Under the pieces are notes generated by a model. It searched no databases. It was given only the letters and a program-made list of their open reading frames with translations, and was not told the origin of the DNA. A DNA stretch of 64,000 bases, from NCBI GenBank assembly GCA_030272155.1, contig CP126202.1, positions 4,113,501 to 4,177,500 of the forward strand. The letters are read 5' to 3'. The position numbers and the translations under genes were made by a program. The stretch is from Tetradesmus obliquus. Taxonomy: Eukaryota; Chlorophyta; Chlorophyceae; Sphaeropleales; Scenedesmaceae. Positions within the stretch are counted from its first letter, which is position 1. The number at the start of each line of letters is the position of its first letter. Below are positions 1 through 64,000 of the stretch, piece by piece.

Positions 1-1321
1 TGCAGTGCCTGCTTCCGGCCCGGAAAGCTTCCGCGGGTCGTGAATGGGTGGGGCAGCCTCCAGCAGAGACCCCTGCTGCGCGGCCAGAGGTTTAATCAGC
101 ACTGCGCGGCCAAAGTCTGCCAGTCGGAATGTTGCGGTGTGCAGCATGAAGATGTTGTACTCTTCCTGCAAGCTTTCCTGCAGGAGGCACAGAGTGGGAT
201 GGAGAAATGGGAAGTGACTATGAACGCTTTTGTTTGTCATGAATTACCATGAAGTTCTAAACTAGATGTAAAGCTTTAAGCGTCTACCTATTGTTACTTT
301 TTCATGTGTCTACATACCTTTTGGCAGCCATCGTGCACGGCACAGCGGCTTGCAGCTGGACAGCAGGTGCTCGTTTGTGGCGGCCTGTGAAACTCCTGAG
401 TGCAGGTGATAAAAAAGACCTAAAACATGCAGTGCGCGTCGAAGATATGTATGCTCTAGAATCAAAGATCGATGACACGCTTTGGTTGGCTGTGCGACAT
501 GCACGGAGAAACATGCCAACCCAAGTCGCATCAATGCATGTGCATTGCTCTGCTACTGCGGAGTCGGGATCCTGCGCCTGATTGTGACGCAAGTGCAGCT
601 GTGCAGTATGCGGGGAGGATATGCCGGCGCGATGTGCGTCAATGACACTGCTGTCGGCGCACACGAGCAACTACTACTGCAAGCACGCTGCGCAGCGCTC
701 ACCTCTGTGCCGTGCTCTGCGGCATCCCCTTCTTTGCCTGCTTTGAATGGCTTGGACTTGGCTGGCCGCAGCTTTTGCAGCAGCACCTCACGCATCGCCT
801 TGGCCAGCACCCAGCCGACTTTCAGGTAGTCTCCAAGACCCACACTCCGCTTGGTGCCAAGGACGACAGCATGCTGCAGGTGTGACAGGAGGTGTGACAT
901 CAGGTGTGACATCAGGAGTGACATCAGATGTGACATCAGGTGTGACATCAGCTGTGACATCAGGTGTGACATCAGATGTGACATCAGGTGTGACATCAGC
1001 TGTGACATCAGGTGTGACATCAGATGTGACATCAGATGTGACATCAGGTGTGACATCAGATGTGACATCAGGTGTGACATCAGATGTGACATCAGGTGTG
1101 ACAGCAGGTATCCAAGGACCGCAGCATGCTGCACGGCAGCAACATCCGGCTGGCATTGTTGCACCCTTTCAGATCAAGATCATAAATTGTCATCATGATT
1201 ATCGTTGACAAACATTACTGATTAGTAACATTTCATATGTGTTCCAAGTGGCCGCCTCACCGGCTTATCCATGATTATGTTGTCCAGAGATAGGTCCATG
1301 TGCACAATGCCCCGCCTGCAC

Positions 1322-1371
<50 letters not shown>

Positions 1372-3479
1372 GCCAGCTGAGCCAGCAGTGCAGATCAGTG
1401 CAGTGCATAGCGCTGTGGCACAAGCCAGGGCAACGCACCACATCAGCCACCAGCTTAGGGGCTGAACCCCAAACCTAACCTAGCCAGCAGCCAACAGCCT
1501 GTAATCCTGCCAGGTGATGACGCACCTGCAGCAGCTGCTGGGCTGTGCTGCCACCGCATCCTAAGACAATTACTGCAGAGAACCCTGTTCAGATAGTTCA
1601 GCCTCACTCACGAGTGCAGATGGTGCAGCGCCTGCAGCAGCTGCCGGCATATGCTGCCGCAGAATCCCATATAATGCACTGCAGAGATCGCGTTTGAAGC
1701 AGCTCAGCCTTACTCACGGGTGCAGGTGGTGCAGCGCCTGCAGCAGCTGCCTCTTAATGTTGCCGCTGGATCCTATCCAATGTACTGCAGAGAATGCATT
1801 CAAAGCAGCTCAGCCTCACTCGCGAGTGCAGGTGGTGCAGCACCTGCAGCAGCTGGCTCGCACTGCTGCCACCGCATCCCAACCAATTCACTGCAGAAAA
1901 CCCCGTTCAGCTGGTTCAGCCTCACTCGCGAGTGCAGGTTGCGCAGCGCCTGCAGCAGCTGCCTCGCAATGCTGCCGCTGGATCCTACCCAGTGCACTGC
2001 AGAGAGTGCCTTTGAAGCAGCTCAGCCTATCCAGTGTACTGCAGAGATTGCCTTCAAAGCAGCTCAGCCTTACTACTCACGAGTGCAGGTTGCGCAGCGC
2101 CTGCAGCAGCTGCCTCGCAACGCTGGCGCTGAATCCTACCCAGTGTACTGCAGACAGTGCCTTTGAAGTTTTGCAGCTCAGCCTTACTCACGAGTGCAGG
2201 TGGTGCAGCGCCTGCAGCAGCTGCCGGCATATGCTGCGCAGCAGTGGCAGGCCTTCAGGCAGTAGCGACCGGCTGGCCTGCACGTTGTGGGTGCGGCGGA
2301 GCAAGCGGCTCTCCAGCGCCCACATCGCAAACACCTGCATGCAGCAAGCAGCAGCAGCAGCAAGCAGCAGCAGAAGCAGCAGCAGCTGTTGCAGCCGAGC
2401 CTTGTTGGCTGCTGTGCATGTGTGCGGCGGAGCAAGCGGCTCTCCAGCTCCCACATCGCCAACACCTGCGAGCATCAAGCATCAAGCATCAAGCATCAAG
2501 CATCAAGCATCAAGCATCAAGCATCAAGCATCAAGCAGCAAGCAGCGAGAGGCAGTCAGAGTCACACATTCCAGTTGGCTGTCCCTGCCGCATATCGATT
2601 TGAAATATAAATGAGAACCATATCTGTTCTTATCTTATTCTTTTGATGATATCAACTAAGCTTTATTTAATATTTCAATACTACACCATTCTAGAATGGC
2701 CGTTAGACAGGCAGCAGTCAAACTGCTTTCTGTCCCTAGTGACGAGTCAAACCGCAGTCAAACTGCACTCACGTAGTCCAGCGGGCTGCCCTCCTGCTGC
2801 AGCACCATGCAGGCAGATACGGGACAGCCAAACGCAGTCAAAGCCAGTCAACCACAGTCAAACCCGGTCAAACTCACGTAGTCCAGGGCGCTGCCCTCCC
2901 TCTGCAACACCATGCAGGCGTGGCGCCCCGCTGCGCTCCTGTGCTCAAATGCATCCAGCAGCGGCACGATGTTGGGGTGCCTGCCTGCCATGGCATGCAG
3001 CGCAGCCTCCCGCGTGCCTGCTGTGTAGCTGACTGCATCAGCAGCATCAGCAGCGTCAACCACCTGCATGTAGGTCAAAGCGAGAAGCCAAAGTCATTGT
3101 ATGCGTGGCCACCTGGCAACGAGCTACGCATTGCATGAAACAAAAGGGGCTAGGGTTTGGGGTTTATTTACTTGCCAACACAGCAGCAACCTTGAGCACT
3201 GCCTCCTGCTGCTGCTGGTCTTGCATCCGAACAGCACTGCATGCTTCACCTGGATCACCACCTGCTGCCCGCTGGTCAGGTCTCTACTGAACCATAGCGT
3301 GGTAAAGCGGCCCTCACCCTGCTGCTGCTGCTGCTGCTGCTATTTATATGCTCACCTTGATCACCACCTGCTGCCCACTGGTCAGGTCCTTAGCGGCCCA
3401 CAGCGTGCTGAAGCGCCCCACACCCAGCCCCTCAGACATGGCCCGGGGCCCGGTTCCCAGCAGGTGCTGCAGCATGTAC
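1..3479 (-). CDS. Protein kinase K1 (partial, SRPK/CMGC-like), catalytic Asp present
   Basis: Exons in transcript order are 3479-3356, 3063-2878, 2334-2192, 1315-1261, 873-703 and 177-1, with matching intron phases. The gene leaves the window on the left. The exons carry a glycine-loop-like segment and the VAIK-type lysine (QQVVIKV), an N-lobe segment (HPNIVPLLDAFEHR), helix E (RQLLQALHHLHS), the catalytic loop (IVHMDLSLDNIIMDK, with the HRD-type Asp at 1296-1294) and the DFG segment (TFRLADFGRAV). It is a Ser/Thr kinase by family. A 57-codon insert lies between the catalytic loop and DFG, as in its paralogue at 5.5-12.6 kb. The C-lobe is outside the window. Its introns hold many partial copies of its own exons. 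A possible first coding exon lies at 4943-4533. The kinase fold is sure from motifs; the subfamily and substrate are inference. Confidence 0.75.
879..1107. repeat. 12-bp minisatellite, about 19 copies
   Basis: The unit is GGTGTGACATCA with single-base variants such as GATGTGACATCA and GCTGTGACATCA. It lies in a K1 intron, directly upstream (in transcript direction) of the exon at 873-703. A 12-bp period keeps all frames open, so several spurious ORFs (TSGV, RCDI or SHLM repeats) arise here. Confidence 0.95.
1590..2191 (-). repeat. Tandem partial copies of the K1 helix-E exon end
   Basis: Downstream (in transcript direction) of the K1 exon 2334-2192, its last 45-50 bases plus the splice donor recur near 2089, 1929, 1822, 1718 and 1612, and more weakly near 1515. 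Each copy reads in the minus strand as a helix-E fragment (RQLLQ-LHHLHS type) followed by GTGAGT. Spacing is about 100-160 bp. The copies lack an upstream acceptor, so they look like intronic decoys left by tandem duplication of an exon/intron junction. Confidence 0.8.
2407..2540. repeat. K1 exon 5'-edge copy and a 7-bp repeat
   Basis: 2407-2464 duplicates the first 58 bases of the K1 exon that starts at 2334, including its acceptor context. Immediately next to it, 2467-2540 is a run of the 7-mer GCATCAA, about 10 units. Confidence 0.85.
2765..2815 (-). repeat. Copy of the 3' edge of K1 exon 3063-2878
   Basis: The segment repeats the last about 40 bases of the exon (CMVLQREGSALDY type) and its GTGAGT donor, about 110 bp downstream in the transcript direction. 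The same edge is amplified more strongly in the paralogous gene (10200-10620). Confidence 0.75.
3228..3316 (-). repeat. Decayed copy of the K1 glycine-loop exon
   Basis: The minus strand reads GEGRFTTLWFSRDLTSGQ followed by QVVIQV, a copy of the exon at 3479-3356 in which the VAIK-type Lys has become Gln. It keeps a donor but its upstream half is replaced by CTG repeats. Confidence 0.8.
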
Positions 3480-3481
3480 CT

Positions 3482-3519
<38 letters not shown>

Positions 3520-3592
3520 TGAGTGTCCACCCAGGCCCTCAGCCACCGCCTGGGGCCCGGTGCCTAGCAGGTGCTGCAGCATGTACCTGCAG
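3520..3592 (-). repeat. Copy of the 5' edge of the K1 glycine-loop exon
   Basis: The segment duplicates the acceptor side of exon 3479-3356 (YMLQHLLGTGPQAVAEGLGG) and ends in a different donor-like context. A CTG tract precedes it on the transcript strand, as it does for the intact exon. A CAG run of about 24 units (3669-3742) lies just beyond. Confidence 0.75.
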
Positions 3593-3665
3593 CAGCAGCA
3601 GCAGCAGCAGGTGGTGGTGGCGGTCAGTGTCAGCCGCAGCTTCCCTGCAGTGCAAGAGGCAACAA

Positions 3666-3743
<78 letters not shown>

Positions 3744-4532
3744 CAGTGATGCTCCAGGTGAGCCGCCGCTGCAGTGCACTACAAGTCTAGTGCACAGTGT
3801 GGTGGCAGGGCGTGGGTACAGGCGGCTACTAGTGCATGTGGGCGGGGCTGGTGCTGCACATGTGTGGTGGCAGGGTGCGGGTACAGATGCTGCTCGTGCA
3901 TATCTGTGAGGCTGCTGCTGCAGCCGCACCTGCCCCCCACCACCTCCCCCTGCATCACTGGCGAGGTGTACCGCAGCAGCTGCATGCCGGCATTCTGGCC
4001 TTGTTCTGGATGCTGTTCAGGACTGGCAGCACTGCTGCTGCTGCTGCTGCTGCTGCTGGTGAAGCATCTGGTCTTGCCTGCAGCTAGGTGACCTGCAGTG
4101 TGGTTGGGTGTGTGGAAAAACAGACACACGAGCGTTGTCCATGCACGAGCTGTGTTGCTACACAGCAGCAAGGGTTATGATGTGGAGCTGGTAGCACAGC
4201 AGGCAGGGTCCTGCTTGATGCTGTGCTACTTGTGACGACTGCTGCTGCTGCTGCTGCTGCTGCTGCTTCTGGCTGTTCAGCTATAGCCTGGTGGTAGGCA
4301 GCAGCAGGTGTCGCACCATGTGTGTGTTTGACATGACAGAGAAAGCATACTGTACTGACTCATGGCACCAGCTGTATGCTGCTGCTGCTGCTGCTGCTGG
4401 ACAATAGACTGGAACGAGGCAGCACAGCAACTGCAATTGCCCGCTGGGTCCCCTGACGTGACAGAGCGAGCATACTTGCTAACATCGCATGGGCAGCATG
4501 CTGCTGCCGCTACTGCCGCTTGCAAAACGGCA

Positions 4533-4943
4533 TCAGACAGCACAGCAACTGCCAATGCCGGCTGATTCACCTGCTCTGGGTTGATCACACAGATGTGCCT
4601 GGAATAAATGCCTGCTCCAGCTGCTGCTGGTGCCGCTGCTGCTGCTACTGCTGGTGCTGCTACTGCTGCTTGCAAGGCTGCTGCTACTGCTGTTCCTCTG
4701 TCCGAAGGTTCTGACATCAGTAAGAGCTGTTGTATCCATTGCATCAAATCCTTGGTGCTGGTCGGTATGCAAGAGACTGCGCGGATCTCCCGCCTGCGTT
4801 GACGGGGACGACTGCGTGGAACTGCTGACACGAGTAACGCCACCCAACGATCTCTGATGCAGCCATTGCAAAGCAGTCGCAGCTTGCAGTGCATGTTGGA
4901 GACCGCAAGCTATGGTGTGGCGTGGCAGCACAAAAGGAAGCAT
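4533..4943 (-). CDS. Possible first coding exon of kinase K1
   Basis: A 136-codon open frame starts at 4943 with MLPFVLPRHTIACGLQHALQ and continues into Ser-rich sequence. The basic, Ala/Ser/Arg-rich beginning resembles an organelle targeting peptide. Its position, upstream of the K1 kinase exons and just after the end of K2, suits a K1 N-terminus. No splice path to 3479 was proven, and the Ser tract comes from a CTG/AGC microsatellite, so this is a weak call. Confidence 0.25.
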   Translation of the reverse strand: MLPFVLPRHTIACGLQHALQAATALQWLHQRSLGGVTRVSSSTQSSPSTQAGDPRSLLHTDQHQGFDAMDTTALTDVRTFGQRNSSSSSLASSSSSTSSSSSSGTSSSWSRHLFQAHLCDQPRAGESAGIGSCCAV

Positions 4944-5522
4944 GGTGCAGCAGCCTACACTGCCCTCAAAAATCCCCGATCCCTGCCAAAAATAAGGGGA
5001 CTATTTAGGCTGCTACGGCATGGTTCAGAGGACATCTACACCACAGGACTGTTAGGTCAAGCTGAAAGTAAATTTGCCTGGTCAAGCAAGTTTGCAAACC
5101 CTAGCTGTGCCCGTTATGACCTGCTGTTATAACCGCCCTGACGCTGTGCATGACACAACCTACTCAAAGTCTGATCAGCGCGGGTGCACTTGACGCGTCT
5201 TTACGCATGACGGGCTTGTAATACGTCCCAGAACTCCCGTCAAAGTGTGCTGTTGGTAGAATAAGCACGCAAGCTGGGACAAAAAATATTGATATTCAGC
5301 GGGTCAGCAGCACCCAGCACACTATCATAGCTCATGATGAGCCAAGCTGGGTGTTAACCCCCACGAGCAACTGGTTTGAAAGCAAGTCGCCACTCATCAC
5401 CATCATGTCGCCATGCAAGCCAAGCAACCAGGTGCTGTATGCTGTGCTGAAAACAATGTCTGCACCACAGCTTCAGTTGCAAAACCGCATCCAACCTTCG
5501 CCTGCTGCTGCTGCTGCTGCTG
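4944..5522. other. Intergenic region between K2 (3' end) and K1 (5' end)
   Basis: About 580 bp separate the stop of K2 from the candidate start of K1, both on the minus strand. The stretch is less repetitive than its surroundings. It should hold the K2 poly(A) site and the K1 promoter. I see no clear gene or motif in it. Confidence 0.4.
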
Positions 5523-5531
5523 CTACCGCTT

Positions 5532-5564
<33 letters not shown>

Positions 5565-5700
5565 ATTCTCCTGTTGAGCGCCATGCTGCAGGAAGGCGTG
5601 CTGCAGCAACTCGCTAGCACTGGGCCGCTTGGCAGGATCATATGCAAGCATGGCTGTCACAAAATTCTGCAGCTCATTCACCTGGGTGGCAGCAGCATCA

Positions 5701-5744
<44 letters not shown>

Positions 5745-8700
5745 CAATGAGCCCAAACCATCAACTGATATGCTGCAGCTGGAGTTGCTCATGCACCTGT
5801 ACAGCTTGTGTGCCCCCATGCCTTGCAAGGACACCCATGGAACAGCATGCCTGCTGCAGCTGTGGCTTCAGTGGTGTTCAATCAACCAAATACACATTCT
5901 TCTGGTAAGAGGTGAACCCGGAGGAGGAGCCATTCCCAAACCACCTTAGGTGATTCCTAACCAGTGAGTGCAAACGCACAAGCCAGGGCCAGATACGGCC
6001 AAAACACAAAAGCACTTGCTTGCATGTCTCTCAGTCGCTGATGGCCCTGAGCTGGACCACTGCGTCAGTGCACTCCCATGGAACAGCATGCCTGCTGCAG
6101 CTGTGGCTTCAGTGGTGTTATGATGATGATAATGCAGAGCTGCCCAGCCAAGTGGCACTGCAGCTTGCAATGCCCACACAACCTAAAAACACATGTCACA
6201 CAACCCCAAAACACAGATCGAACAGCAGCTGCAGGCGGGAGCTAGCGGACATCACTTGATTCAGCGTTGCTTGCAGGTGTGTGGAATCCTGGATTCACAT
6301 CACCGTCCAAGATGGTGCCAGGACCCACATGTAATTATCTCTTGAAGAATCCATCTAGATACGTCCTTTTGAATCGACTGCTGCAGGCTCAACAGCTGCC
6401 TGCTGCACAGCAACACAGGCCTTGCATCCTTTGCGAACCCTTCAACCTAATGCTGCACAACACACCAAAGCCTCCTGTTTGGGGTCCAAGGAAGGGTGTG
6501 TGGGAAGCGGCCGCTAGAAGTGTGGGAAGCGGCCGTTATGAAGTGCGTGGGAAGCTGGCGCATTGAAGGCAGCTACATCTGGCGACATACATGCCAAATC
6601 CTCCTCCTGCCCAGCCGCCTACCTCAGCCTTGGCTGCGCCGACTCACATCCTAAACCCTCAAACCCTATCCACTGCTGCGCACAAAACATAAACCCTAAA
6701 TCTTTCCGCTGCTAAACCCCAAGCCCCCTACCTCAGCCTTGCTTGCGCCTGCATGCACTGCATCGCTGATCTGCCGGTCCAGTGGAGCCGGGACTGGGTT
6801 GTACACGCGAGTGATGCGCAGAATGTCACCAGGGGTGTACAGCTCCGCAAATATGGGAGACTTGCGGATGAACTGCGGCATTTGCAGCAGCATCAGCAGG
6901 GACACAGGCAGCAGCAGCAGCAGCAGAAGTAGGAACGCAGGCAGTAGCAGTAGGGATGGAGGCAGCAGCAGGGACGCAGGCAGCAGAGGCGGCCTTTGTC
7001 AACAGCACTGGGAAGGCATGGCGGGAGCGGCAATCCCACGTGCCATGCCCCTGCCTGCCTTGCATGTTGCAGCTGTGCAGCTGCAACTGAAACAGCGCGG
7101 CTGAGTGCCCCCGCCTAGCTTCACTTTGCAGCTGTGCAGCTGCCACTGAAACAGCGTGGCTCGCATTGCCCCCTGCCAGCATGGCTCACTCAGCACACAT
7201 GACAATATAACCCGAGCGTCACATAATCGCCATACTTACACTAACATAAATATGACTATGTCAGTAGCCCGCTTGCTTGCATGCAAGCGACTGTAATCTC
7301 TCTACCAGTAACTCCTCAGAGCAGCACGGTGCAGGGCAAAGAATTTGGTGTGGTCTTTGGAACGTCGCCAAAGGCTTCCCGCTGACTAATGACGGAACAG
7401 TAATCCCAAGTGCGTCATCGGTGGAAATCACTACCAAGTGATTACCTCGCGCGGCGGCGCCCCCAGCTGCGCCTGTAACTGCACCAGGTGCAGCGCGTCA
7501 TCGCTGTGCCCAGAGAGGCCCGATTTCAGCTGCCGAATGATCCCCCAACTGCAGCAGCAGCAGCAGCAGCAGCAGGTGTTTGTGGATGGCTTGCGCCACA
7601 CTTCAGCGCCGCAGAGCCGCTGACAGACGTTTGACATTCCGAGGCTGAGGATGTCAACATGCAGAGGCCAGCAATTTGAGAGAGGATAGTTATATGTGGG
7701 TCCTGGCACCATCTTGGACGAGACCCACCACGCCCCCACCTGAACCTGCCAATGTTGTGGCCCATAAGCTCCGCAGGTATGAGCCACAACAGGTTGAACA
7801 CATGGTCTGAGACCAGAAAAGGAGCAATGACTCTCACATGGCTGATTGCTGCAGCGCAGCGCTTGCCCACCTTTGTGTGTCGCAAATTGCGGATCCAGTG
7901 GCCAGCTCCGCCAGCAGGCAGCCGAGGCGCCAGATGTCATAGGCGGGGGCGGCATACGGCAGGCCAAGGATCTCCTGCACACAGCAGCAGCAGCCCATTG
8001 GAGTGTAGCCAAATGTGTGCTGCATGGGCAACTACTACACTACACGTTAATGTTACAAATAACTCAAATTTGACAACGTAATAAATCAATAACGCTCTTC
8101 CCTCATCACCTCGGGCGGGCACAGGCAGGGGTCTGCCATCACCACCATGCCATCTGTATGATAGCCAAATGTGTGCCGCATGCCAACTGTTACAAATGTT
8201 ACAGATGTGACAATATAACACATGATAACACAAATGCGTCCTCACCTCGGGCGGGCGCAAACAGGGGTCTGCCATCACCACCATGCCATCTGCATTGTAC
8301 GCAGCCGTTGCCCGATGCAGCGCCTCTCCTTGCACGTTAGCCCCCACAGCAAGAGGCTGCCCCCAAGGTGGCTCATTCTCCGGCTGCTGCACATCAAATC
8401 CTCCTGCAGCTGCCGCCAGCCGCCTGAAAGGCACAGCTCTGCCAAAGTCGGTCAGCTTGAGCGTGGCCTGGTGCAGCGTGGCGCGCGTGTAGTAGCTGCT
8501 GGGGTCAGCACTTGCCTCTGACAGCTGCAGCAGCAAAGTGGCAGTATTGAAGCTGATTGGTGAGATTCAGCATGGCCTGGTGCACTGTAGGCGCGATTGT
8601 GATAGCTGCGGGGGTCAGCACTCTTAACCTGAAAACTTTAAAACCAGAACCCAAAATCTAAAACGCACCTGCTGCTGCAGCACCTGCTGCGATGAATTGC

Positions 8701-8778
8701 GGCCCAGCTTCTCAAGCACAGCATGCCATGTGCTCTGCAGCAGATTGGCAGGACCGGCGGCTGCAACGGCCTCCACCT

Positions 8779-8831
<53 letters not shown>

Positions 8832-11704
8832 GATGCTTTGTTTTTCAACCTTGCGCACAACACCGAGCGAAGCTGTGTCAGAATGTGCATGTCTTGCAGG
8901 CCATTGGAGCGGCACCAGCGCACGGAACACGCGCGCTGATCCTGGGCTTAACATCATAAGGCGACACATTTTTGACTGCTAGGCGCGGCAGCATAATGCA
9001 TGGTTTGCTGCAGTTGCTGAACACCATCATGTTGGCCCATGCCGCACCTCTGTGAGAAACGGCTTGTCCAGTAACACGTTGTCCGCTGACAGGTTCAAGT
9101 GTGCCAGCCCGCGTCTGCATAACACATCAAACACACAAGCCAACCAGCATTGGCGTAAGTCACCTTGGTCTCATAGCTAGCAGTAGCATGGCACGTGGTC
9201 TGTACACATCATGAATTCAGCCAGGAGTGAAATTGGTGCTGTCATGAGCCCTGATCTGCAGCCGATATCACCCTGTCAATCTTGCCCAAACACCAAAACA
9301 TGGAAAAAAGCTGGACACTCACGCGTGCAGGTGGTCAAGCCCCTGCAGCAGCTGGCGCGCTGTGCTGCGCAGTGCAGTCATGCCCTCAGGGGTGCCTGCC
9401 AAGCAGCCTGCTGGTAAGGTCCGCTGCTGCTGCTGCTGCTGCTGCTGCTCCTGCTGCTGCTGCTGCTCAGCCAACTGCTTGTCCCTTGCTTGCAGCATCT
9501 GCAGCACCATAAATGCCTGAAGGGGCGAAGTGTGGGCAGGTGCACAGACACAAGCAATCAGCGATGGCGCGTGTGAAAGAAAGTCACGGGAAGGCTCAAG
9601 CCAGCGGCCCATGCCAGGAGAAACACGTGCCAGTCAGACATGTGGCACCACACCCATTTGGTGTGAAGAAATCTACGAACAACACAAAGTGTGCGTGACA
9701 GCAGCCTTGTGCCAGGTCAGTGACGTGCCAGTTCACGATGACTATCAAAGATCATAGCGAGCAAGCGCGCAGATCGCTAGATATCAAACCTGCACATGCA
9801 CAACAGCGTGTTTCCACCAACCCAGTAGGATGTATCATAAGCCTGCTTGCAGCTGACTGTAACCTCTCTGCCAACAACCCACCAATGCTGATGGCACCAT
9901 TGCTATGGCTTGATCAGCAACAGCATGATGATCATCACCAGCCCACCAGTACCAGCTCCTAGTGTGACAGGAACCCCTGAAAGGAGATACCTCTTTCTGA
10001 GATTTCGCAATACAAATCATTCGAGGGTGACCATGCTGTTACAGCCTGCCCACCTGTGCCAGCTCCTAGCATGCACAGCGACTCAGCACACACGGTCAAC
10101 AGACTTGCGCCAGACACATTTGACCGGGTTTTACTGTTGTTGAACTGACCGTGTAGAATCTGTTACAGTTACAAAGTCAGTTCAACAATAGAAAAACCCG
10201 GTCAAACTCAACTAGTCCAGCAGGCTGCCCGGCAACTTGCCAAAGGCCAAACAGAGTTGAATTGGCATAGCAAAAAGTCAAACCCGGTCAAACTCACGTA
10301 GTCCAACAGGCTTTCAGGCAGCTTGCAAAATCGGTCGACCACAGTCGAGTTCATGTACCACAAAGTCAACACAGTCAAACTCACGTAGTCCAACGGGCTG
10401 TCTGCCAGCTTGCCAAAGGTCAACAAAGTCAGATTCACATAGTTGAAAGTCACACCCGGTCAAGCTCACGTAGTCCAGGGCGCTGCCCTCCCGCTGCAGC
10501 ACCATGCAGGCAAATATGGGACAGCCAAACACAGTCAAAGCCAGTCAACCACAGTCACACCCGGTCAAACTCACGTAGTCCAGGGCGCTGCCCTCCCGCT
10601 GCAGCACCATGCAGGCAAATATGGGACAGCCAAACACAGTCAAAGCCAGTCAACCACAGTCAAACCCGGTCAAACTCACGTAGTCCAGGGCGCTGCCCTC
10701 CCTCTGCAACACCATGCAGGCGTGGCGCCCCGCTGCGCTCCTGTGCTCAAATGCATCCAGCAGCGGCACGATGTTGGGGTGCCTGCCTGCCATGGCGTGC
10801 AGCGCAGCCTCCCGCGTGCCTGCTGTGTAGCTGACGGCATCGCCAGGCTCCATCAGCTGCAGGGTTACAGAAGAATAAGGGTTGAGCGGTGTGCAGAGGG
10901 TTTAAGTGGTGGTTTAGACAGGCCCAGGGTTCAGGGTTCAATAATTAGTTGTATCTTTGGAGCAGGCAGGGAGTGGCTGACTGCATCCCCAGGCTCCATC
11001 AACAGCAGGGTAAAGAAGGGTTTATCGGTGTGCAGAGGCGTTTAAGTGGCGAGGGACCCACGGTGTAGGGTCTGTAATGCGTTATGATGTGTCCAGCAGG
11101 CGGCGGGTTTTGGGTTTGATGCACATGGTCTGCGGTAGAAGTGCTGCTACTCGACAGCACACAAGCACATGTACGGAAGCGACGAGGTCAAACACATCAG
11201 TTGCTGCTGCTGCTGCTGCTGCTGTTGCTGCTGCTACAGGTGCCTATTTGCACTGCTGCTGCGGCTGCTGCTACTGCTGCTGTTGCCCCTGCTGCTCACC
11301 AGCCAGGTCGCTGCTGCTGCTGCCGCTGCTGCTGCTACCACCCCTCACCTTGAGCACTGCCTTCTGCCCACTGGCCAGGTCCCTGCTGACCCACCGCGTG
11401 GTGAAGCGGCCCTGCCCCTGGCCTTCAGGCATCACTAAGTTTAATCAAACCGCTACAGTACCACCTTCTGCCCACTGCTGCAGCTGCTGCTGCTGCTGTG
11501 ACTGTCGCACGCGTCATTATGAGCACCGCCACCTGCCGCTGCTGCGCAGGCCTCACCTTGAGCACCACCTTCTGCCCGCTTTCCAAGTGCCTGCTGACCC
11601 ACAGCATGGCGAAGCAGCCCTGCCCCTGGCCTGGCCTTCAGGCATGATTAGGTTGAATCAAACCGCTACAGCCTCACCTACAGCACCACCTTCTGCCCGC
11701 TGCC

Positions 11705-11766
<62 letters not shown>

Positions 11767-12055
11767 GACTGTCGTAGGCGTCATTATGAGCACCGCCACC
11801 TGCCGCTGCTGCGCATGCCTCACCTTGACCACCACCTTCTGCCCGTTTTCCAGGTCTTTGCTGACCCACAGTGTGGTGAAGCGGCCTTCCCCCAGGCCCT
11901 CGGCAAGCCCCATGGGCCCACTGCCCAGCTTGTACTGCAGCAGGTACCTAGGAGGCAGCAGCAGCAGCAGCAGCAGCAGCAGAACTGTGGACCAGCAAAC
12001 CTGAGCACTCCACTGCACAGCTTGTACTGCAGCAGGCACCTGATCAAACACAGCA

Positions 12056-12100
<45 letters not shown>

Positions 12101-12480
12101 GCAGCGGCAGCAGCAGCAGCAGCAGCCAGCCAGCCAGCCCAACATGTGGGCCCAATGCCAGCCACATGTCTTAGCAGGGTGCCATGCTGCTAAGCTTGTG
12201 CTGCAGGGTACACGTGCAAACATGGACTCTGCTACTGCCACGGCTGCGGATTGCAAGCACAACTGCCCTGGATTGAGGCATGCTGCTTGCTGCCTGGTAG
12301 CATTGCAGCTGCTGAACATGCTCAAGGCGGCCGTTAACATGGAGTTTGCAGACGTTTAACATGTAAAGCAGATGGAAGTGGGCTGTGGCGTGACGCACCG
12401 TCCGCCTGCCAATGCATCGCCGCGTTTGAACGTGTCGGGTGAGGTGGCTGCCTCCGCAGCCGCCAGCAGTTCTGGGTCAA

Positions 12481-12511
<31 letters not shown>

Positions 12512-12567
12512 AGCATTGCTGCTGCTATTGGAGGAGGACAGCCAGCGCAGCTGCCCTATGGATTGCC
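5523..12567 (-). CDS. Protein kinase K2 (SRPK/CMGC-like), catalytic Asp replaced by Asn
   Basis: Eleven exons join with matching phases: 12567-12399, 11947-11824, 10856-10680, 9516-9323, 9114-9048, 8776-8669, 8524-8246, 7974-7871, 7548-7446, 6872-6732 and 5681-5523. They encode a Gln-rich lead-in (LDPELLAAAEAATSPD), the nucleotide loop and Lys (GQKVVVK), N-lobe HPNIVPLLDAFEHR, helix E, catalytic loop HLNLSADNVLLDK, DFG (LKLTDFGRAV), an APE-like RPPE, helix F (YDIWRLGCLLAELATG) and the end of the C-lobe (YDPAKRPSASELLQHAFL). The order and C-lobe resemble SRPK/CMGC kinases, though divergent. The HRD-type Asp is Asn (codon 9095-9093), while Lys and DFG are kept, so catalysis may be lost or atypical. 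The gene continues upstream; the start is not fixed. Introns carry many partial exon copies. Confidence 0.8.
5831..6121. repeat. 46-bp direct repeat, two copies in the last K2 intron
   Basis: Nearly the same 46 bases occur at 5833-5878 and 6076-6121 (beginning CCCATGGAACAGCATGCCTG). They lie in the intron between K2 exons 6872-6732 and 5681-5523. Confidence 0.85.
6305..7719. repeat. 26-bp perfect inverted repeat flanking two K2 exons
   Basis: The arms are 6305-6330 and 7694-7719 and are exact reverse complements (left arm begins GTCCAAGATGGTGCCAGGAC). They sit in two different K2 introns and bracket the exons 6872-6732 and 7548-7446. Weaker similarity extends about 12 bases beyond the arms. 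Confidence 0.9.
8010..8160 (-). repeat. Copy of the 3' edge of the K2 DFG/APE exon
   Basis: 8106-8155 duplicates the last about 50 bases of exon 8524-8246 (MVVMADPCLRPPE type) and its donor region. The adjoining intron sequence (GCCAAATGTGTGC followed by a GTTACAAAT stretch) is also repeated, so the duplicated unit spans the exon/intron junction. Confidence 0.8.
10195..10650 (-). repeat. Five tandem copies of a K2 exon 3' edge
   Basis: Downstream in transcript direction of exon 10856-10680, the exon end (CMVLQREGSALDY type), the GTGAGTTTGACCGGG donor region and some intron recur near 10575, 10465, 10385, 10292 and 10205. The copies nearest the exon are almost identical, the farther ones are diverged. 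Spacing is 80-110 bp. Confidence 0.85.
10960..11060 (-). repeat. Copy of the 5' edge of K2 exon 10856-10680
   Basis: The stretch around 10978-11045 repeats the acceptor side of the exon (ending GGCTCCATCA on the plus strand) and the following intron with its AGGGTTTA and TTTAAGTGG motifs. It lies upstream of the intact exon in transcript direction. Confidence 0.7.
11345..11660 (-). repeat. Two decayed copies of the K2 glycine-loop exon
   Basis: 11345-11425 reads GRFTTRWVSRDLASGQKAVL and 11554-11640 reads GCFAMLWVSRHLESGQKVVL on the minus strand. Both are copies of exon 11947-11824 (GRFTTLWVSKDLENGQKVVV). Each keeps a donor and is preceded by CTG tracts. The copies have diverged at several codons but keep the Lys. 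Confidence 0.85.
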
Positions 12568-12691
12568 CTGCAGGATGTGTGAGCAGCAGTACAGCAACTG
12601 CAGTGATGACTGCTTGCCACCACGCAAAGACATGCCTGCCCAATCAGGGGATGGCAAGATAATTGCAGAATATGCCACACCATGCTGCTGC

Positions 12692-12937
12692 TTAGCTGTC
12701 AGAGCTGCCAGGCAGCAATGCAGCCGGGTGCAGGCTGCTGCTTGAATGCTGTAGCGCACAAATTGCACGAATAGCCACTCCACAACCTGGGCTTCTGTCA
12801 TGCCAGTGCTGTTTGTATGCGGTGTTCAGTGCCCAGCTGCAAACATAACAGTGAAGGATTGCACCGAAGACAGTAGCACTGACCTGCCTGATCCCCAGTA
12901 ATGCTGGCAAACGGCAGATGCCGCTTTGACAGAGCCC

Positions 12938-12969
<32 letters not shown>

Positions 12970-13259
12970 CTCCTGCTGCTGCTGGCACCTAATGACGACG
13001 TGCGTCTTTGATGAAGCGTGAACCGATTACAGTTCTCCGCATAGCCTGCTGATGCTGCCTGCGGGACTTTCGAGCTGCTGCCCGCCAACAGTGCCATCGG
13101 CATGGCATGAGTTTTGAAGCCCTGGTTGCTACTACTGCCAGACATTCTTGCGGACTTTCGAAATATACTATTATTAAAAGTCAAAAGAACCCTTAGAGAT
13201 GCAGCAACAGAACGTCTCAAAGCTACGGGTAGCAGCAGCGCTGTGGAAGGCAGCAGCAT
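12692..13259 (-). CDS. Possible 5' exons of kinase K2
   Basis: Two open segments precede the first firm K2 exon. One (about 13259-12880) starts MLLPSTALLLPVALRRSVAA, which resembles an organelle targeting or signal peptide, and has a second Met at 13145. The other (about 12830-12690) reads EAQVVEWLFVQFVRYSIQ and can join exon 12567-12399 in phase through a GTGTGG donor. The phase between the two segments did not match in my hands, so the N-terminus is unresolved. Confidence 0.3.
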
Positions 13260-13433
13260 TCGGTGTCATGCCACTGCTGGTAAGCTGAGGTACGCGTATC
13301 ATTGCAAACATGCTGCTGCCGTTCAACCTGCTCGGCGGGAAGCCATGAGCTGAGCGGGCCTGTTGTGTCTGTGAGCAGGGCCCAGGCAACGTGCCAGGCT
13401 GGAGTAACAACTGACAACAGTGCCTGTGCAGCT

Positions 13434-14378
13434 TCATGGGGACTGAGGACGAAGCATCAATCCAGCGATGCAGCCCATGCATAAGGCCTCTTGTTCATCT
13501 GTCCTGTGCATGTCATGCGAATATCTAGGCATTGCATAGCACGTTAAGCAACACAACTTGAACTCACACACATGCATGTTCATCAGCTGCCCTGACAGTG
13601 GCTGAGAATGATCAGGCATTGCTGAAAGCGAGCACGTGGTGCTCAAGTGCGTAGCAAGTTCTAGTAAAGCACTGTAGCTGAGGGTTGCTGAGGCCAGGCT
13701 GAGCACCGCCTGCCGCCTGACACAAGTTAACTCTGCAACAGTGTTACTGGCAGTGACATGCCCTTTTGCGGCCTTCAACGTCCCCTCTGCGCATGATCCG
13801 CCACATGCGCCGTTTTACACTTAGACACCGACTTTCAACATCAAAGCGCGTTGCCGGTCGCAGTGCAGAACTGGGCTACACTGCACAACAACAGCAGCAG
13901 CAACCTGTGCTGGACAGCACAAGAGCCTGACGCGTCTGTGGCCACTCGCATGTTGTTTTTAGTACATTTGAATCCATCAAAGCGGTGTGTGTTGCGTGGT
14001 AGGATCGGGCAGCTGCATCCGACGGCAGTCAAGTGAGAGTGGGAGCGCAACGCAAACGCTCTCATTACCTGCTGACCAAAGCACGCGGTAGCACGCCATC
14101 AAGATTGTGCGTAAACGTTCATCATGAGCGAATTTTAGCAACGTGCTTGTGCAGAGGAGCAGCATGAGGTGTCCTGCTGCTGAAATTGCCCTGCCAACCC
14201 AAGCATGCAGTGCAGCCATTTCAGCAGGACCCTGAGCCTCCACCAGCACTCGGCATGCGCACTCGTAGATGATCCAATCGCAGGTTACGCACAAGCTGTT
14301 GTGGTTTCCGCTGATGCAGGTAGCCAGCCATCTATAGGTAGCAGCTGCACAGAAAAGCAGCAGAGCTTGCAGCAGCAT
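13434..14378 (-). CDS. Unassigned hydrophobic coding segments upstream of K2
   Basis: A 133-codon frame (14378-13977) starts MLLQALLLFCAAATYRWLAT and has two or three hydrophobic stretches. A second frame near 13778-13605 reads VRRQAVLSLASATLSYSALL. They could be exons of a separate minus-strand membrane protein or further K2 exons. The first frame starts within one base of the plus-strand gene start at 14377, so if both are real the transcripts overlap or only one is used. No family was recognised. Confidence 0.25.
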
Positions 14379-17300
14379 GCTGCGCTGGGCTGCGTTGCAG
14401 TTCCCGCACCCCCAACTAGAGGCCAGCTATCATGCCAGCAGGCGCAGGCGTGTCCTGCACGTGGACGCGTGGCATGGCCTGCTGCTGCTGGGCTGCATCT
14501 CAACATGGCTGGGCCTAGGTGGGACGCCTGCGCATGGCTACTGTCCTTTACTGTCCTTGTTTGCGATATGTGATCCACCAAGTTGTCTCAGGTCATGCCT
14601 GCCAACATAAAAATGCCTGAGTAAATGCCTTTACAGCATTGGAGCTTCGGCCATGTTGTGAACCCGCGGCTGTCTGTGGGTGTTTGTAAAGCTGCCAGCA
14701 CACCATTGTGCATGCTGCAGCCAGCAAGCGACCAGCTGCTTCACCTATGCTGCTGCCGCTGCTGCTGCTGCTGTGCAGAGCATCATGGCTGGTCGGCATC
14801 AGATGCAGCAGGCAGTGACAGCTGCCTGTCAGCATCACTGCCTTTCCTGCAAGCCCCCATCCAGCTCTGCAACACTCGCACATGGCTCATAAGCATCTGG
14901 GCCGCTTGTGCAGCAGCGCGGCTGCTGCTGCTGGCCGCACTCTGGCTGGCACCCGCTTGGTACCTCAACACCCGCAGGCACATACTCACAGCGGTGCTGC
15001 TGCTAGATGCCGCCGCATGTGCTCTGCTGCGCAGCAGCCACTGCAGTGGTCAGCTGCCAGGCCTGCGCTGCAGAGAGTCCCTAGCAGCAGATGCAATCAT
15101 GGCAGCATCTTTCGTGGCGTGGCAGCTGCCGGCATCTGCTGCGCTGGCGATCTGTGCAGCACACTGGGCTGGCAGTAGTGTGCTGCAGCAGGCGCTGCTG
15201 CATGGCGATGCGGCAGGGCAGCAGCTGCAGCGGGTGCAGCTGCTGCGGCTGCTAGTGCAGCTGATTGCGCCGGTTGCTGCTCTGTACTGGCTTGAGAAGC
15301 GCTCCCGCAAGGCCTTTCTGGCAGATCAGGCACGGGAAGCAGCAGGCGGCAGGGGCCATCAGCAGCAGCAGCAGCTGGAGGGGCCTGGCAGCCCTGCTTG
15401 CGGGACAGAGCACCCGGAAAAAGGTGCGTGAAGATTCCCAGCAAAGAATTTTTATGCAAAGGATTCTTATGTGTCGTACAGCTTGCAGGCCGTTGTTGTA
15501 GATGTATGTGTGTGTGCTGCAGTTAGTTGTAGTGGAGCTGCTTAGGCAGCAGCAGCTGCAGCAGGCTGTTGGGGAGGTTGTTTGAAGTTGTGCATACAGG
15601 GCAGCTGAGCCACTCTGCTTGCAGTGTGAAGCCTCTGCAGAAGCATACACGCAGCGACCGCAAAGCTACGCAACGCAGCGCTTGGCTCAACACTGCTGCA
15701 CAGTGCTGTAACACTTTGCTGCTTGCTGTGCTGCTGTATGTGTTGTGACTGGTATGTTGCGTGCAGACGCCCCAGAGACGCCAAACGCGCCTGGTGAATC
15801 CAGCAGGCGCACTGTGCGGCAACCGGAGATACAAACAGCAGCAGCAGGCTCGCAACTGCCAGCAGCAGCAGCAGCAGCAGCAGCTACTGGAGGATCTGCG
15901 ACGGCAGTGGCAGCAGCAGCAGCAGGAGGAGCAGGAGCAGCAGCAGTGGCAGCAGCTGGTCCTGCTGCTGCTGTTGCCGATGCTGCTGGGCCGGCAGACC
16001 CTGACGCAGCAGCAACAGCAGCAGCACTGCTGGCATATCACAGTCCCTTCAGGCGCCGCACCATAACTGTCAAGGTAGGGGAATATGCTTGTAACAATTC
16101 TTCTGGTTTCCATGGGTGGCAGTGCAAGGGGGTTGGGTCTTAGCTGCTGCTGCTGCAGGAGGTTCTGAAAGCACTCTCACAGGCTGTGCATGCAGGTGGT
16201 CAGGCATGTGTAGCTGGAGCAGCGCCTATGCGTTGCACCTGTGTAGCATGCGTGGCTGGCGTGCTGTTGCAACCTCCCACACATCTGCAGCAGCCGCCCA
16301 GTCCCCGTTGTGTGCAGCACGCCACGCGCACGCACTGCACACGCACTGCACTGCACGCACTGCGCACGCACTGCACTGCACCGCACTGCACGCACTGCGC
16401 ACGCACTGCATCACGCCCCCAAAACCAACAACGCAACCAACAACGCAACCAACAACGCACCATGTTTCTGTGCAGGTGCAAGCTTCAGAGCAGGGATCCC
16501 AGGAGCCCAGTTTGACCCTGGCCATTGCGTGCTGCATCAGCATGCACATGTCATGAAACAACAACTTGTTAATACGCTCTTCAACACACTTCTGCAGGTG
16601 CAAGCTCCAAAACAAGGCCCCAGGAGCCCGGCTTTGACCCTGGCCGTTGCGTGCTGCATTACCATGCATACACCAACGTCAACATGAAAAGAACAACATC
16701 TTCACGCGTGTGCCAACACATGTCTGCGCAGGTGCAAGCGCCAGAAGAGGGCACACAAGAACCCGGCTTTGACCCCGCTGCCCGGCTGACAGCAGCAGTG
16801 CAGGCAGCAGTAGCAGCCCTACCAGGCGGCGAGCGCACAGTCATTGCCAACCAGGTGTGTATCCCTGGCTGCCTGCTGTACATTGGAAAGCTGCTGGTGA
16901 TCAGCCGGAAGCAGCGGGCTGAGCAGCAGCAGCGGCGCCGGCAGCAGCAGCAGTGGGTGCCGCCGGCCTGCCAAGACGGCACGTGGACGGTGCAGCTGAG
17001 CAACGCAAACCACAACAGCAGCAGCAGCAGCGCGAGGCTTGTGGCAGGCGGGGCAGCAGCAGCGCCGTCGCTGGTGTATCAGGCGCTTGATGATTTGGAT
17101 GCAGCAGCAAGAGATGGCAGGCTGCAAGCTGGGATCCAAGGCGTGCTGCAGCGGCAAGCAATTGAGCCGTGCCTGTCATCACATGTTGTTACAACGTGGG
17201 GAGGAAGGCTGCAGCTGGCCCTGTGGTGGCAGGAGCAGGAGCAGCAGCAGCAGCAGTCGCGCTGGACGCGGCAGCGGCAGCAGCAGGCGACGCTGGCAGC

Positions 17301-18114
17301 AGCGACAGCAGCAGCAGCAGCGACAGCGGATGGCAGCACCAGTGCAGCCATGGATGGTTCCGGGCTGTGCATTCGTGCGGTGCTGTCCCTGGGGAGTAAG
17401 GTGCTGCTTGACATGCAGCAGCAGCTGCCGCATGCAGCACCTCCAGCAGCAGCAGCAGGCGTGCCAGGCTTTCACTGGTGCTCCATGTCCATCGACCTGC
17501 CGCCTGCAAGCAGCAGCAGCGGCGCCGCCAGCAGCAGCAGCACGGCCCGCAGCACCGACGGCAACATCAGCAGCAGGCGCAGCAGCAGCAGCAGCAGTGC
17601 GACTGCTGTGCTGACGCTGTACATCCTGCCAGCTGAGTCATCGGCACCAGGCGGGGAATGCTCGCCGCTCGGCGATGTCACGCTGCTGCTGCTGCCGCGC
17701 GAAGCAGCAGCAGAGCTTTCTGGCTTTGTGCAGCAGCACCGCTTCACGCAGCAGCTGCTGCAGCCGCTGCTGACAGATATGGCAGTTGCTGTTGCAGAGG
17801 GCGGCGCGTTGCGTGCCAGCGGCACTGCTGCTGCTGCTGCAGCAGCAGCTTGGGGTGACGCTGCAGGTCCTACAAATCACAACACCGGTGCTACAGATCG
17901 CGACTGCGATGATTCGCCCGGCGATTGCTCTGGCAGCGATTGCTCTGCTGGCAGTGATGAGACTGCGCTGGACTACCTTGCTGCTGCATCTGAGGCTGCC
18001 GGCAATGTGCGGCAGTTCCTGGCCACTGCTGGCACGCTGCAGCGCTGCGAGGAGCTCGTGGCGGCGTGCCACCAGGCGTTGCTGGCTGCATACGCCTCGC
18101 AGGCGAGCAGCTGA
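14377..18114 (+). CDS. Multipass membrane protein with long low-complexity C-terminal region, unknown function
   Basis: Four exons join in phase: 14377-14518, 14854-15423, 15767-16074 and 16732-18114, giving about 800 residues. The first two exons hold hydrophobic segments (for example LLLLGCISTWLGLA, ISIWAACAAARLLLLAALWL, LLVQLIAPVAALYWLEKR), probably five or six membrane spans. A basic stretch (EKRSRKAF) follows, then Ala/Gln/Ser-rich linkers. Exon 4 encodes a large domain without recognised motifs (ERTVIANQVCIPGCLLYIGK; LTLYILPAE; DVTLLLLPREAAAEL). The beginning, FPHPQLEASYH followed by RRRR, resembles the start of many anonymous chlorophyte membrane proteins, as far as I recall. Downstream repeats copy its last codons. 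The membrane location is well supported; the role is unknown. Confidence 0.6.
16310..16465. repeat. Short simple repeats in an intron
   Basis: 16318-16405 is built from CACGCACTGCAC/CGCACTGCAC units, followed by three units of ACCAACAACGCA (16428-16462). It lies in the intron before the large last exon of the membrane-protein gene. Confidence 0.85.
16476..16731 (+). repeat. Two upstream copies of the acceptor and 5' edge of exon 4
   Basis: The exon beginning at 16732 (CAG then GTGCAAGCGCCAGAAGAG) has copies at 16476 and 16598, each with a CAG acceptor and reading VQASEQGSQEP and VQAPKQGPRSP. Spacing is 122 and 134 bp. Only the third copy continues into the long open frame. Confidence 0.85.
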
Positions 18115-18810
18115 GCAGCAAGCAGCAAAGCTTTGGGTGGCCACGTGCTGGCTGCATATGCGACGCAGGCGAGCAGCTGAGCAGCAAGCAGCACAGCTGT
18201 GGGCGGCCACGTGCTGGCTGCATATGCGACGCTGGCCAGCAGCTGAGCAGCAAGCAGCACAGCTGTGGGCGGCCACGTGCTGGCTGCATATGCGACGCTG
18301 GCCAGCAGCTGAGCAGCAAGCAGCAAAGTTGTGGGCGGCCACGTGCTGGCTGCATATGCGACGCTGGCCAGCAGCTCAGCAGCAAGCAGCAAAGCTGGGG
18401 GCGGCCATGTGCTGGCTGCATTTGCGACGCAGCAGCAGCAGCAGCAGCAAGCAGCTGAGCAGAAGCGGCAGCACGGGGCGTGCCACAAGGCGCTGCTGGC
18501 TGCGTACGCCTCGCAGGCCAGCAGCTGAGGGGGAATCAAGGTATTCAAAAAGCAGGCAAGCAGCAGCACAGCAGTTAGCTGCGTGCTGCCGGCAGATGCC
18601 TTGCAGGCAAGTAGCGTGCCATCAAGCGCTGCCCAGCGCTGGCTGCATATGCCTCGCAGGCCAGCAGCTGAGGGGGACAGCTGAGCAGAAACCAAGCAGC
18701 AGCACAGCAGGCCCGCAGCTGAGCGGGCAGCTGAGGAGGAGAACAGCAGCGGGGCAGGGGATGGCTACTTGTTGGCCGCGTACGCCTCGCAGGCAGGCAG
18801 CTGGACAGGA
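18079..18810 (+). repeat. 66-bp tandem repeat derived from the C-terminal codons and stop of the membrane-protein gene
   Basis: Starting inside the last codons of the gene, 66-bp units begin at 18079, 18145, 18211, 18277, 18343 and 18409. Looser copies follow near 18492, 18640 and 18772. Each re-encodes the C-terminus LLAAYASQASS with its TGA (or variants such as VLAAYATLASS). The copies lie after the true stop, so they would be 3'UTR. The period is a multiple of three. Confidence 0.9.
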
Positions 18811-19969
18811 AAGCTGAGGTGGAATCAGGCAGCAGGCAGCAGATAGCCATGCTCTGGAGGTTGCATGGTGTGAGGGCTATAGTTCTGGTGGCGTTGGTGC
18901 TGGTTGTTTGTTTTGGGCGTGTGGCAGCTGCTGCAGCTGTCTGTGTGCGGCAGGCGCATGTGACTCGCGGGCACTGCAGTGTGCAACGATTGCAGCGGCA
19001 GTGCACAGCACAGTGTTCCGGCATGCGTAGCTTGCTTTTTGAAGCTGGGTCAGCATGGCTATCAGCTGCTGTACAGTTGCTGCACGCTGTGCAGCGGCTG
19101 CTGTCCTCTGTTCACATTCGTTGCATACTGTTACAACCGTTTTTCAAGACCCACATACCACCAGGCGCATCATGCTTTGATCGTGATGCCAGTTGACTTG
19201 TGCTTGTGTGTGTGTATGCATCGGACCGCCCGAAGTCTGCGGTCGTGATGTTTCGGCATAGCAGCATGTGTTGCAAGCGTGTCATGCAGGATGCAGTTTG
19301 CTCATTCTCATCAGACATGCTTGCCTTTTGTTTGTCGTATCATTTGTGAGCCGGCTCATGGCCAGTTAGCCAAACAGCCATAAGCCAGCCAGCCAGCCAG
19401 GTTGTGGCTAGTTGGCTGACCAGCTGGCTGTGTGTTGCCCCGAGCTACAGTCCACAGCAGCAGGTTGGCCGACTTTCCGGGGAATATGTACACGTGTTGG
19501 TGTGGGTGTTGTGGGTGTGTGACCAGCCATAAGCTAGCCAGCTGTGCATTGCCCCAGGCTCCCTCCTTGTGGGATGTTGGCTGACCAGCTGGCTGTGCAG
19601 GCTACCGCCCATACCAGCAGGACGGGCAACTTTCCGGACCAGCCGTTCAAACTAGCCAGCTGTGCATCGCTTGAGGCCTCAGCCCATGTGCTGTGTTGCC
19701 CGAGGCTTCCACCTTGTGGGAAAGGTGCCCCCCTGCCAGCGCTGCTGGCAAGGTGTCAGCCCACATATGTGGTGTTGCCCAAGGCTTGAGGCGGTGCTGC
19801 TGTGTGGGTGAGACAGCCGTGTTCATGCTGTGTTAGGCGTGGCATGTGCTGCAAGCATGTCAGGCGGAATGCGTTTTGCTCAGCATGCATGCCTGCTTCT
19901 GGCTCATTATATTGTTTGTAAGCTGGCTGGTTACAGCTAGTTAGCTGACCACCTGGCTGTGTGTTGCCC

Positions 19970-20312
19970 CAGGCTACAGCCTATGCCAGCAGGCTACAGC
20001 CTTTGCCAGCAGGCTACAGCCTATGCCAGCAGGCTACAGCCTATGCCAGCAGGCTACAGCCTATGCCAGCAGGCTACAGGTATGCCAGCAGGCTACAGCC
20101 TATGCCAGCAGGCTACAGCCTATGCCAGCAGGCTACAGCCTATGCCAGCAGGCTACTGCCTATGCCAGCAGGCTACAGCCTATGCCAGCAGGCTACAGCC
20201 TATGCCAGCAGGCTACAGCCTATGCCAGCAGGCTACAGCCTATGCCAGCAGGCTACAGCCTTTGCCAGCAGGCTACAGCCTATGCCAGCAGGCTACAGCC
20301 TTTGCCAGCAGG
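19970..20312. repeat. 20-bp minisatellite, about 17 copies
   Basis: The unit is GGCTACAGCCTATGCCAGCA. Copies are nearly identical apart from C/T changes (CCTTTG for CCTATG) and one 19-bp unit near 20072 that breaks the reading frame. It grew out of the GGCTACAG element that also occurs singly at 19443 and 19596. Confidence 0.95.
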
Positions 20313-21524
20313 CCTGCCAACTTTTGGGAGGACATGTGTGGGTGTTGCTTGCGCTAGAGAAGCAGCAGGAGCTTCTAGCCGGTTTGAGTTTTTCTTACTG
20401 TTGAATCTCTCAGCTAGGAGCTTGCGGTGCACATCAGCGCGTTTGAAAACTTGCTCAGTGGTGTGTGTGCTACATGGTGTGCCCAGCATGTCAATGATCC
20501 CGAGATTGCTGCTTCGGGGGCTGCTGAAGGAATGCTGTTGAGGAGTGTGCCCCAGCCCTGCATGCAGGCTGGTTGCCGGCCGGTGCACAACAGCACACAG
20601 CGGCGGTGTGCTGCGTGATGCCTGTTTCTGGCTCGTCATATTGGTTTAAGCTGGCTGGTGACAGCTAGTTTGCAGACCAGCTGGCTGTGTGTTGCCCCAG
20701 GCTTCAATCCATGCCAGCAGTTCAAGGCAAACTTCCTGGGTGGTGTGCACACAGCAGCGGTGTGCTGCGCGATGCCGCTGGCAGCTCTGCTGCTGGTTGC
20801 AGTGAGCTGCACTTTGGGCGGCGCACATGTGCTGGCTTTGATTTGCTTCTGTGTTGCTCACGCTTGTTTGTGTTGCACAACGGGAACACAACCCGTTGTG
20901 GTCGGGCCTCGTTGCGCAAGCTAGATATAATCATGCTGTTCTTGTTAGCCTGTGCGTAGGGCATGTTATGTCAGGCCATGCTGTTTGCTGCTCGTTGGTT
21001 CCCCTTTTTCAGGTGCTATACTGAAGGGGTGCTGTGATTCTGAAGGAGGTGTGTGCTTGCAAGCTGTTTGCGTCACCACTGCTGCAGGAGTGCTGGCAAC
21101 CTGTGGGCTGCTTGGTGTTGGTTGCATGCCCACTTGTTGGTTGCATGCGCATCCAGGTGGCTGCAGCCGCCACGTGACAGCGCACGCCTTGTGTTCGCGT
21201 TATCAGGGACATGCAATCAGCTACATCCATCTCAAAGAGTTTGGATCGCGCCTAGATCGTTGTCTGCCGGTAATGCTTGTCTCCTGTTGTGCTTTGGTTA
21301 CTGCTGTTGACGGGGTGAGTTTGCTGCTAGGGATCTAGCAGGCAGCAATTAAACGCAATGCAGCATGTCAGATGGCAGGCTACTGGTGTTGTGTGGGGGC
21401 AGGGTTTGGGGCTGGCAGAACCTCTGGTGACAGGGAGGGGTGTGCAGCTAGCCGCAGTCATTGTGTTGTGTTGCTTGGGCTGCATTTTGCTAATTGGTCG
21501 AATCTGTGTTCTGCTGCTTTGTCA

Positions 21525-21665
21525 TGTAGCAGCTGTGGCAGTTGTGGCAGTTGTGACAGTTGCTGCTTGTGGCAGCTGTGGCAGTTGCTGCTGCAGTTGT
21601 TGCTCAACACTGCTTGCTATGTTGCAGTTGCCGCTTGTGGCAGCTGCTGCAACTGTCCATGTGAT
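21525..21665. repeat. GTGGCAGTT-type short repeats
   Basis: Irregular units of GCAGCTGTGGCAGTTGTGGC and GCAGTTGCTGCT alternate over about 140 bp. No coding interpretation is supported. Confidence 0.8.
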
Positions 21666-21957
21666 ATGAGCATGTGCAGTTGTTGCTCAAGTCTAGGCTG
21701 GCATAGCTATGTCACTGGCTGCTGTGCGGCCGCTGCACGTTCACACATCCTCTGTTTAGATTTGTTGCAACTGTTGCATATCGTCACAGGCATGCGTTGC
21801 ACCTGGTGCATCTTGTCTTAACATTTGTTGGTTGGTTTTGTGCTTACGATCATCTGCTGCTGTGCAGTTGCCGCTCGTGTGTGCATCATGATGTCAGGCT
21901 TTGTTTGAAGGGGGGTTGTGGGAACAGCTGTGCATCTGAGCAGCTGGTGCAGCTGCT

Positions 21958-22030
21958 TTTTGGAGCTCCTGTGTGCATTTTGGAGCTCCTGTGTGCATTT
22001 CCTGTGTGCATTTTGGAGCTCCTGTGTGCG
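21958..22030. repeat. 20-bp direct repeat, three to four copies
   Basis: The unit TTTTGGAGCTCCTGTGTGCA occurs three times with one truncated copy between. GAGCTC gives each unit a small palindrome. Confidence 0.9.
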
Positions 22031-22596
22031 CGTCACGAGATGCGAGTTGGGGGTGTGTCAGGACAGCTGGGCACCTGTGGTGCAGCTGTTGTGCAGCTGT
22101 GGTGCTTGTTGTATTGTGTCCACGTGTACACACGTCTGATGCAGGCATACCAGCACAGATGATATACATGGAGCAGCAGGATCAAGTGATGGGTGCTGTT
22201 GCTGCCATATAGAACAGAGTCTTGAACAGCTGCTGCACTGTGCGGTGTTCGTATGGTGCCTGTGGACACAGCACAGAGCCTCATTGACACAGTGCGCCAG
22301 GCTTGTGTTTGGTCTTTGGTTTGGCGCTTGTGTATGCATCTTTCCGCTGCATCGATTTGAGAAGCTGGCGGTGTGTGTGCCTCTGCGTGTGGTGCATTGT
22401 GTTGCAGGGAAGCAGCCTCAAGGCATGCAGCATGGTTGCTGTTTCTGCTGCAACCTTCGCGTGGTGCTGGATTAGCGCAGTCCCTATGTGCACGCCATTG
22501 GAGTGTATCGTGTGAAAAGGTCATTCGGTCTGAAGTCGACAGTCACAGGGAAGAGTGCACAAGCAAGGCATGGTGCGTGCTTGGCACTCAGGCTGG

Positions 22597-22601
22597 TGTA
22601 A
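22597..22601 (+). terminator. TGTAA poly(A) signal candidate at the strand-skew switch
   Basis: TGTAA is the usual chlorophyte polyadenylation signal. This one is the last on the plus strand before base composition flips from T/G-rich to A/C-rich, 22 bp from an opposing copy. A nearer candidate for the upstream plus-strand gene is at 19917-19921. Confidence 0.4.
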
Positions 22602-22622
22602 CATGACAGTTCAAATAACGGT

Positions 22623-22627
22623 TTACA
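22623..22627 (-). terminator. TGTAA poly(A) signal candidate for the U2AF-like gene
   Basis: Reading from the U2AF-like stop (25706) along the minus strand, I found no earlier TGTAA, and the sequence stays T/G-rich on that strand up to here. This implies a 3'UTR or 3' flank of about 3 kb. Confidence 0.45.
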
Positions 22628-22629
22628 TT

Positions 22630-25300
22630 TGGCACAACACCTACAGCACTTGCTGCTGGTCCAACTAGGAAGATCAATAGGAAACGTCTACACTACCATT
22701 GGGCAAGCAACTAACACTGGGCAAGCAAGCACTAGAGCTGCAATGGGCTGCAAGGTACACCGGCCAACTTCCTGCCAGCAACTGCGATAATTTGCAGTGC
22801 ACGCCAGCTTGCAGGTTGCAAGCCAGTGCCTGGAATCAGTGCCGCACCCATGCCCAGTACTGCTAGCAGTGACATACTTGGAGAAAGCCCAATCTGCATG
22901 CAGCAGTGACTCATCATGCTGCTACAGCTGTGGCTCACAGCAGCACACCCAGTCACGCTAGGATGACAGATGACAACTAACGGCTACAAGGCAACACTCG
23001 TTCACCATCAACAGCACCAACCCCCAGCACCCCCCAGAGAGAGGACCAACCACACCTCACAAGCCTCCCCTAGAACCCAATTGCACAGCCACTGCCTTTG
23101 ACACATGCAGTGCAGCGTGCACAGGGAGAGGGATGCTGATTCAGCCATATGTGTCAACAGCGCACACGTGGAGTGACCCCTCACACTTTTTGTGGCGGGA
23201 TCTGCCAGCGCCGCAGCACACACCAACCGCATCCGGTATGGATGTACCCGATCTCATCAACACCGTATAGGCGTGACACCAGTGTTATGCGCATGTGTGC
23301 AGCCGATAACTCAGACCAGCCCTGCCGCTCGCTGACTTGTCACTTTTGGTACAGGAGTGGTTTGCCGAGCCACTCAGTGAGTGGCGACAGGTTGCAGCTG
23401 CTGGGGCCAAGCGCTTTTGGGCACGCAGCACTGAGGGTGGCGTGCGCTGCATACAAGCCGATGCAGATTGACACACACGTACGCAAGTACAGCGCCAAGA
23501 ACAACTGGCACGCCGCTGCAAGCAGTCACGGGTTATGCACAGACAGACACTGCAGTGGCCCTGCAGCTTTGATGGACTGCCCTTCTGTGGCAGCAGATGT
23601 GTGTCAACAGGTGTACACACAGCCCAAGCGTGCAGGCTGCACGGCATGCACACAGCAAGCAGGTAACACAGCACATGAAGCAGCTGCATATGCTGCCAAC
23701 CATGCCCTGAAAACACCCAAAGCATGTCTGCTGCGACGCCTGCAGCAGACATGATCTATGATCCTTGGCAATCAAACACGCGCTGATCGATCAGTCAGCA
23801 GCCTCTCGAGAAAAGAAAAGAAAAAGAACAAGCCAGCGCACAGTACAGAGAAACACTCAATTGCCTGCAGTGCTGCCTAGCCATAGCTGGCCCTAATACA
23901 ACCCCTTCCAGCATTCTGCTCCGCAGCTCTATCTGCCAGTAAGCAGTCACGTCTATGCGCACATGCACGAAAGCCGGCTCACGGGCCGATCCATCCACTG
24001 CTGCTGGTCAGTGCATGCTATACTGATGGCCGCAGCTGAGCACCCGCAGCGCTCACCCACACAGCAGCAGCAGCAGCGGCAGCAGCAGATGCACTGGCCA
24101 TAAACAAGAACAAGAGCCACAGCGCCAAGCCACCCTTTGAATTGCACTCTTCGCCCACACTCTATATAAAGGTACACCAGTGCCGGCTGCTGGCCTGGCA
24201 CTTCTTCTCAATACTGCCACTCGCCCCTGACATGCACACACAGCTGCACATATGCACACAGCTGGGCTTTCGCCACATGCCCCTGCATACATGTGCGATG
24301 CAACTATGCCAGGCCGACAGCGCATTGCTGCTACAGCAGCTACTATCACACACCCGCAGCATGCTCACATGCCGCACTTTCTTGGTTACTTACGTCATCC
24401 GGGGTGATTGTGCAAGCACCCCAACCGACACAGGCGCTGCAGCAAGACACTGTAACCAGCACAGACGCAGCAGCACAGCACAAACAACCTTATGTCAATG
24501 CAGTTGTGCGATGGCACGCGTTCCCCACTGCCCGCAAGCATCAATGCACTGCAACACGAGCAAGCAATCATGCAATCTAGTGAGCTTAGCTAAGGACTTG
24601 TATCAACCCCTGCCACGCCCAACACCGCTGCGAGCATATGCTTCTTTGCACCGATTGCCACACTGGAGTAAGTGCAGACTCAGCCGAGCTATGTCAGTGC
24701 TGGGATGAGGGGACTCACACGCACAAGCAGCAGCCACCCGACTGCCCAGTGCATGGTTTGGTACAGCAACGTACAAAGCGAGGGCAGCTACTTGCAGCAG
24801 CTGCTGCGCACTACATGCAGCACCAAATCAGTTGCTGCTGTACACATACATGCAATGCAACACAACCGGCAGCAGCCGACGGCAGCAGTCCGCATTAAGC
24901 CTGCAACACGAGAGTTGGCAGGCAGACTGCAGCACATGTGTGGTAGGACCAGAGCAAGGCAATTGCCCATCACAGCACGCCTGGCACGTGTAGGGTGCAC
25001 TCAAATCAATCACAGCCCACGCCATGCAAAGCTACTGCAGCACTCGCACTCAGAACCCACAATCACACCCACAGCCAAGCCAACAGCATCCCACCCCACA
25101 TTGCCACCACCAGCTGCAAGCAGCTCTGCCCAGCCTGAACTGCACACACTGCTAAGCACATACACCTCGCTGCAAAGCCCCACACATCTCACAATGAAGT
25201 AGGAGCTTCACAGTGTGATGTTTGAAGTGATGCATGCTACGAGCAGCTACATGTGCGCAGCTCAGCCGCTAGCGCGCATCAGCAGGAAGTCAGCCGACTT
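22630..25300 (-). other. A/C-rich (plus strand) gene-poor region
   Basis: No recognisable protein or RNA gene was found on either strand. The plus strand is rich in A and C, the mirror image of 18.8-22.6 kb, which fits the long 3' flank of the minus-strand gene ending at 25706. A 201-codon plus-strand frame (23149-23754) lacks recognisable features and runs against this polarity. Confidence 0.5.
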
Positions 25301-25750
25301 CCCACAGTGAAGTCCGCCAACTTCACACCAAACTTCCCGGTCTCCTCAGCCGCTGGCGCTGCTGGGCGCTGAGTCCTCGTTGGCACGCTTCACGGTGAGA
25401 AGTCCCGCAACTTCACACCAAACTTCCCGGTCTCCTCAACCGCTGGCGCTGCTGGGCGCTGAGTCCTCGTCGGCGCGCTTCACGGTGAGAAGTCCCCCAA
25501 CTTCACACCAAACTTCCCGGTCTCCTCAGCCGCTGGCGCTGCTGGGCGTTGAGTCCTCGTCGGCGCGCTTCACAGTGAGAAGTCACCCAACTTCACACGA
25601 AACTTCCCGGTCACTTCAGCCGCCGGCGCTGCTGGGCGCTGAGTCCTCGTCGGCGCGCTTCACGGTGAGAAGTCACCCAACTTCACACCAAACTTCCCGG
25701 TCACTTCAGCCGCTGGCGCTGCTGGGCGCTGAGTCCTCGTCGGCGCGTTT
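25301..25750 (-). repeat. 90-bp tandem repeat of the U2AF-like C-terminal codons and stop, five copies
   Basis: CACGGTGAGAAGT-type junctions fall at 25391, 25481, 25571, 25661 and 25751, an exact 90-bp period. On the minus strand each unit encodes KRADEDSAPSSASG and a stop, the C-terminus of the two-RRM protein. The unit nearest the gene is the functional end; the others lie in the 3' flank. Copies differ at only a few bases. Confidence 0.95.
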
Positions 25751-28700
25751 CACGGTGATCTTCCTGCCCTCCACGAGGCTGTTGTGCAGCGCCTTGATGA
25801 CCCCTGGCACCACGCTGCCCTCCGCAAACTCACAGAAGCCGTAGCCCTGCATAAGTAGCAGCATATTGATGGCAGGACACAGGCATGTGTGGATAAGAAA
25901 TAATATTGAGTGTTGTGCAGTGCCTTCACCACGCCCCGCACCACGCTGCCCTCCGCAAACTCATTGAAGCCGTAGCCCTGCAGCATGATTGGAAGGGCGC
26001 ATGATTCACATGTTGCCGCAACATTGTTTAGCAGATTTGGCAGCACCCTGCCCAGAGAGCCGGGGTAGCCAACACCGGAAGATCTGTTGCCGCATTTACT
26101 GCAGCACCCTCCAGGCAGCCTTGCCATGGAGGGTTCTACAGTAATTGCGGCAAAAGACATGCAGAACGCTCACATGACATGCGCCAGCACGCGACCCTCC
26201 ATGCAGTTGAGTTGTTTGTGCCTGCACGCACCTTGCTCTCCTGCATTATCTCCACGAACACCACAATGAATACAAATGCTTGGAAATGGTATGGCAAGAT
26301 GCGCTTCTTCTGCGCGCACCTTGCTCTTCTGGCTCACCTTCTCCACACACGACAACAAGACAGACTTAGGACAACAACTTTCGGTTTTCCCTGTCCTGCG
26401 CGCACCTTGCTCTACTGGCTCATCTTCTCCACGAACAACACAAACAACAATAAAAACAATCGCTGGCGAATGGTTTACAAACTAACGCTTCTTCTGCGCT
26501 CACCTTGCTCTTCTGGCTCATCTTCTTGACACACGACAACAACACAACACATGTAGCACAATGACTTTCGGTTTTCCCTGTCCTGCGCGCACCTTGCTTT
26601 ACTGGCTCATCTTCTCCACGAACAACAACAATCAATACAAATGCTGGGCAATGGTTTGAAAACAACGTTTTTGTTCTGCGCGCACCTTGCTCTTCTGGCT
26701 CATCTTCTCCACGATGACCACGCAGTCCTTCAGCTCGCCAAACGGCGACAGCATGCCCTGCAGCTGCAGCAGCAAGGGGCAGGCAGCAACGCAGGCGCAG
26801 CAGCCGATGCAGATGTCAGTATGCATGGTACATCAGGCGCAATTTAAGATGTGTGTTGGCTGGCATCATCCCACCAAGACACAACACAGCACAAATCGCC
26901 ACGGCACAACGCACCCTCAGCAACCCAGCAGCTCACTGCGGCTATAATGAGTTCCTTGTTCAGCCCTGCATACAAACAGCCAGTGCTTGCAGGACTTCAA
27001 CCACTCACGTTATGACGCCGCATATGTGCATTACTCACGTGCTGTGTGCGCCAGTTGTATGGCAGGCCGCTGATGTAGAGCCGATCAGCAGCCAACCAAC
27101 CTAACTTCAACACGAACCAATACACAAACACTTCACACTGCCTATGCACCCAAACGCCTTACTCACGTGCTGCGTGCGCCAGTTGTAAGGCAGGCCGCTG
27201 ATGTAGAGCCGGTTGGGGTTGCTGGCCTTGCGCGGCGCCTCGCTGCTGCCGCCGTTGGCCAGTGGCGAGCCGCCGGCGCTGCCTGATGCGATGCTCAGCA
27301 TGCTGGTGTTGACTGTGGGGTCTGGTGAGGTGGGGCCCAGCAGCACGCCCCAGTCGGGGTGGTACTTGCTGGGGCGGCACACCTGCAAGCATTTTGAAAC
27401 CAAACCCAAATGTTATGTTGCAGCTTGAGGCAGATGATATGAAGGCGCCTGAAATAGGGCCCAGCAGCACGCCCCAGTCGGGTGGTACTTGCTGGGGCGG
27501 CACACCTGCAGGCACAGAAGCACATGTGGCAAACATTCATGCGAGAATGGTACTGTCTTTGAGAAGTAAAGCAATGGACTGTTATGCCAACAGCAGATGT
27601 TGTGTGCAACATGCAGAAAGTCAGCAACTGCCGCCCACAAAAGAAACAAAAATGCCCCAGAATGTGATGTGGTGTGGCTGCGCAGCCCCGGTCTTGGGTG
27701 CTTTGTTGCCCGTAGCAAGCGCTACATGCTGACGTGCCTGCTGTGCTGCCAGTGCTGCGGTGGCTGCAGCTGATGTTGCCGCAGCAAGCCTCTGCTGCAG
27801 TGGCTGCAACTCATAGCCGCTGCTGCTGCTCAGCCCTGATATTATTGCCATCACAGCAATTTCCGTCAAATTACGTCAGAGGCCCTGTCGCAGCCGTAGG
27901 CAACTACTGCACACTGGACTTGGAGCATAGCCCCCAGCCACTGCCTGTGCTGCTGCTCCTGCTGAACCTGCTTGTGGACGCAACACCAAGCTGCTCTGCC
28001 TGTGCTCCAAAACGCAGCAGCCCCTGCTTGTCAAGACACCACAAGCGGCAACCTGGCCGCCATTGCTGTATCTCATCAACCACCTTGAGCGTGGAGCCTG
28101 TCTTAGAGCCCCTGAACTAGATGCCGCTGACGGCCAGCGCAACAACTGCAGCTGCGAGCGAAAAGCTGCCAACAGGCAGGTGATGCCAAGCTAAATCATT
28201 GCAGTCACCTTGAGTGTGGAGCCCCTGAACTGAATGCCGCTGAAGGCCAGTGCGTTGCTGGTCTCCTGCACGCTGCGCAGCTTAATGAAGGCGTAGGGCG
28301 GGCCCTTGTCACGTGTGATGCTGCAGTTGACCACAGAGGTGCCGCTGTCGAGCTGCGCGCCGCTGCAGGTCATGAGCGCGTTGAAGAAGGAGCACAGGTC
28401 GTCCTGCAAGCAGATGAGACACGATTGGGTAAGTTAGGGTAAGATGGGATGAGGTAAGATAAGAGTAATCAAGGACATGAAGGATGGGGTGCGCGGTCAT
28501 AGCTCATATGTAGGGTGACTGGCAGGCTGGCGTAAGCAGCTGCTTACAAAGCACAGAAGTGTACAGGACCAGGCGCTGCAGCTGGCATGCATGTTGCACT
28601 ACTTGAACAATGCCTTGTGGAACAACATTGCTGGGCGCAGTGGGCATGACTGCAGATGGGTGTGACCATGCTGCCTTGTTAAAGCTATGACTGCATCTGG

Positions 28701-29143
28701 CGAGCTGCGGCTTCTGATGCACTTCTCTGCAGCCCCTGCTGTGCCTGCCAACGTGCATCACGAACGTGACCAGCTGCAGGCCCAGCGTTGCCAGTACTTC
28801 AATTTATTTGAGCGTCAATATGCTCGTGCTGCGGTGAAATCGACCGCGGAACGCTGGCTGAGACGTGAAACGGTCACGTGGCATGATGCTCTGCTACAGC
28901 TGACCGCAGCACACCCCCAAAACGCTGCTTCCAGCCCCTTACCTCTGTAGTGCCCTCCGGAACGCCTCCCACGTACAGCTCGCGCGCCACCAGCAAGGCA
29001 TGGGGGTCATTTGCGCGCGCCCTCTGCTGCAGCGAGTTCATCCATCCTCTCAAGTGCTGTAGCTGAGCCTGAAGCTGCTGGTTTTCCTGTTCTTTGAGTG
29101 CTAGCTGCTCCTTCAGCTGCTGAACAACTGAGGTGTTGTCCAT
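25706..29143 (-). CDS. U2AF65-like splicing factor with two RRMs (short form)
   Basis: Five exons, all phase 0: 29143-28943, 28403-28209, 27382-27167, 26763-26686 and 25846-25706, giving 276 residues. Residues about 5-45 form a Gln/Leu-rich coiled coil. RRM1 (about 54-132) has RELYVGGVPEGTTE and GPPYAFIKLRSVQETSNAL, closely like the first RRM of U2AF large subunit. RRM2 (about 189-268) has NRLYISGLPYNW and KGYGFCEFAEGSVVPG. U2AF65 binds the polypyrimidine tract at 3' splice sites in the nucleus. The N-terminal RS domain and the third RRM-like UHM are absent, so this may be a partial paralogue or act differently. Four of the five exons have duplicated edges in introns or the 3' flank. Confidence 0.8.
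25915..25977 (-). repeat. Upstream copy of the 5' edge of U2AF-like exon 5
   Basis: The minus strand reads CAG acceptor then GYGFNEFAEGSVVRGVVKAL, a diverged copy of the RNP1 exon (GYGFCEFAEGSVVPGVIKAL) 131 bp upstream of the intact one. Use of this acceptor would change RNP1 Cys to Asn but then loses the open frame. Confidence 0.85.
26225..26625 (-). repeat. Five tandem copies of the 3' edge and donor of U2AF-like exon 4
   Basis: The exon end (EKMSQKSK) and its GTGCGCGCAG donor at 26683 recur at 26590, 26501, 26403, 26317 and 26229, spacing 86-98 bp. Each copy reads EKMSQKSKVRAE or close variants. None has a usable upstream acceptor. Confidence 0.9.
27036..27090 (-). repeat. Copy of the 3' edge of U2AF-like exon 3
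   Basis: The minus strand repeats RLYISGLPYNWRTQH and the GTGAGT donor about 131 bp downstream of the intact exon end at 27167. Confidence 0.85.
27452..27512 (-). repeat. Copy of the 5' edge of U2AF-like exon 3
   Basis: The segment repeats the acceptor and first codons (VCRPSKYHP) about 130 bp upstream of the intact exon start at 27382. A one-base deletion breaks its frame soon after. Confidence 0.85.
28082..28145 (-). repeat. Decayed copy of the 3' edge of U2AF-like exon 2
   Basis: The segment resembles the end of exon 28403-28209 (LAFSGIQFRGSTLK type) with its donor, but has acquired an in-frame stop and a short insertion. Confidence 0.75.
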
Positions 29144-30370
29144 CGTGCTGCCTGTCCTTTACTTCACACACCCAGGGAGACGCTGGCACAGGCTGGTGAC
29201 TGCAAGCTGCCCACTGATCTGCGCTCGAATCCCACTACTACGCACGTACGGATGAACGTAAAGGGCCCTAGTGGGCTGCTGGGCCGCTGGGAACCGCCAC
29301 GCCAAGGCGTAGCTCAGGGGTGTGGTTGCACACTGCTTGTAGCAGCGGCAAGAAGGATTGCCAACGGTGTGCCTAAACACCTCAACCTGTGTTTGTATGC
29401 GTATCTGAAACAGCCAGAGGCAACAGACCAGGAGCGTTATGCGTGAAGACTTTCAGGGAAAAGCCTCTCACAGCAAGCTACTGAAGCCGCCCATGCAGCA
29501 GATGGAGTCATTAGTACACGTGAAGGCAAGCATGCAGCGCTAGCTAGCCCTACTTGCTGGCTGGGGTTTGGCTGGACTCGGCTCTGTTATAGGCCGTTTG
29601 CTGCCTGTGACACATACGTGGCAATGTCCGTTCTTATCAGCAAGTTCAGTTCTACGTTTCCTGTGACTGCCCACCTTACGTTCCGCACACAAAAGTTTTG
29701 GCGGACTGATTATGAGCGTGGTGGGCGTTGCGTGCGCTCTACGGTACTGGTCGCTGCATCATTTTTTTGTTTTACTCCCAATACATATTGTCAGTCGCCT
29801 GAACATTCAAGATTCCTTGGCTGTGCTGAGCACCGCTCCCTGCTGCTTCAGAGTAGGGTTTGCATTTACTGCCGCATTCGGCACTTGTTCACGTCTAAAC
29901 CGCGCATGACGTTAAAACTGCTGTCAATTAGCTATACTACCGGGCAGCTGCGGCTGAGACCGCTTGCTGACTTCACAATCACCAGCTGATGCCCCCTGCA
30001 GTGTGAAAGGTTTCAAATCAAGTCAGGGGCTGATCACACGCTGAAAACGCACCAAACATCGAGCAATTACCCTGTGCGACAACTGCGATGTGGCACAAGC
30101 AAGCCAGTTGAGGTCTGTACAGGACCTCAACAACTGGCAGCAGCCCATTTGACGTGGCTGCACTCGCCGCTGTGCTGGTCACACAAGCAATTCAGCGGTC
30201 AATTTCTGCATGCACACCAGCACCAAGACCTCTGACCTCTCGCACCAAAGCTTGCTGCCGACATGTCACTGCTGCTTCTGCCAAAGTGCAATATACCGGT
30301 AGTGTGTTGAGCTTCAAACCATCATTGAACAATGACTTCGGTATCCTGGCTTCGTCTGAAATTCGTCATT
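29144..30370. other. Intergenic region upstream of the U2AF-like gene
   Basis: The region lies between the U2AF-like start codon and the sulfiredoxin poly(A) signal. No gene was recognised. It should contain the U2AF-like promoter. It is unusually free of CAG/CTG repeats for this window. Confidence 0.4.
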
Positions 30371-30375
30371 TTACA
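30371..30375 (-). terminator. TGTAA poly(A) signal of sulfiredoxin
   Basis: TGTAA on the minus strand, 54 bp after the sulfiredoxin stop, the expected signal and a plausible short 3'UTR. Confidence 0.5.
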
Positions 30376-30428
30376 ATGACGCGCAAGTGCCAATCACCGT
30401 AGGCCATGAACACGCTGAATGTCGTGCT

Positions 30429-31502
30429 TCACATCATGTGCATTTTCAGCACCTGCTGGTTGGCCTTGCGCACCCGGCACTTTATGGTGGGCAGACCCAG
30501 CCGCTGGTGTGCCTCAAACCTGCGCGGAAGCAGCAGCCCGCAGCAGCACATTAATGTAAAGGCACATTTTTGTTTTGCCAGCGGCCAGTCGATGCGCTTG
30601 CCAAGTATCAGCACTAAATGTGAGCACCGAGCTTTGCAGTGCTGCAGGTGCAACTGGAAGCAGGCAGTGAGTGCGATGGCGTGCTTGCGTCACCTGCGCA
30701 CGCTGTGGCACCTGGTGGTACAAGACCAGCGTCCTTTGGATCCTGGCTTTGCCTAGAATTCGTCATTTTGCAAGAGAACCAGGCAGCCCGTCTGCTGCAC
30801 AGTAGCCTCAATGCATTGTTGTTTGTCATTCAATGGGAAGGTCCCAGGGCTTGACTGCATGCGAAGCAAGAATGCTCAAGTATGCTGTCGTTGCGGAGGC
30901 CCCACCTATGGCAGCCGCTGAAGCCGTAGTAGACACCATCCACCAGCAGCACGTCAATCTGCAACAAAGCGGGGCAACAAACACGGGCGACCTTGTTAAT
31001 TAAAGATGAAACTCTGCATAGATAGTAGTTTTAGATTATTATGCCACTGTGGCATGTACAAGCAGCATTTAAGCATTTTATCCACTTCAACAACAGCACT
31101 GCAGAGCACACGCCCACTTGCTCAGCCGCTGTCCACTCAGTATTGCTCACATTCTTCTCTGCAGTGGCGTACAGGTGGTGCATTTCTGCCCTGTGCTAAG
31201 CATGCGTTGCATGTAACAGTAAGCTTGCCCCGGGTGCAGCCGCATGGGTGTTGCTCTGCACAGGCAGCTGCTGTTGGAAGCTACATACATGCCCAGACAC
31301 ATGCCCCAAATACAGCACCCCAACAAGCTGAGTATGTCAGCTCAAGCCCAATCCTAAATGTTAGCCAACTAATATACCCAAATCAGAGAGATATTCTCTC
31401 CACATTCATTCCTAACAGGCCTCTCTGCGCTCACCGGTTCCTGCAGGCTGATGTCAGTGATGCTTGCCATCAGTGCCTCCACCTTGGCCTGGTCTGCAGC
31501 AC

Positions 31503-31577
<75 letters not shown>

Positions 31578-32651
31578 GAGCAGCAGCACACCAGCATTGC
31601 TGACTTGCAGGTGCGTAGTTGTGCAATTACCTCGGGTAATTTTAGACTCCAGCAGCCGTATATATTCGTCCTTTAGATCAGTGCAATGCGACTCGGCAAA
31701 TGCGAGCAAGCAGGCACCTGACGCGGAGTGCTGCAAGCTCAGGGTGCTGGCGGCAATGATGAGTCTACAGACTTGCAATGAAGCACCCCATTCGTAAGCC
31801 CTGTGACACTGTCACACACAGCATAGTACATGAAACTCTCTGTCAACAGCAATGTTGTAGATAGGCTGCTTGGTCGCTACTGTGCAGCAACGGGTTGTGG
31901 CGCACTGTCCTGCAGGTAAATGGACAGCTGCCTGGCAACACCTCTGCTGTCAACAGCCTGCTGATTGCAAGGCCCTTGCTTGCGGTGTGAATGCTGCTGC
32001 TGCTGTGCAATGCACAGCCAAGGCTGCTTTTACTGTCTGCTTGACAGCGCTCGCGCTTACCGTTGCTTCTGGTCCTCCCTAGCGGCCTGCATGCACCAAG
32101 CACCAGCATATTGGAGTCAATGTGAGCTTGCAGCATTGGCCAGAGGCACCAAGGAATGTGTCAGACGTATCAACAGCGTCGCTGCTGGGTTGGCGGCAGC
32201 TGGTGACATGGAAACCAACACACCACAGCACACATCACTGCTCCATGCGTAACTGCATGCACATGCATGGGTGTGCCCAAACCCTATCATGTCACTGGGT
32301 GGTCATTCATTCGGCTACGCATGCTGTTCACCTTCGTATGCTTGCCACAGGTATGTCCTGCACCTTAGGGTCCTGCTTCTGCGGTGCAGCCAGGTCAAAC
32401 GACCAGTTGTACTTGCTGCTGCTGCTGCTGCTGCTGCCAGGCTCTGGCGCTGCTGAGCCAGGTGCCGCTTGTGCTGCTGCTGCTGCTGCAGCTGTGCTGC
32501 TGTCGGTGCTCCTGCAGACTGGCATACGCCTGGCATTAGAATGGATTTGCTTGCCGCTGCTCCTGCTGACTGTAGCAATCTGTGGTTTGGGAACCACAGC
32601 GCGGCATAAGCCTGCTCTGCTGTGACATTGCAGCATAGCACCAGCATTCAC
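30429..32651 (-). CDS. SRX: Sulfiredoxin, probably plastid-targeted
   Basis: Five exons join in phase: 32651-32332, 32086-32061 (26 bp), 31493-31435, 30958-30906 and 30519-30429, giving 182 residues. Sulfiredoxin reduces over-oxidised (sulfinic) peroxiredoxin using ATP. The conserved core is present in order: DIPVASIRRPLGRTRSNDQ, KVEALMASI, LQEPIDVLLVDGVYYGF, then SGCHRFEAHQRLGLPTIKC and the C-terminus. The catalytic Cys is about residue 151 in GCHR. The first about 85 residues are Ala/Ser/Arg-rich with few acidic residues, typical of a chloroplast (or dual) transit peptide; the Met at 32651 was chosen because it opens this leader. The intron before exon 3 ends in a long CTG tract. It shares a 433-bp upstream region with the divergent presenilin gene. 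Confidence 0.88.
31503..31575. repeat. CAG/CTG triplet run, about 24 units, at the sulfiredoxin exon 3 acceptor
   Basis: On the transcript strand this is a pure CTG run ending in TGTGCTGCAG, the acceptor of exon 31493-31435. It replaces the usual polypyrimidine tract. Confidence 0.9.
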
Positions 32652-33084
32652 TTGACAATGCGACTGGTCTGTGCAGCCTGCAACGTGGAAACGTATACGA
32701 AGGGAAGCAGTCGAGCAGCGGCATAGTCGGCCATGTACGCTTCGAAATGACAGCCCAGACCCTAGCTCCCCCAGGGGTCAGGTCACAACTGCTGACCAAC
32801 TTGGCACTCTGCCAACCTCATTCTCTGTTTTACCGCCGTTTGTTTGACTGCATCGCGGCAAGTACGACGAACGACGTATGCTCTGAGCGGGTCCAACCAG
32901 AACCACTTCATCACCTTGTTTTGCAAGCAGACCTCCTTCCGCAAGCAGCTCTGAAAGATCACATGTATCTGCCATAATTTTGTGTTATATGTGCTCGCTG
33001 AGCTACCTTCAGCCCTTATCACAGCAGCTTTGCTGCACCTGAAACATCAACACACAGCAGTAGCTGTACACCCAAAGGGTAGTC
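32652..33084. promoter_or_regulatory. Shared upstream region of sulfiredoxin and presenilin
   Basis: The 433 bp between the two divergent start codons must contain both promoters and 5'UTRs, unless upstream non-coding exons exist. No TATA box or other motif was identified with confidence. Confidence 0.5.
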
Positions 33085-35213
33085 ATGCCACAACGCAGCA
33101 GCAGGCCCCGCCATGCGCCTAGTGTGCTGGATGATTTGGGTCAAGAGATCACGGGGATTATGGCCCCTGTGTCTATCTGCATGGCAATAACAGTGCTGCT
33201 GGTCAAGGCACTCAACCCAGAAGGCACAGCAGATACAACAACAGTGGCCATCGCCACACTCGCTTACCAAGAGCAGGTGTGTTGTAACAAGCAGCAGCTG
33301 GACATGGTATGGAAGTTGTTGAAGAATCCACTGGAGTGCTTTGGATGCAGTGCCAACAGCACAGCAGCTGCTGCGTAGTGCAGCAACACACCTGGGGTGC
33401 ACCCAAGCCAGCAGCGGCAGAGGCAGCAGCATCATCATCATCATGTTGCCATTTAAGCCATAGCAACGTCGCCATCGGCCCCGCGCCCCACAGGAGCGGC
33501 TGAAAGAACAGGCGAAGGGGCAAGGGGAGGGAGCACTATTTCATTATCCCGCTTGCAGACATTCCTGTGATTCCAGGCAAGAACAAGGTAGTCAGCAATA
33601 AGCCGAGCAGCCAACCTGCAAACACCAGATCCACCCCAGACATCGTCAGAAACAAAACGCAACACCATGGCAGAGGGGTCAGTCATGACCAATAAAGTGC
33701 GCAGTTTTCCAGCGCAACCTGGCAGCCTTCGCAGCTCTGCGTACATAGATTCCCTCAAATCAGAGGTGTCAGGACACTCCAAAACAAAGTGGGACAAAGT
33801 CTCAGTAGCAGAGCCACATGCAGGACAGACAGTGGTAGGATTGGCCCGACGGCCACCATATGTGCTTGTACGTGCATGCACACACAAGCAGCGCAGACGA
33901 ACTCGCATCAGGAGCTCGATACCACGTGAAGGACAACCCGAACACAAAAATGGCCTAGGTGCCTTGAAACGCATAGAATCAACATGAGTTTTAGGCACGT
34001 GAGTGACGTAAGTGCCAAAAGTCGATTTCTTGCTGGCAGCATCAGCCGCCACATCAGCGTAGATGGATGCCACCTGCCGCCTGATGTGATTTTTGCACTC
34101 CTTAGCTGACCCGGACGCAACTGCAACATTCACACCATATTTGCACAAAAGGCTGTGTACATACTTCTGCCAACCGGTTAGCAGCGTAGCACCTGGGCTC
34201 TCCATTCTGCAGAAACAACCTGCTTAGGCAATCTGGATACAGAGGCAGCAGCATGTGGCTACGCACCGGACATCAACAATGGCGCCCTAGATCTGTTACA
34301 CCTGTACATCCCATCCAGCATCTGCTGCTGCTGCGCGCAAGCTGCAATCATGCCCCTAAGTTCCCACCTCTTTGGTGCTCTGCTGTGCTGTCAACGTTTG
34401 CTGTGATGCTGCCTGCCTGCCTGCATTGCCGTCAACCGCAGGACACTGACCGCCGCTGTTAGCAAGTCGCAATCGTGCCCCTGAGTATCTACATATGTGT
34501 GCGCTGCTGTGCTGCCAACATCTGCTGTGCTGCTGCCTGCCTGCGCTGCCGTCAAAACCGTAGGACACTGACTCAGCTGACCCGGCATCTACTGTTGCAT
34601 GCAAGCTGCAAGCATGCCCCTGAGTTCCCACATGTGTGTGCGCTGCTGTGCTGCCAACATTTGCTGTGCTGCTGCCTGTGTTGCCGCCAAAATCGCAGGA
34701 CACTGACTCAGCGGGTCAGAAGCTGGGTGGAGCGCTGCTGAATGCCATCATTTTCATGGCAGTCATTGCCGGCATGACCTTTGTGCTCTTCCTGCTGTTC
34801 AAGTGGGGGGTGAGCGGGCTGTGACCGCGCAGCAGCAGCAGCAGAAGCAGCAGCTGTAATGACATAGCAGCAGTGGCAGCAGCAGTGGCGGCAGCAGTAG
34901 CTGTGCTGATGGTGACGGCAGCAGCAGCAGCAGCAGCAGGCAGTGGCAGCAGCTGAGGATGAGCTAGGTGCAGCTGCAATTACTGACATTCCCGAGAGGC
35001 CAGGCATGCAACTAGCTGGCCAACTGTAAATGATGAGAATCTTTGACAAGGGATGTCTCGCTCATCTGGCTAATGCGCAACACAGCAGCATGCCATTCAT
35101 CAGTTCAGCAGCGGCAGCAGCAGCAGCAGCTAGGGACAGGCTCCAGCCGGGGGTAACTTTCACAATGCACCTGTCTTTACTCTTGCCCTCTCCCACACAT
35201 CCCTGCTGCTGCG

Positions 35214-35244
<31 letters not shown>

Positions 35245-37503
35245 AGTGCTACAAGCTGATTTACGGCTACATGGGCTTTGCCATGCTCAACATATTCTTC
35301 TTCTTCACAGGCGCACTGGTGCTGCAGCTGCTGCGGCTGATAGGGCTGCACATGGACCTGTTCTCGCTGGCATTCCTACTCTTCAACTTCTCGGTGAGAA
35401 CTTCAGGGCGCTGATGCTGGCTCCGGTGGGAAGTTAGCGTGAACTTTGCAGTCTGAGCTTACACCAAGCAGTTGGTGTTGAATACATCGCAAGCTTGCGC
35501 AAAGCTGTGGGAAAGGATTGGCTGATCGCCTGCTGCATTGTATTTCTTGCATGGAAACCCTTTTGAAATGCTTCACACAGCAGTACCTTGGTCTTGCTTC
35601 ATTCATGAGGCTGACAACACAACCTTCTGCACCTGCCTGCCTCAATTGCGCACAACTCAGGACTCGTGGGTGTCTATTTTTGTTGTTATACAACTGCTGC
35701 TTCTCCGTAGGTTCTAGGCATCCTCAGCCTGTTTGTGATGCCGGTGCCGGTGCTGCTGAAGCAGAGCTACACAGTGTGGGTGGGCATCTGCTCACCTGAC
35801 TGCCTGCGCTGTGCTGTTGTTTTTTGGTACCACAGGTGCTAAGCATCCTCAGCCTCTTGGTGATGCCGGTGCCGCTGCTTGTTCGTCTATGCTGTCACAC
35901 ACAACACATCTGCTCACCCGCGTGTGCTGGTTACGTATATTGTGTCCCCGCAGGTGCTAGGCATCCTCAGCCTCTTTGTGATGCCGGTGCCGCTGCTGCT
36001 GAAGCAGAGCTACACGGTGTGGGTGGGCATCTGAGCACCTGCCTGCCTGCGCTGTGCTGTTGTGTTCAAACGCTCTGCAGGTTTTAGGCATCCTCAGCCT
36101 CTTCGTCATGCCGGTGCCGCTGCTGCTCAAACAAAGCTACACGGTGTGGGTGGGCATCTGCGTTGCCTACATCTTCACGCACATCCCGGAGTGGACGAGC
36201 TGGGTGCTGCTGGTCATCATGGCGCTGTATGACCTGGCTGCAGTGCTGCTGCCGGGCGGGCCATTGAAGGTGTGTGGTGTTTGATCATGCGTGCATTAGA
36301 GTCTGTTGGGGAGGGGGAGTTATGTTGAGGGGTGCTGCTGGTCATCATGGCGCTGTATGACCTGGCTGCGGTGCTGCTGCCGGGCGGGCCATTGAAGGTG
36401 TGTGGTGTTTGATCATACGTGCATTAGAGTCTGTTGGGGAGGGGGAGTTATGTTGAGGGGTGCTGCTGGTCATCATGGCGCTGTATGACCTGGCCGCAGT
36501 CCTTCTGCCGGGCGGGCCGCTCAAGGTACGTTTTTGATGTTATTTTGATGTTGGTGACATGTTTGTGGTGCTCAGGAAGTGTGGGTGCTGCTGGTCATCA
36601 TGGCGCTGTATGACCTGGCCGCGGTGCTGCTGCCAAATTGGGGTGGGGGGGACGGGGCGCTCAAGGTGTGATTATTTGTTTATTCTGAAGTTTTTTGAAA
36701 AGGAAAGGCATTGGGTGCTGTTGGTCATCATGGCGCTGTATGACCTGGCTGCGGTGCTGCTGCCGGGCGGGCCATTGAAGGTGTGTGGTGTTTGCTCATA
36801 CGTGCATTAGAGTCTGTTGGGGAGGGGGAGTTATGTTGAGGGGTGCTGCTGGTCATCATGGCGCTGTATGACCTGGCTGCAGTGCTGCTGCCGGGCGGGC
36901 CGCTCAAGGTGCAGTTAGATGTTATTGTGATGTTAATAACATGTTTGTGGTGCTCGGGAAGTGTGGCTGCTGCTGGTCATCATGGCGCTGTATGACCTGG
37001 CTGCGGTGCTGCTGCCGGGCGGGCCGCTCAAGGTACGCCTCTGAAGTTGGAAGGTGAACCCAGTAAGGCTGTGTTTTGCACTCAGTGTGTGGGTGCTGCT
37101 GGTCATCATGGCGCTGTACGACCTGGCTGCAGTGCTGCTGCCCGGCGGGCCGCTCAAGGTGGGCTGTCCATCTTATAGTGGGTTTGTAGTTGGTTTGTCG
37201 TGAGTGCGTATGCGCTCAGAGAGTGTGTTTGGTGCATCTTAAGGGGCGGTGTACGACCTGGCTGTGGTGCTGCTGCTGGGGCGGGGGGGGGGGGGGGGGG
37301 GGGGCTCAAGGTGGGCTGCTAATATCAGCGATTGTCTGTGGGGCGTGACGCCTGGGACATCCGAATCTATGCAATGCTTTGAGGCGCTCTGGACGTTACG
37401 TGTGTGCGAGAATCCGAGGAAGGTGAAGAGCCACTTCCAGAAACATGGTCACACAGCAGTTCAGTTGGGCGTCGCTGTTCACCGAAACCCTGTGGCATGA
37501 GCT

Positions 37504-37551
<48 letters not shown>

Positions 37552-38950
37552 AGATCCTGGTTGAGCTCGCCATCGAGCGTCAGCAGGAGCTGCCAGCACT
37601 CATCTACGAGTCCCGCCCTACCCAAAGGCCCTACCAGCGAGGCATGTGGCGGCGCCAGCCGCCAACCGGCAGCAGCAGCAGCAACGCAGCAGATGGCAGC
37701 AGCAGTGCTGCTGTCGGCAGTGGATCGGGGCTGGCGCATGTTGCTGTAGCAGGAGGGGGTGGCGTGCTTGCAGGAGAGATTGTGTCAGGTTCGGGAGGTA
37801 GCCCGAATGTATTTGCGCGTGTTGCGCTGCTGGGAGATCAGCAGCACAGGTCATCATGGGATGAGGCGGCCGCATCACCACAGGTATCTCAGGAGCTTGC
37901 GCTAGCTGGCAGCAGCAGCAGTGGCGGCGGCGGCAGCGGGAATGCGGCCGGCGGCGGCGGGCGGTTTGGCAGTGCGCGGCGGCGCGGCAGCGGCAATGGG
38001 GATCGGTCAGGTGGCGGGGCTGTGCCTCTGGCAGAGGGCCGGGAGGAGCAGGGGGAAGATGTGGCTGTGGAGCAGCAGCAGCTGCTGCTGTTGCAGCAGG
38101 AGCAGCAGCGTAGTGATGCAGCCTGGCATAGTAGACCGGCAGCAGCAGCAGCAGCTGCTGCTGGCGCTGCAGGCGATAAAGGCAGAGGCCCCCTGGGCGA
38201 GGGTGTGGAAGATGGCCCTGCTGCTGCAGCTGGAGCTAGCAGCAGCAGCAGCAGCAGGAGCGGGCTGCTGCCAGCAAGCGGCAGCTCCAGTGCTGCTGCA
38301 GGCGCAGCATTGACACCTGCACCAGCAGCAGCTGCCGCCGCCGCCGTCCCAGATGGCCGCAGCACTGCTGCTGCTGCTGCTGCTGATTCGGGCCAGCCCG
38401 GCAGCAGCAGCAGCGATGGTGGAGAGGGCAGTGAGGGGGAGCTGCCTGATGGCATCAAGCTGGGGCTGGGTGACTTCATCTTCTACAGCATGCTGGTGGG
38501 GCGCGCTGCTATGTACGACATGATGACAGGTGGGTGTGCTGCTGTCAGGTCTTCGGTTTTGTATGTATGCGGTCAGGGGGCGGCTGGTGCAATGGGCATG
38601 CGTGTGCATCGACTACAGCATGCTGGTGGGGCGCGCGGCGGCGTACAGGTAGGTGCGCGTGTGCTGGATATGTATGCTTGTGTGTGGCGCTGTGCTGAAC
38701 AGGCTGCATCACGCAAAAGAGTTGTGAAGGGCGTGTGGGGCAGCATCATATCGCCAATCAAGCCATAGCAAGGATACCCCTTGTGTGCTTCGGCCTCCCC
38801 GTGCATATGTACTTGGAGGTGGTGTAGCCCCTGGTCTGCGCAGTTGCGCTGAGCTGAGGAAACTCTTGCGCTGCTGCTGCGTCTGCTGCATCCGCTGCTT
38901 CCTGCGGTGTTCGCGTGATACATTGCTGTCATATCCGCGCTGGGCATCAC

Positions 38951-38991
<41 letters not shown>

Positions 38992-39185
38992 ATACTGCAG
39001 TGTTTGCGTCCTACATCGCCGTCATATCCGGGCTGGGCATCACGCTGATGCTGCTGGCGCTATACCGCAAGGCGCTGCCTGCGCTGCCTGTCAGCATTGC
39101 GCTGGGGGTGCTGTTCTACTTCCTGACGCGCTTGGTGATGGAGCCGTTTGTGGTGCCACTGTCGCTAAACATGGCCTACTACTGA
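33085..39185 (+). CDS. PSEN: Presenilin, catalytic subunit of gamma-secretase-type aspartyl protease
   Basis: Six exons: 33085-33276, 34699-34809, 35247-35393, 36081-36269, 37554-38529 and 39001-39185, with matching phases, 599 residues. Presenilins are multi-membrane-span aspartyl proteases of endomembranes. The N-terminus (VLDDLGQEITGIMAPVSICM) closely resembles plant presenilins. The first catalytic Asp (about 201) is in MALYDLAAVLLPGGPLK, the second (about 520) in IKLGLGDFIFYSMLVG, and the PAL motif is in RKALPALPVSI (about 563-570). The loop between the two Asp residues is about 320 residues against about 130 in human presenilin, swollen by Ser/Ala/Gln/Gly-rich sequence. Intron 1 contains an antisense LINE remnant. 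Introns 1, 3, 4 and 5 contain copies of neighbouring exon edges. All key residues are intact, so a functional protease is expected. Confidence 0.92.
33420..34240 (-). mobile_element. 5'-truncated non-LTR retrotransposon (LINE) inside presenilin intron 1
   Basis: A 250-codon frame (34205-33453) runs antisense to presenilin. It has the zinc-binding pattern CPACGSATETLSHFVLECP found at the C-terminus of LINE reverse transcriptase ORFs, preceded by the typical Arg-rich stretch (LLMRVRLRCLCVHARTS) and followed by VLAWNHRNVCKR. The catalytic reverse transcriptase domain is missing, as expected after 5' truncation. The frame ends GDVAMA and stop, and a short ATG-repeat (33433-33444) lies just past it instead of poly(A). 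The element's exact ends and target-site duplication were not found. Confidence 0.75.
34375..34698 (+). repeat. Two upstream copies of the 5' edge of presenilin exon 2
   Basis: The exon start at 34699 (AG then GACACTGACTCAGC) has copies at 34441 and 34564 with 60-100 bp of the preceding intron, including GCTGTGCTGCCAACATTTGC. Spacing is 123 and 135 bp. The copies read QDTD and then lose the frame. Confidence 0.85.
35711..36033 (+). repeat. Three upstream copies of the 5' half of presenilin exon 4
   Basis: Copies at 35711, 35836 and 35954, each with an AG acceptor, read VLGILSLFVMPVPVLLKQSY or variants. The fourth (36081) is the functional exon. The copies stop at or before the VWVGIC codons and have no donor. 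Spacing is 118-127 bp. Confidence 0.9.
36332..37312 (+). repeat. Eight downstream copies of the presenilin exon segment with the first catalytic Asp
   Basis: The 3' third of exon 4 (LLVIMALYDLAAVLLPGGPL, at 36204-36269) and its donor recur starting at 36332, 36460, 36585, 36715, 36843, 36967, 37093 and about 37228. Spacing is 124-135 bp. Most copies keep the coding sequence nearly unchanged, with synonymous differences, and a GTGTGT, GTACG or GTGGGC donor. The copy at 36585 has a mutated end and the last ends in a 22-base G run. None has a clear acceptor directly before it. Confidence 0.93.
37283..37304 (+). repeat. Run of 22 G
   Basis: The homopolymer sits in the last degenerate copy of the presenilin exon-4 segment. 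It can form a G-quadruplex on the transcript strand. Confidence 0.9.
38600..38962 (+). repeat. Copies of presenilin exon 5 end and exon 6 start in intron 5
   Basis: 38613-38650 repeats YSMLVGRAAAY with a GTAGGTG donor, a copy of the GxGD exon end. 38925-38962 repeats the start of exon 6 (IAVISALGITL). Both lie in intron 38530-39000, which ends in a CTG tract and CAG. Confidence 0.85.
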
Positions 39186-39479
39186 GCATCCAGCCTCGAT
39201 TCAGGAAGCTACGGACTCATGGACTTATTTGGCAATGGTGTGCGAGGAACATGCTGTATAATTTGTTGTGAGCAGGCAGCCTGCCAGGGTTTTGCATGGC
39301 AAGGTGCCATTGCGCTCTGTTTCAGGTTGAATTTGAGGATGTTTCGCCGCGTCTGCACGTGCCAGTGGCGGTGCATGCAAGAAGAAGCGTGTGCTGGTGC
39401 CTCTGCCTCTGCTGTGATGTGCACAGAGGATGGCTTGAGCCAGCAAACCCTAGTGTGTTACTTACCGCTTCTGTGTGCG

Positions 39480-39484
39480 TGTAA
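39480..39484 (+). terminator. TGTAA poly(A) signal of presenilin
   Basis: TGTAA lies 295 bp after the presenilin stop and before the MORN gene start at 39639. Confidence 0.5.
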
Positions 39485-39638
39485 CGAGTTATTTAAGCTG
39501 GCTTAGAACCACAAATGATGAAGATGTGACGTAAGCTGGTGCAGCGTATGCAAAAGCCGACACGTCTGCTTGTCCGGTTGACTGCATCGCCTCGACCCAA
39601 ACCGAGCATCACTACTCGCAGCAGGAGCAGCAATAGTC

Positions 39639-40760
39639 ATGCCGAAACAGCCATCTGCTCATGAACCTAGCACCTTGTCTGTTGCGCCTGCGCAGCAACA
39701 GGTACAACTGATGCAGCAGCACTGCTGAGCAGCACCAGACGCAGCAGGTGCAGCAGACGCAGCAATGAACGTGTGCTGCAGCGATTCTGTCAACATCTTG
39801 GCTTAGCTTAGGTCAATTTGTCTGACACTTCACGCGTGTCTATCGCAGGAGCTGCAAACAGGCCGGTTCTACTACAAGGACGGCGCCATCTATGAGGGGC
39901 AGTACAAGGTGGTTGGCCTGCCTCCACCTGCACCTGCAGAGCCAGCTAAAAAGGGTGCAAAGAAAAAGGAGGAAGAGCCCCCAGCACAGCCAGCAGAGCC
40001 ACCAAAGCCAGTACGGCACGGCGTAGGCAAGTCTGCATGCTTTAGGCCGACACAGTTGTCAGGCCACGACATATTTCATTCAGCAGCTGTCGGCAGACCA
40101 CATCAGCAGCATGGATTCCTCAACAGCGATGCCTGGTCAGCTCTCAGCAGCGCTTTGCAGCTGCAGAAACTTGCTGCACCATCCAGGCATTAGCCGGACA
40201 CAAAGCAGAGCTGCCGCAGCAGTGGCTGTTGATGGCACTGTATACAGCACCAGCAACAAGCAGCATGAATCACCAGTTGACGTGCCAGCAAGCCAGGCAT
40301 CAGCTAGCATGCACCAACAGCCAGCACCACAATCATTACACAGCAATCACAACCTCTCTGATGACACTAACCCCAACACGCTACCATTTTGCTGTCCTGC
40401 AGGCACGCTCAAGTGCGGCGACTACACCTACACAGGGGAGTGGGTGGATGACGAGATGCATGGCCAGGGCAGCTTCAGCTTTGCCAGTGGAGCCTGCTAT
40501 GAGGGCGCCTGGCAGCACAACAAGTACCAGGGCCAGGGCAGGTACTGCTTCCCTGACGGCAAGGCCTACCAGGTGCGGCGACAGCAGCAGCGCTTCAGTG
40601 GCGCAGTCAGAGTACTGGTGCTGGTCAGACGCAGTCAGGAGAATGGTGCTGGTCAATGCCTGGCTGCGATGCATGCTTGCATGTCGCACCTAGGGAGTGT
40701 TGGCCCAAAACTAGCAGGCTGTTAAAAGGGGTCTGCATAGGTGTTGCAGAGACTGAGCTG

Positions 40761-40815
<55 letters not shown>

Positions 40816-40945
40816 GCTGCTGCAACAGGGTGACTGGGTGTCCAATGTGATGCACGGCCAGGGCAGCTTCACAGACACTGAGGGCCACTGCTGGGCTGGG
40901 CAGTTCTACAATGGAGCAGGGCCAGGCCTCACCTGCCAGCTGTGA
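39639..40945 (+). CDS. MORN-repeat protein, MORN2-like
   Basis: Four exons: 39639-39701, 39849-40026, 40403-40572 and 40829-40945, giving 175 residues. Intron 2 uses a GC donor (G then GCAAGT), which makes the phase match. MORN units are GRFYYKDGAIYEGQYK, then after a Lys/Pro/Glu-rich linker GDYTYTGEWVDDEMHGQGSF, ACYEGAWQHNKYQGQGRYCF and GDWVSNVMHGQGSF. The last part (TDTEGHCWAGQFYNGAGPGL) resembles the C-terminus of MORN2. MORN proteins are frequent in cilia and in membrane-associated scaffolds; a ciliary role is inference. The start Met gives a short hydrophilic N-terminus (MPKQPSAHEPSTLSVAPAQQ). No exon-edge copies were noticed in this gene, unlike its neighbours. Confidence 0.78.
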
Positions 40946-42140
40946 CATGGCAGCAGCAGCAGCAGCGGCAGCAACAGCAGCAGCAGGATTTGCATCATCA
41001 TACTATGATGAGTAGTACTATCAACAGCAGCAGCTCGAGCCCTAGGCGTCTGGTGGTGTTGGGTTGATATGTGCTGCGAGATGTCTGGGCTTCAGCAACT
41101 AATGCATACTTCTGTGTGACGTAATTTCACTGGCAGCATGGTCACGGACCCGGTCCTGCAAGACGGTCTTGCAGCCCAGCGCTAGTTGTGGGTCGCCTTT
41201 AGGGGCAGCTGGCAGACTATGCCATCTCAACATCAGAACAGCCGGGCTCCAGTGGTGGTGGCATGTTGTCAGTGACCAGAGTTGGGGAAACAGCGGGTTG
41301 TTGTTCTGTTGTGACCAAGGCCTTCATTAATAGAGCAGCCTGTAACTCCATTGCAAGAGCCAGCCTTGTTTTTGTGAGTGATATGGACTGACAGGCGGCA
41401 GGGTACGTTTCTGGTGGAACCGTCAATGTTACAAAACACTGTACATGCCCTGCCACACCACTCCTTGGACACCAGCGAGCTTTGCCTTGCTTGAGCCATG
41501 TAAGAGACCCCCTGCACATCATCAGGCCCCGTCATTGCCGACTGCAAGTGTGCGACACAGTGCAAGCCCATAACATCAGGGCCTGCATGCAACAATGTGG
41601 TGTAACTGACATTGGAGCCACACTGCCTCATATCTGCCACAAGTATCATAGCTGCTGAACACGCAGCCTGAGAAAACAAGTACCTCATACCTTGCAACAA
41701 GCCATCCCTGACCAGAAACTGTGCACTAATGATTCAAGCTGCTTCAACACGCACAGTGCATTGCAGCACTGCCAGCAGCGTCTTCCTGGTCAAGCAATGC
41801 ACTTGAAGCTGTGCACCCTGACGTAGACCTGGCGCCTAACTGGAAGATTCTTCTCCACCCGTCCTCGTACATGAAACCCTTTTGAACACACGGGGTGCAG
41901 GACGATCCGTTCTACACCTGATGTTAACACCTGCAACACGTGCTGATCAGCAGCACTGCTGCATGATGTCAAGCATGCAGCAGTCGTGCATCATGAATTC
42001 GCAACCTCCTGTACAGCAGTGGACATTACATTGCATTTTGATGCGCACATAATGGCCCTGTGAGACACTCTGTATCAATTAGAACAACCCACTGGCCAGA
42101 TCTCCTACCTACTTCCACAGCTGAACTGTCACGGCCGTCC
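40946..42140. other. Region between convergent MORN and WW genes
   Basis: About 1.2 kb. On the minus strand two overlapping open frames occur (41700-41269, 143 codons; 41522-41217, 101 codons) without recognisable domains. A TGTAA at 41341-41345 (+) could serve the MORN gene. No firm gene is called. Confidence 0.4.
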
Positions 42141-42310
42141 CTAAACAGCACAGCAGTTGCAAAACTCAGAAGAATATGTGCATCACGCCAGACACCAGCC
42201 CATGCCAAAGCCCACTGCCAGCTGCCATGGCAGTTCAAGCAGCACAGCAGTTGCACAACTCAAAAGAACATGCGCACCACACCAAACACCAGCCCAATGC
42301 CAAACCCAAC
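42141..42310 (-). repeat. Two copies of the WW-gene C-terminal segment with stop
   Basis: About 60 bp at 42243-42305 (encoding FGIGLVFGVVRMFF and TGA on the minus strand) is repeated at 42141-42203, about 100 bp further downstream of the stop. The second copy has diverged and no longer encodes the peptide. Confidence 0.85.
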
Positions 42311-43747
42311 TGCCAGTGAGTTTCCCAGCACTGACAGCGTCCCAGGCCGCTCCCCAAGCTGCTGCTGCTGCTGCTGCTGCTGGCTGCTAACAGCAAGCCG
42401 GCCCTCAGGCCCAGGCAGAGGCTCGCCGACTGCTGTTGTGTCACCTGCATGCGTTATAACAGGTGCGTTATGACCAGTTAGGACAAAGAGAAGTGACCAG
42501 CAGCTGCTAGGGGCATACTGGCTACCAGTTGATGGCCAGCTGACACGCATTGCTTGCAGCTTTGCCACGGCCAGACGCAGCGTGTACAAGCCAAGGAGCA
42601 CGGACAGCATGGATTGCAGGGACCTATGGCAAGTTGTTCTTTTACTATCCTATCAACTCGCACGTACGCATTGCTGCATATGCAGGGCTAGCAGCGCTAG
42701 AGGCACGTGCCAGCACGTCCTGCTGGGTGGCCGCAGGTGAGCAGAGCAGGCCATCATGCTATCCAGCCATCAAGGACTATCTGCCACTGCTGCAGCTGCT
42801 GCTGCCCTTGCGGTTGTGGCTCCTGATGCACCCCTGCTGCCCTTGCTGCCGCTGCTGCTGCCGCTGCCCCTGCTGCTACTGCTGCTGCTGCCGCACCTGA
42901 GTCCTGGTTCCAGTAGTAGGTGCCCCCGCTGGCCTTGTCCACCACTGCCACCCAGGCATCAGGCTTAGGGGCACCCACTGGAGTGGTGATGCCTGCAGCA
43001 GCAGCAGCAGCAGCAGCTGCTGCTGCTGTGTTGAGTCGTGCTGTGTATGGCAGTTGACAACTGCCAAGCATGTTACATTCCGCTGTGCGCTGCGCAGTGG
43101 TGCATTGCTGCATGCAGTGTGCAATTGACCAAGGCATGCGCGGCTGCTGCTGGTTAAGGGCGGCAAGAAGCGCATGCAGAAGCACCGTGATGCAAATTAG
43201 CTGTTGCTGCCACAGTTGCCAGCAGCCACGATGCTGCAGGGTTCTGCAAGGAACAGCCAGCAGCTGGACTTGATGCTTTCAGCTGCAGCTGTAGCAGCTG
43301 CTGGCGGCATACTGCACCGGCTGCTGTTGGTGCATCCTTTGGAAAAAAAATAGAAGACAAGAAAAGAAACCCACCGGTGGCCTGGTTCCACCAGTAGCTG
43401 CCGCCAGTGCCTTTGTCCTGCACAAGCTCCCAGGGGCCCGTGTTGCGCTCAGCCACTGCTGCTGCTGCCGCTGCAGTCTGCTGTGGAGCAGTCTGCTGCC
43501 GTTTGAGCGGCACTATCATAGGCTCTGGAGCATCGGCATACCACCGCACCGCACCGATGCGGCTGCTGGTCCAGGCGCTTTGTTGAGCTGCCTGCTGTTG
43601 CTGTTGCTGCTGTTGCTGCTGGATGAGTGCGAGTGAGTGAGCGGGGTTTGACGCACAAGGAGGGATTGCACCTGTAAGAGAACATGCATAACGCACGCAG
43701 AGCTGCTGCAGCAGCCTGCTGCTTTGCGAGTGCAGCAGTGTCGACAT
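42260..43747 (-). CDS. Protein with two WW-like motifs, mitochondrial-type presequence and C-terminal membrane anchor
   Basis: Three exons: 43747-43375, 42992-42897 and 42444-42260, giving 217 residues; all junctions are phase 1. The N-terminus (MSTLLHSQSSRLLQQLCVRY) is an amphipathic, Arg-containing presequence type, and RIGAVRWYADAP looks like a mitochondrial processing region. Two WW-like motifs follow: GPWELVQDKGTGGSYWWNQATG and AWVAVVDKASGGTYYWNQDS (first given as a pattern of Trp, Gly-Gly and Trp-Asn). Each ends at an intron followed by TT-VG. A poly-Gln linker leads to a hydrophobic C-terminus (SLAVGFGIGLVFGVVRMFF). A membrane-attached mitochondrial protein, perhaps an alga-specific respiratory or translocase component, is inference. 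An upstream in-frame Met at 43807 is possible. Confidence 0.65.
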
Positions 43748-44113
43748 CTTGTCGACACGTGTGCCAGGAAGCCCCTTGCAATCAAAGGACGGCACCAGTA
43801 CTATCAATTAGCAGTATCATACACCATCAGGCGGTGATCAACAAGAGCAGTGCCCGGAGAACTGAACGGTGTCATGTTCGTTGTCACTGTGTCACCCATT
43901 GCGCAGCAAACCCCGAAGTTGGTGACGTGTCAATCAGCTAACCCAAACCCTTTTAGAGACCTTCTAATTTGCTGATCGCGTGCCAGCAGACCAGCAGGAA
44001 GCTTCAGTGTTCACCACCAGTTCCGTGCGAAGCAGAGTTGATTGCATCTTGCTTGCCGTGACTCTGATAAGCTCTCAACTTTGGGTTGATAATTTTTTAG
44101 CTGGTTTGGCAAG
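43748..44113. promoter_or_regulatory. Shared upstream region of the WW-like gene and HPRT
   Basis: 366 bp separate the divergent start codons of two genes that both have organelle-type leader peptides. Both promoters should lie here. No specific element was recognised. Confidence 0.5.
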
Positions 44114-44956
44114 ATGCTAGCAAGCAGGCTGGAGTCCGGGCTGGTGAAGGCGGGCGCTGCTACAATTCGGAAAATCAGCGTGCACAAGGCGTCACAGCTG
44201 ACAGCGGTGCAGCGGAACGTAAGGGCTTTGGTGACTGCATCATCTATCCAGGCCGTCAGCAGCAACAGCAGCAAGCTCCCCGCAGGTAAGCCATTACACA
44301 GGACATGCTGCTGCTGCAGCCTGGTGCATGAGAGCAGGCAATTGCTAGGCATGTAGCTGAATTGCGTTGGTATGGTGGTGTCCGCCTTGCAGATATAAAG
44401 AGCGTGCTGTTCACAGCAGATGAAGTCAGGGACAAAGTGGCAGAGCTGGGGCAGCAGATATGCAAGGACTACAAAGGCAAGAAGCTCGCCATCATTGGTG
44501 TGCTGAACGGAGCCTTCATCTTTACAGCAGGTGGGAATCAACAGCTTTGCAACTCGTGTATCATCATGATGATGCTTTCAGCCGTAGCAGTGCTCTAAGG
44601 GTGTCAGCAGTTGCTCAGGGCGGTTGTGCGTTGCTGTGTCATCAATTCCAGGCTGCCTAAGCTGGCTGATGTTACCACAACCCGGCAATTGCACACACAT
44701 TATGTGTGCGTGTGGTGGGCAAGCACCAGGGGCTTAGCGCAAGCAACGGCTTCCCTTCCAACATTGCCGCCGGCACAGTCGATGAACTCCGCAACAGCAA
44801 CACACCTACGAGACAAACACGCATGGCTCGTTACAAGCTTGGCCTCGGCTACTCATCTGCTGTCCGGGAGACTTTGCTCACACAACCAGCAAGAGTATGC
44901 TGAAGGTGCCTTACATGTTTGCAGACCTGGCAGCAGAAGCTGCTGTGCTGCTTCTG

Positions 44957-45014
<58 letters not shown>

Positions 45015-45111
45015 AGGCCTGGCACGCGACGTCAGCAAAGAGCTGCATCGTAAGGTGGACTTGAAGCGGCCATAGCTGCTGACGCTCCTCCTCGTCCTCC
45101 TGGTGCTGCTG

Positions 45112-45154
<43 letters not shown>

Positions 45155-45771
45155 AGACCTGGCGCGTGAGATCAGCAAGGAGCTGCCTGACGTGCAGGTG
45201 GACTTACGGACAGTAATAGCTGACATTGCTGCTGCTGCTGCTGCTGCTGCTGCCGCCGCAGACCTTGCGCGTGAGATCAGCAAAGAGCTGCCTGACGTGC
45301 AGGTGGACTTCCTGCGGGCCAGCAGCTACGGCACGGCCTCCGAATCATCGGGGCAGGTGGCGGTGCAGACCACCAGCGACCTGGGACGATGGGAGGAGTT
45401 CCACATCCTGCTGGTGAGCTGCGCTAGCCTATTGTGTGAGGGATAATGGCCGACTGGCTTTCACTGCTTTATCAACAGATCAAACTTGCTTGCTGTAAGT
45501 ACTGTTACAACTCCACACATCCTGCTGGTGAGCTGCATGAGCCTATCAAGCAAGAGCAGCAGCTGTAGGTGGTGGTGCTGCGGCAATAGAACGCTTGATA
45601 AGATGAGGGAAGCAGCTTGACATCCTGTTGATGATCCCGGTTGCTTGCATGTAAGTCTTTGTTTGTAGCACTTGTGGGTGCAGCGCAACTACTGGTGTTG
45701 CAGCTGCAGTGACTCGGCAAGGGGGCAGCAGCACAGCACAGTGTCGGCTAGCATGTGTATGGCCTCTCAGA

Positions 45772-45805
<34 letters not shown>

Positions 45806-47268
45806 GCCGGGGTAGGCTGATGTGCAGCGGGCGCCAGGCAGCAGCAGCCGCAGGCATTGGCAGCGCCGCTGCCGCCGCGGGTCAGCAACAGCGTCGCAGC
45901 GTAGCAGGCCTCTGCTGTTCTCTTCTGGCATGGTTGCGCATGGTCTCGCATGGCGTGAAGCGTACAGCATCAACTCATGGCTTGGCTTTCTGACTGCTGC
46001 TTGTGCTGTCACTCAACCCACTGCACACACACCTCAGGTGGAGGACATCATCGACAGTGGCCACACGCTGGCAAGGCTGGGCAAAGTGCTGAGCGCTGCT
46101 GCTGCTGCTGCTGCTGCTGTTGCACCCCACTGCACACACACCTCAGGTGGAAGACATTATCGACAGCGGGCACACGCTGGCAAGGCTTGGCAAGGTGCTG
46201 AGCGCTGCTGGTGCGCAAAGTGTGAAGGTGGTGGCGCTGCTAGACAAGAAAGGCCGGCGGCGTGTGGAGTTCTTCCCCGACTACTGCGGCTGGGAGGTAC
46301 GGGGGCTTTAGTATTGTTGTGTCATTGTTATTGTAGCTCACTTATAATATTGGAGGTTGATGCATGGTGGGGGCGCTGCTGGGCAAGAAGGGGCGGCGAC
46401 GTGTGGAGTTCTTCCCTGACTACTGCGGCTGGGAGGTGAGAAGATAGAAATATGAACTTACATGATTGATGATCTACATATAGTTTTCAATTCCATTCTG
46501 CAAGTTGAAGCACGGTGGTGGCGCTGCTGACAAGAAAGGGCGGCGGCGCGTGGAGTTCTTCCCTGACTACTGCGGCTGGGAGGTGCGGATTTTTAGGATG
46601 TTTGTTTAGTTTGTCGATACGTGTCGTAAGGATGTGTTGCCTAGGTGGTTGTTTTTTCTGGGCTGCTGCAGCTAGGAGATGCACTTTCCCGGGCTGGGAA
46701 ATGCACAAAGGGCTTTGTTGTTGCATGACTTGCTGCGGCTGGAGGGCGGGACCTCTGGCTGGCTGCTGGTGGCGCTGCTGGACAAGACAGGGTGGCGGCG
46801 TTTTGACTACTGCAGCTGGGTGGTGCGGGGGCTTTATTCTCTTGTGTGGCGTGCAAGTTGATGCATGAAGACCAGTCAATTCTTGGCTGCTGCGGCTGGG
46901 AGGTGTGACTTTATTTTCTGTGTAATTCAAGAAAGGTTTTTGATGTATGTTGTTGGTGCGTTCTGCAAGTTGATGCATCAGTACCAGTTCTTCTTGGACG
47001 ATTGTGGCTGGCGGGTAGGTGGTGCAGGCGTCCCAAGGCTGCTGGCTGTTCGTCCTGGCGCTGGCTGCTGTTGCGTTGCATTCTGCGCTTGCTGCAGCAC
47101 GCCAGTGTCAGTGCGTGCCAGCTGGATTGCACGCCTTGCCGTTCACGGCTATTGCTGCAGCAGCAGCCAAACGCGGCTGTGTGGCAGACCTGCAGTCACC
47201 CGTAGCCTGGGTCAGGTGACAAAAGCACCCGGGCATCAACACCTATCTTCAACTCATGCTGCTGCTGC

Positions 47269-47308
<40 letters not shown>

Positions 47309-47471
47309 GCTGCTGCTGCTGCTGCTGCTGCTGCTGCCGCTGCTGCTGCTGCTGCTGCAGTGCCCCAACGAGTTTGTGGTGGGCTATGGGCTGGACTTTG
47401 ACGAGCGCTTCCGCTGCCTGCCATATGTGGCTGCACTCAAGGAGGAGGCCTACGCAGGCAGCGGCCACTGA
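44114..47471 (+). CDS. HPRT: Hypoxanthine-guanine phosphoribosyltransferase, probably organelle-targeted
   Basis: Five exons: 44114-44285, 44393-44530, 45262-45413, 46147-46296 and 47361-47471, with phases 1, 1, 0, 0, giving 240 residues. The enzyme salvages purine bases with PRPP. Core motifs: [31 protein letters not shown] (PPi loop), [18 protein letters not shown], the PRPP-binding [15 protein letters not shown] (catalytic Asp about residue 160), [18 protein letters not shown], and [20 protein letters not shown]. The first about 57 residues ([20 protein letters not shown]) form a basic amphipathic leader absent from cytosolic HPRT, suggesting a mitochondrion or plastid. Exons 3, 4 and 5 each have duplicated edges. 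CTG tracts precede the acceptors of exons 3 (copies) and 5. Family assignment is firm; purine specificity cannot be told from sequence. Confidence 0.9.
45017..45215 (+). repeat. Two upstream copies of the 5' edge of HPRT exon 3
   Basis: Copies begin at 45017 ([16 protein letters not shown], then a stop) and 45157 ([16 protein letters not shown], then a stop). The intact exon begins at 45262 ([20 protein letters not shown]). Each copy is preceded by a CTG tract and CAG, so each has a credible acceptor. Confidence 0.9.
46038..46092 (+). repeat. Upstream copy of the 5' edge of HPRT exon 4
   Basis: 46038-46092 reads [19 protein letters not shown] after a CCTCAG acceptor, almost identical in protein to the intact exon 109 bp downstream, then runs into GCT repeats in the wrong frame. 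It contains the PRPP-binding motif. Confidence 0.9.
46366..47012 (+). repeat. Five downstream copies of the 3' edge and donor of HPRT exon 4
   Basis: The segment [17 protein letters not shown] plus donor recurs at 46366-46435 and 46514-46582 almost intact, at 46767-46829 in shortened form, and at 46880-46903 and 46985-47012 as short fragments. All keep a GT after the GGGAG/GGCGG context. Confidence 0.85.
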
Positions 47472-47540
47472 TTGCAACAAAACACAGCTGGCTTCAGGCC
47501 ATGTGCCAGGGGCTTTTGGTATTGGTGCCCTGCTTGGCTG

Positions 47541-47798
47541 CACTTAATGGGGAGGCCTACGCAGGCAGCTGCCACTGATCAGCAGCATGGAGAACACGCT
47601 GGTGCTGGCCATGCTTGTTGCAGCCTGGTGCGTGACGTTATTTTGCGTGCCGCACTCAAGGAGGAGGCCTGTGCTGGCAGCGGCCACTAATGGGAACAAA
47701 GCGCACCTGGTGTCAGATCATGGGCCAGGAGAGTGTCAGCTTGGGCGCCATATGTGGCTGCACTCAAGGAGGAGGCCTACGCAGGCAGCGGCCACTGA
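47541..47798 (+). repeat. Three downstream copies of the HPRT C-terminal codons and stop
   Basis: The end of the gene ([12 protein letters not shown] and TGA, to 47471) recurs at 47541-47577 (NGEAYAGSCH), 47651-47690 (ALKEEACAGSGH) and 47759-47798 ([12 protein letters not shown]), each with its stop codon. They lie before the TGTAA at 47870 and so in the 3'UTR. Confidence 0.92.
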
Positions 47799-47869
47799 AA
47801 AGTGACACCATTGAAGCGCGCCTTGACATCAACATGGCTTATTTCTCGCACAAGGCGTGCTGTGTATCG

Positions 47870-47874
47870 TGTAA
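47870..47874 (+). terminator. TGTAA poly(A) signal candidate of HPRT
   Basis: TGTAA lies 399 bp after the HPRT stop, just past the last copy of its C-terminal codons. Confidence 0.4.
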
Positions 47875-47879
47875 GGAGT

Positions 47880-48640
47880 GTCATGTCGGCCATTGCTGTG
47901 TGTGTGACAGCTGGAGCACGCTTGTGTGACGGTGTTGGTGTTGCTGCGGTGTTGTTGTATTTGCGTTTCGCTTGAGCTGTGATTGCAGTCGGTGCTGACC
48001 TTGTATGCAGTGCGCCCGTGCTGTGCTTGGCTGCTGCAACAGCTGGGTGGTTGTTGCGGCAAGTGTGGGTTGTGGTTCTGTATATTGCAACAGGTTCTTG
48101 AACTTGTACCTTCAACACGCCTGCGCCTTCTGCCTGATTGCAGGCAGAACGGCGGCAGTTGTATCTCCTTCCAGTGCTATTTTTCACGTATCAGAGAGCC
48201 AGTGTGTGACAGCTGAAGCGTATGCTGCTGCTGCAGCAGCAGCAGCTGCGGCTGCTGCTTGCCACCAGACCATCTGCAAAGATGGCGCGAGTCTTTGGCA
48301 CCCCCTTGTTCTGCCTGTGCTCTGCCTTTGTTTTGAGCGAGGCTGATGTGCTAGGCTGGCCTGCTCTGCTTGTGCATGCAGGCATCAACTGTTTACTTGA
48401 CTATCTAGATAGATGGTGTGGTGCTCTGGCGATTTTTGTCAGCTTGTTGAAGCTGGTCAGCGCTTGCATGGTGTTGCATTGCCGCTGGTAAAGGAAAGTT
48501 CACAGTTGTGCTGTGTGTTGCATTGCAGCTGTGTATTCTGCTGCGTGCTCCTGCGGGCCGCATCAGGCCAGCGGTGAAGTGATGGCTGATTTGGTCACAG
48601 CAACGTCTGCTCTGGCATGACATGATAACGGTATCCGATA
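47880..48640. other. T/G-rich 3' flank of HPRT
   Basis: No gene recognised. The plus strand remains rich in T and G, as downstream of the other plus-strand genes. Confidence 0.4.
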
Positions 48641-48642
48641 TG

Positions 48643-48647
48643 TTACA
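48643..48647 (-). terminator. TGTAA poly(A) signal candidate of the minus-strand gene ending at 49741
   Basis: TGTAA on the minus strand, about 1.1 kb after the stop of the gene at 49741, at the place where strand composition switches. Confidence 0.4.
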
Positions 48648-48663
48648 CTTGCAGCCCTTGATA

Positions 48664-48752
48664 TGATGTGCACGTATATGGTACAAAATATCACAGCTCC
48701 TTTGGCCCGGCCGAAGGAGCTGTGCCATTTTTTACCATATACGTGCACATCA
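48664..48752. repeat. 89-bp near-perfect hairpin between convergent genes
   Basis: Arms 48664-48683 and 48733-48752 (TGATGTGCACGTATATGGTA) are exact reverse complements. A second inner stem pairs CACAGCTCCTTTGGC with GCCGAAGGAGCTGTG around a CCG/CCGG centre. It sits between HPRT and the opposing gene at 49741. CAGCTCCTTTGGCC occurs again at 48836-48849. It may be a MITE-like element, a small-RNA precursor or a termination structure. Confidence 0.9.
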
Positions 48753-49740
48753 GGGGCCCTGCTGCTAGGCCCATGCAAGACACCACTTGCTTTGCATGCC
48801 TAAAAACTCTGCCAACCCATGCAACACACCATGTACAGCTCCTTTGGCCCTGCTGCTAGGCCCATGCAATACACCATTTACAAGCCTTGTAGCCCTGCTG
48901 CCGCCAACCATCAATGCAGTTGGGCTTGCCCAATTGTGCTGTGGTAGCGAGCCAGTAGGATTCCGTCCCCCCTGGTAACCAAAACAAAAAACCATCAATG
49001 CGCAATCAGATATCCAGACCCCTGTGGCAGGTCTGATCAGACAAGCACAATGTGCTGTCTAGCACGCCTCAAACTGCAATCAAACTTATGATACACTTGG
49101 CAAGTCCAATCGTGTCCACTCGTGAACGACCGAAGCGCAGCCACTTCAAACTGACCCAGAAAGGGCAGGACTAGCCAGCAGAACAACCAAACAACAACCC
49201 AGCGAGGCTCGCCAATCCGTCCCAGGCCAAGCACAACAAGATACGCGCCAACGCAGCACAACAGTGGCAACCACGCCCAACACAGCCCAAGCCAGTCACA
49301 CCAAACATCACTGCAGACCCAGCACACAACCCCAGCAGCGTTGCACTGCGATGGAGCTGGTTGTGGGCCAGCATACACACAGCGTGCATGTGTACTTCTT
49401 TGTGTTCTGCAGCGCACATCCACAACGTATTCCTGCAAACCACAGAACGCATGTGCCGCCACCATCTACAAATGTACACAGCCACTGGCTGTTGTGACAG
49501 CATCAACAGCCTCCAGCATTCGCCAACTGTCTCAGCACACTCCAGCACAATCCAGCACAACACCATCAGCAGCAGCTTCAACAACACTCCCAGGCTCCTC
49601 CGTGCAGCACAGAGCCGGCGTGCGCCGTTTGCGCCTCACTAGTTGCACCGCCACAGTGGTCCCGCCTACAGTAGGGGCGAGGCAGGCGCCACATCCCCGG
49701 GAGTGCTGCCGCAGCTGCTGCTTGTGTGCTGTGCCACAGC
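48753..49740 (-). other. A/C-rich (plus strand) 3' flank of the gene at 49741
   Basis: No gene recognised. The GGCCCTGCTGCTAGGCCCATGC segment type occurs twice (48756 and 48847). Composition mirrors the region left of the hairpin. Confidence 0.4.
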
Positions 49741-51946
49741 CTAGCTGGTCATCTTGCGGGCAGCCAGCAGCACCAGCGGCAGCACCACCCAGCCAGCAGC
49801 ACGCCGCAGCAGGCCGCGCTTCTTTGAGGTGCGCTGCTGCTGCTGATGCTGCTGCTGATGCTGCTGCTGATGCTGCTGCTGCTTGCTGTCATCGCCCAGC
49901 ATCTCAGCAGCATTGGTGGCGCTGCTGCAAGCCGCCATGCCCCAGGGGTCGTCTGGGAGCTCGTGAGCATCAGCTGCGCTGCTGCTGCCAGCTGCGCCAC
50001 TGCTGCCTTTGGCGTTGCCCTGCATGCCGAAGGGGTCTTCGGGCAGCATGTCAGCTGCGCCGCTGCTGATGCCACTGGCGCTGCACTCCATGGCAAAGGG
50101 GTCAGCAGGCAGCCGGTACGCAGCTGCTGCTTGCTGGGGCCCTGCTGCAGCAGCCGGCAAGGTGGAGCTGCCAGCGCCGATGATGCCTTCAAAGCTGTAC
50201 GCGCCGCTGCTGCTGCTGCTGCTGCTGTCCGCGATGTAGCTGCCGGCAATGCTGCTGCTGCTGTTGTGCTTGCTGCTGCTGCGAGCAATGTTAAAGCCGT
50301 CGAAGCTCAAGCTGCTGCTGTTGCGAGCGATGCTGCCGCGCACCCAGCCACAGCCGTTTCTGCTGGTGTCAGTGCTGCTGAGACGCACACAGCTGAAACG
50401 GCTGGTACTGGTGTCAGTGTTGCTGTGCCGCACACAGTTGAAGCCACCGCTGCTGCTGCCACTGCTGCTGCGGCGCACATAGCTCAAGATATCACTGATG
50501 CTGCTAGTGCTGCTGCGGCGCACATAGCTGAAGATGCTGCTGCGGCTGCTGTCAGTGCTGCTACGGGGCACACAGCCGAAGCCGCTGCTGCTGCCAACAC
50601 TGCTACCGCGGCGCACAGAGCTCACGATGCTGCGGCGGCTGCCAGTGCTGGTGCGGCGCACACAGTTCAAGCCGCCGCGGCTGCCGCTGCTGCCATTGCT
50701 GCTGCGGCGCACGCAGCTCGAGTCATCAGGGCTGCCGTCCAGCTCCAGCAGGCCGTCTGGCAGGTAGTAGATAGCTGCCTGCTTCACAGGCCCTGCTGCA
50801 GCAGCTGGCATGGTTGCGCTGCCGGGGCTGCGGCTGCTGCTGCGGGTGTTGAAGCAGTCGCTGCCGCTGCTGCTGCCATCCATCTTCTCCAGGGCGCTGG
50901 GCAGGTAGCACTCAGCCTCCCTCTCACCAGGCCCTGCTGCTGCTGCTGTGGTTGTTGCTGCTGCTGCTGCTGCTGCCGCTGCTGGTGCCGCCGCCATGTC
51001 CTCCAGGTGCCAGCGGTCCACATACGCCTGCACTGCTGCTTGCAGGACAGCCAAGTAGCTGCCACCCCCGGCAGCGGCAAGCACTGCGCCGGCAGCTGCG
51101 AGGTGTTCTGGCATCACCAGCACATCATAGCCGCAGCCGTTGCAGATGGCTGTCTCCTGCTGTCTGAATGCCCCCTGGATAAGCTGCAGCATGCTGAATA
51201 CCGTGGGGTTCTGTGGGGACAGGCCTGCAGGACAGGGGTGCAGCACACATCATGCGGCAGCAGTGTTTACAGCAGCGAAGGACCTATAGTACGTGGGTCA
51301 GCGAGCGAAATGAGTGTGCGCATGCTATGCATGTGTTCAAACTGACAGGGCAGGGCATAAGCAAGCTGCTGGGACTGGTGATGAGCAGTGTGCAAGAGCT
51401 TGTTGCAGTACATGCAGGGCTTGCAGGATTCCTGCAAGCTGCAGCGCAGTGTGTGGCCACTGCTTGTTGGGGGTTGTGCAGTGCTTGCAGGATTCCTGCA
51501 AGCTGCAGCGCAGCCCATGAGGACTGCAGGTTACTTTGGAGAGGCAAGCTGTATTGCAACTGTGAAGGGCTTCTTACCTGAGCGGTACAGCAAATAGTCA
51601 GGCAGCACCACCAAGGGGTGGCTCCTGCTGCTGCTGCACATCTTCTCCACCAGCCACAGCTGCACACAGCACACATCAGCGCAGGCAGAGGCAGAGTAGT
51701 GAGCATACAGACGCTTGTTGCAGTTATGCAGCCTGGTGCACTGCGGTCACATGGCTGAAGTGTGTCGATGTGTGCTTGCAAGCAAGAAAGAGGAGGCAGT
51801 AGTCAGAGGCAACTGCATGCAATGTCTCACCAGCGTCAGCAGCAGGTTGAGCACGTCGGATGTGCTGATGGCTGCCTGCAGTGCGCCGCTGCTGCTTGAG
51901 CGCAGTGCAATGGCGTACATGTATGCCAGGGTATCCAGCAGGGAAC
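49741..51946 (-). CDS. Uncharacterised protein with Ser/Arg-rich repeats and C-terminal membrane anchor (5' end missing)
   Basis: Three exons join in phase: 51946-51831, 51659-51578 and 51224-49741. The N-terminal part (LLDTLAYMYAIALRSSSSGA; LWLVEKMCSSSRSHPLVVLP; GLSPQNPTVFSMLQLIQGAF) looks like a helical folded domain that I do not recognise. Then come repeats such as YLPDGLLELDGSPDDS and PADPFAMEC / PEDPFGMQG / PDDPWGMAA, and about ten Ser/Arg-rich units of the type SYVRRSSTSSISDIL. A poly-Gln/His tract leads to RRAAGWVVLPLVLLAARKM, a hydrophobic C-terminus with basic flanks, which suggests a tail anchor. Upstream exons exist but were not fixed; a frame at 52373-52270 (MHDRSPVLRAIYWHDKGM) is a candidate. 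Confidence 0.55.
51413..51512. repeat. Direct repeat containing a palindrome
   Basis: GCTTGCAGGATTCCTGCAAG followed by CTGCAGCGCAG occurs at about 51419 and 51484. The core CTTGCAGGA/TCCTGCAAG is itself palindromic. It lies in the intron before the last exon of the gene at 49741-51946. Confidence 0.85.
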
Positions 51947-52080
51947 CTGCAGCGCGCAGAGGAAAAATTAAGTGGAGGGAATGTGTAATGTAAGGAACTG
52001 CTGCACATCTTCCAGCAATGGAGGAGCAAAATAGATGGGCTGTACACTACTGTCTGCAGCGTGCACTATGGTCACTGAAA

Positions 52081-52245
52081 TGTCCAGCTGGATGTCCAGT
52101 CATGTCCAGTTGCTGGGGTGCAACTGGACATGTCAAGTGGCATGTCCAGTGTGAGACTGGACATGGCCATGTCCAGCGTGTGACTGGACATCAAGTGGTA
52201 GACTGGACAATCAACTGGACATGCAACTGGACACGCAACTGGACG
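52081..52245. repeat. Cluster of CTGGACA / TGTCCAG palindromic units
   Basis: About a dozen copies of CTGGACA or its reverse complement occur in 165 bp: mostly TGTCCAG on the left, mostly CTGGACA on the right, so the whole block folds back on itself. The centre contains the perfect 20-bp palindrome CTGGACATGGCCATGTCCAG (52157-52176). Confidence 0.92.
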
Positions 52246-52624
52246 TGTATTACAGCACACAAAATGATGCTGATGCGTGCATAGTTCATGGTAAAAGAAG
52301 CCACAGCATGCAACCGCATGCCTTTGTCGTGCCAATAGATGGCTCTTAGCACTGGTGACCGGTCATGCATGCTGCTACAATACTGCACTTGTGCAGTACT
52401 TGCTTGAATGCAGTACACAAGAGCAGACTGCAAATAAAAGGCTTGCAGGACACACAAAACACAATCAGCAGCATCAGCCATACAGTCAAATGCAGCTGAT
52501 ACAGACCTCTACTGCTCAGCAGCACCTGCTGCTACCATCAACCAGCAGCAACTACTCCACATCAACTTGTACTATCCACCAGAGGTGTGAACCAACCGCT
52601 GTACCTGCGAATCAACAACACACC

Positions 52625-52927
52625 CTACGTCTCATACTCTGCAAACTTGTTATTTACTCCCGCCCCTGCCCTCCTACGCCTTCCACCTGCTGCTGCTGTT
52701 GCTGCTGCTTCCGTAGCATCCAAGTCGTCTCCGTCACTGGCTGCAGCTTCAAACTCGTCCTCTTCGCCGCCGCTGCTGCTGCTGCTGCCTGCTTCTGCCT
52801 CCTCTTCTGACTCCTTAGACTGCTTCTTCTTCCTGGGCGGCTGCTTTCCCCCCTTGCCCCCCTTGCGCTTCTTCGCTGGTGCAGCCTCTGCTGCAGCGTC
52901 TGTAGCAGGCGCTGCAGCGGATTTTGG

Positions 52928-52964
<37 letters not shown>

Positions 52965-53905
52965 TTGCGCTTCTTCAGGGCCTTAGCTGCAACACTGCTG
53001 CCCTCCAGATCCTTGCCCTGCTGCTGAGCTGCCTTGGCCTCTGCAGTTGGCAGCATCGCCAACAAGCCCTTTCCAGCGTCCTTGCGCAGCTGCTCAACAG
53101 TTGCGCGCTCCCCTGTCTCGAGGGCCTTGCCCAGCGCAGTTCCCTGCAGGACACCATGAGTAGCAGCAGATGCAGCGGCATGCATACCTGTCAGACATGT
53201 TGAATGAGCTTGAAGTACACAGAGCAACATGAGCCCCGACCAGCGTATCCTGCAGGGAAACAGGTGAAGCAGCAGCTGCAGCGGCATGCACATAAGCCAA
53301 GTGCTGCCTGAATGAACAGCTTGGTGAAGAGCACTGTGCAAGAGCGACAGTTATGTTGCAACACTTTGTCATTGAACTGCAACAAAACGCCATCGGTGCA
53401 CAACTTCACTTACCTTCGCCTCCTTGAACCAAAATATACGCGCCCGTGCTGTCTGCGGATCACATCATGTGGACCGAGCCCTTTAGGGTTGGCTCACAGG
53501 CTCATTGGGCGCATTCTAAAATGCATACCAGGATAAAGCGAACAAGTAAACCAGCACCCTGAAACACAATAACACTTACCCTCGACAGTCCCAGCCGCTC
53601 CCGTGCTGCAGGAGCCATGTTGCGCCTCCCCAGCATCTCAGCCATCCTACTCCAAGCAGCACCGCCTGGCGAGCCCTTGTCAGCACCAGCCTCGCTGGCT
53701 ATGGCAGGCTTGGCTGAAGACGGTGGGTGCTGGTCATGCACAGCAGGCCTGCTGTGCGCTGTGCTAGGGGTGCGACCTACACCTGCAGCAGCTGTAGCAG
53801 CTGATGCCTCACCGCTGGCGAAGCTCTGCGTCTGACGCTGTTGCACCTGCTGCTGCTGGTGCTGCTGCTGCTGGTATGCTTGCGACTGTCTGTCAGCGCT
53901 GCGCA

Positions 53906-53939
<34 letters not shown>

Positions 53940-56741
53940 AACAGTACGGCTGATGCTGCTGCTTGTTTGCAATGGTGTCGCCTGCTGCAGCTGCTGCTGC
54001 TGCTGCTGTTGCTGCAGCTGCTGCTGCTGCTGAGCCGCACTGCTGCTGCTGCTGCTTGTTTGCAACGCTGGCGCCTGCTGCTGCTGCTGCTGCTGCTGCT
54101 GCAGCTGCCGCTGCTGCAGCTGCCGCTGCTGCTTCTCAAGAGCCTTGTCCAGCACTGCATCTAGGGGATCTAGCTCTTCACCTGCATCTGCCGCCACAGC
54201 AGCCATGCTGCCGGTGCTGACACTAGCAGTGCTGAGTCTGCCTGCTGGCGCTGCCCCGGGAGCCGAATCGAGCCCTGCCTCAGTCACTGCACCACCACCT
54301 GAGTCCTGCATGCTGCCAGGTGCCTAAAGCGGGGTTGATCAATATAGCACAGGGCACATCGTGTTACTTTCACGAACATGAGCGAAGACGACTGCAAGAG
54401 AGCGCACTGCTGGCTAAACAAATGCCAATACACCAAGAAAGAACAAGTGCAGATGAACACCAATTGTCATGTGATCTGAGCATCCTTGAAAACACAGGGG
54501 CTGCAGTAGCTGTGGTTGCTATCATTGCTGCATTCTGCATGGCATTGAACGCCTCTGCCTGGCCTATGCTGCCAAACATGGGTTTACCCACCTGAAGCTG
54601 GCCTGCGGGTGTTGTGCCACCTCCAGTGCTGTCTGGTGCCTTCTGCCATACAGTGGGCATGGCATGCATGTCACGTGCAGAGGAGGACGACACAAACCGG
54701 CAAGCTCAGCAAGTGTGTGAGTTATGAGTTGTTCAAGTCCTTCAGCGGGGTACAAACGACAGGGTGATTATGCTGCATCGATTGCTGCCGACTGCCCGAC
54801 TCAAAGGTGCTGTATCTGCCAAAGCAGAATGTGCACTTTCCTCAACGTCAGCAACTACCAACGTACACCTCGTCAACCTTGCAGAGCCATGAAGCTGCCA
54901 ACAGGCTCATGTTAACAAGTTTCTGTCCAAGCATGGTTGTTCATCACTTCACCTGTACTGGGAACCAGCAGTCAACTAGGCTGACTGGGCCTGGCTGCTG
55001 GCCGGTCATGGCCTCCTCTGCGCTGACAGCTGCCGCCAGCTGACGTGCTGTTACACCCTGTGCTGTGCCTGCATGCTGTTTGTCGGCAAACTCGGCCAAC
55101 GGCCTGAACTCATCTGGCAGCGGCGCAGGCTGCTCATGCCGCCGCTGGTAGAGGTCCCAATACTTCTGCTTCCATGCATCTGCTGCTGCTTCAGCCTCGC
55201 TGAGGTTCTTGCGTTTGTTGGCACTAGCTGGCACTGCTGCTGCCGCTGCTGCGTTCGCTGCTTGCAGAACACCCTCTGCTGCCTCTTCGCCCAAGCTGCC
55301 CTCTTCGAGTGCATTGGCTGCCGCTACAAGAGCACCTGCCGTCAGAGCGTCAGCGGCAGCATGGGCGTTCTCGATGCTCTTGGCCTGCTGGCAGGCCTTC
55401 CTGCAGCAGCAGCAGCAGCAGCAGCAAGAGGTTTGCAGCGATTGATGTATTTGGAATCCTTTCTGTGATCATCAGTGGTCCTCCAGGTGCTGTACGCTGC
55501 TGCTGCAGTGAGATAGCAAGTAGGGATGATACAAATGCCCTTGCCCTGGCTGCCACTTTCCCATGCCGCCACTACTACTGCGCATCTCTTAGCACTGTAC
55601 AGCAAGAAGACACATGGGAATGCCTGCCACATCTAGTTTTCAGGCCTTTTGTCACTTGCCTGTTAATCAACCTCACAGCATCCGTGGGGCTCATGCCACA
55701 GCCGCGCTGCAGCACCAGGCTGATGGCATCCTTCAGTGGCACCCACTGCAGGCCCTCGCCATCAGATGCCGTGATGAACTGCCCCTTGAAGCTGCTGGAT
55801 GGATAGTCAATCTCGGGCTGGCTCTCGCTCTCGCCCTCGTCCTCCAGATCGTCTTCGTTGGTCTTGAGCACCTGCAAGGCACAAAGCAAACAGGTTGCTG
55901 CCCGCATGCCGTAACATGCAAGTGCTGCCACTTCAGCTGCATCTTGTTCACTGCGCGACTTATGGTGGGGTTCTAAGACATTGCAGCTGCTGTTCACAAC
56001 ACCATGTGGGGATACCAGTGGACTGCGCATGAATACGCTCTTGTCCATCAATGCTCTGCTAGCTGGTGGGTGTGCTGCTGTCTCTTTGCAGCTGCAGGCG
56101 TACATCTGTAGACGTGCATGCTAGAGAGGTGTATCATGTAGCTGATCCCACCCGAATAGTCATTGTGTGCATCGGCCACATCTTGAATGCTATGTCGAGC
56201 AGCTTGTTTGGCGTTGGCGGCCCTGTCAGTGCTGCTGCTGTGCTGCTGCTGGCCCTCCTGCCTCTACTTTCGGCCTTGCTGGCACCTGCAGCGCATCGTA
56301 TCAACAAGACGCTGAACGTTGTACAAACGACAGCAGCACTTTACAGTGGGTGAGGTTGGCTGTGTGGAGCAGCTGCCTGCAGCTAGGCCCTTCACCTGCA
56401 GGTGCCGCAGCTGTGGCCCTCCCCTTGCTTGCCACCTTGCCCAGCACCTGCAGCTGCAGCCGCAGCTGACCCTCTTCTACTGTGGAAACCGCTAATGCGT
56501 TACCCTGCAGCACGTTCTTGAGGCACCTCTGCAGGGGAATTACTGCGCCGTTTGTGCTGGAGATCTGAATGTCGTCCTGGCTTTCTACGCCTGTTTCCTG
56601 CCTGATCACGGACAGCACCTCCGCGAGAACTTCTTCTAATGTGTCTGAATCATTGTAAAGCCAAGCGATTTTGAAAGGAGTGCCACCGTCGATGGCAAAC
56701 ACAATCTCCCTGATCATTGTTCCTGCCATGATCTCCACCAC
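52625..56741 (-). CDS. Uncharacterised nuclear-type protein
   Basis: Exons in phase: 56741-56448, 55871-55660, 55400-54953, an uncertain exon near 54648-54593, 54323-53580, 53452-53414, an uncertain one near 53360-53220, and 53143-52625. The N-terminus (MIREIVFAIDGGTPFKIAWL; VIRQETGVESQDDIQISSTN) looks like a small folded domain, perhaps ubiquitin-like. Then follow an acidic segment, SFKGQFITASDGEGLQWVPL, a Lys/Ala-rich helix (DAWKQKYWDLYQRRHEQ), long poly-Gln, LGRRNMAPAARERLGLSR, ARIFWFKEAK, and a C-terminus with KKRK clusters and an acidic Ser tail ending KFAEYET. Basic clusters suggest a nuclear protein. The intron after 55660 fits only a GC donor (AG then GCAAGT). An in-frame start further up (56835) is possible. 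I do not recognise the family. Confidence 0.6.
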
Positions 56742-57188
56742 CGATCATTAGCAACGCAACCGAAACAAAACGTGCTGCGAGAAACAAACCGGTCACATCT
56801 GCGGGGGGGACTCCAGGAGGGGAAGCATCCGCCATCTGGATCTGGGGTTTGAACTACAGAGCAGTTACATAACATCTCGAGTCATAAATGGCCAGCTTTG
56901 CCTTGTAGAAGAAGAAGACTAGCATATCAAAGGTGTTAATTGATCCCCATGTGGCTGGAACAGTTGGTCTGAGTGTACCTCTCACATGATGTGCCGTCTT
57001 CAGTTGTGCACAAAGGGCTGCACCTGCGCGAGCTGCACATGCAGCACCTACATCTGTAAGGAATTGTCAGCAGAACCCACTGCTGTTATGCAGCTGTGTC
57101 ACCAACTTACCGCTGCACATGTGTGTGTGCATGCAACAAGCGTGAGGCAGCCATGAACAGGTCATCCGCTCCACCACAGCAGCAAATC
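56742..57188. other. Upstream region of the gene at 52625-56741
   Basis: About 450 bp between the candidate start codon and the 282-bp satellite. No gene or motif recognised. It should contain the promoter of the minus-strand gene. Confidence 0.35.
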
Positions 57189-60100
57189 AGCGCTGCTCTC
57201 AACAGGCATAACAGGAGCACGCGCTGCGCAGCACGGCTGCAGCTTGCGCTTTCTTGTGAGTGGCACCTGTTTGGAGGCTTGTTGCGTGCATGCTGTGGCA
57301 GCCGGGTGTGCTAAGAGTGTCTAGCAGTGCTGTGGATGCAGTGTTGCCGCTGCAGCTGCTGCGCAACGCCAGCAGGTGGCAGGGGCATGTGTAAGCAAGC
57401 GGTGTTCAAGCGCGCACGCCGCCAGCAGCTGCCGGCCTGCATGGCGCCTCCTTCACCAGCACGGCTGATCCGCGCTGCTCTCAACAGGCATAACAGGAGC
57501 ACGCGCTGCGCAGCACGGCTGCAGCTTGCGCTTTCTTGTGAGCGGCACCTGTTTGGAGGCTTGTTGCGTGCATGCTGTGGCAGCCGGGTGTGCTAAGAGT
57601 GTCTAGCAGTGCTGTGGATGCAGTGTTGCCGCTGCAGCTGCTGCGCAACGCCAGCAGGTGGCAGGGGCATGTGTAAGCAAGCGGTGTTCAAGCGCGCACG
57701 CCGCCAGCAGCTGCCGGCCTGCATGGCGCCTCCTTCACCAGCACGGCTGATCCGCGCTGCTCTCAACAGGCATAACAGGAGCACGCGCTGCGCAGCACGG
57801 CTGCAGCTTGCGCTTTCTTGTGAGCGGCACCTGTTTGGAGGCTTGTTGCGTGCATGCTGTGGCAGCCGGGTGTGCTAAGAGTGTCTAGCAGTGCTGTGGA
57901 TGCAGTGTTGCCGCTGCAGCTGCTGCGCAACGCCAGCAGGTGGCAGGGGCATGTGTAAGCAAGCGGTGTTCAAGCGCGCACGCCGCCAGCAGCTGCCGGC
58001 CTGCATGGCGCCTCCTTCACCAGCACGGCTGATCCGCGCTGCTCTCAACAGGCATAACAGGAGCACGCGCTGCGCAGCACGGCTGCAGCTTGCGCTTTCT
58101 TGTGAGCGGCACCTGTATGGAGGCTTGTTGCGTGCATGCTGTGGCAGCCGGGTGTGCTAAGAGTGTCTAGCAGTGCTGTGGATGCAGTGTTGCCGCTGCA
58201 GCTGCTGCGCAACGCCAGCAGGTGGCAGGGGCATGTGTAAGCAAGCGGTGTTCAAGCGCGCACGCCGCCAGCAGCTGCCGGCCTGCATGGCGCCTCCTTC
58301 ACCAGCACGGCTGATCCGCGCTGCTCTCAACAGGCATAACAGGAGCACGCGCTGCGCAGCACGGCTGCAGCTTGCGCTTTCTTGTGAGCGGCACCTGTTT
58401 GGAGGCTTGTTGCGTGCATGCTGTGGCAGCCGGGTGTGCTAAGAGTGTCTAGCAGTGCTGTGGATGCAGTGTTGCCGCTGCAGCTGCTGCGCAACGCCAG
58501 CAGGTGGCAGGGGCATGTGTAAGCAAGCGGTGTTCAAGCGCGCACGCCGCCAGCAGCTGCCGGCCTGCATGGCGCCTCCTTCACCAGCACGGCTGATCCG
58601 CGCTGCTCTCAACAGGCATAACAGGAGCACGCGCTGCGCAGCACGGCTGCAGCTTGCGCTTTCTTGTGAGCGGCACCTGTTTGGAGGCTTGTTGCGTGCA
58701 TGCTGTGGCAGCCGGGTGTGCTAAGAGTGTCTAGCAGTGCTGTGGATGCAGTGTTGCCGCTGCAGCTGCTGCGCAACGCCAGCAGGTGGCAGGGGCATGT
58801 GTAAGCAAGCGGTGTTCAAGCGCGCACGCCGCCAGCAGCTGCCGGCCTGCATGGCGCCTCCTTCACCAGCACGGCTGATCCGCGCTGCTCTCAACAGGCA
58901 TAACAGGAGCACGCGCTGCGCAGCACGGCTGCAGCTTGCGCTTTCTTGTGAGCGGCACCTGTATGGAGGCTTGTTGCGTGCATGCTGTGGCAGCCGGGTG
59001 TGCTAAGAGTGTCTAGCAGTGCTGTGGATGCAGTGTTGCCGCTGCAGCTGCTGCGCAACGCCAGCAGGTGGCAGGGGCATGTGTAAGCAAGCGGTGTTCA
59101 AGCGCGCACGCCGCCAGCAGCTGCCGGCCTGCATGGCGCCTCCTTCACCAGCACGGCTGATCCGCGCTGCTCTCAACAGGCATAACAGGAGCACGCGCTG
59201 CGCAGCACGGCTGCAGCTTGCGCTTTCTTGTGAGCGGCACCTGTTTGGAGGCTTGTTGCGTGCATGCTGTGGCAGCCGGGTGTGCTAAGAGTGTCTAGCA
59301 GTGCTGTGGATGCAGTGTTGCCGCTGCAGCTGCTGCGCAACGCCAGCAGGTGGCAGGGGCATGTGTAAGCAAGCGGTGTTCAAGCGCGCACGCCGCCAGC
59401 AGCTGCCGGCCTGCATGGCGCCTCCTTCACCAGCACGGCTGATCCGCGCTGCTCTCAACAGGCATAACAGGAGCACGCGCTGCGCAGCACGGCTGCAGCT
59501 TGCGCTTTCTTGTGAGCGGCACCTGTTTGGAGGCTTGTTGCGTGCATGCTGTGGCAGCCGGGTGTGCTAAGAGTGTCTAGCAGTGCTGTGGATGCAGTGT
59601 TGCCGCTGCAGCTGCTGCGCAACGCCAGCAGGTGGCAGGGGCATGTGTAAGCAAGCGGTGTTCAAGCGCGCACGCCGCCAGCAGCTGCCGGCCTGCATGG
59701 CGCCTCCTTCACCAGCACGGCTGATCCGCGCTGCTCTCAACAGGCATAACAGGAGCACGCGCTGCGCAGCACGGCTGCAGCTTGCGCTTTCTTGTGAGCG
59801 GCACCTGTTTGGAGGCTTGTTGCGTGCATGCTGTGGCAGCCGGGTGTGCTAAGAGTGTCTAGCAGTGCTGTGGATGCAGTGTTGCCGCTGCAGCTGCTGC
59901 GCAACGCCAGCAGGTGGCAGGGGCATGTGTAAGCAAGCGGTGTTCAAGCGTGCACGCCGCCAGCAGCTGCCAGCCTGCGATGGCACCTCCTTCACCAGCA
60001 CGGCTGATCCGTGCTGCTCTCAACAGGCATAACAGGAGCACGCGCTGCGCAGCACGGCTGCAGCTTGTGCTTTCTTGTGAGCGGCACCTGTTTGGAGGCT

Positions 60101-60385
60101 TGTTGCGTGCATGCTGTGGCAGCCGGGTGTGCTAAGAGTGTCTAGCAGTGCTGTGGATGCAGTGTTGCCGCTGCAGCTGCTGCGCAACGCCAGCAGGTGG
60201 CAGGGGCATGTGTAAGCAAGCGGTGTTCAAGCGTGCACGCCGCCAGCAGCTGCCGGCCTGCGATGGCACCTCCTTCACCAGCACGGCTGATCCGCGCTGC
60301 TCTCAACAGGCATAACAGGAGCACGCGCTGCGCAGCACGGCTGCAACTTGCGCTTTCTTGTGAGCGGCACCTGCCAGGCTTCAAG
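57189..60385. repeat. 282-bp satellite, about 11 tandem copies
   Basis: The segment GCTCTCAACAGGCATAACAG recurs every 282 bp from 57195 to 60299. Central copies are almost identical; the last two have one extra base (CCTGCGATGG for CCTGCATGG) and more changes, and the final copy breaks off into unique sequence at about 60375. The period is 94 codons, so each unit carries the same 89-codon frame (MLWMQCCRCSCCATPAGGRG) and a 63-codon frame on the other strand. Neither looks like a real protein. A T-to-A variant (CTGTATGG) occurs in only two units, 846 bp apart. Confidence 0.97.
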
Positions 60386-61320
60386 TTGAAGGCTTGTTGC
60401 GATAGCCCTACAAGCATGCTATGGCAGTCTTGTCTCTTAACAATGTCTTGCAGTGCTGTTGATGCAGATTGCATCAAATGCAGTGCACCTGCAGGTGTTA
60501 TGCACAATTTTACCATATGTGCATGTGCTATGCATCACCACGCAGAATGGTTCTGTGCTGGCCCATACATCACCTGCATTGTGTGCTTTGATTGCTGGTT
60601 TGCATATTGTGACCGTGCAGCACGATCATGACTGTTAGCATGTGTTGATATAGCAGCGTTGCTACCAGCTTGCTGTATGACGTGCCGGCTCAAGTGCTGA
60701 ACTGCACGTCAATAGCCATTGGCCGCTATGAAAGCTATGTATGCAGAGTTGAGACGCCTGCCAGGTTGCCTGAGCAGCAGCGCAATGTTTTGGCAATGAC
60801 TGACTCTTCTTGGTGTTGCGCTCTCAAGCCCTTGACTACAAGCCAAGCTATGATAGCTCAGCGCGCACCAGCACGCGTATGTACACATAGTTCATGGTTC
60901 AAACACAGTCATTACATGACACGCTCAGCAAACTTTCACATAAAGGAACCACAGATGTGGAGTACTCCACCTACTGGTAGGTGGCATGCAGCAGCCCCTG
61001 CACTGCAGGTGGCACCAGATACTGCAGCGCACACGCACCAGGCAGACACGCGCTGCCATGTAAGCCCTGAACTAATATCTGCAGCGCACACGCACCAGGC
61101 AGACACGCGCTGCCGTGTAAGGCCTGAACTAATATCTGCAGCGCACACGCACGAGGCAGACACGCGCTGCCATGTAAGCCCTGAACCAGCTGCAGCAGCA
61201 CCCACGCACCAAGCAAACACACGCTGACATGCAAACCTAGCTCAATGCACTGTGCATGCCACAATGGTCACAAGCGGCGCTCACAGCGCCTCCACCGATG
61301 TACAGCTGCTGCTTGCACAC
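60386..61320. repeat. Flank with a 57-bp repeat, four copies
   Basis: GCAGCGCACACGCACCAGGC-type units start at 61024, 61081, 61138 and 61195, an exact 57-bp period, and read AAHTHQADTRCHVSPELIS (19 residues) on the plus strand. The frame containing them (60670-61227) has no other recognisable feature. The rest of the stretch shows nothing identifiable. It lies downstream of the transposase gene and could belong to the same element. Confidence 0.8.
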
Positions 61321-63736
61321 CTAGCGCAGCCGGCCGGCCCCACCAGTTGTGAAGCGGAATGGCACAAAAGCTAGGCTCTTGCCTTCTTCGAATGCGTGCA
61401 CAAACAGCGGAGCTGCTATGTTCTGCAGCAGGACAGGATAGTTCTGGCCTGCAGTGAAAGAGGACTGCAAAATGCCACCCTTGCTGTCCCTGCTCATAGT
61501 GCTGAACAGCACCTGATCACAGATGTCAGGGTCAGTCAATGGCTGCCGGTACGGCAGGAAGTCACACATTGCCAAGCGCAACACCTGCTCACCGGCAGCT
61601 GCCGGCAGCGACAAGCGCAGGTAGTACTTCACACGCGCAGCGTACGGCTTGACTTGAGCACCTTCCATGTACAGCACCATCACCCATGTACCGTCCCTAC
61701 TGCGCGATAGTGGGTACAGCGTGCTCGTCGCATAAGTGCCCCCTGGCAACACTGCACGCTGGTACTGCTGCACCACAACCTCATCCCACCTGCCACTCCA
61801 CCGCTGCCACTCAGCTTGCGTCAGGTTGATGCGCAGCTTCTCCCTAACAAGGTCCTTCACAGTGCCCCAAGCCTCAGCCCCAAACGGCTTTGGCGCACCC
61901 ATGAGGTGCCCCTCAGCCCGCAGTACACTGCGCGGAACACCCAGTGGCGCATCCCTGCCCACATGCTCCTGCCACGTCTGCAGGTTCAGGTGTGCATACT
62001 TGAGCCGCGCCCTGCGCAGCGCCCTGGTCACCATCTCATCAATGATCATCGTCACCTCTGGGTGCGACTTGGTGCCACCCTTAGAGCGGCCCTTCTTGCC
62101 GCCGACCAGCCGCTCAATCCAGAGCTCACCCAGGGGTGCAGTCAGGCCTCGGGATGCAACTTGCATCAGCAGTTGACAAGCCAACAAGTGGAGGTTGAAG
62201 GTGCACAGCTTGCCACCCGAAAGCTCCTGCAGACAGTGCATGGTAAATTTGAATCAGCCAGGTGGATGTCATTTGAGAGGAAGCCGCACAGCAGCAGCAG
62301 CAGCAGCAGCAGCACCATGCACCACTGCACAATGCCTGCCAGCCTACGTTAACTGAGACATGCATGCCAACTGAAAAGATCAACAGACCAAAACAAACTG
62401 TTGTCGGCTGCATCCTCGCATGCCACACGATGGTTGCTACAGCACCAAAGCGGAAAACCTCACATGCAATGCTTGATCAAAAACGTAATGCAGTGCAGCA
62501 TAACAAGCTCACCCCCTCAGCCGCCTTGCAGTAGGCCAACAGCTCCTCGTGCGCCTCCATCGCAGCTAGCAGCATGTGGTCCTCGCTGTCAAAGGAGTGG
62601 TGGGTCATGTGGAACAAGCCAAAGCGCCGCAGGTGACCAAAGCTCTTCTTGACAATGTCCGGCTGCAGCACCTCCTCAGAGGTGTTGCCGCTGCGATGCG
62701 GACGGAACAGCAGCGGCAGGAAGCACTCCAGGGCCCGCGCAAAATCTTCAATCTGCCAGGATCCCTTGCTGCTGCTCAGCACATCCCTGGCGGGCCTGTT
62801 GAAGTTCGGGTGCAGGCCAATGCCAAGGCCACGGACACGGCCCTTGATGATGCGCCTGGACTCATTGGGCACTTGCGGCACCTTGCTCTCCTGCAAGAGA
62901 CAAAACAAGAAGTGCGCAGAACACGGAAAGCAGAAAGGCATGTCATGCTGAGACGTGCACTAAACGCAGAGAGAACAAAGGTGGCAGCTAGCAAGCCTGC
63001 TAGCAGATGACATCTAAATCTGGGCATGTACAACAACACCGCTTTGAGTTGCCAAGCATGCTGAGCGCATGCTGGTTGAACTAATGACATGCTGCAAAGT
63101 TTACACTGCATAATATGCAAATGCGTGTGTGTACACATATCGTTGTGGTGTAGCGCAAGGTTTTTAGCTGGACACAGAACAGTTTGTGACACTTGCTCAC
63201 CTGTGCTGCCGCTCCCTTGGCAAAGATGGCCTCCAGAAAGTCCTTAAACACGCCCAGGAAGAACGCGTGACAGAAGGGCACGATCCACAACCGGTTGGCA
63301 TCCACCCAGTACAAATCCTCGCTGAGGAAAGGGCTCAGCCCCTTGAAGGGGGAGTTGTCAGGAGGCTGCACACCAGCAACACGGTACTGCTCTGCAACAT
63401 GCGCGCGCACGCGGTTCACAAACTCATCCACGTAGCGGTCATCGCCACCGGCAGTCATGCTGCACGTTTTGCCTGCTCCGTAGCCCTTGGTGATGGCCAC
63501 TGCATGCCCATACCCTAGATACCGCACCACGTCATCAACCTTGGTCCCCACCATGATGCAGAAGGGGCAAACCAGGTACGCTGTCCAGGAAGCCACAGTG
63601 TACATCAACTTGGCACGCGCAGGGGAGTCCGCATACACAGCCCCCAGCACAGCAAAGTGCAGGAAGGCTGTGCCTGCCAAGATGGCGGACGTGTTGGGGT
63701 CCCGCTCAGCAGGAGTGACATACACGCCATGACCAC
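61321..63736 (-). CDS. Tnp2-like transposase (CACTA/EnSpm type), C-terminal part
   Basis: Exons in phase: 63736-63201, 62890-62513 and 62226-61321; the N-terminus lies beyond or near the window end. The order of motifs is that of plant and algal Tnp2 transposases: YADSPARAKLMYTVASWTAY with a CPFC zinc-type pair, WVDANRLWIVPFCHAFFLGV, then GLHPNFNRPARDVLSSSKGS with WQIEDFARALECFLPLLF, and finally TFNLHLLACQLLMQVASRG followed by LGELWIERLVGG, the DUF4218-like region. No frameshift or stop interrupts the three exons, so the element may be recent. Such transposases cut and paste CACTA elements. Terminal inverted repeats were not found; they may be outside the window. Confidence 0.68.
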
Positions 63737-64000
63737 CTGCAGACAAAGCAGCAGTCATGTGCAGAACAGTAGCAGCACTCAGTAATGGATACAAGTATAC
63801 AGCATGCCTGTTTTGCCGCTATACCGCCGATATTGATGAGAACATCATCAAAGCGGCATCAGCAGCATCAGCAGCAGCAGCAGCAGCGACAGCGGCAGCA
63901 GCCGCGCCAGCAAGTACTTCATATATTGCGTAACACAACACCTGCGGCACCACCATCACCAGCAGCAGCGGGCGCAGCTGCAGACACACACAGCGCGCCA
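63737..64000 (-). other. Right window edge, CAG-rich, possible further transposase exon
   Basis: The minus strand after 64000 reads a hydrophobic frame (LLLVMVVPQVLCYAIYEVLA) followed by an Ala tract from CAG/GCT repeats. It could be an upstream exon of the transposase gene or another gene. Too little is visible to decide. Confidence 0.25.

Follow-up and report, generated by a model that had tools for sequence, protein, structure and literature searches.

Tandem exon duplication with mutually exclusive splicing copies whole exons, the acceptor together with the donor. In concerted evolution of tandem arrays, the repeats are kept alike while the spacers are free to differ. In the potato RdRp case (PMC4974935; review PMC3443670), a short segment across an intron-exon boundary was duplicated in tandem, and this single event gave rise to a new intron and altered the gene structure. 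Introners (PMC9860276) form families that are dispersed over many genes; the text of that paper does not mention Tetradesmus.

We analysed a stretch of 64,000 nucleotides from the green alga Tetradesmus obliquus (contig CP126202.1, positions 4,113,501 to 4,177,500; hereafter the window), together with samples from the rest of the genome. Its genes resemble mutually exclusive tandem exons in that copies of exon sequence lie next to each other in one gene, and concerted arrays in that the repeats are alike and the spacers diverge. As in the potato RdRp case (PMC4974935), short tandem duplications cross a boundary and carry the splice signals along, and, as with the Introners of algae and other protists (PMC9860276), repeats associated with introns occur in large numbers.

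The nuclear genome holding the window (104.7 Mb) is very rich in short duplications arranged head to tail. Most are about 90-170 bp long, and they lie at exon borders as well as in other places. When six minisatellite or satellite regions and low-complexity matches had been removed, self-BLAST of the window revealed, within positions 1-51000, 27 head-to-tail repeat arrays with about 86 copies, the copy number per array being its span divided by the smallest lag. The copies are real and their frequency is extraordinary, as the preliminary description had held on a count of well over 40 in 50 kb. Arrays were present in 18 of 25 sampled 10-kb stretches, taken at fixed round positions on contigs C1-C16; the 250 kb sampled held 75 arrays, i.e. 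about 31,000 over 104.7 Mb if this density held. With the low-complexity filter on, these 250 kb contained 157 direct and no inverted repeat pairs; with the filter off, there were two inverted pairs in a set of 20 stretches and a single one within the window. Since a third-order Markov resample of the 250 kb yielded 0 repeat pairs against 157 real ones, a chance origin of the repeats is excluded. An assembly artefact is scarcely credible, as divergence between copies reaches at least several per cent and the arrays recur on many contigs in one orientation. The spacing between adjacent copies has a median of 124 bp, with quartiles of 109 and 139.5; these figures come from 79 non-redundant pairs, found in the window and in 20 stretches, whose lags were 60-200 bp. 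Triplet tracts showed no clear excess at the repeat ends (24/316 end windows, 7.6%, versus 5.6% at random), and the repeats sampled included no young two-copy case usable for breakpoint microhomology. At the raw repeat ends, sequence logos showed no excess of GT or AG, and a junction-anchored analysis was used instead.

In the families aligned, copies of the acceptor side precede the intact exon, and copies of the donor side follow it. This junction-spanning tandem geometry, which had been noted beforehand, was found at 9/9 exon sides with copies in the DEAD loci, and also in the HPRT and presenilin genes, both on the forward strand. The HPRT gene model matches solved structures, which confirms its identity. 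Alignments anchored at the junctions place two acceptor-side copies (45017, 45157) upstream of one exon start (44957..45310; intact start 45262), one copy (46038) upstream of another (45994..46214; intact start 46147), and three donor-side copies downstream of an exon end (46227..46836; intact end 46296, copy ends 46435, 46582 and about 46822). The end of the coding region with its stop at 47471 is likewise followed, in the alignment, by three copies of the stop region at 47578, 47690 and 47798 (47420..47798).

The presenilin gene was also named correctly, as shown by its match to a solved presenilin structure in the PDB and to Pfam PF01080 (E 3.8e-21). Its intact exon at 36081..36269, to which these matches and the aligned junctions belong, has the acceptor TGCAG|GTTTTAGG and the donor TTGAAG|GTGTG. 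Upstream (35702..36080), junction alignment shows three copies of the acceptor and the 5' part of the exon, with exon starts at 35711, 35836 and 35954. Downstream (36270..37313), seven copies of the 3' part with its donor can be aligned, ending at 36397, 36525, 36665, 36780, 36908, 37032 and 37158, and an eighth, more decayed copy lies near 37250-37313. At a later exon (38870..39056; alignment and junctions), the intact start at 39001 is preceded by a decayed acceptor-side copy at 38908, which has lost its AG and carries an in-frame stop.

The remaining names given in the preliminary description fared less well. The U2AF-like gene finds RRM proteins of known structure (E 2e-5), but its NCBIfam matches are weak and far below the cut-off; on the reverse strand, self-BLAST shows two copies of an RRM-like piece (25780..25982, with structure and NCBIfam matches) and two of another exon end (27028..27211, with weak NCBIfam matches). 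For the WW-like gene there is a Pfam match (E 5e-5), albeit below the cut-off. The two supposed kinases, K1 and K2, were not confirmed, having no Pfam match and structure matches only at E 0.4-1. Two short arrays (8051-8295 and 8450-8622, within 8051..8622) lie in a putative kinase-like region, and an array of about 6.5 copies (10165..10721, unit 86-105 bp) adjoins a putative kinase-like open frame. Another array (26221..26714, unit about 86-93 bp, about 5.7 copies) has at most putative exon content, and three places are without a known exon, namely 1511..2241 (unit about 106 bp, about 6.9 copies), 34325..34712 (unit 125-139 bp, about 3 copies) and 50204..50987 (diverged arrays, unit about 135-141 bp); none of these six features is assigned to a strand.

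Are exon borders favoured? According to the preliminary description, nearly all duplicated segments include a splice junction or a stop codon, and pure mid-intron duplications are rare. Neither statement was confirmed. Coding-like 60-mers, scored with a measure judged on its own training exons, occur in only 33 of the 79 duplicated spans (42%) versus 33% of random spans at one threshold; at the next threshold the shares are 34% and 26%, at a stricter one 16% and 19%, i.e. no excess, and at the threshold beyond it 14% and 11%. Of the core windows, 20% are coding-like versus 10% at random. In the 15 loci chosen by homology, 9/16 repeat families touch a known exon border where 4.8 would be expected (P=0.02); the families were listed by hand, one of the seven non-border ones (L046) is low-complexity coding sequence, and others could touch unrecognised exons. 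A scan for silent and replacement changes over all repeats gave P<0.05 in 17/108 pairs with a median P of 0.58, so that most repeats are not visibly coding, and mismatches across all repeats showed a weak, though significant, 3-periodicity (1595 versus 1474 expected, sd 15.6). The border excess is about 1.3- to 2-fold, and strong enrichment was not seen. Part of it is to be expected, because a copy containing exon sequence stays recognisable for longer. The replication or repair mechanism proposed before, with exon borders as its target, would account for the families at known borders and for the coding-like core windows; it is nevertheless very unlikely, given that the same duplications occur across the genome, that many arrays show no sign of coding and that the excess is weak.

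A feature that the preliminary description missed is that the copies look, from the changes in their exon parts and splice sites, as though they had been in use, whereas the intron spacers beside them are often unrelated. This emerged from the 15 DEAD loci (19/35 matches), which were hand-picked before the repeats were seen and with a preference for short exons, and from seven HPRT and presenilin families, which were chosen because the earlier finding pointed there. Unique exon changes comprise 108 silent and 65 replacement changes (P 6e-6), compared with a neutral bound of 45.5% silent, the most to be expected if unused copies drift freely; the mutation spectrum of 14 full-unit repeats, assumed to be non-coding, gives a silent share of 0.295. 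In the copy-by-copy breakdown, which depends on our choice of the intact exon, changes shared by some copies are 17 silent to 2 replacement, while those private to one copy (49:44, P 0.10) do not by themselves exceed the bound. Some families (DEAD38, 6:11; HPRT stop, 4:4) look plainly neutral. Donor copies read GT in 24/25 rows, the remaining row being one base out of register and also reading GT; +5G is kept in 24/25, whereas +4 and +6 are unchanged in only 15/25. Acceptor copies have AG in 13/14. Two of the 44 copies lie outside the divergence and splice-site analyses, namely the first acceptor copy of locus L039, which is truncated where the locus ends, and a decayed donor copy of the same locus near 2179, which has GC, not GT, at the aligned place. 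At least 6/44 copies bear a frame-shifting indel or a stop.

One reading of these patterns is that the copies are used now, either because splicing draws on several interchangeable, near-identical exon ends or because the extra sites regulate splicing, with selection keeping both code and splice sites. This would mean redundancy below the exon level, in the form of sets of interchangeable spare ends, and it fits the constraint on coding sequence and splice sites. We consider it distinctly improbable, in view of the frame-shifted or stopped copies and of the acceptor copy without AG. Moreover, judged by eye in the alignments, each copy carries a splice site at just one of its ends, and the opposite end offers no consistent partner; their route into an mRNA is accordingly not evident. 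In the annotated HPRT protein, as in relatives' proteins (two of which derive from transcriptomes), each segment occurs once, which also speaks against present use; since silent differences leave no trace in proteins, however, these cannot tell which copy was used.

Plain neutral duplication, in which junction-spanning duplications arise by chance, remain silent and leave surplus copies to decay, with nothing else going on, is consistent with the tandem geometry, the disrupted copies and the single-copy changes. It is also consistent with those pairs whose introns can be aligned: divergence in exon and intron is 0.121 and 0.169 for intact/copy pairs (n=15) and 0.094 and 0.118 for copy/copy pairs (n=9), i.e. 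both drift together as plain tandem duplication predicts. Yet the adjoining introns are unalignable in 15/34 pairs, their exons being equally alike, where neutral simulation gives 3.5% and 11% (roughly 4-11%); in the DEAD families alone the count is 6/17. This share, the overall silent excess, the silent bias of the shared changes and the retention of donor positions +1, +2 and +5 beside variable +4 and +6 all stand against it. Plain neutral decay thus fits the data poorly, and we regard it as unlikely.

Bounded high-identity cores were found in 34/79 pairs in random DNA versus 107/1,211 simulated ones. Core identity is 0.93 and spacer identity 0.52 (33 pairs), but simulated pairs passing the same filter show 0.91 and 0.59, so the contrast is partly a selection effect, and we used class proportions and the junction-anchored comparison instead. 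In the presenilin array, copies 36838 and 36960 have an exon divergence of 0.02 next to unrelated introns (0.47, z 0.5), and spacer types reappear out of order. Another reading is that fragments of exon ends alone were copied into nearby introns, from RNA, cDNA or by templated repair, with spacers that were never homologous. The last HPRT stop copy (47798), 52 identical bp between unrelated flanks, and the sharp end of homology at the presenilin exon edge would agree with this. However, the copies bear the GT or AG of the genomic DNA, in many cases along with intron sequence; they are without exception direct and lie on the side expected from tandem duplication; and some homology persists in many spacers (mean identity 0.52 versus 0.39 when shuffled), which together make such copying highly doubtful.

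Taken together, the data suggest an exchange of exon ends among spare copies in place of mere decay. As a scenario, to which we assign about an even chance on the strength of the sequence, we propose abundant tandem duplication, silent across one junction, followed by exon-confined exchange and turnover of the used copy. A duplication across one splice junction would leave the mRNA unchanged if the site beside the intact exon is used and would thus be tolerated, so that the earlier suggestion of tolerated copies is a sensible part of the answer; a duplication inside an exon would usually be removed. Within the arrays, exon parts, which selection on the copy in use would keep homologous, could continue to exchange sequence through unequal crossing-over or gene conversion, while intron spacers would drift until alignment is lost. 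Gain and loss of units may shift over time which copy is used, and the surviving copies would thereby have been screened for coding and splicing; they need not enter today's mRNA. The four-gamete test was failed by 5/16 informative site pairs, which would fit exchange between copies, though these failures are few and could be explained by repeated mutation.

Our literature search, with preprints and most subscription journals outside its coverage, returned no description of such exon-edge arrays. In contrast to mutually exclusive tandem exons, the Tetradesmus copies, as judged by eye, are partial exons with one splice site. Unlike the units of concerted tandem arrays, the repeat here is the edge of a working exon, of which a single copy suffices. 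Introner families are dispersed, whereas the 201-bp presenilin unit, the one unit compared with the whole genome, had 8 matches among the best candidates scored, and each of these lay in the unit's own array. The potato RdRp case differs in that Tetradesmus has many arrays per gene, which lie inside existing introns or at the 3' end, in that no new intron has been shown, and in that the exon parts stay alike and the spacers diverge. For annotators, the arrays are a warning of near-perfect extra exon ends inside introns. Tandem duplication across a splice junction is described, in the sources cited here, as single cases studied as a source of new introns. T. obliquus is amenable to culture and resequencing, and its many arrays, a fair share of which sit at exon edges, would allow statistical study of what becomes of such duplications, of how introns grow, of the choice among near-identical splice sites and of the exchange between spare and working exon ends.

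Short direct repeats are real and spread throughout the genome of Tetradesmus obliquus; an origin as assembly artefacts is scarcely credible. After removal of six minisatellite or satellite regions and of low-complexity matches, positions 1-51000 of the window contain 27 head-to-tail arrays with about 86 copies, which bears out the preliminary description of many tandem copies in this interval. The minisatellites left out of the array counts lie at 877-1109 (unit 12 bp), 18080-18455 (66 bp), 19970-20313 (20 bp), 25309-25758 (90 bp) and 61022-61231 (57 bp); a satellite-like array at 57186-60373 (unit 282 bp, about 11.3 copies, 99% matches) was excluded from every count. The window covers positions 4113501-4177500 of contig C12 in a genome of 104,662,953 bases and 17 contigs. 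Twenty further 10-kb stretches of this genome yielded 61 arrays, with at least one array in 15 of them, and five later stretches yielded 14 arrays, present in three. With the low-complexity filter on, the 25 stretches held 157 repeat pairs spaced 60-1500 bp apart, all direct and none inverted; with the filter off, the 20 stretches showed two inverted pairs and the window one. A third-order Markov resample gave neither direct nor inverted pairs. Neighbouring copies are spaced by a median of 124 bp (quartiles 109 and 139.5; 79 pairs at lags of 60-200 bp). Since the repeats share one orientation and a narrow spacing, tandem duplication is favoured over dispersed copying.

Other repeats and repeat-like elements were seen alongside these arrays. 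At 7850-8399 of one fetched piece of DNA (L014), a 114-bp (38-codon) repeat has one frame open throughout and differences that are chiefly silent (16:5); in contrast to the exon-edge copies, it is probably a true protein repeat. Triplet tracts of the CAG/CTG class are very frequent across the window and stretches, with no clear excess at repeat ends (7.6% versus 5.6% at random). An open frame at 33456-34223 of the window (minus strand) resembles by eye the terminal part of a reverse-transcriptase protein from a retrotransposon, and gave no Pfam match at E 0.01.

The arrangement of the copies was examined in HPRT and presenilin, whose identity was checked against solved structures. The presenilin exon at 36081-36269 has its acceptor and 5′ portion copied three times upstream and its 3′ portion, with the donor, copied seven times downstream. 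A further, decayed copy of the end of this exon, at 37250-37313, is split by a long G run and still ends in CTCAAG|GTGGGC. HPRT shows copies, one to three in each case, at four coding edges, among which is the stop codon. One copy of the stop (47747-47798) is identical to the intact end over 52 bp with unalignable flanks, while nearer copies are more diverged. The protein assembled from the HPRT exons is 100% identical to the T. obliquus hypothetical protein OEZ86_004924 over 96% of the length. For another assembly of T. obliquus, a green alga of the Scenedesmaceae, 7.8 introns per gene, a mean intron length of 462 bp and 15.7% coding sequence are given (PMC5966456).

To sample beyond the sites singled out in the preliminary description, a genome-wide Pfam DEAD search was used (35 matches), from which 15 loci comprising 19 matches were fetched. 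Of the 38 exon sides, 9 carried exon-edge copies; these belong to six loci (L037, L038, L039, L042, L043 and L048), and all nine sides showed the geometry described earlier, i.e. acceptor-side copies upstream and donor-side copies downstream. Of the 16 repeat families in the DEAD loci, 9 reach a known border of an exon, versus 4.8 (s.d. 1.8) under random placement that disallowed positions fully within an exon (P 0.02). By a codon-usage score based on 1,721 training codons, 42% of duplicated spans (33 of 79) and 33% of random spans contain coding-like 60-mers. Stricter thresholds gave 34 versus 26%, 16 versus 19% and 14 versus 11%, and the share above the coding threshold was 20% for windows in the high-identity cores, 10% for random, 2% for spacer and 61% for exon windows. 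Exon-bearing copies also stay detectable longer, and this inflates the share. Exon borders are targeted only modestly, if at all, the claim that almost all duplications lie at borders fails genome-wide, and a duplication process directed at borders is quite improbable.

In an unused copy that merely decays, exon and intron parts should drift together. Such plain neutral decay, which we consider rather unlikely, does agree with pairs that have well-aligned introns: an intact exon and its copy diverge by 0.121 in exon and 0.169 in intron sequence (15 of 41 pairs), and two copies diverge by 0.094 and 0.118, respectively (9 of 50 pairs). However, among 34 intact/copy pairs with exon divergence of at most 0.2, introns were unalignable (z of 3 or less) in 15, intermediate in 7 and well aligned in 12, whereas simulation gave 3.5% and 11% unalignable introns at two indel rates. 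The DEAD pairs by themselves (n = 17) include six with unalignable and five with well-aligned introns. In the window and 20 stretches, a bounded core (at least 88% identity) adjoins an unaligned spacer of at least 25 bp in 34 of 79 adjacent pairs, compared with 107 of 1,211 simulated pairs of assumed ages. Copying of exon pieces only is a quite improbable origin of the copies. Within the presenilin array the order of recurring spacer types is scrambled, and two copies with an exon divergence of 0.02 have unrelated introns. The four-gamete test fails for 5 of 16 site pairs. Both this array and the four-gamete failures fit exchange and turnover without proving them.

The changes within exon parts likewise speak against neutral decay. 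Over 16 families and 44 copies, unique changes were 108 silent and 65 replacement, a silent share of 62% versus a neutral maximum of 45.5% (P 6e-6), for which copies drift freely and the intact exon tolerates silent changes only. The silent-to-replacement ratio was 16:0 between the intact exon and all copies and 17:2 for changes common to some copies; changes private to a single copy (49:44) lie, taken alone, inside the neutral bound (P 0.10). Families vary, with 6:11 in one DEAD family (DEAD38) and 7:1 in the presenilin 3′ copies. Splice-site positions are kept as well: in a tally that omits one decayed donor copy with GC, donor copies have GT in 24 of 25 rows (the remaining row, off register by one base, has GT too), G at +5 in 24, and a match to the intact site in 15 at +4 and in 15 at +6, and acceptor copies keep AG in 13 of 14. 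Together with the silent excess, this makes the copies look as though they had served as working exon ends for much of their history. That they are used in splicing at present is nevertheless improbable, as at least 6 of 44 contain a stop or frame-shifting indel inside the aligned part, each copy bears, by eye, just one splice site, and each segment is present once in the annotated HPRT protein and in those of relatives. One relative's transcriptome-derived HPRT (P0010) differs at its N-terminus right before the DLAREIS exon and otherwise equals the protein P0005; an alternative start or intron retention might account for this.

What is observed are very frequent direct tandem duplications of about 124 bp, a junction-spanning geometry, many pairs in which like exon parts adjoin unalignable introns, an excess of silent changes and conserved splice-site positions. 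Junction-spanning duplications may be silent and for that reason tolerated. Exon parts inside one array would then swap sequence, an exchange presumably limited to them because only they remain homologous, and gain and loss of units could change the working copy over time, by which spare copies would be screened. We hold this reading as a whole with about even confidence.

We know of no report of boundary-crossing duplications at such a scale, or of copies evolving under constraint. A literature search covering few subscription journals and no preprints found no case on this scale and none with constrained copies. Tandem duplication across an intron-exon boundary is described as a route of intron gain in a potato case (PMC4974935), and a review likewise covers it (PMC3443670). 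Judged from the presenilin unit, the repeats do not match an introner family as introners are described in PMC9860276.
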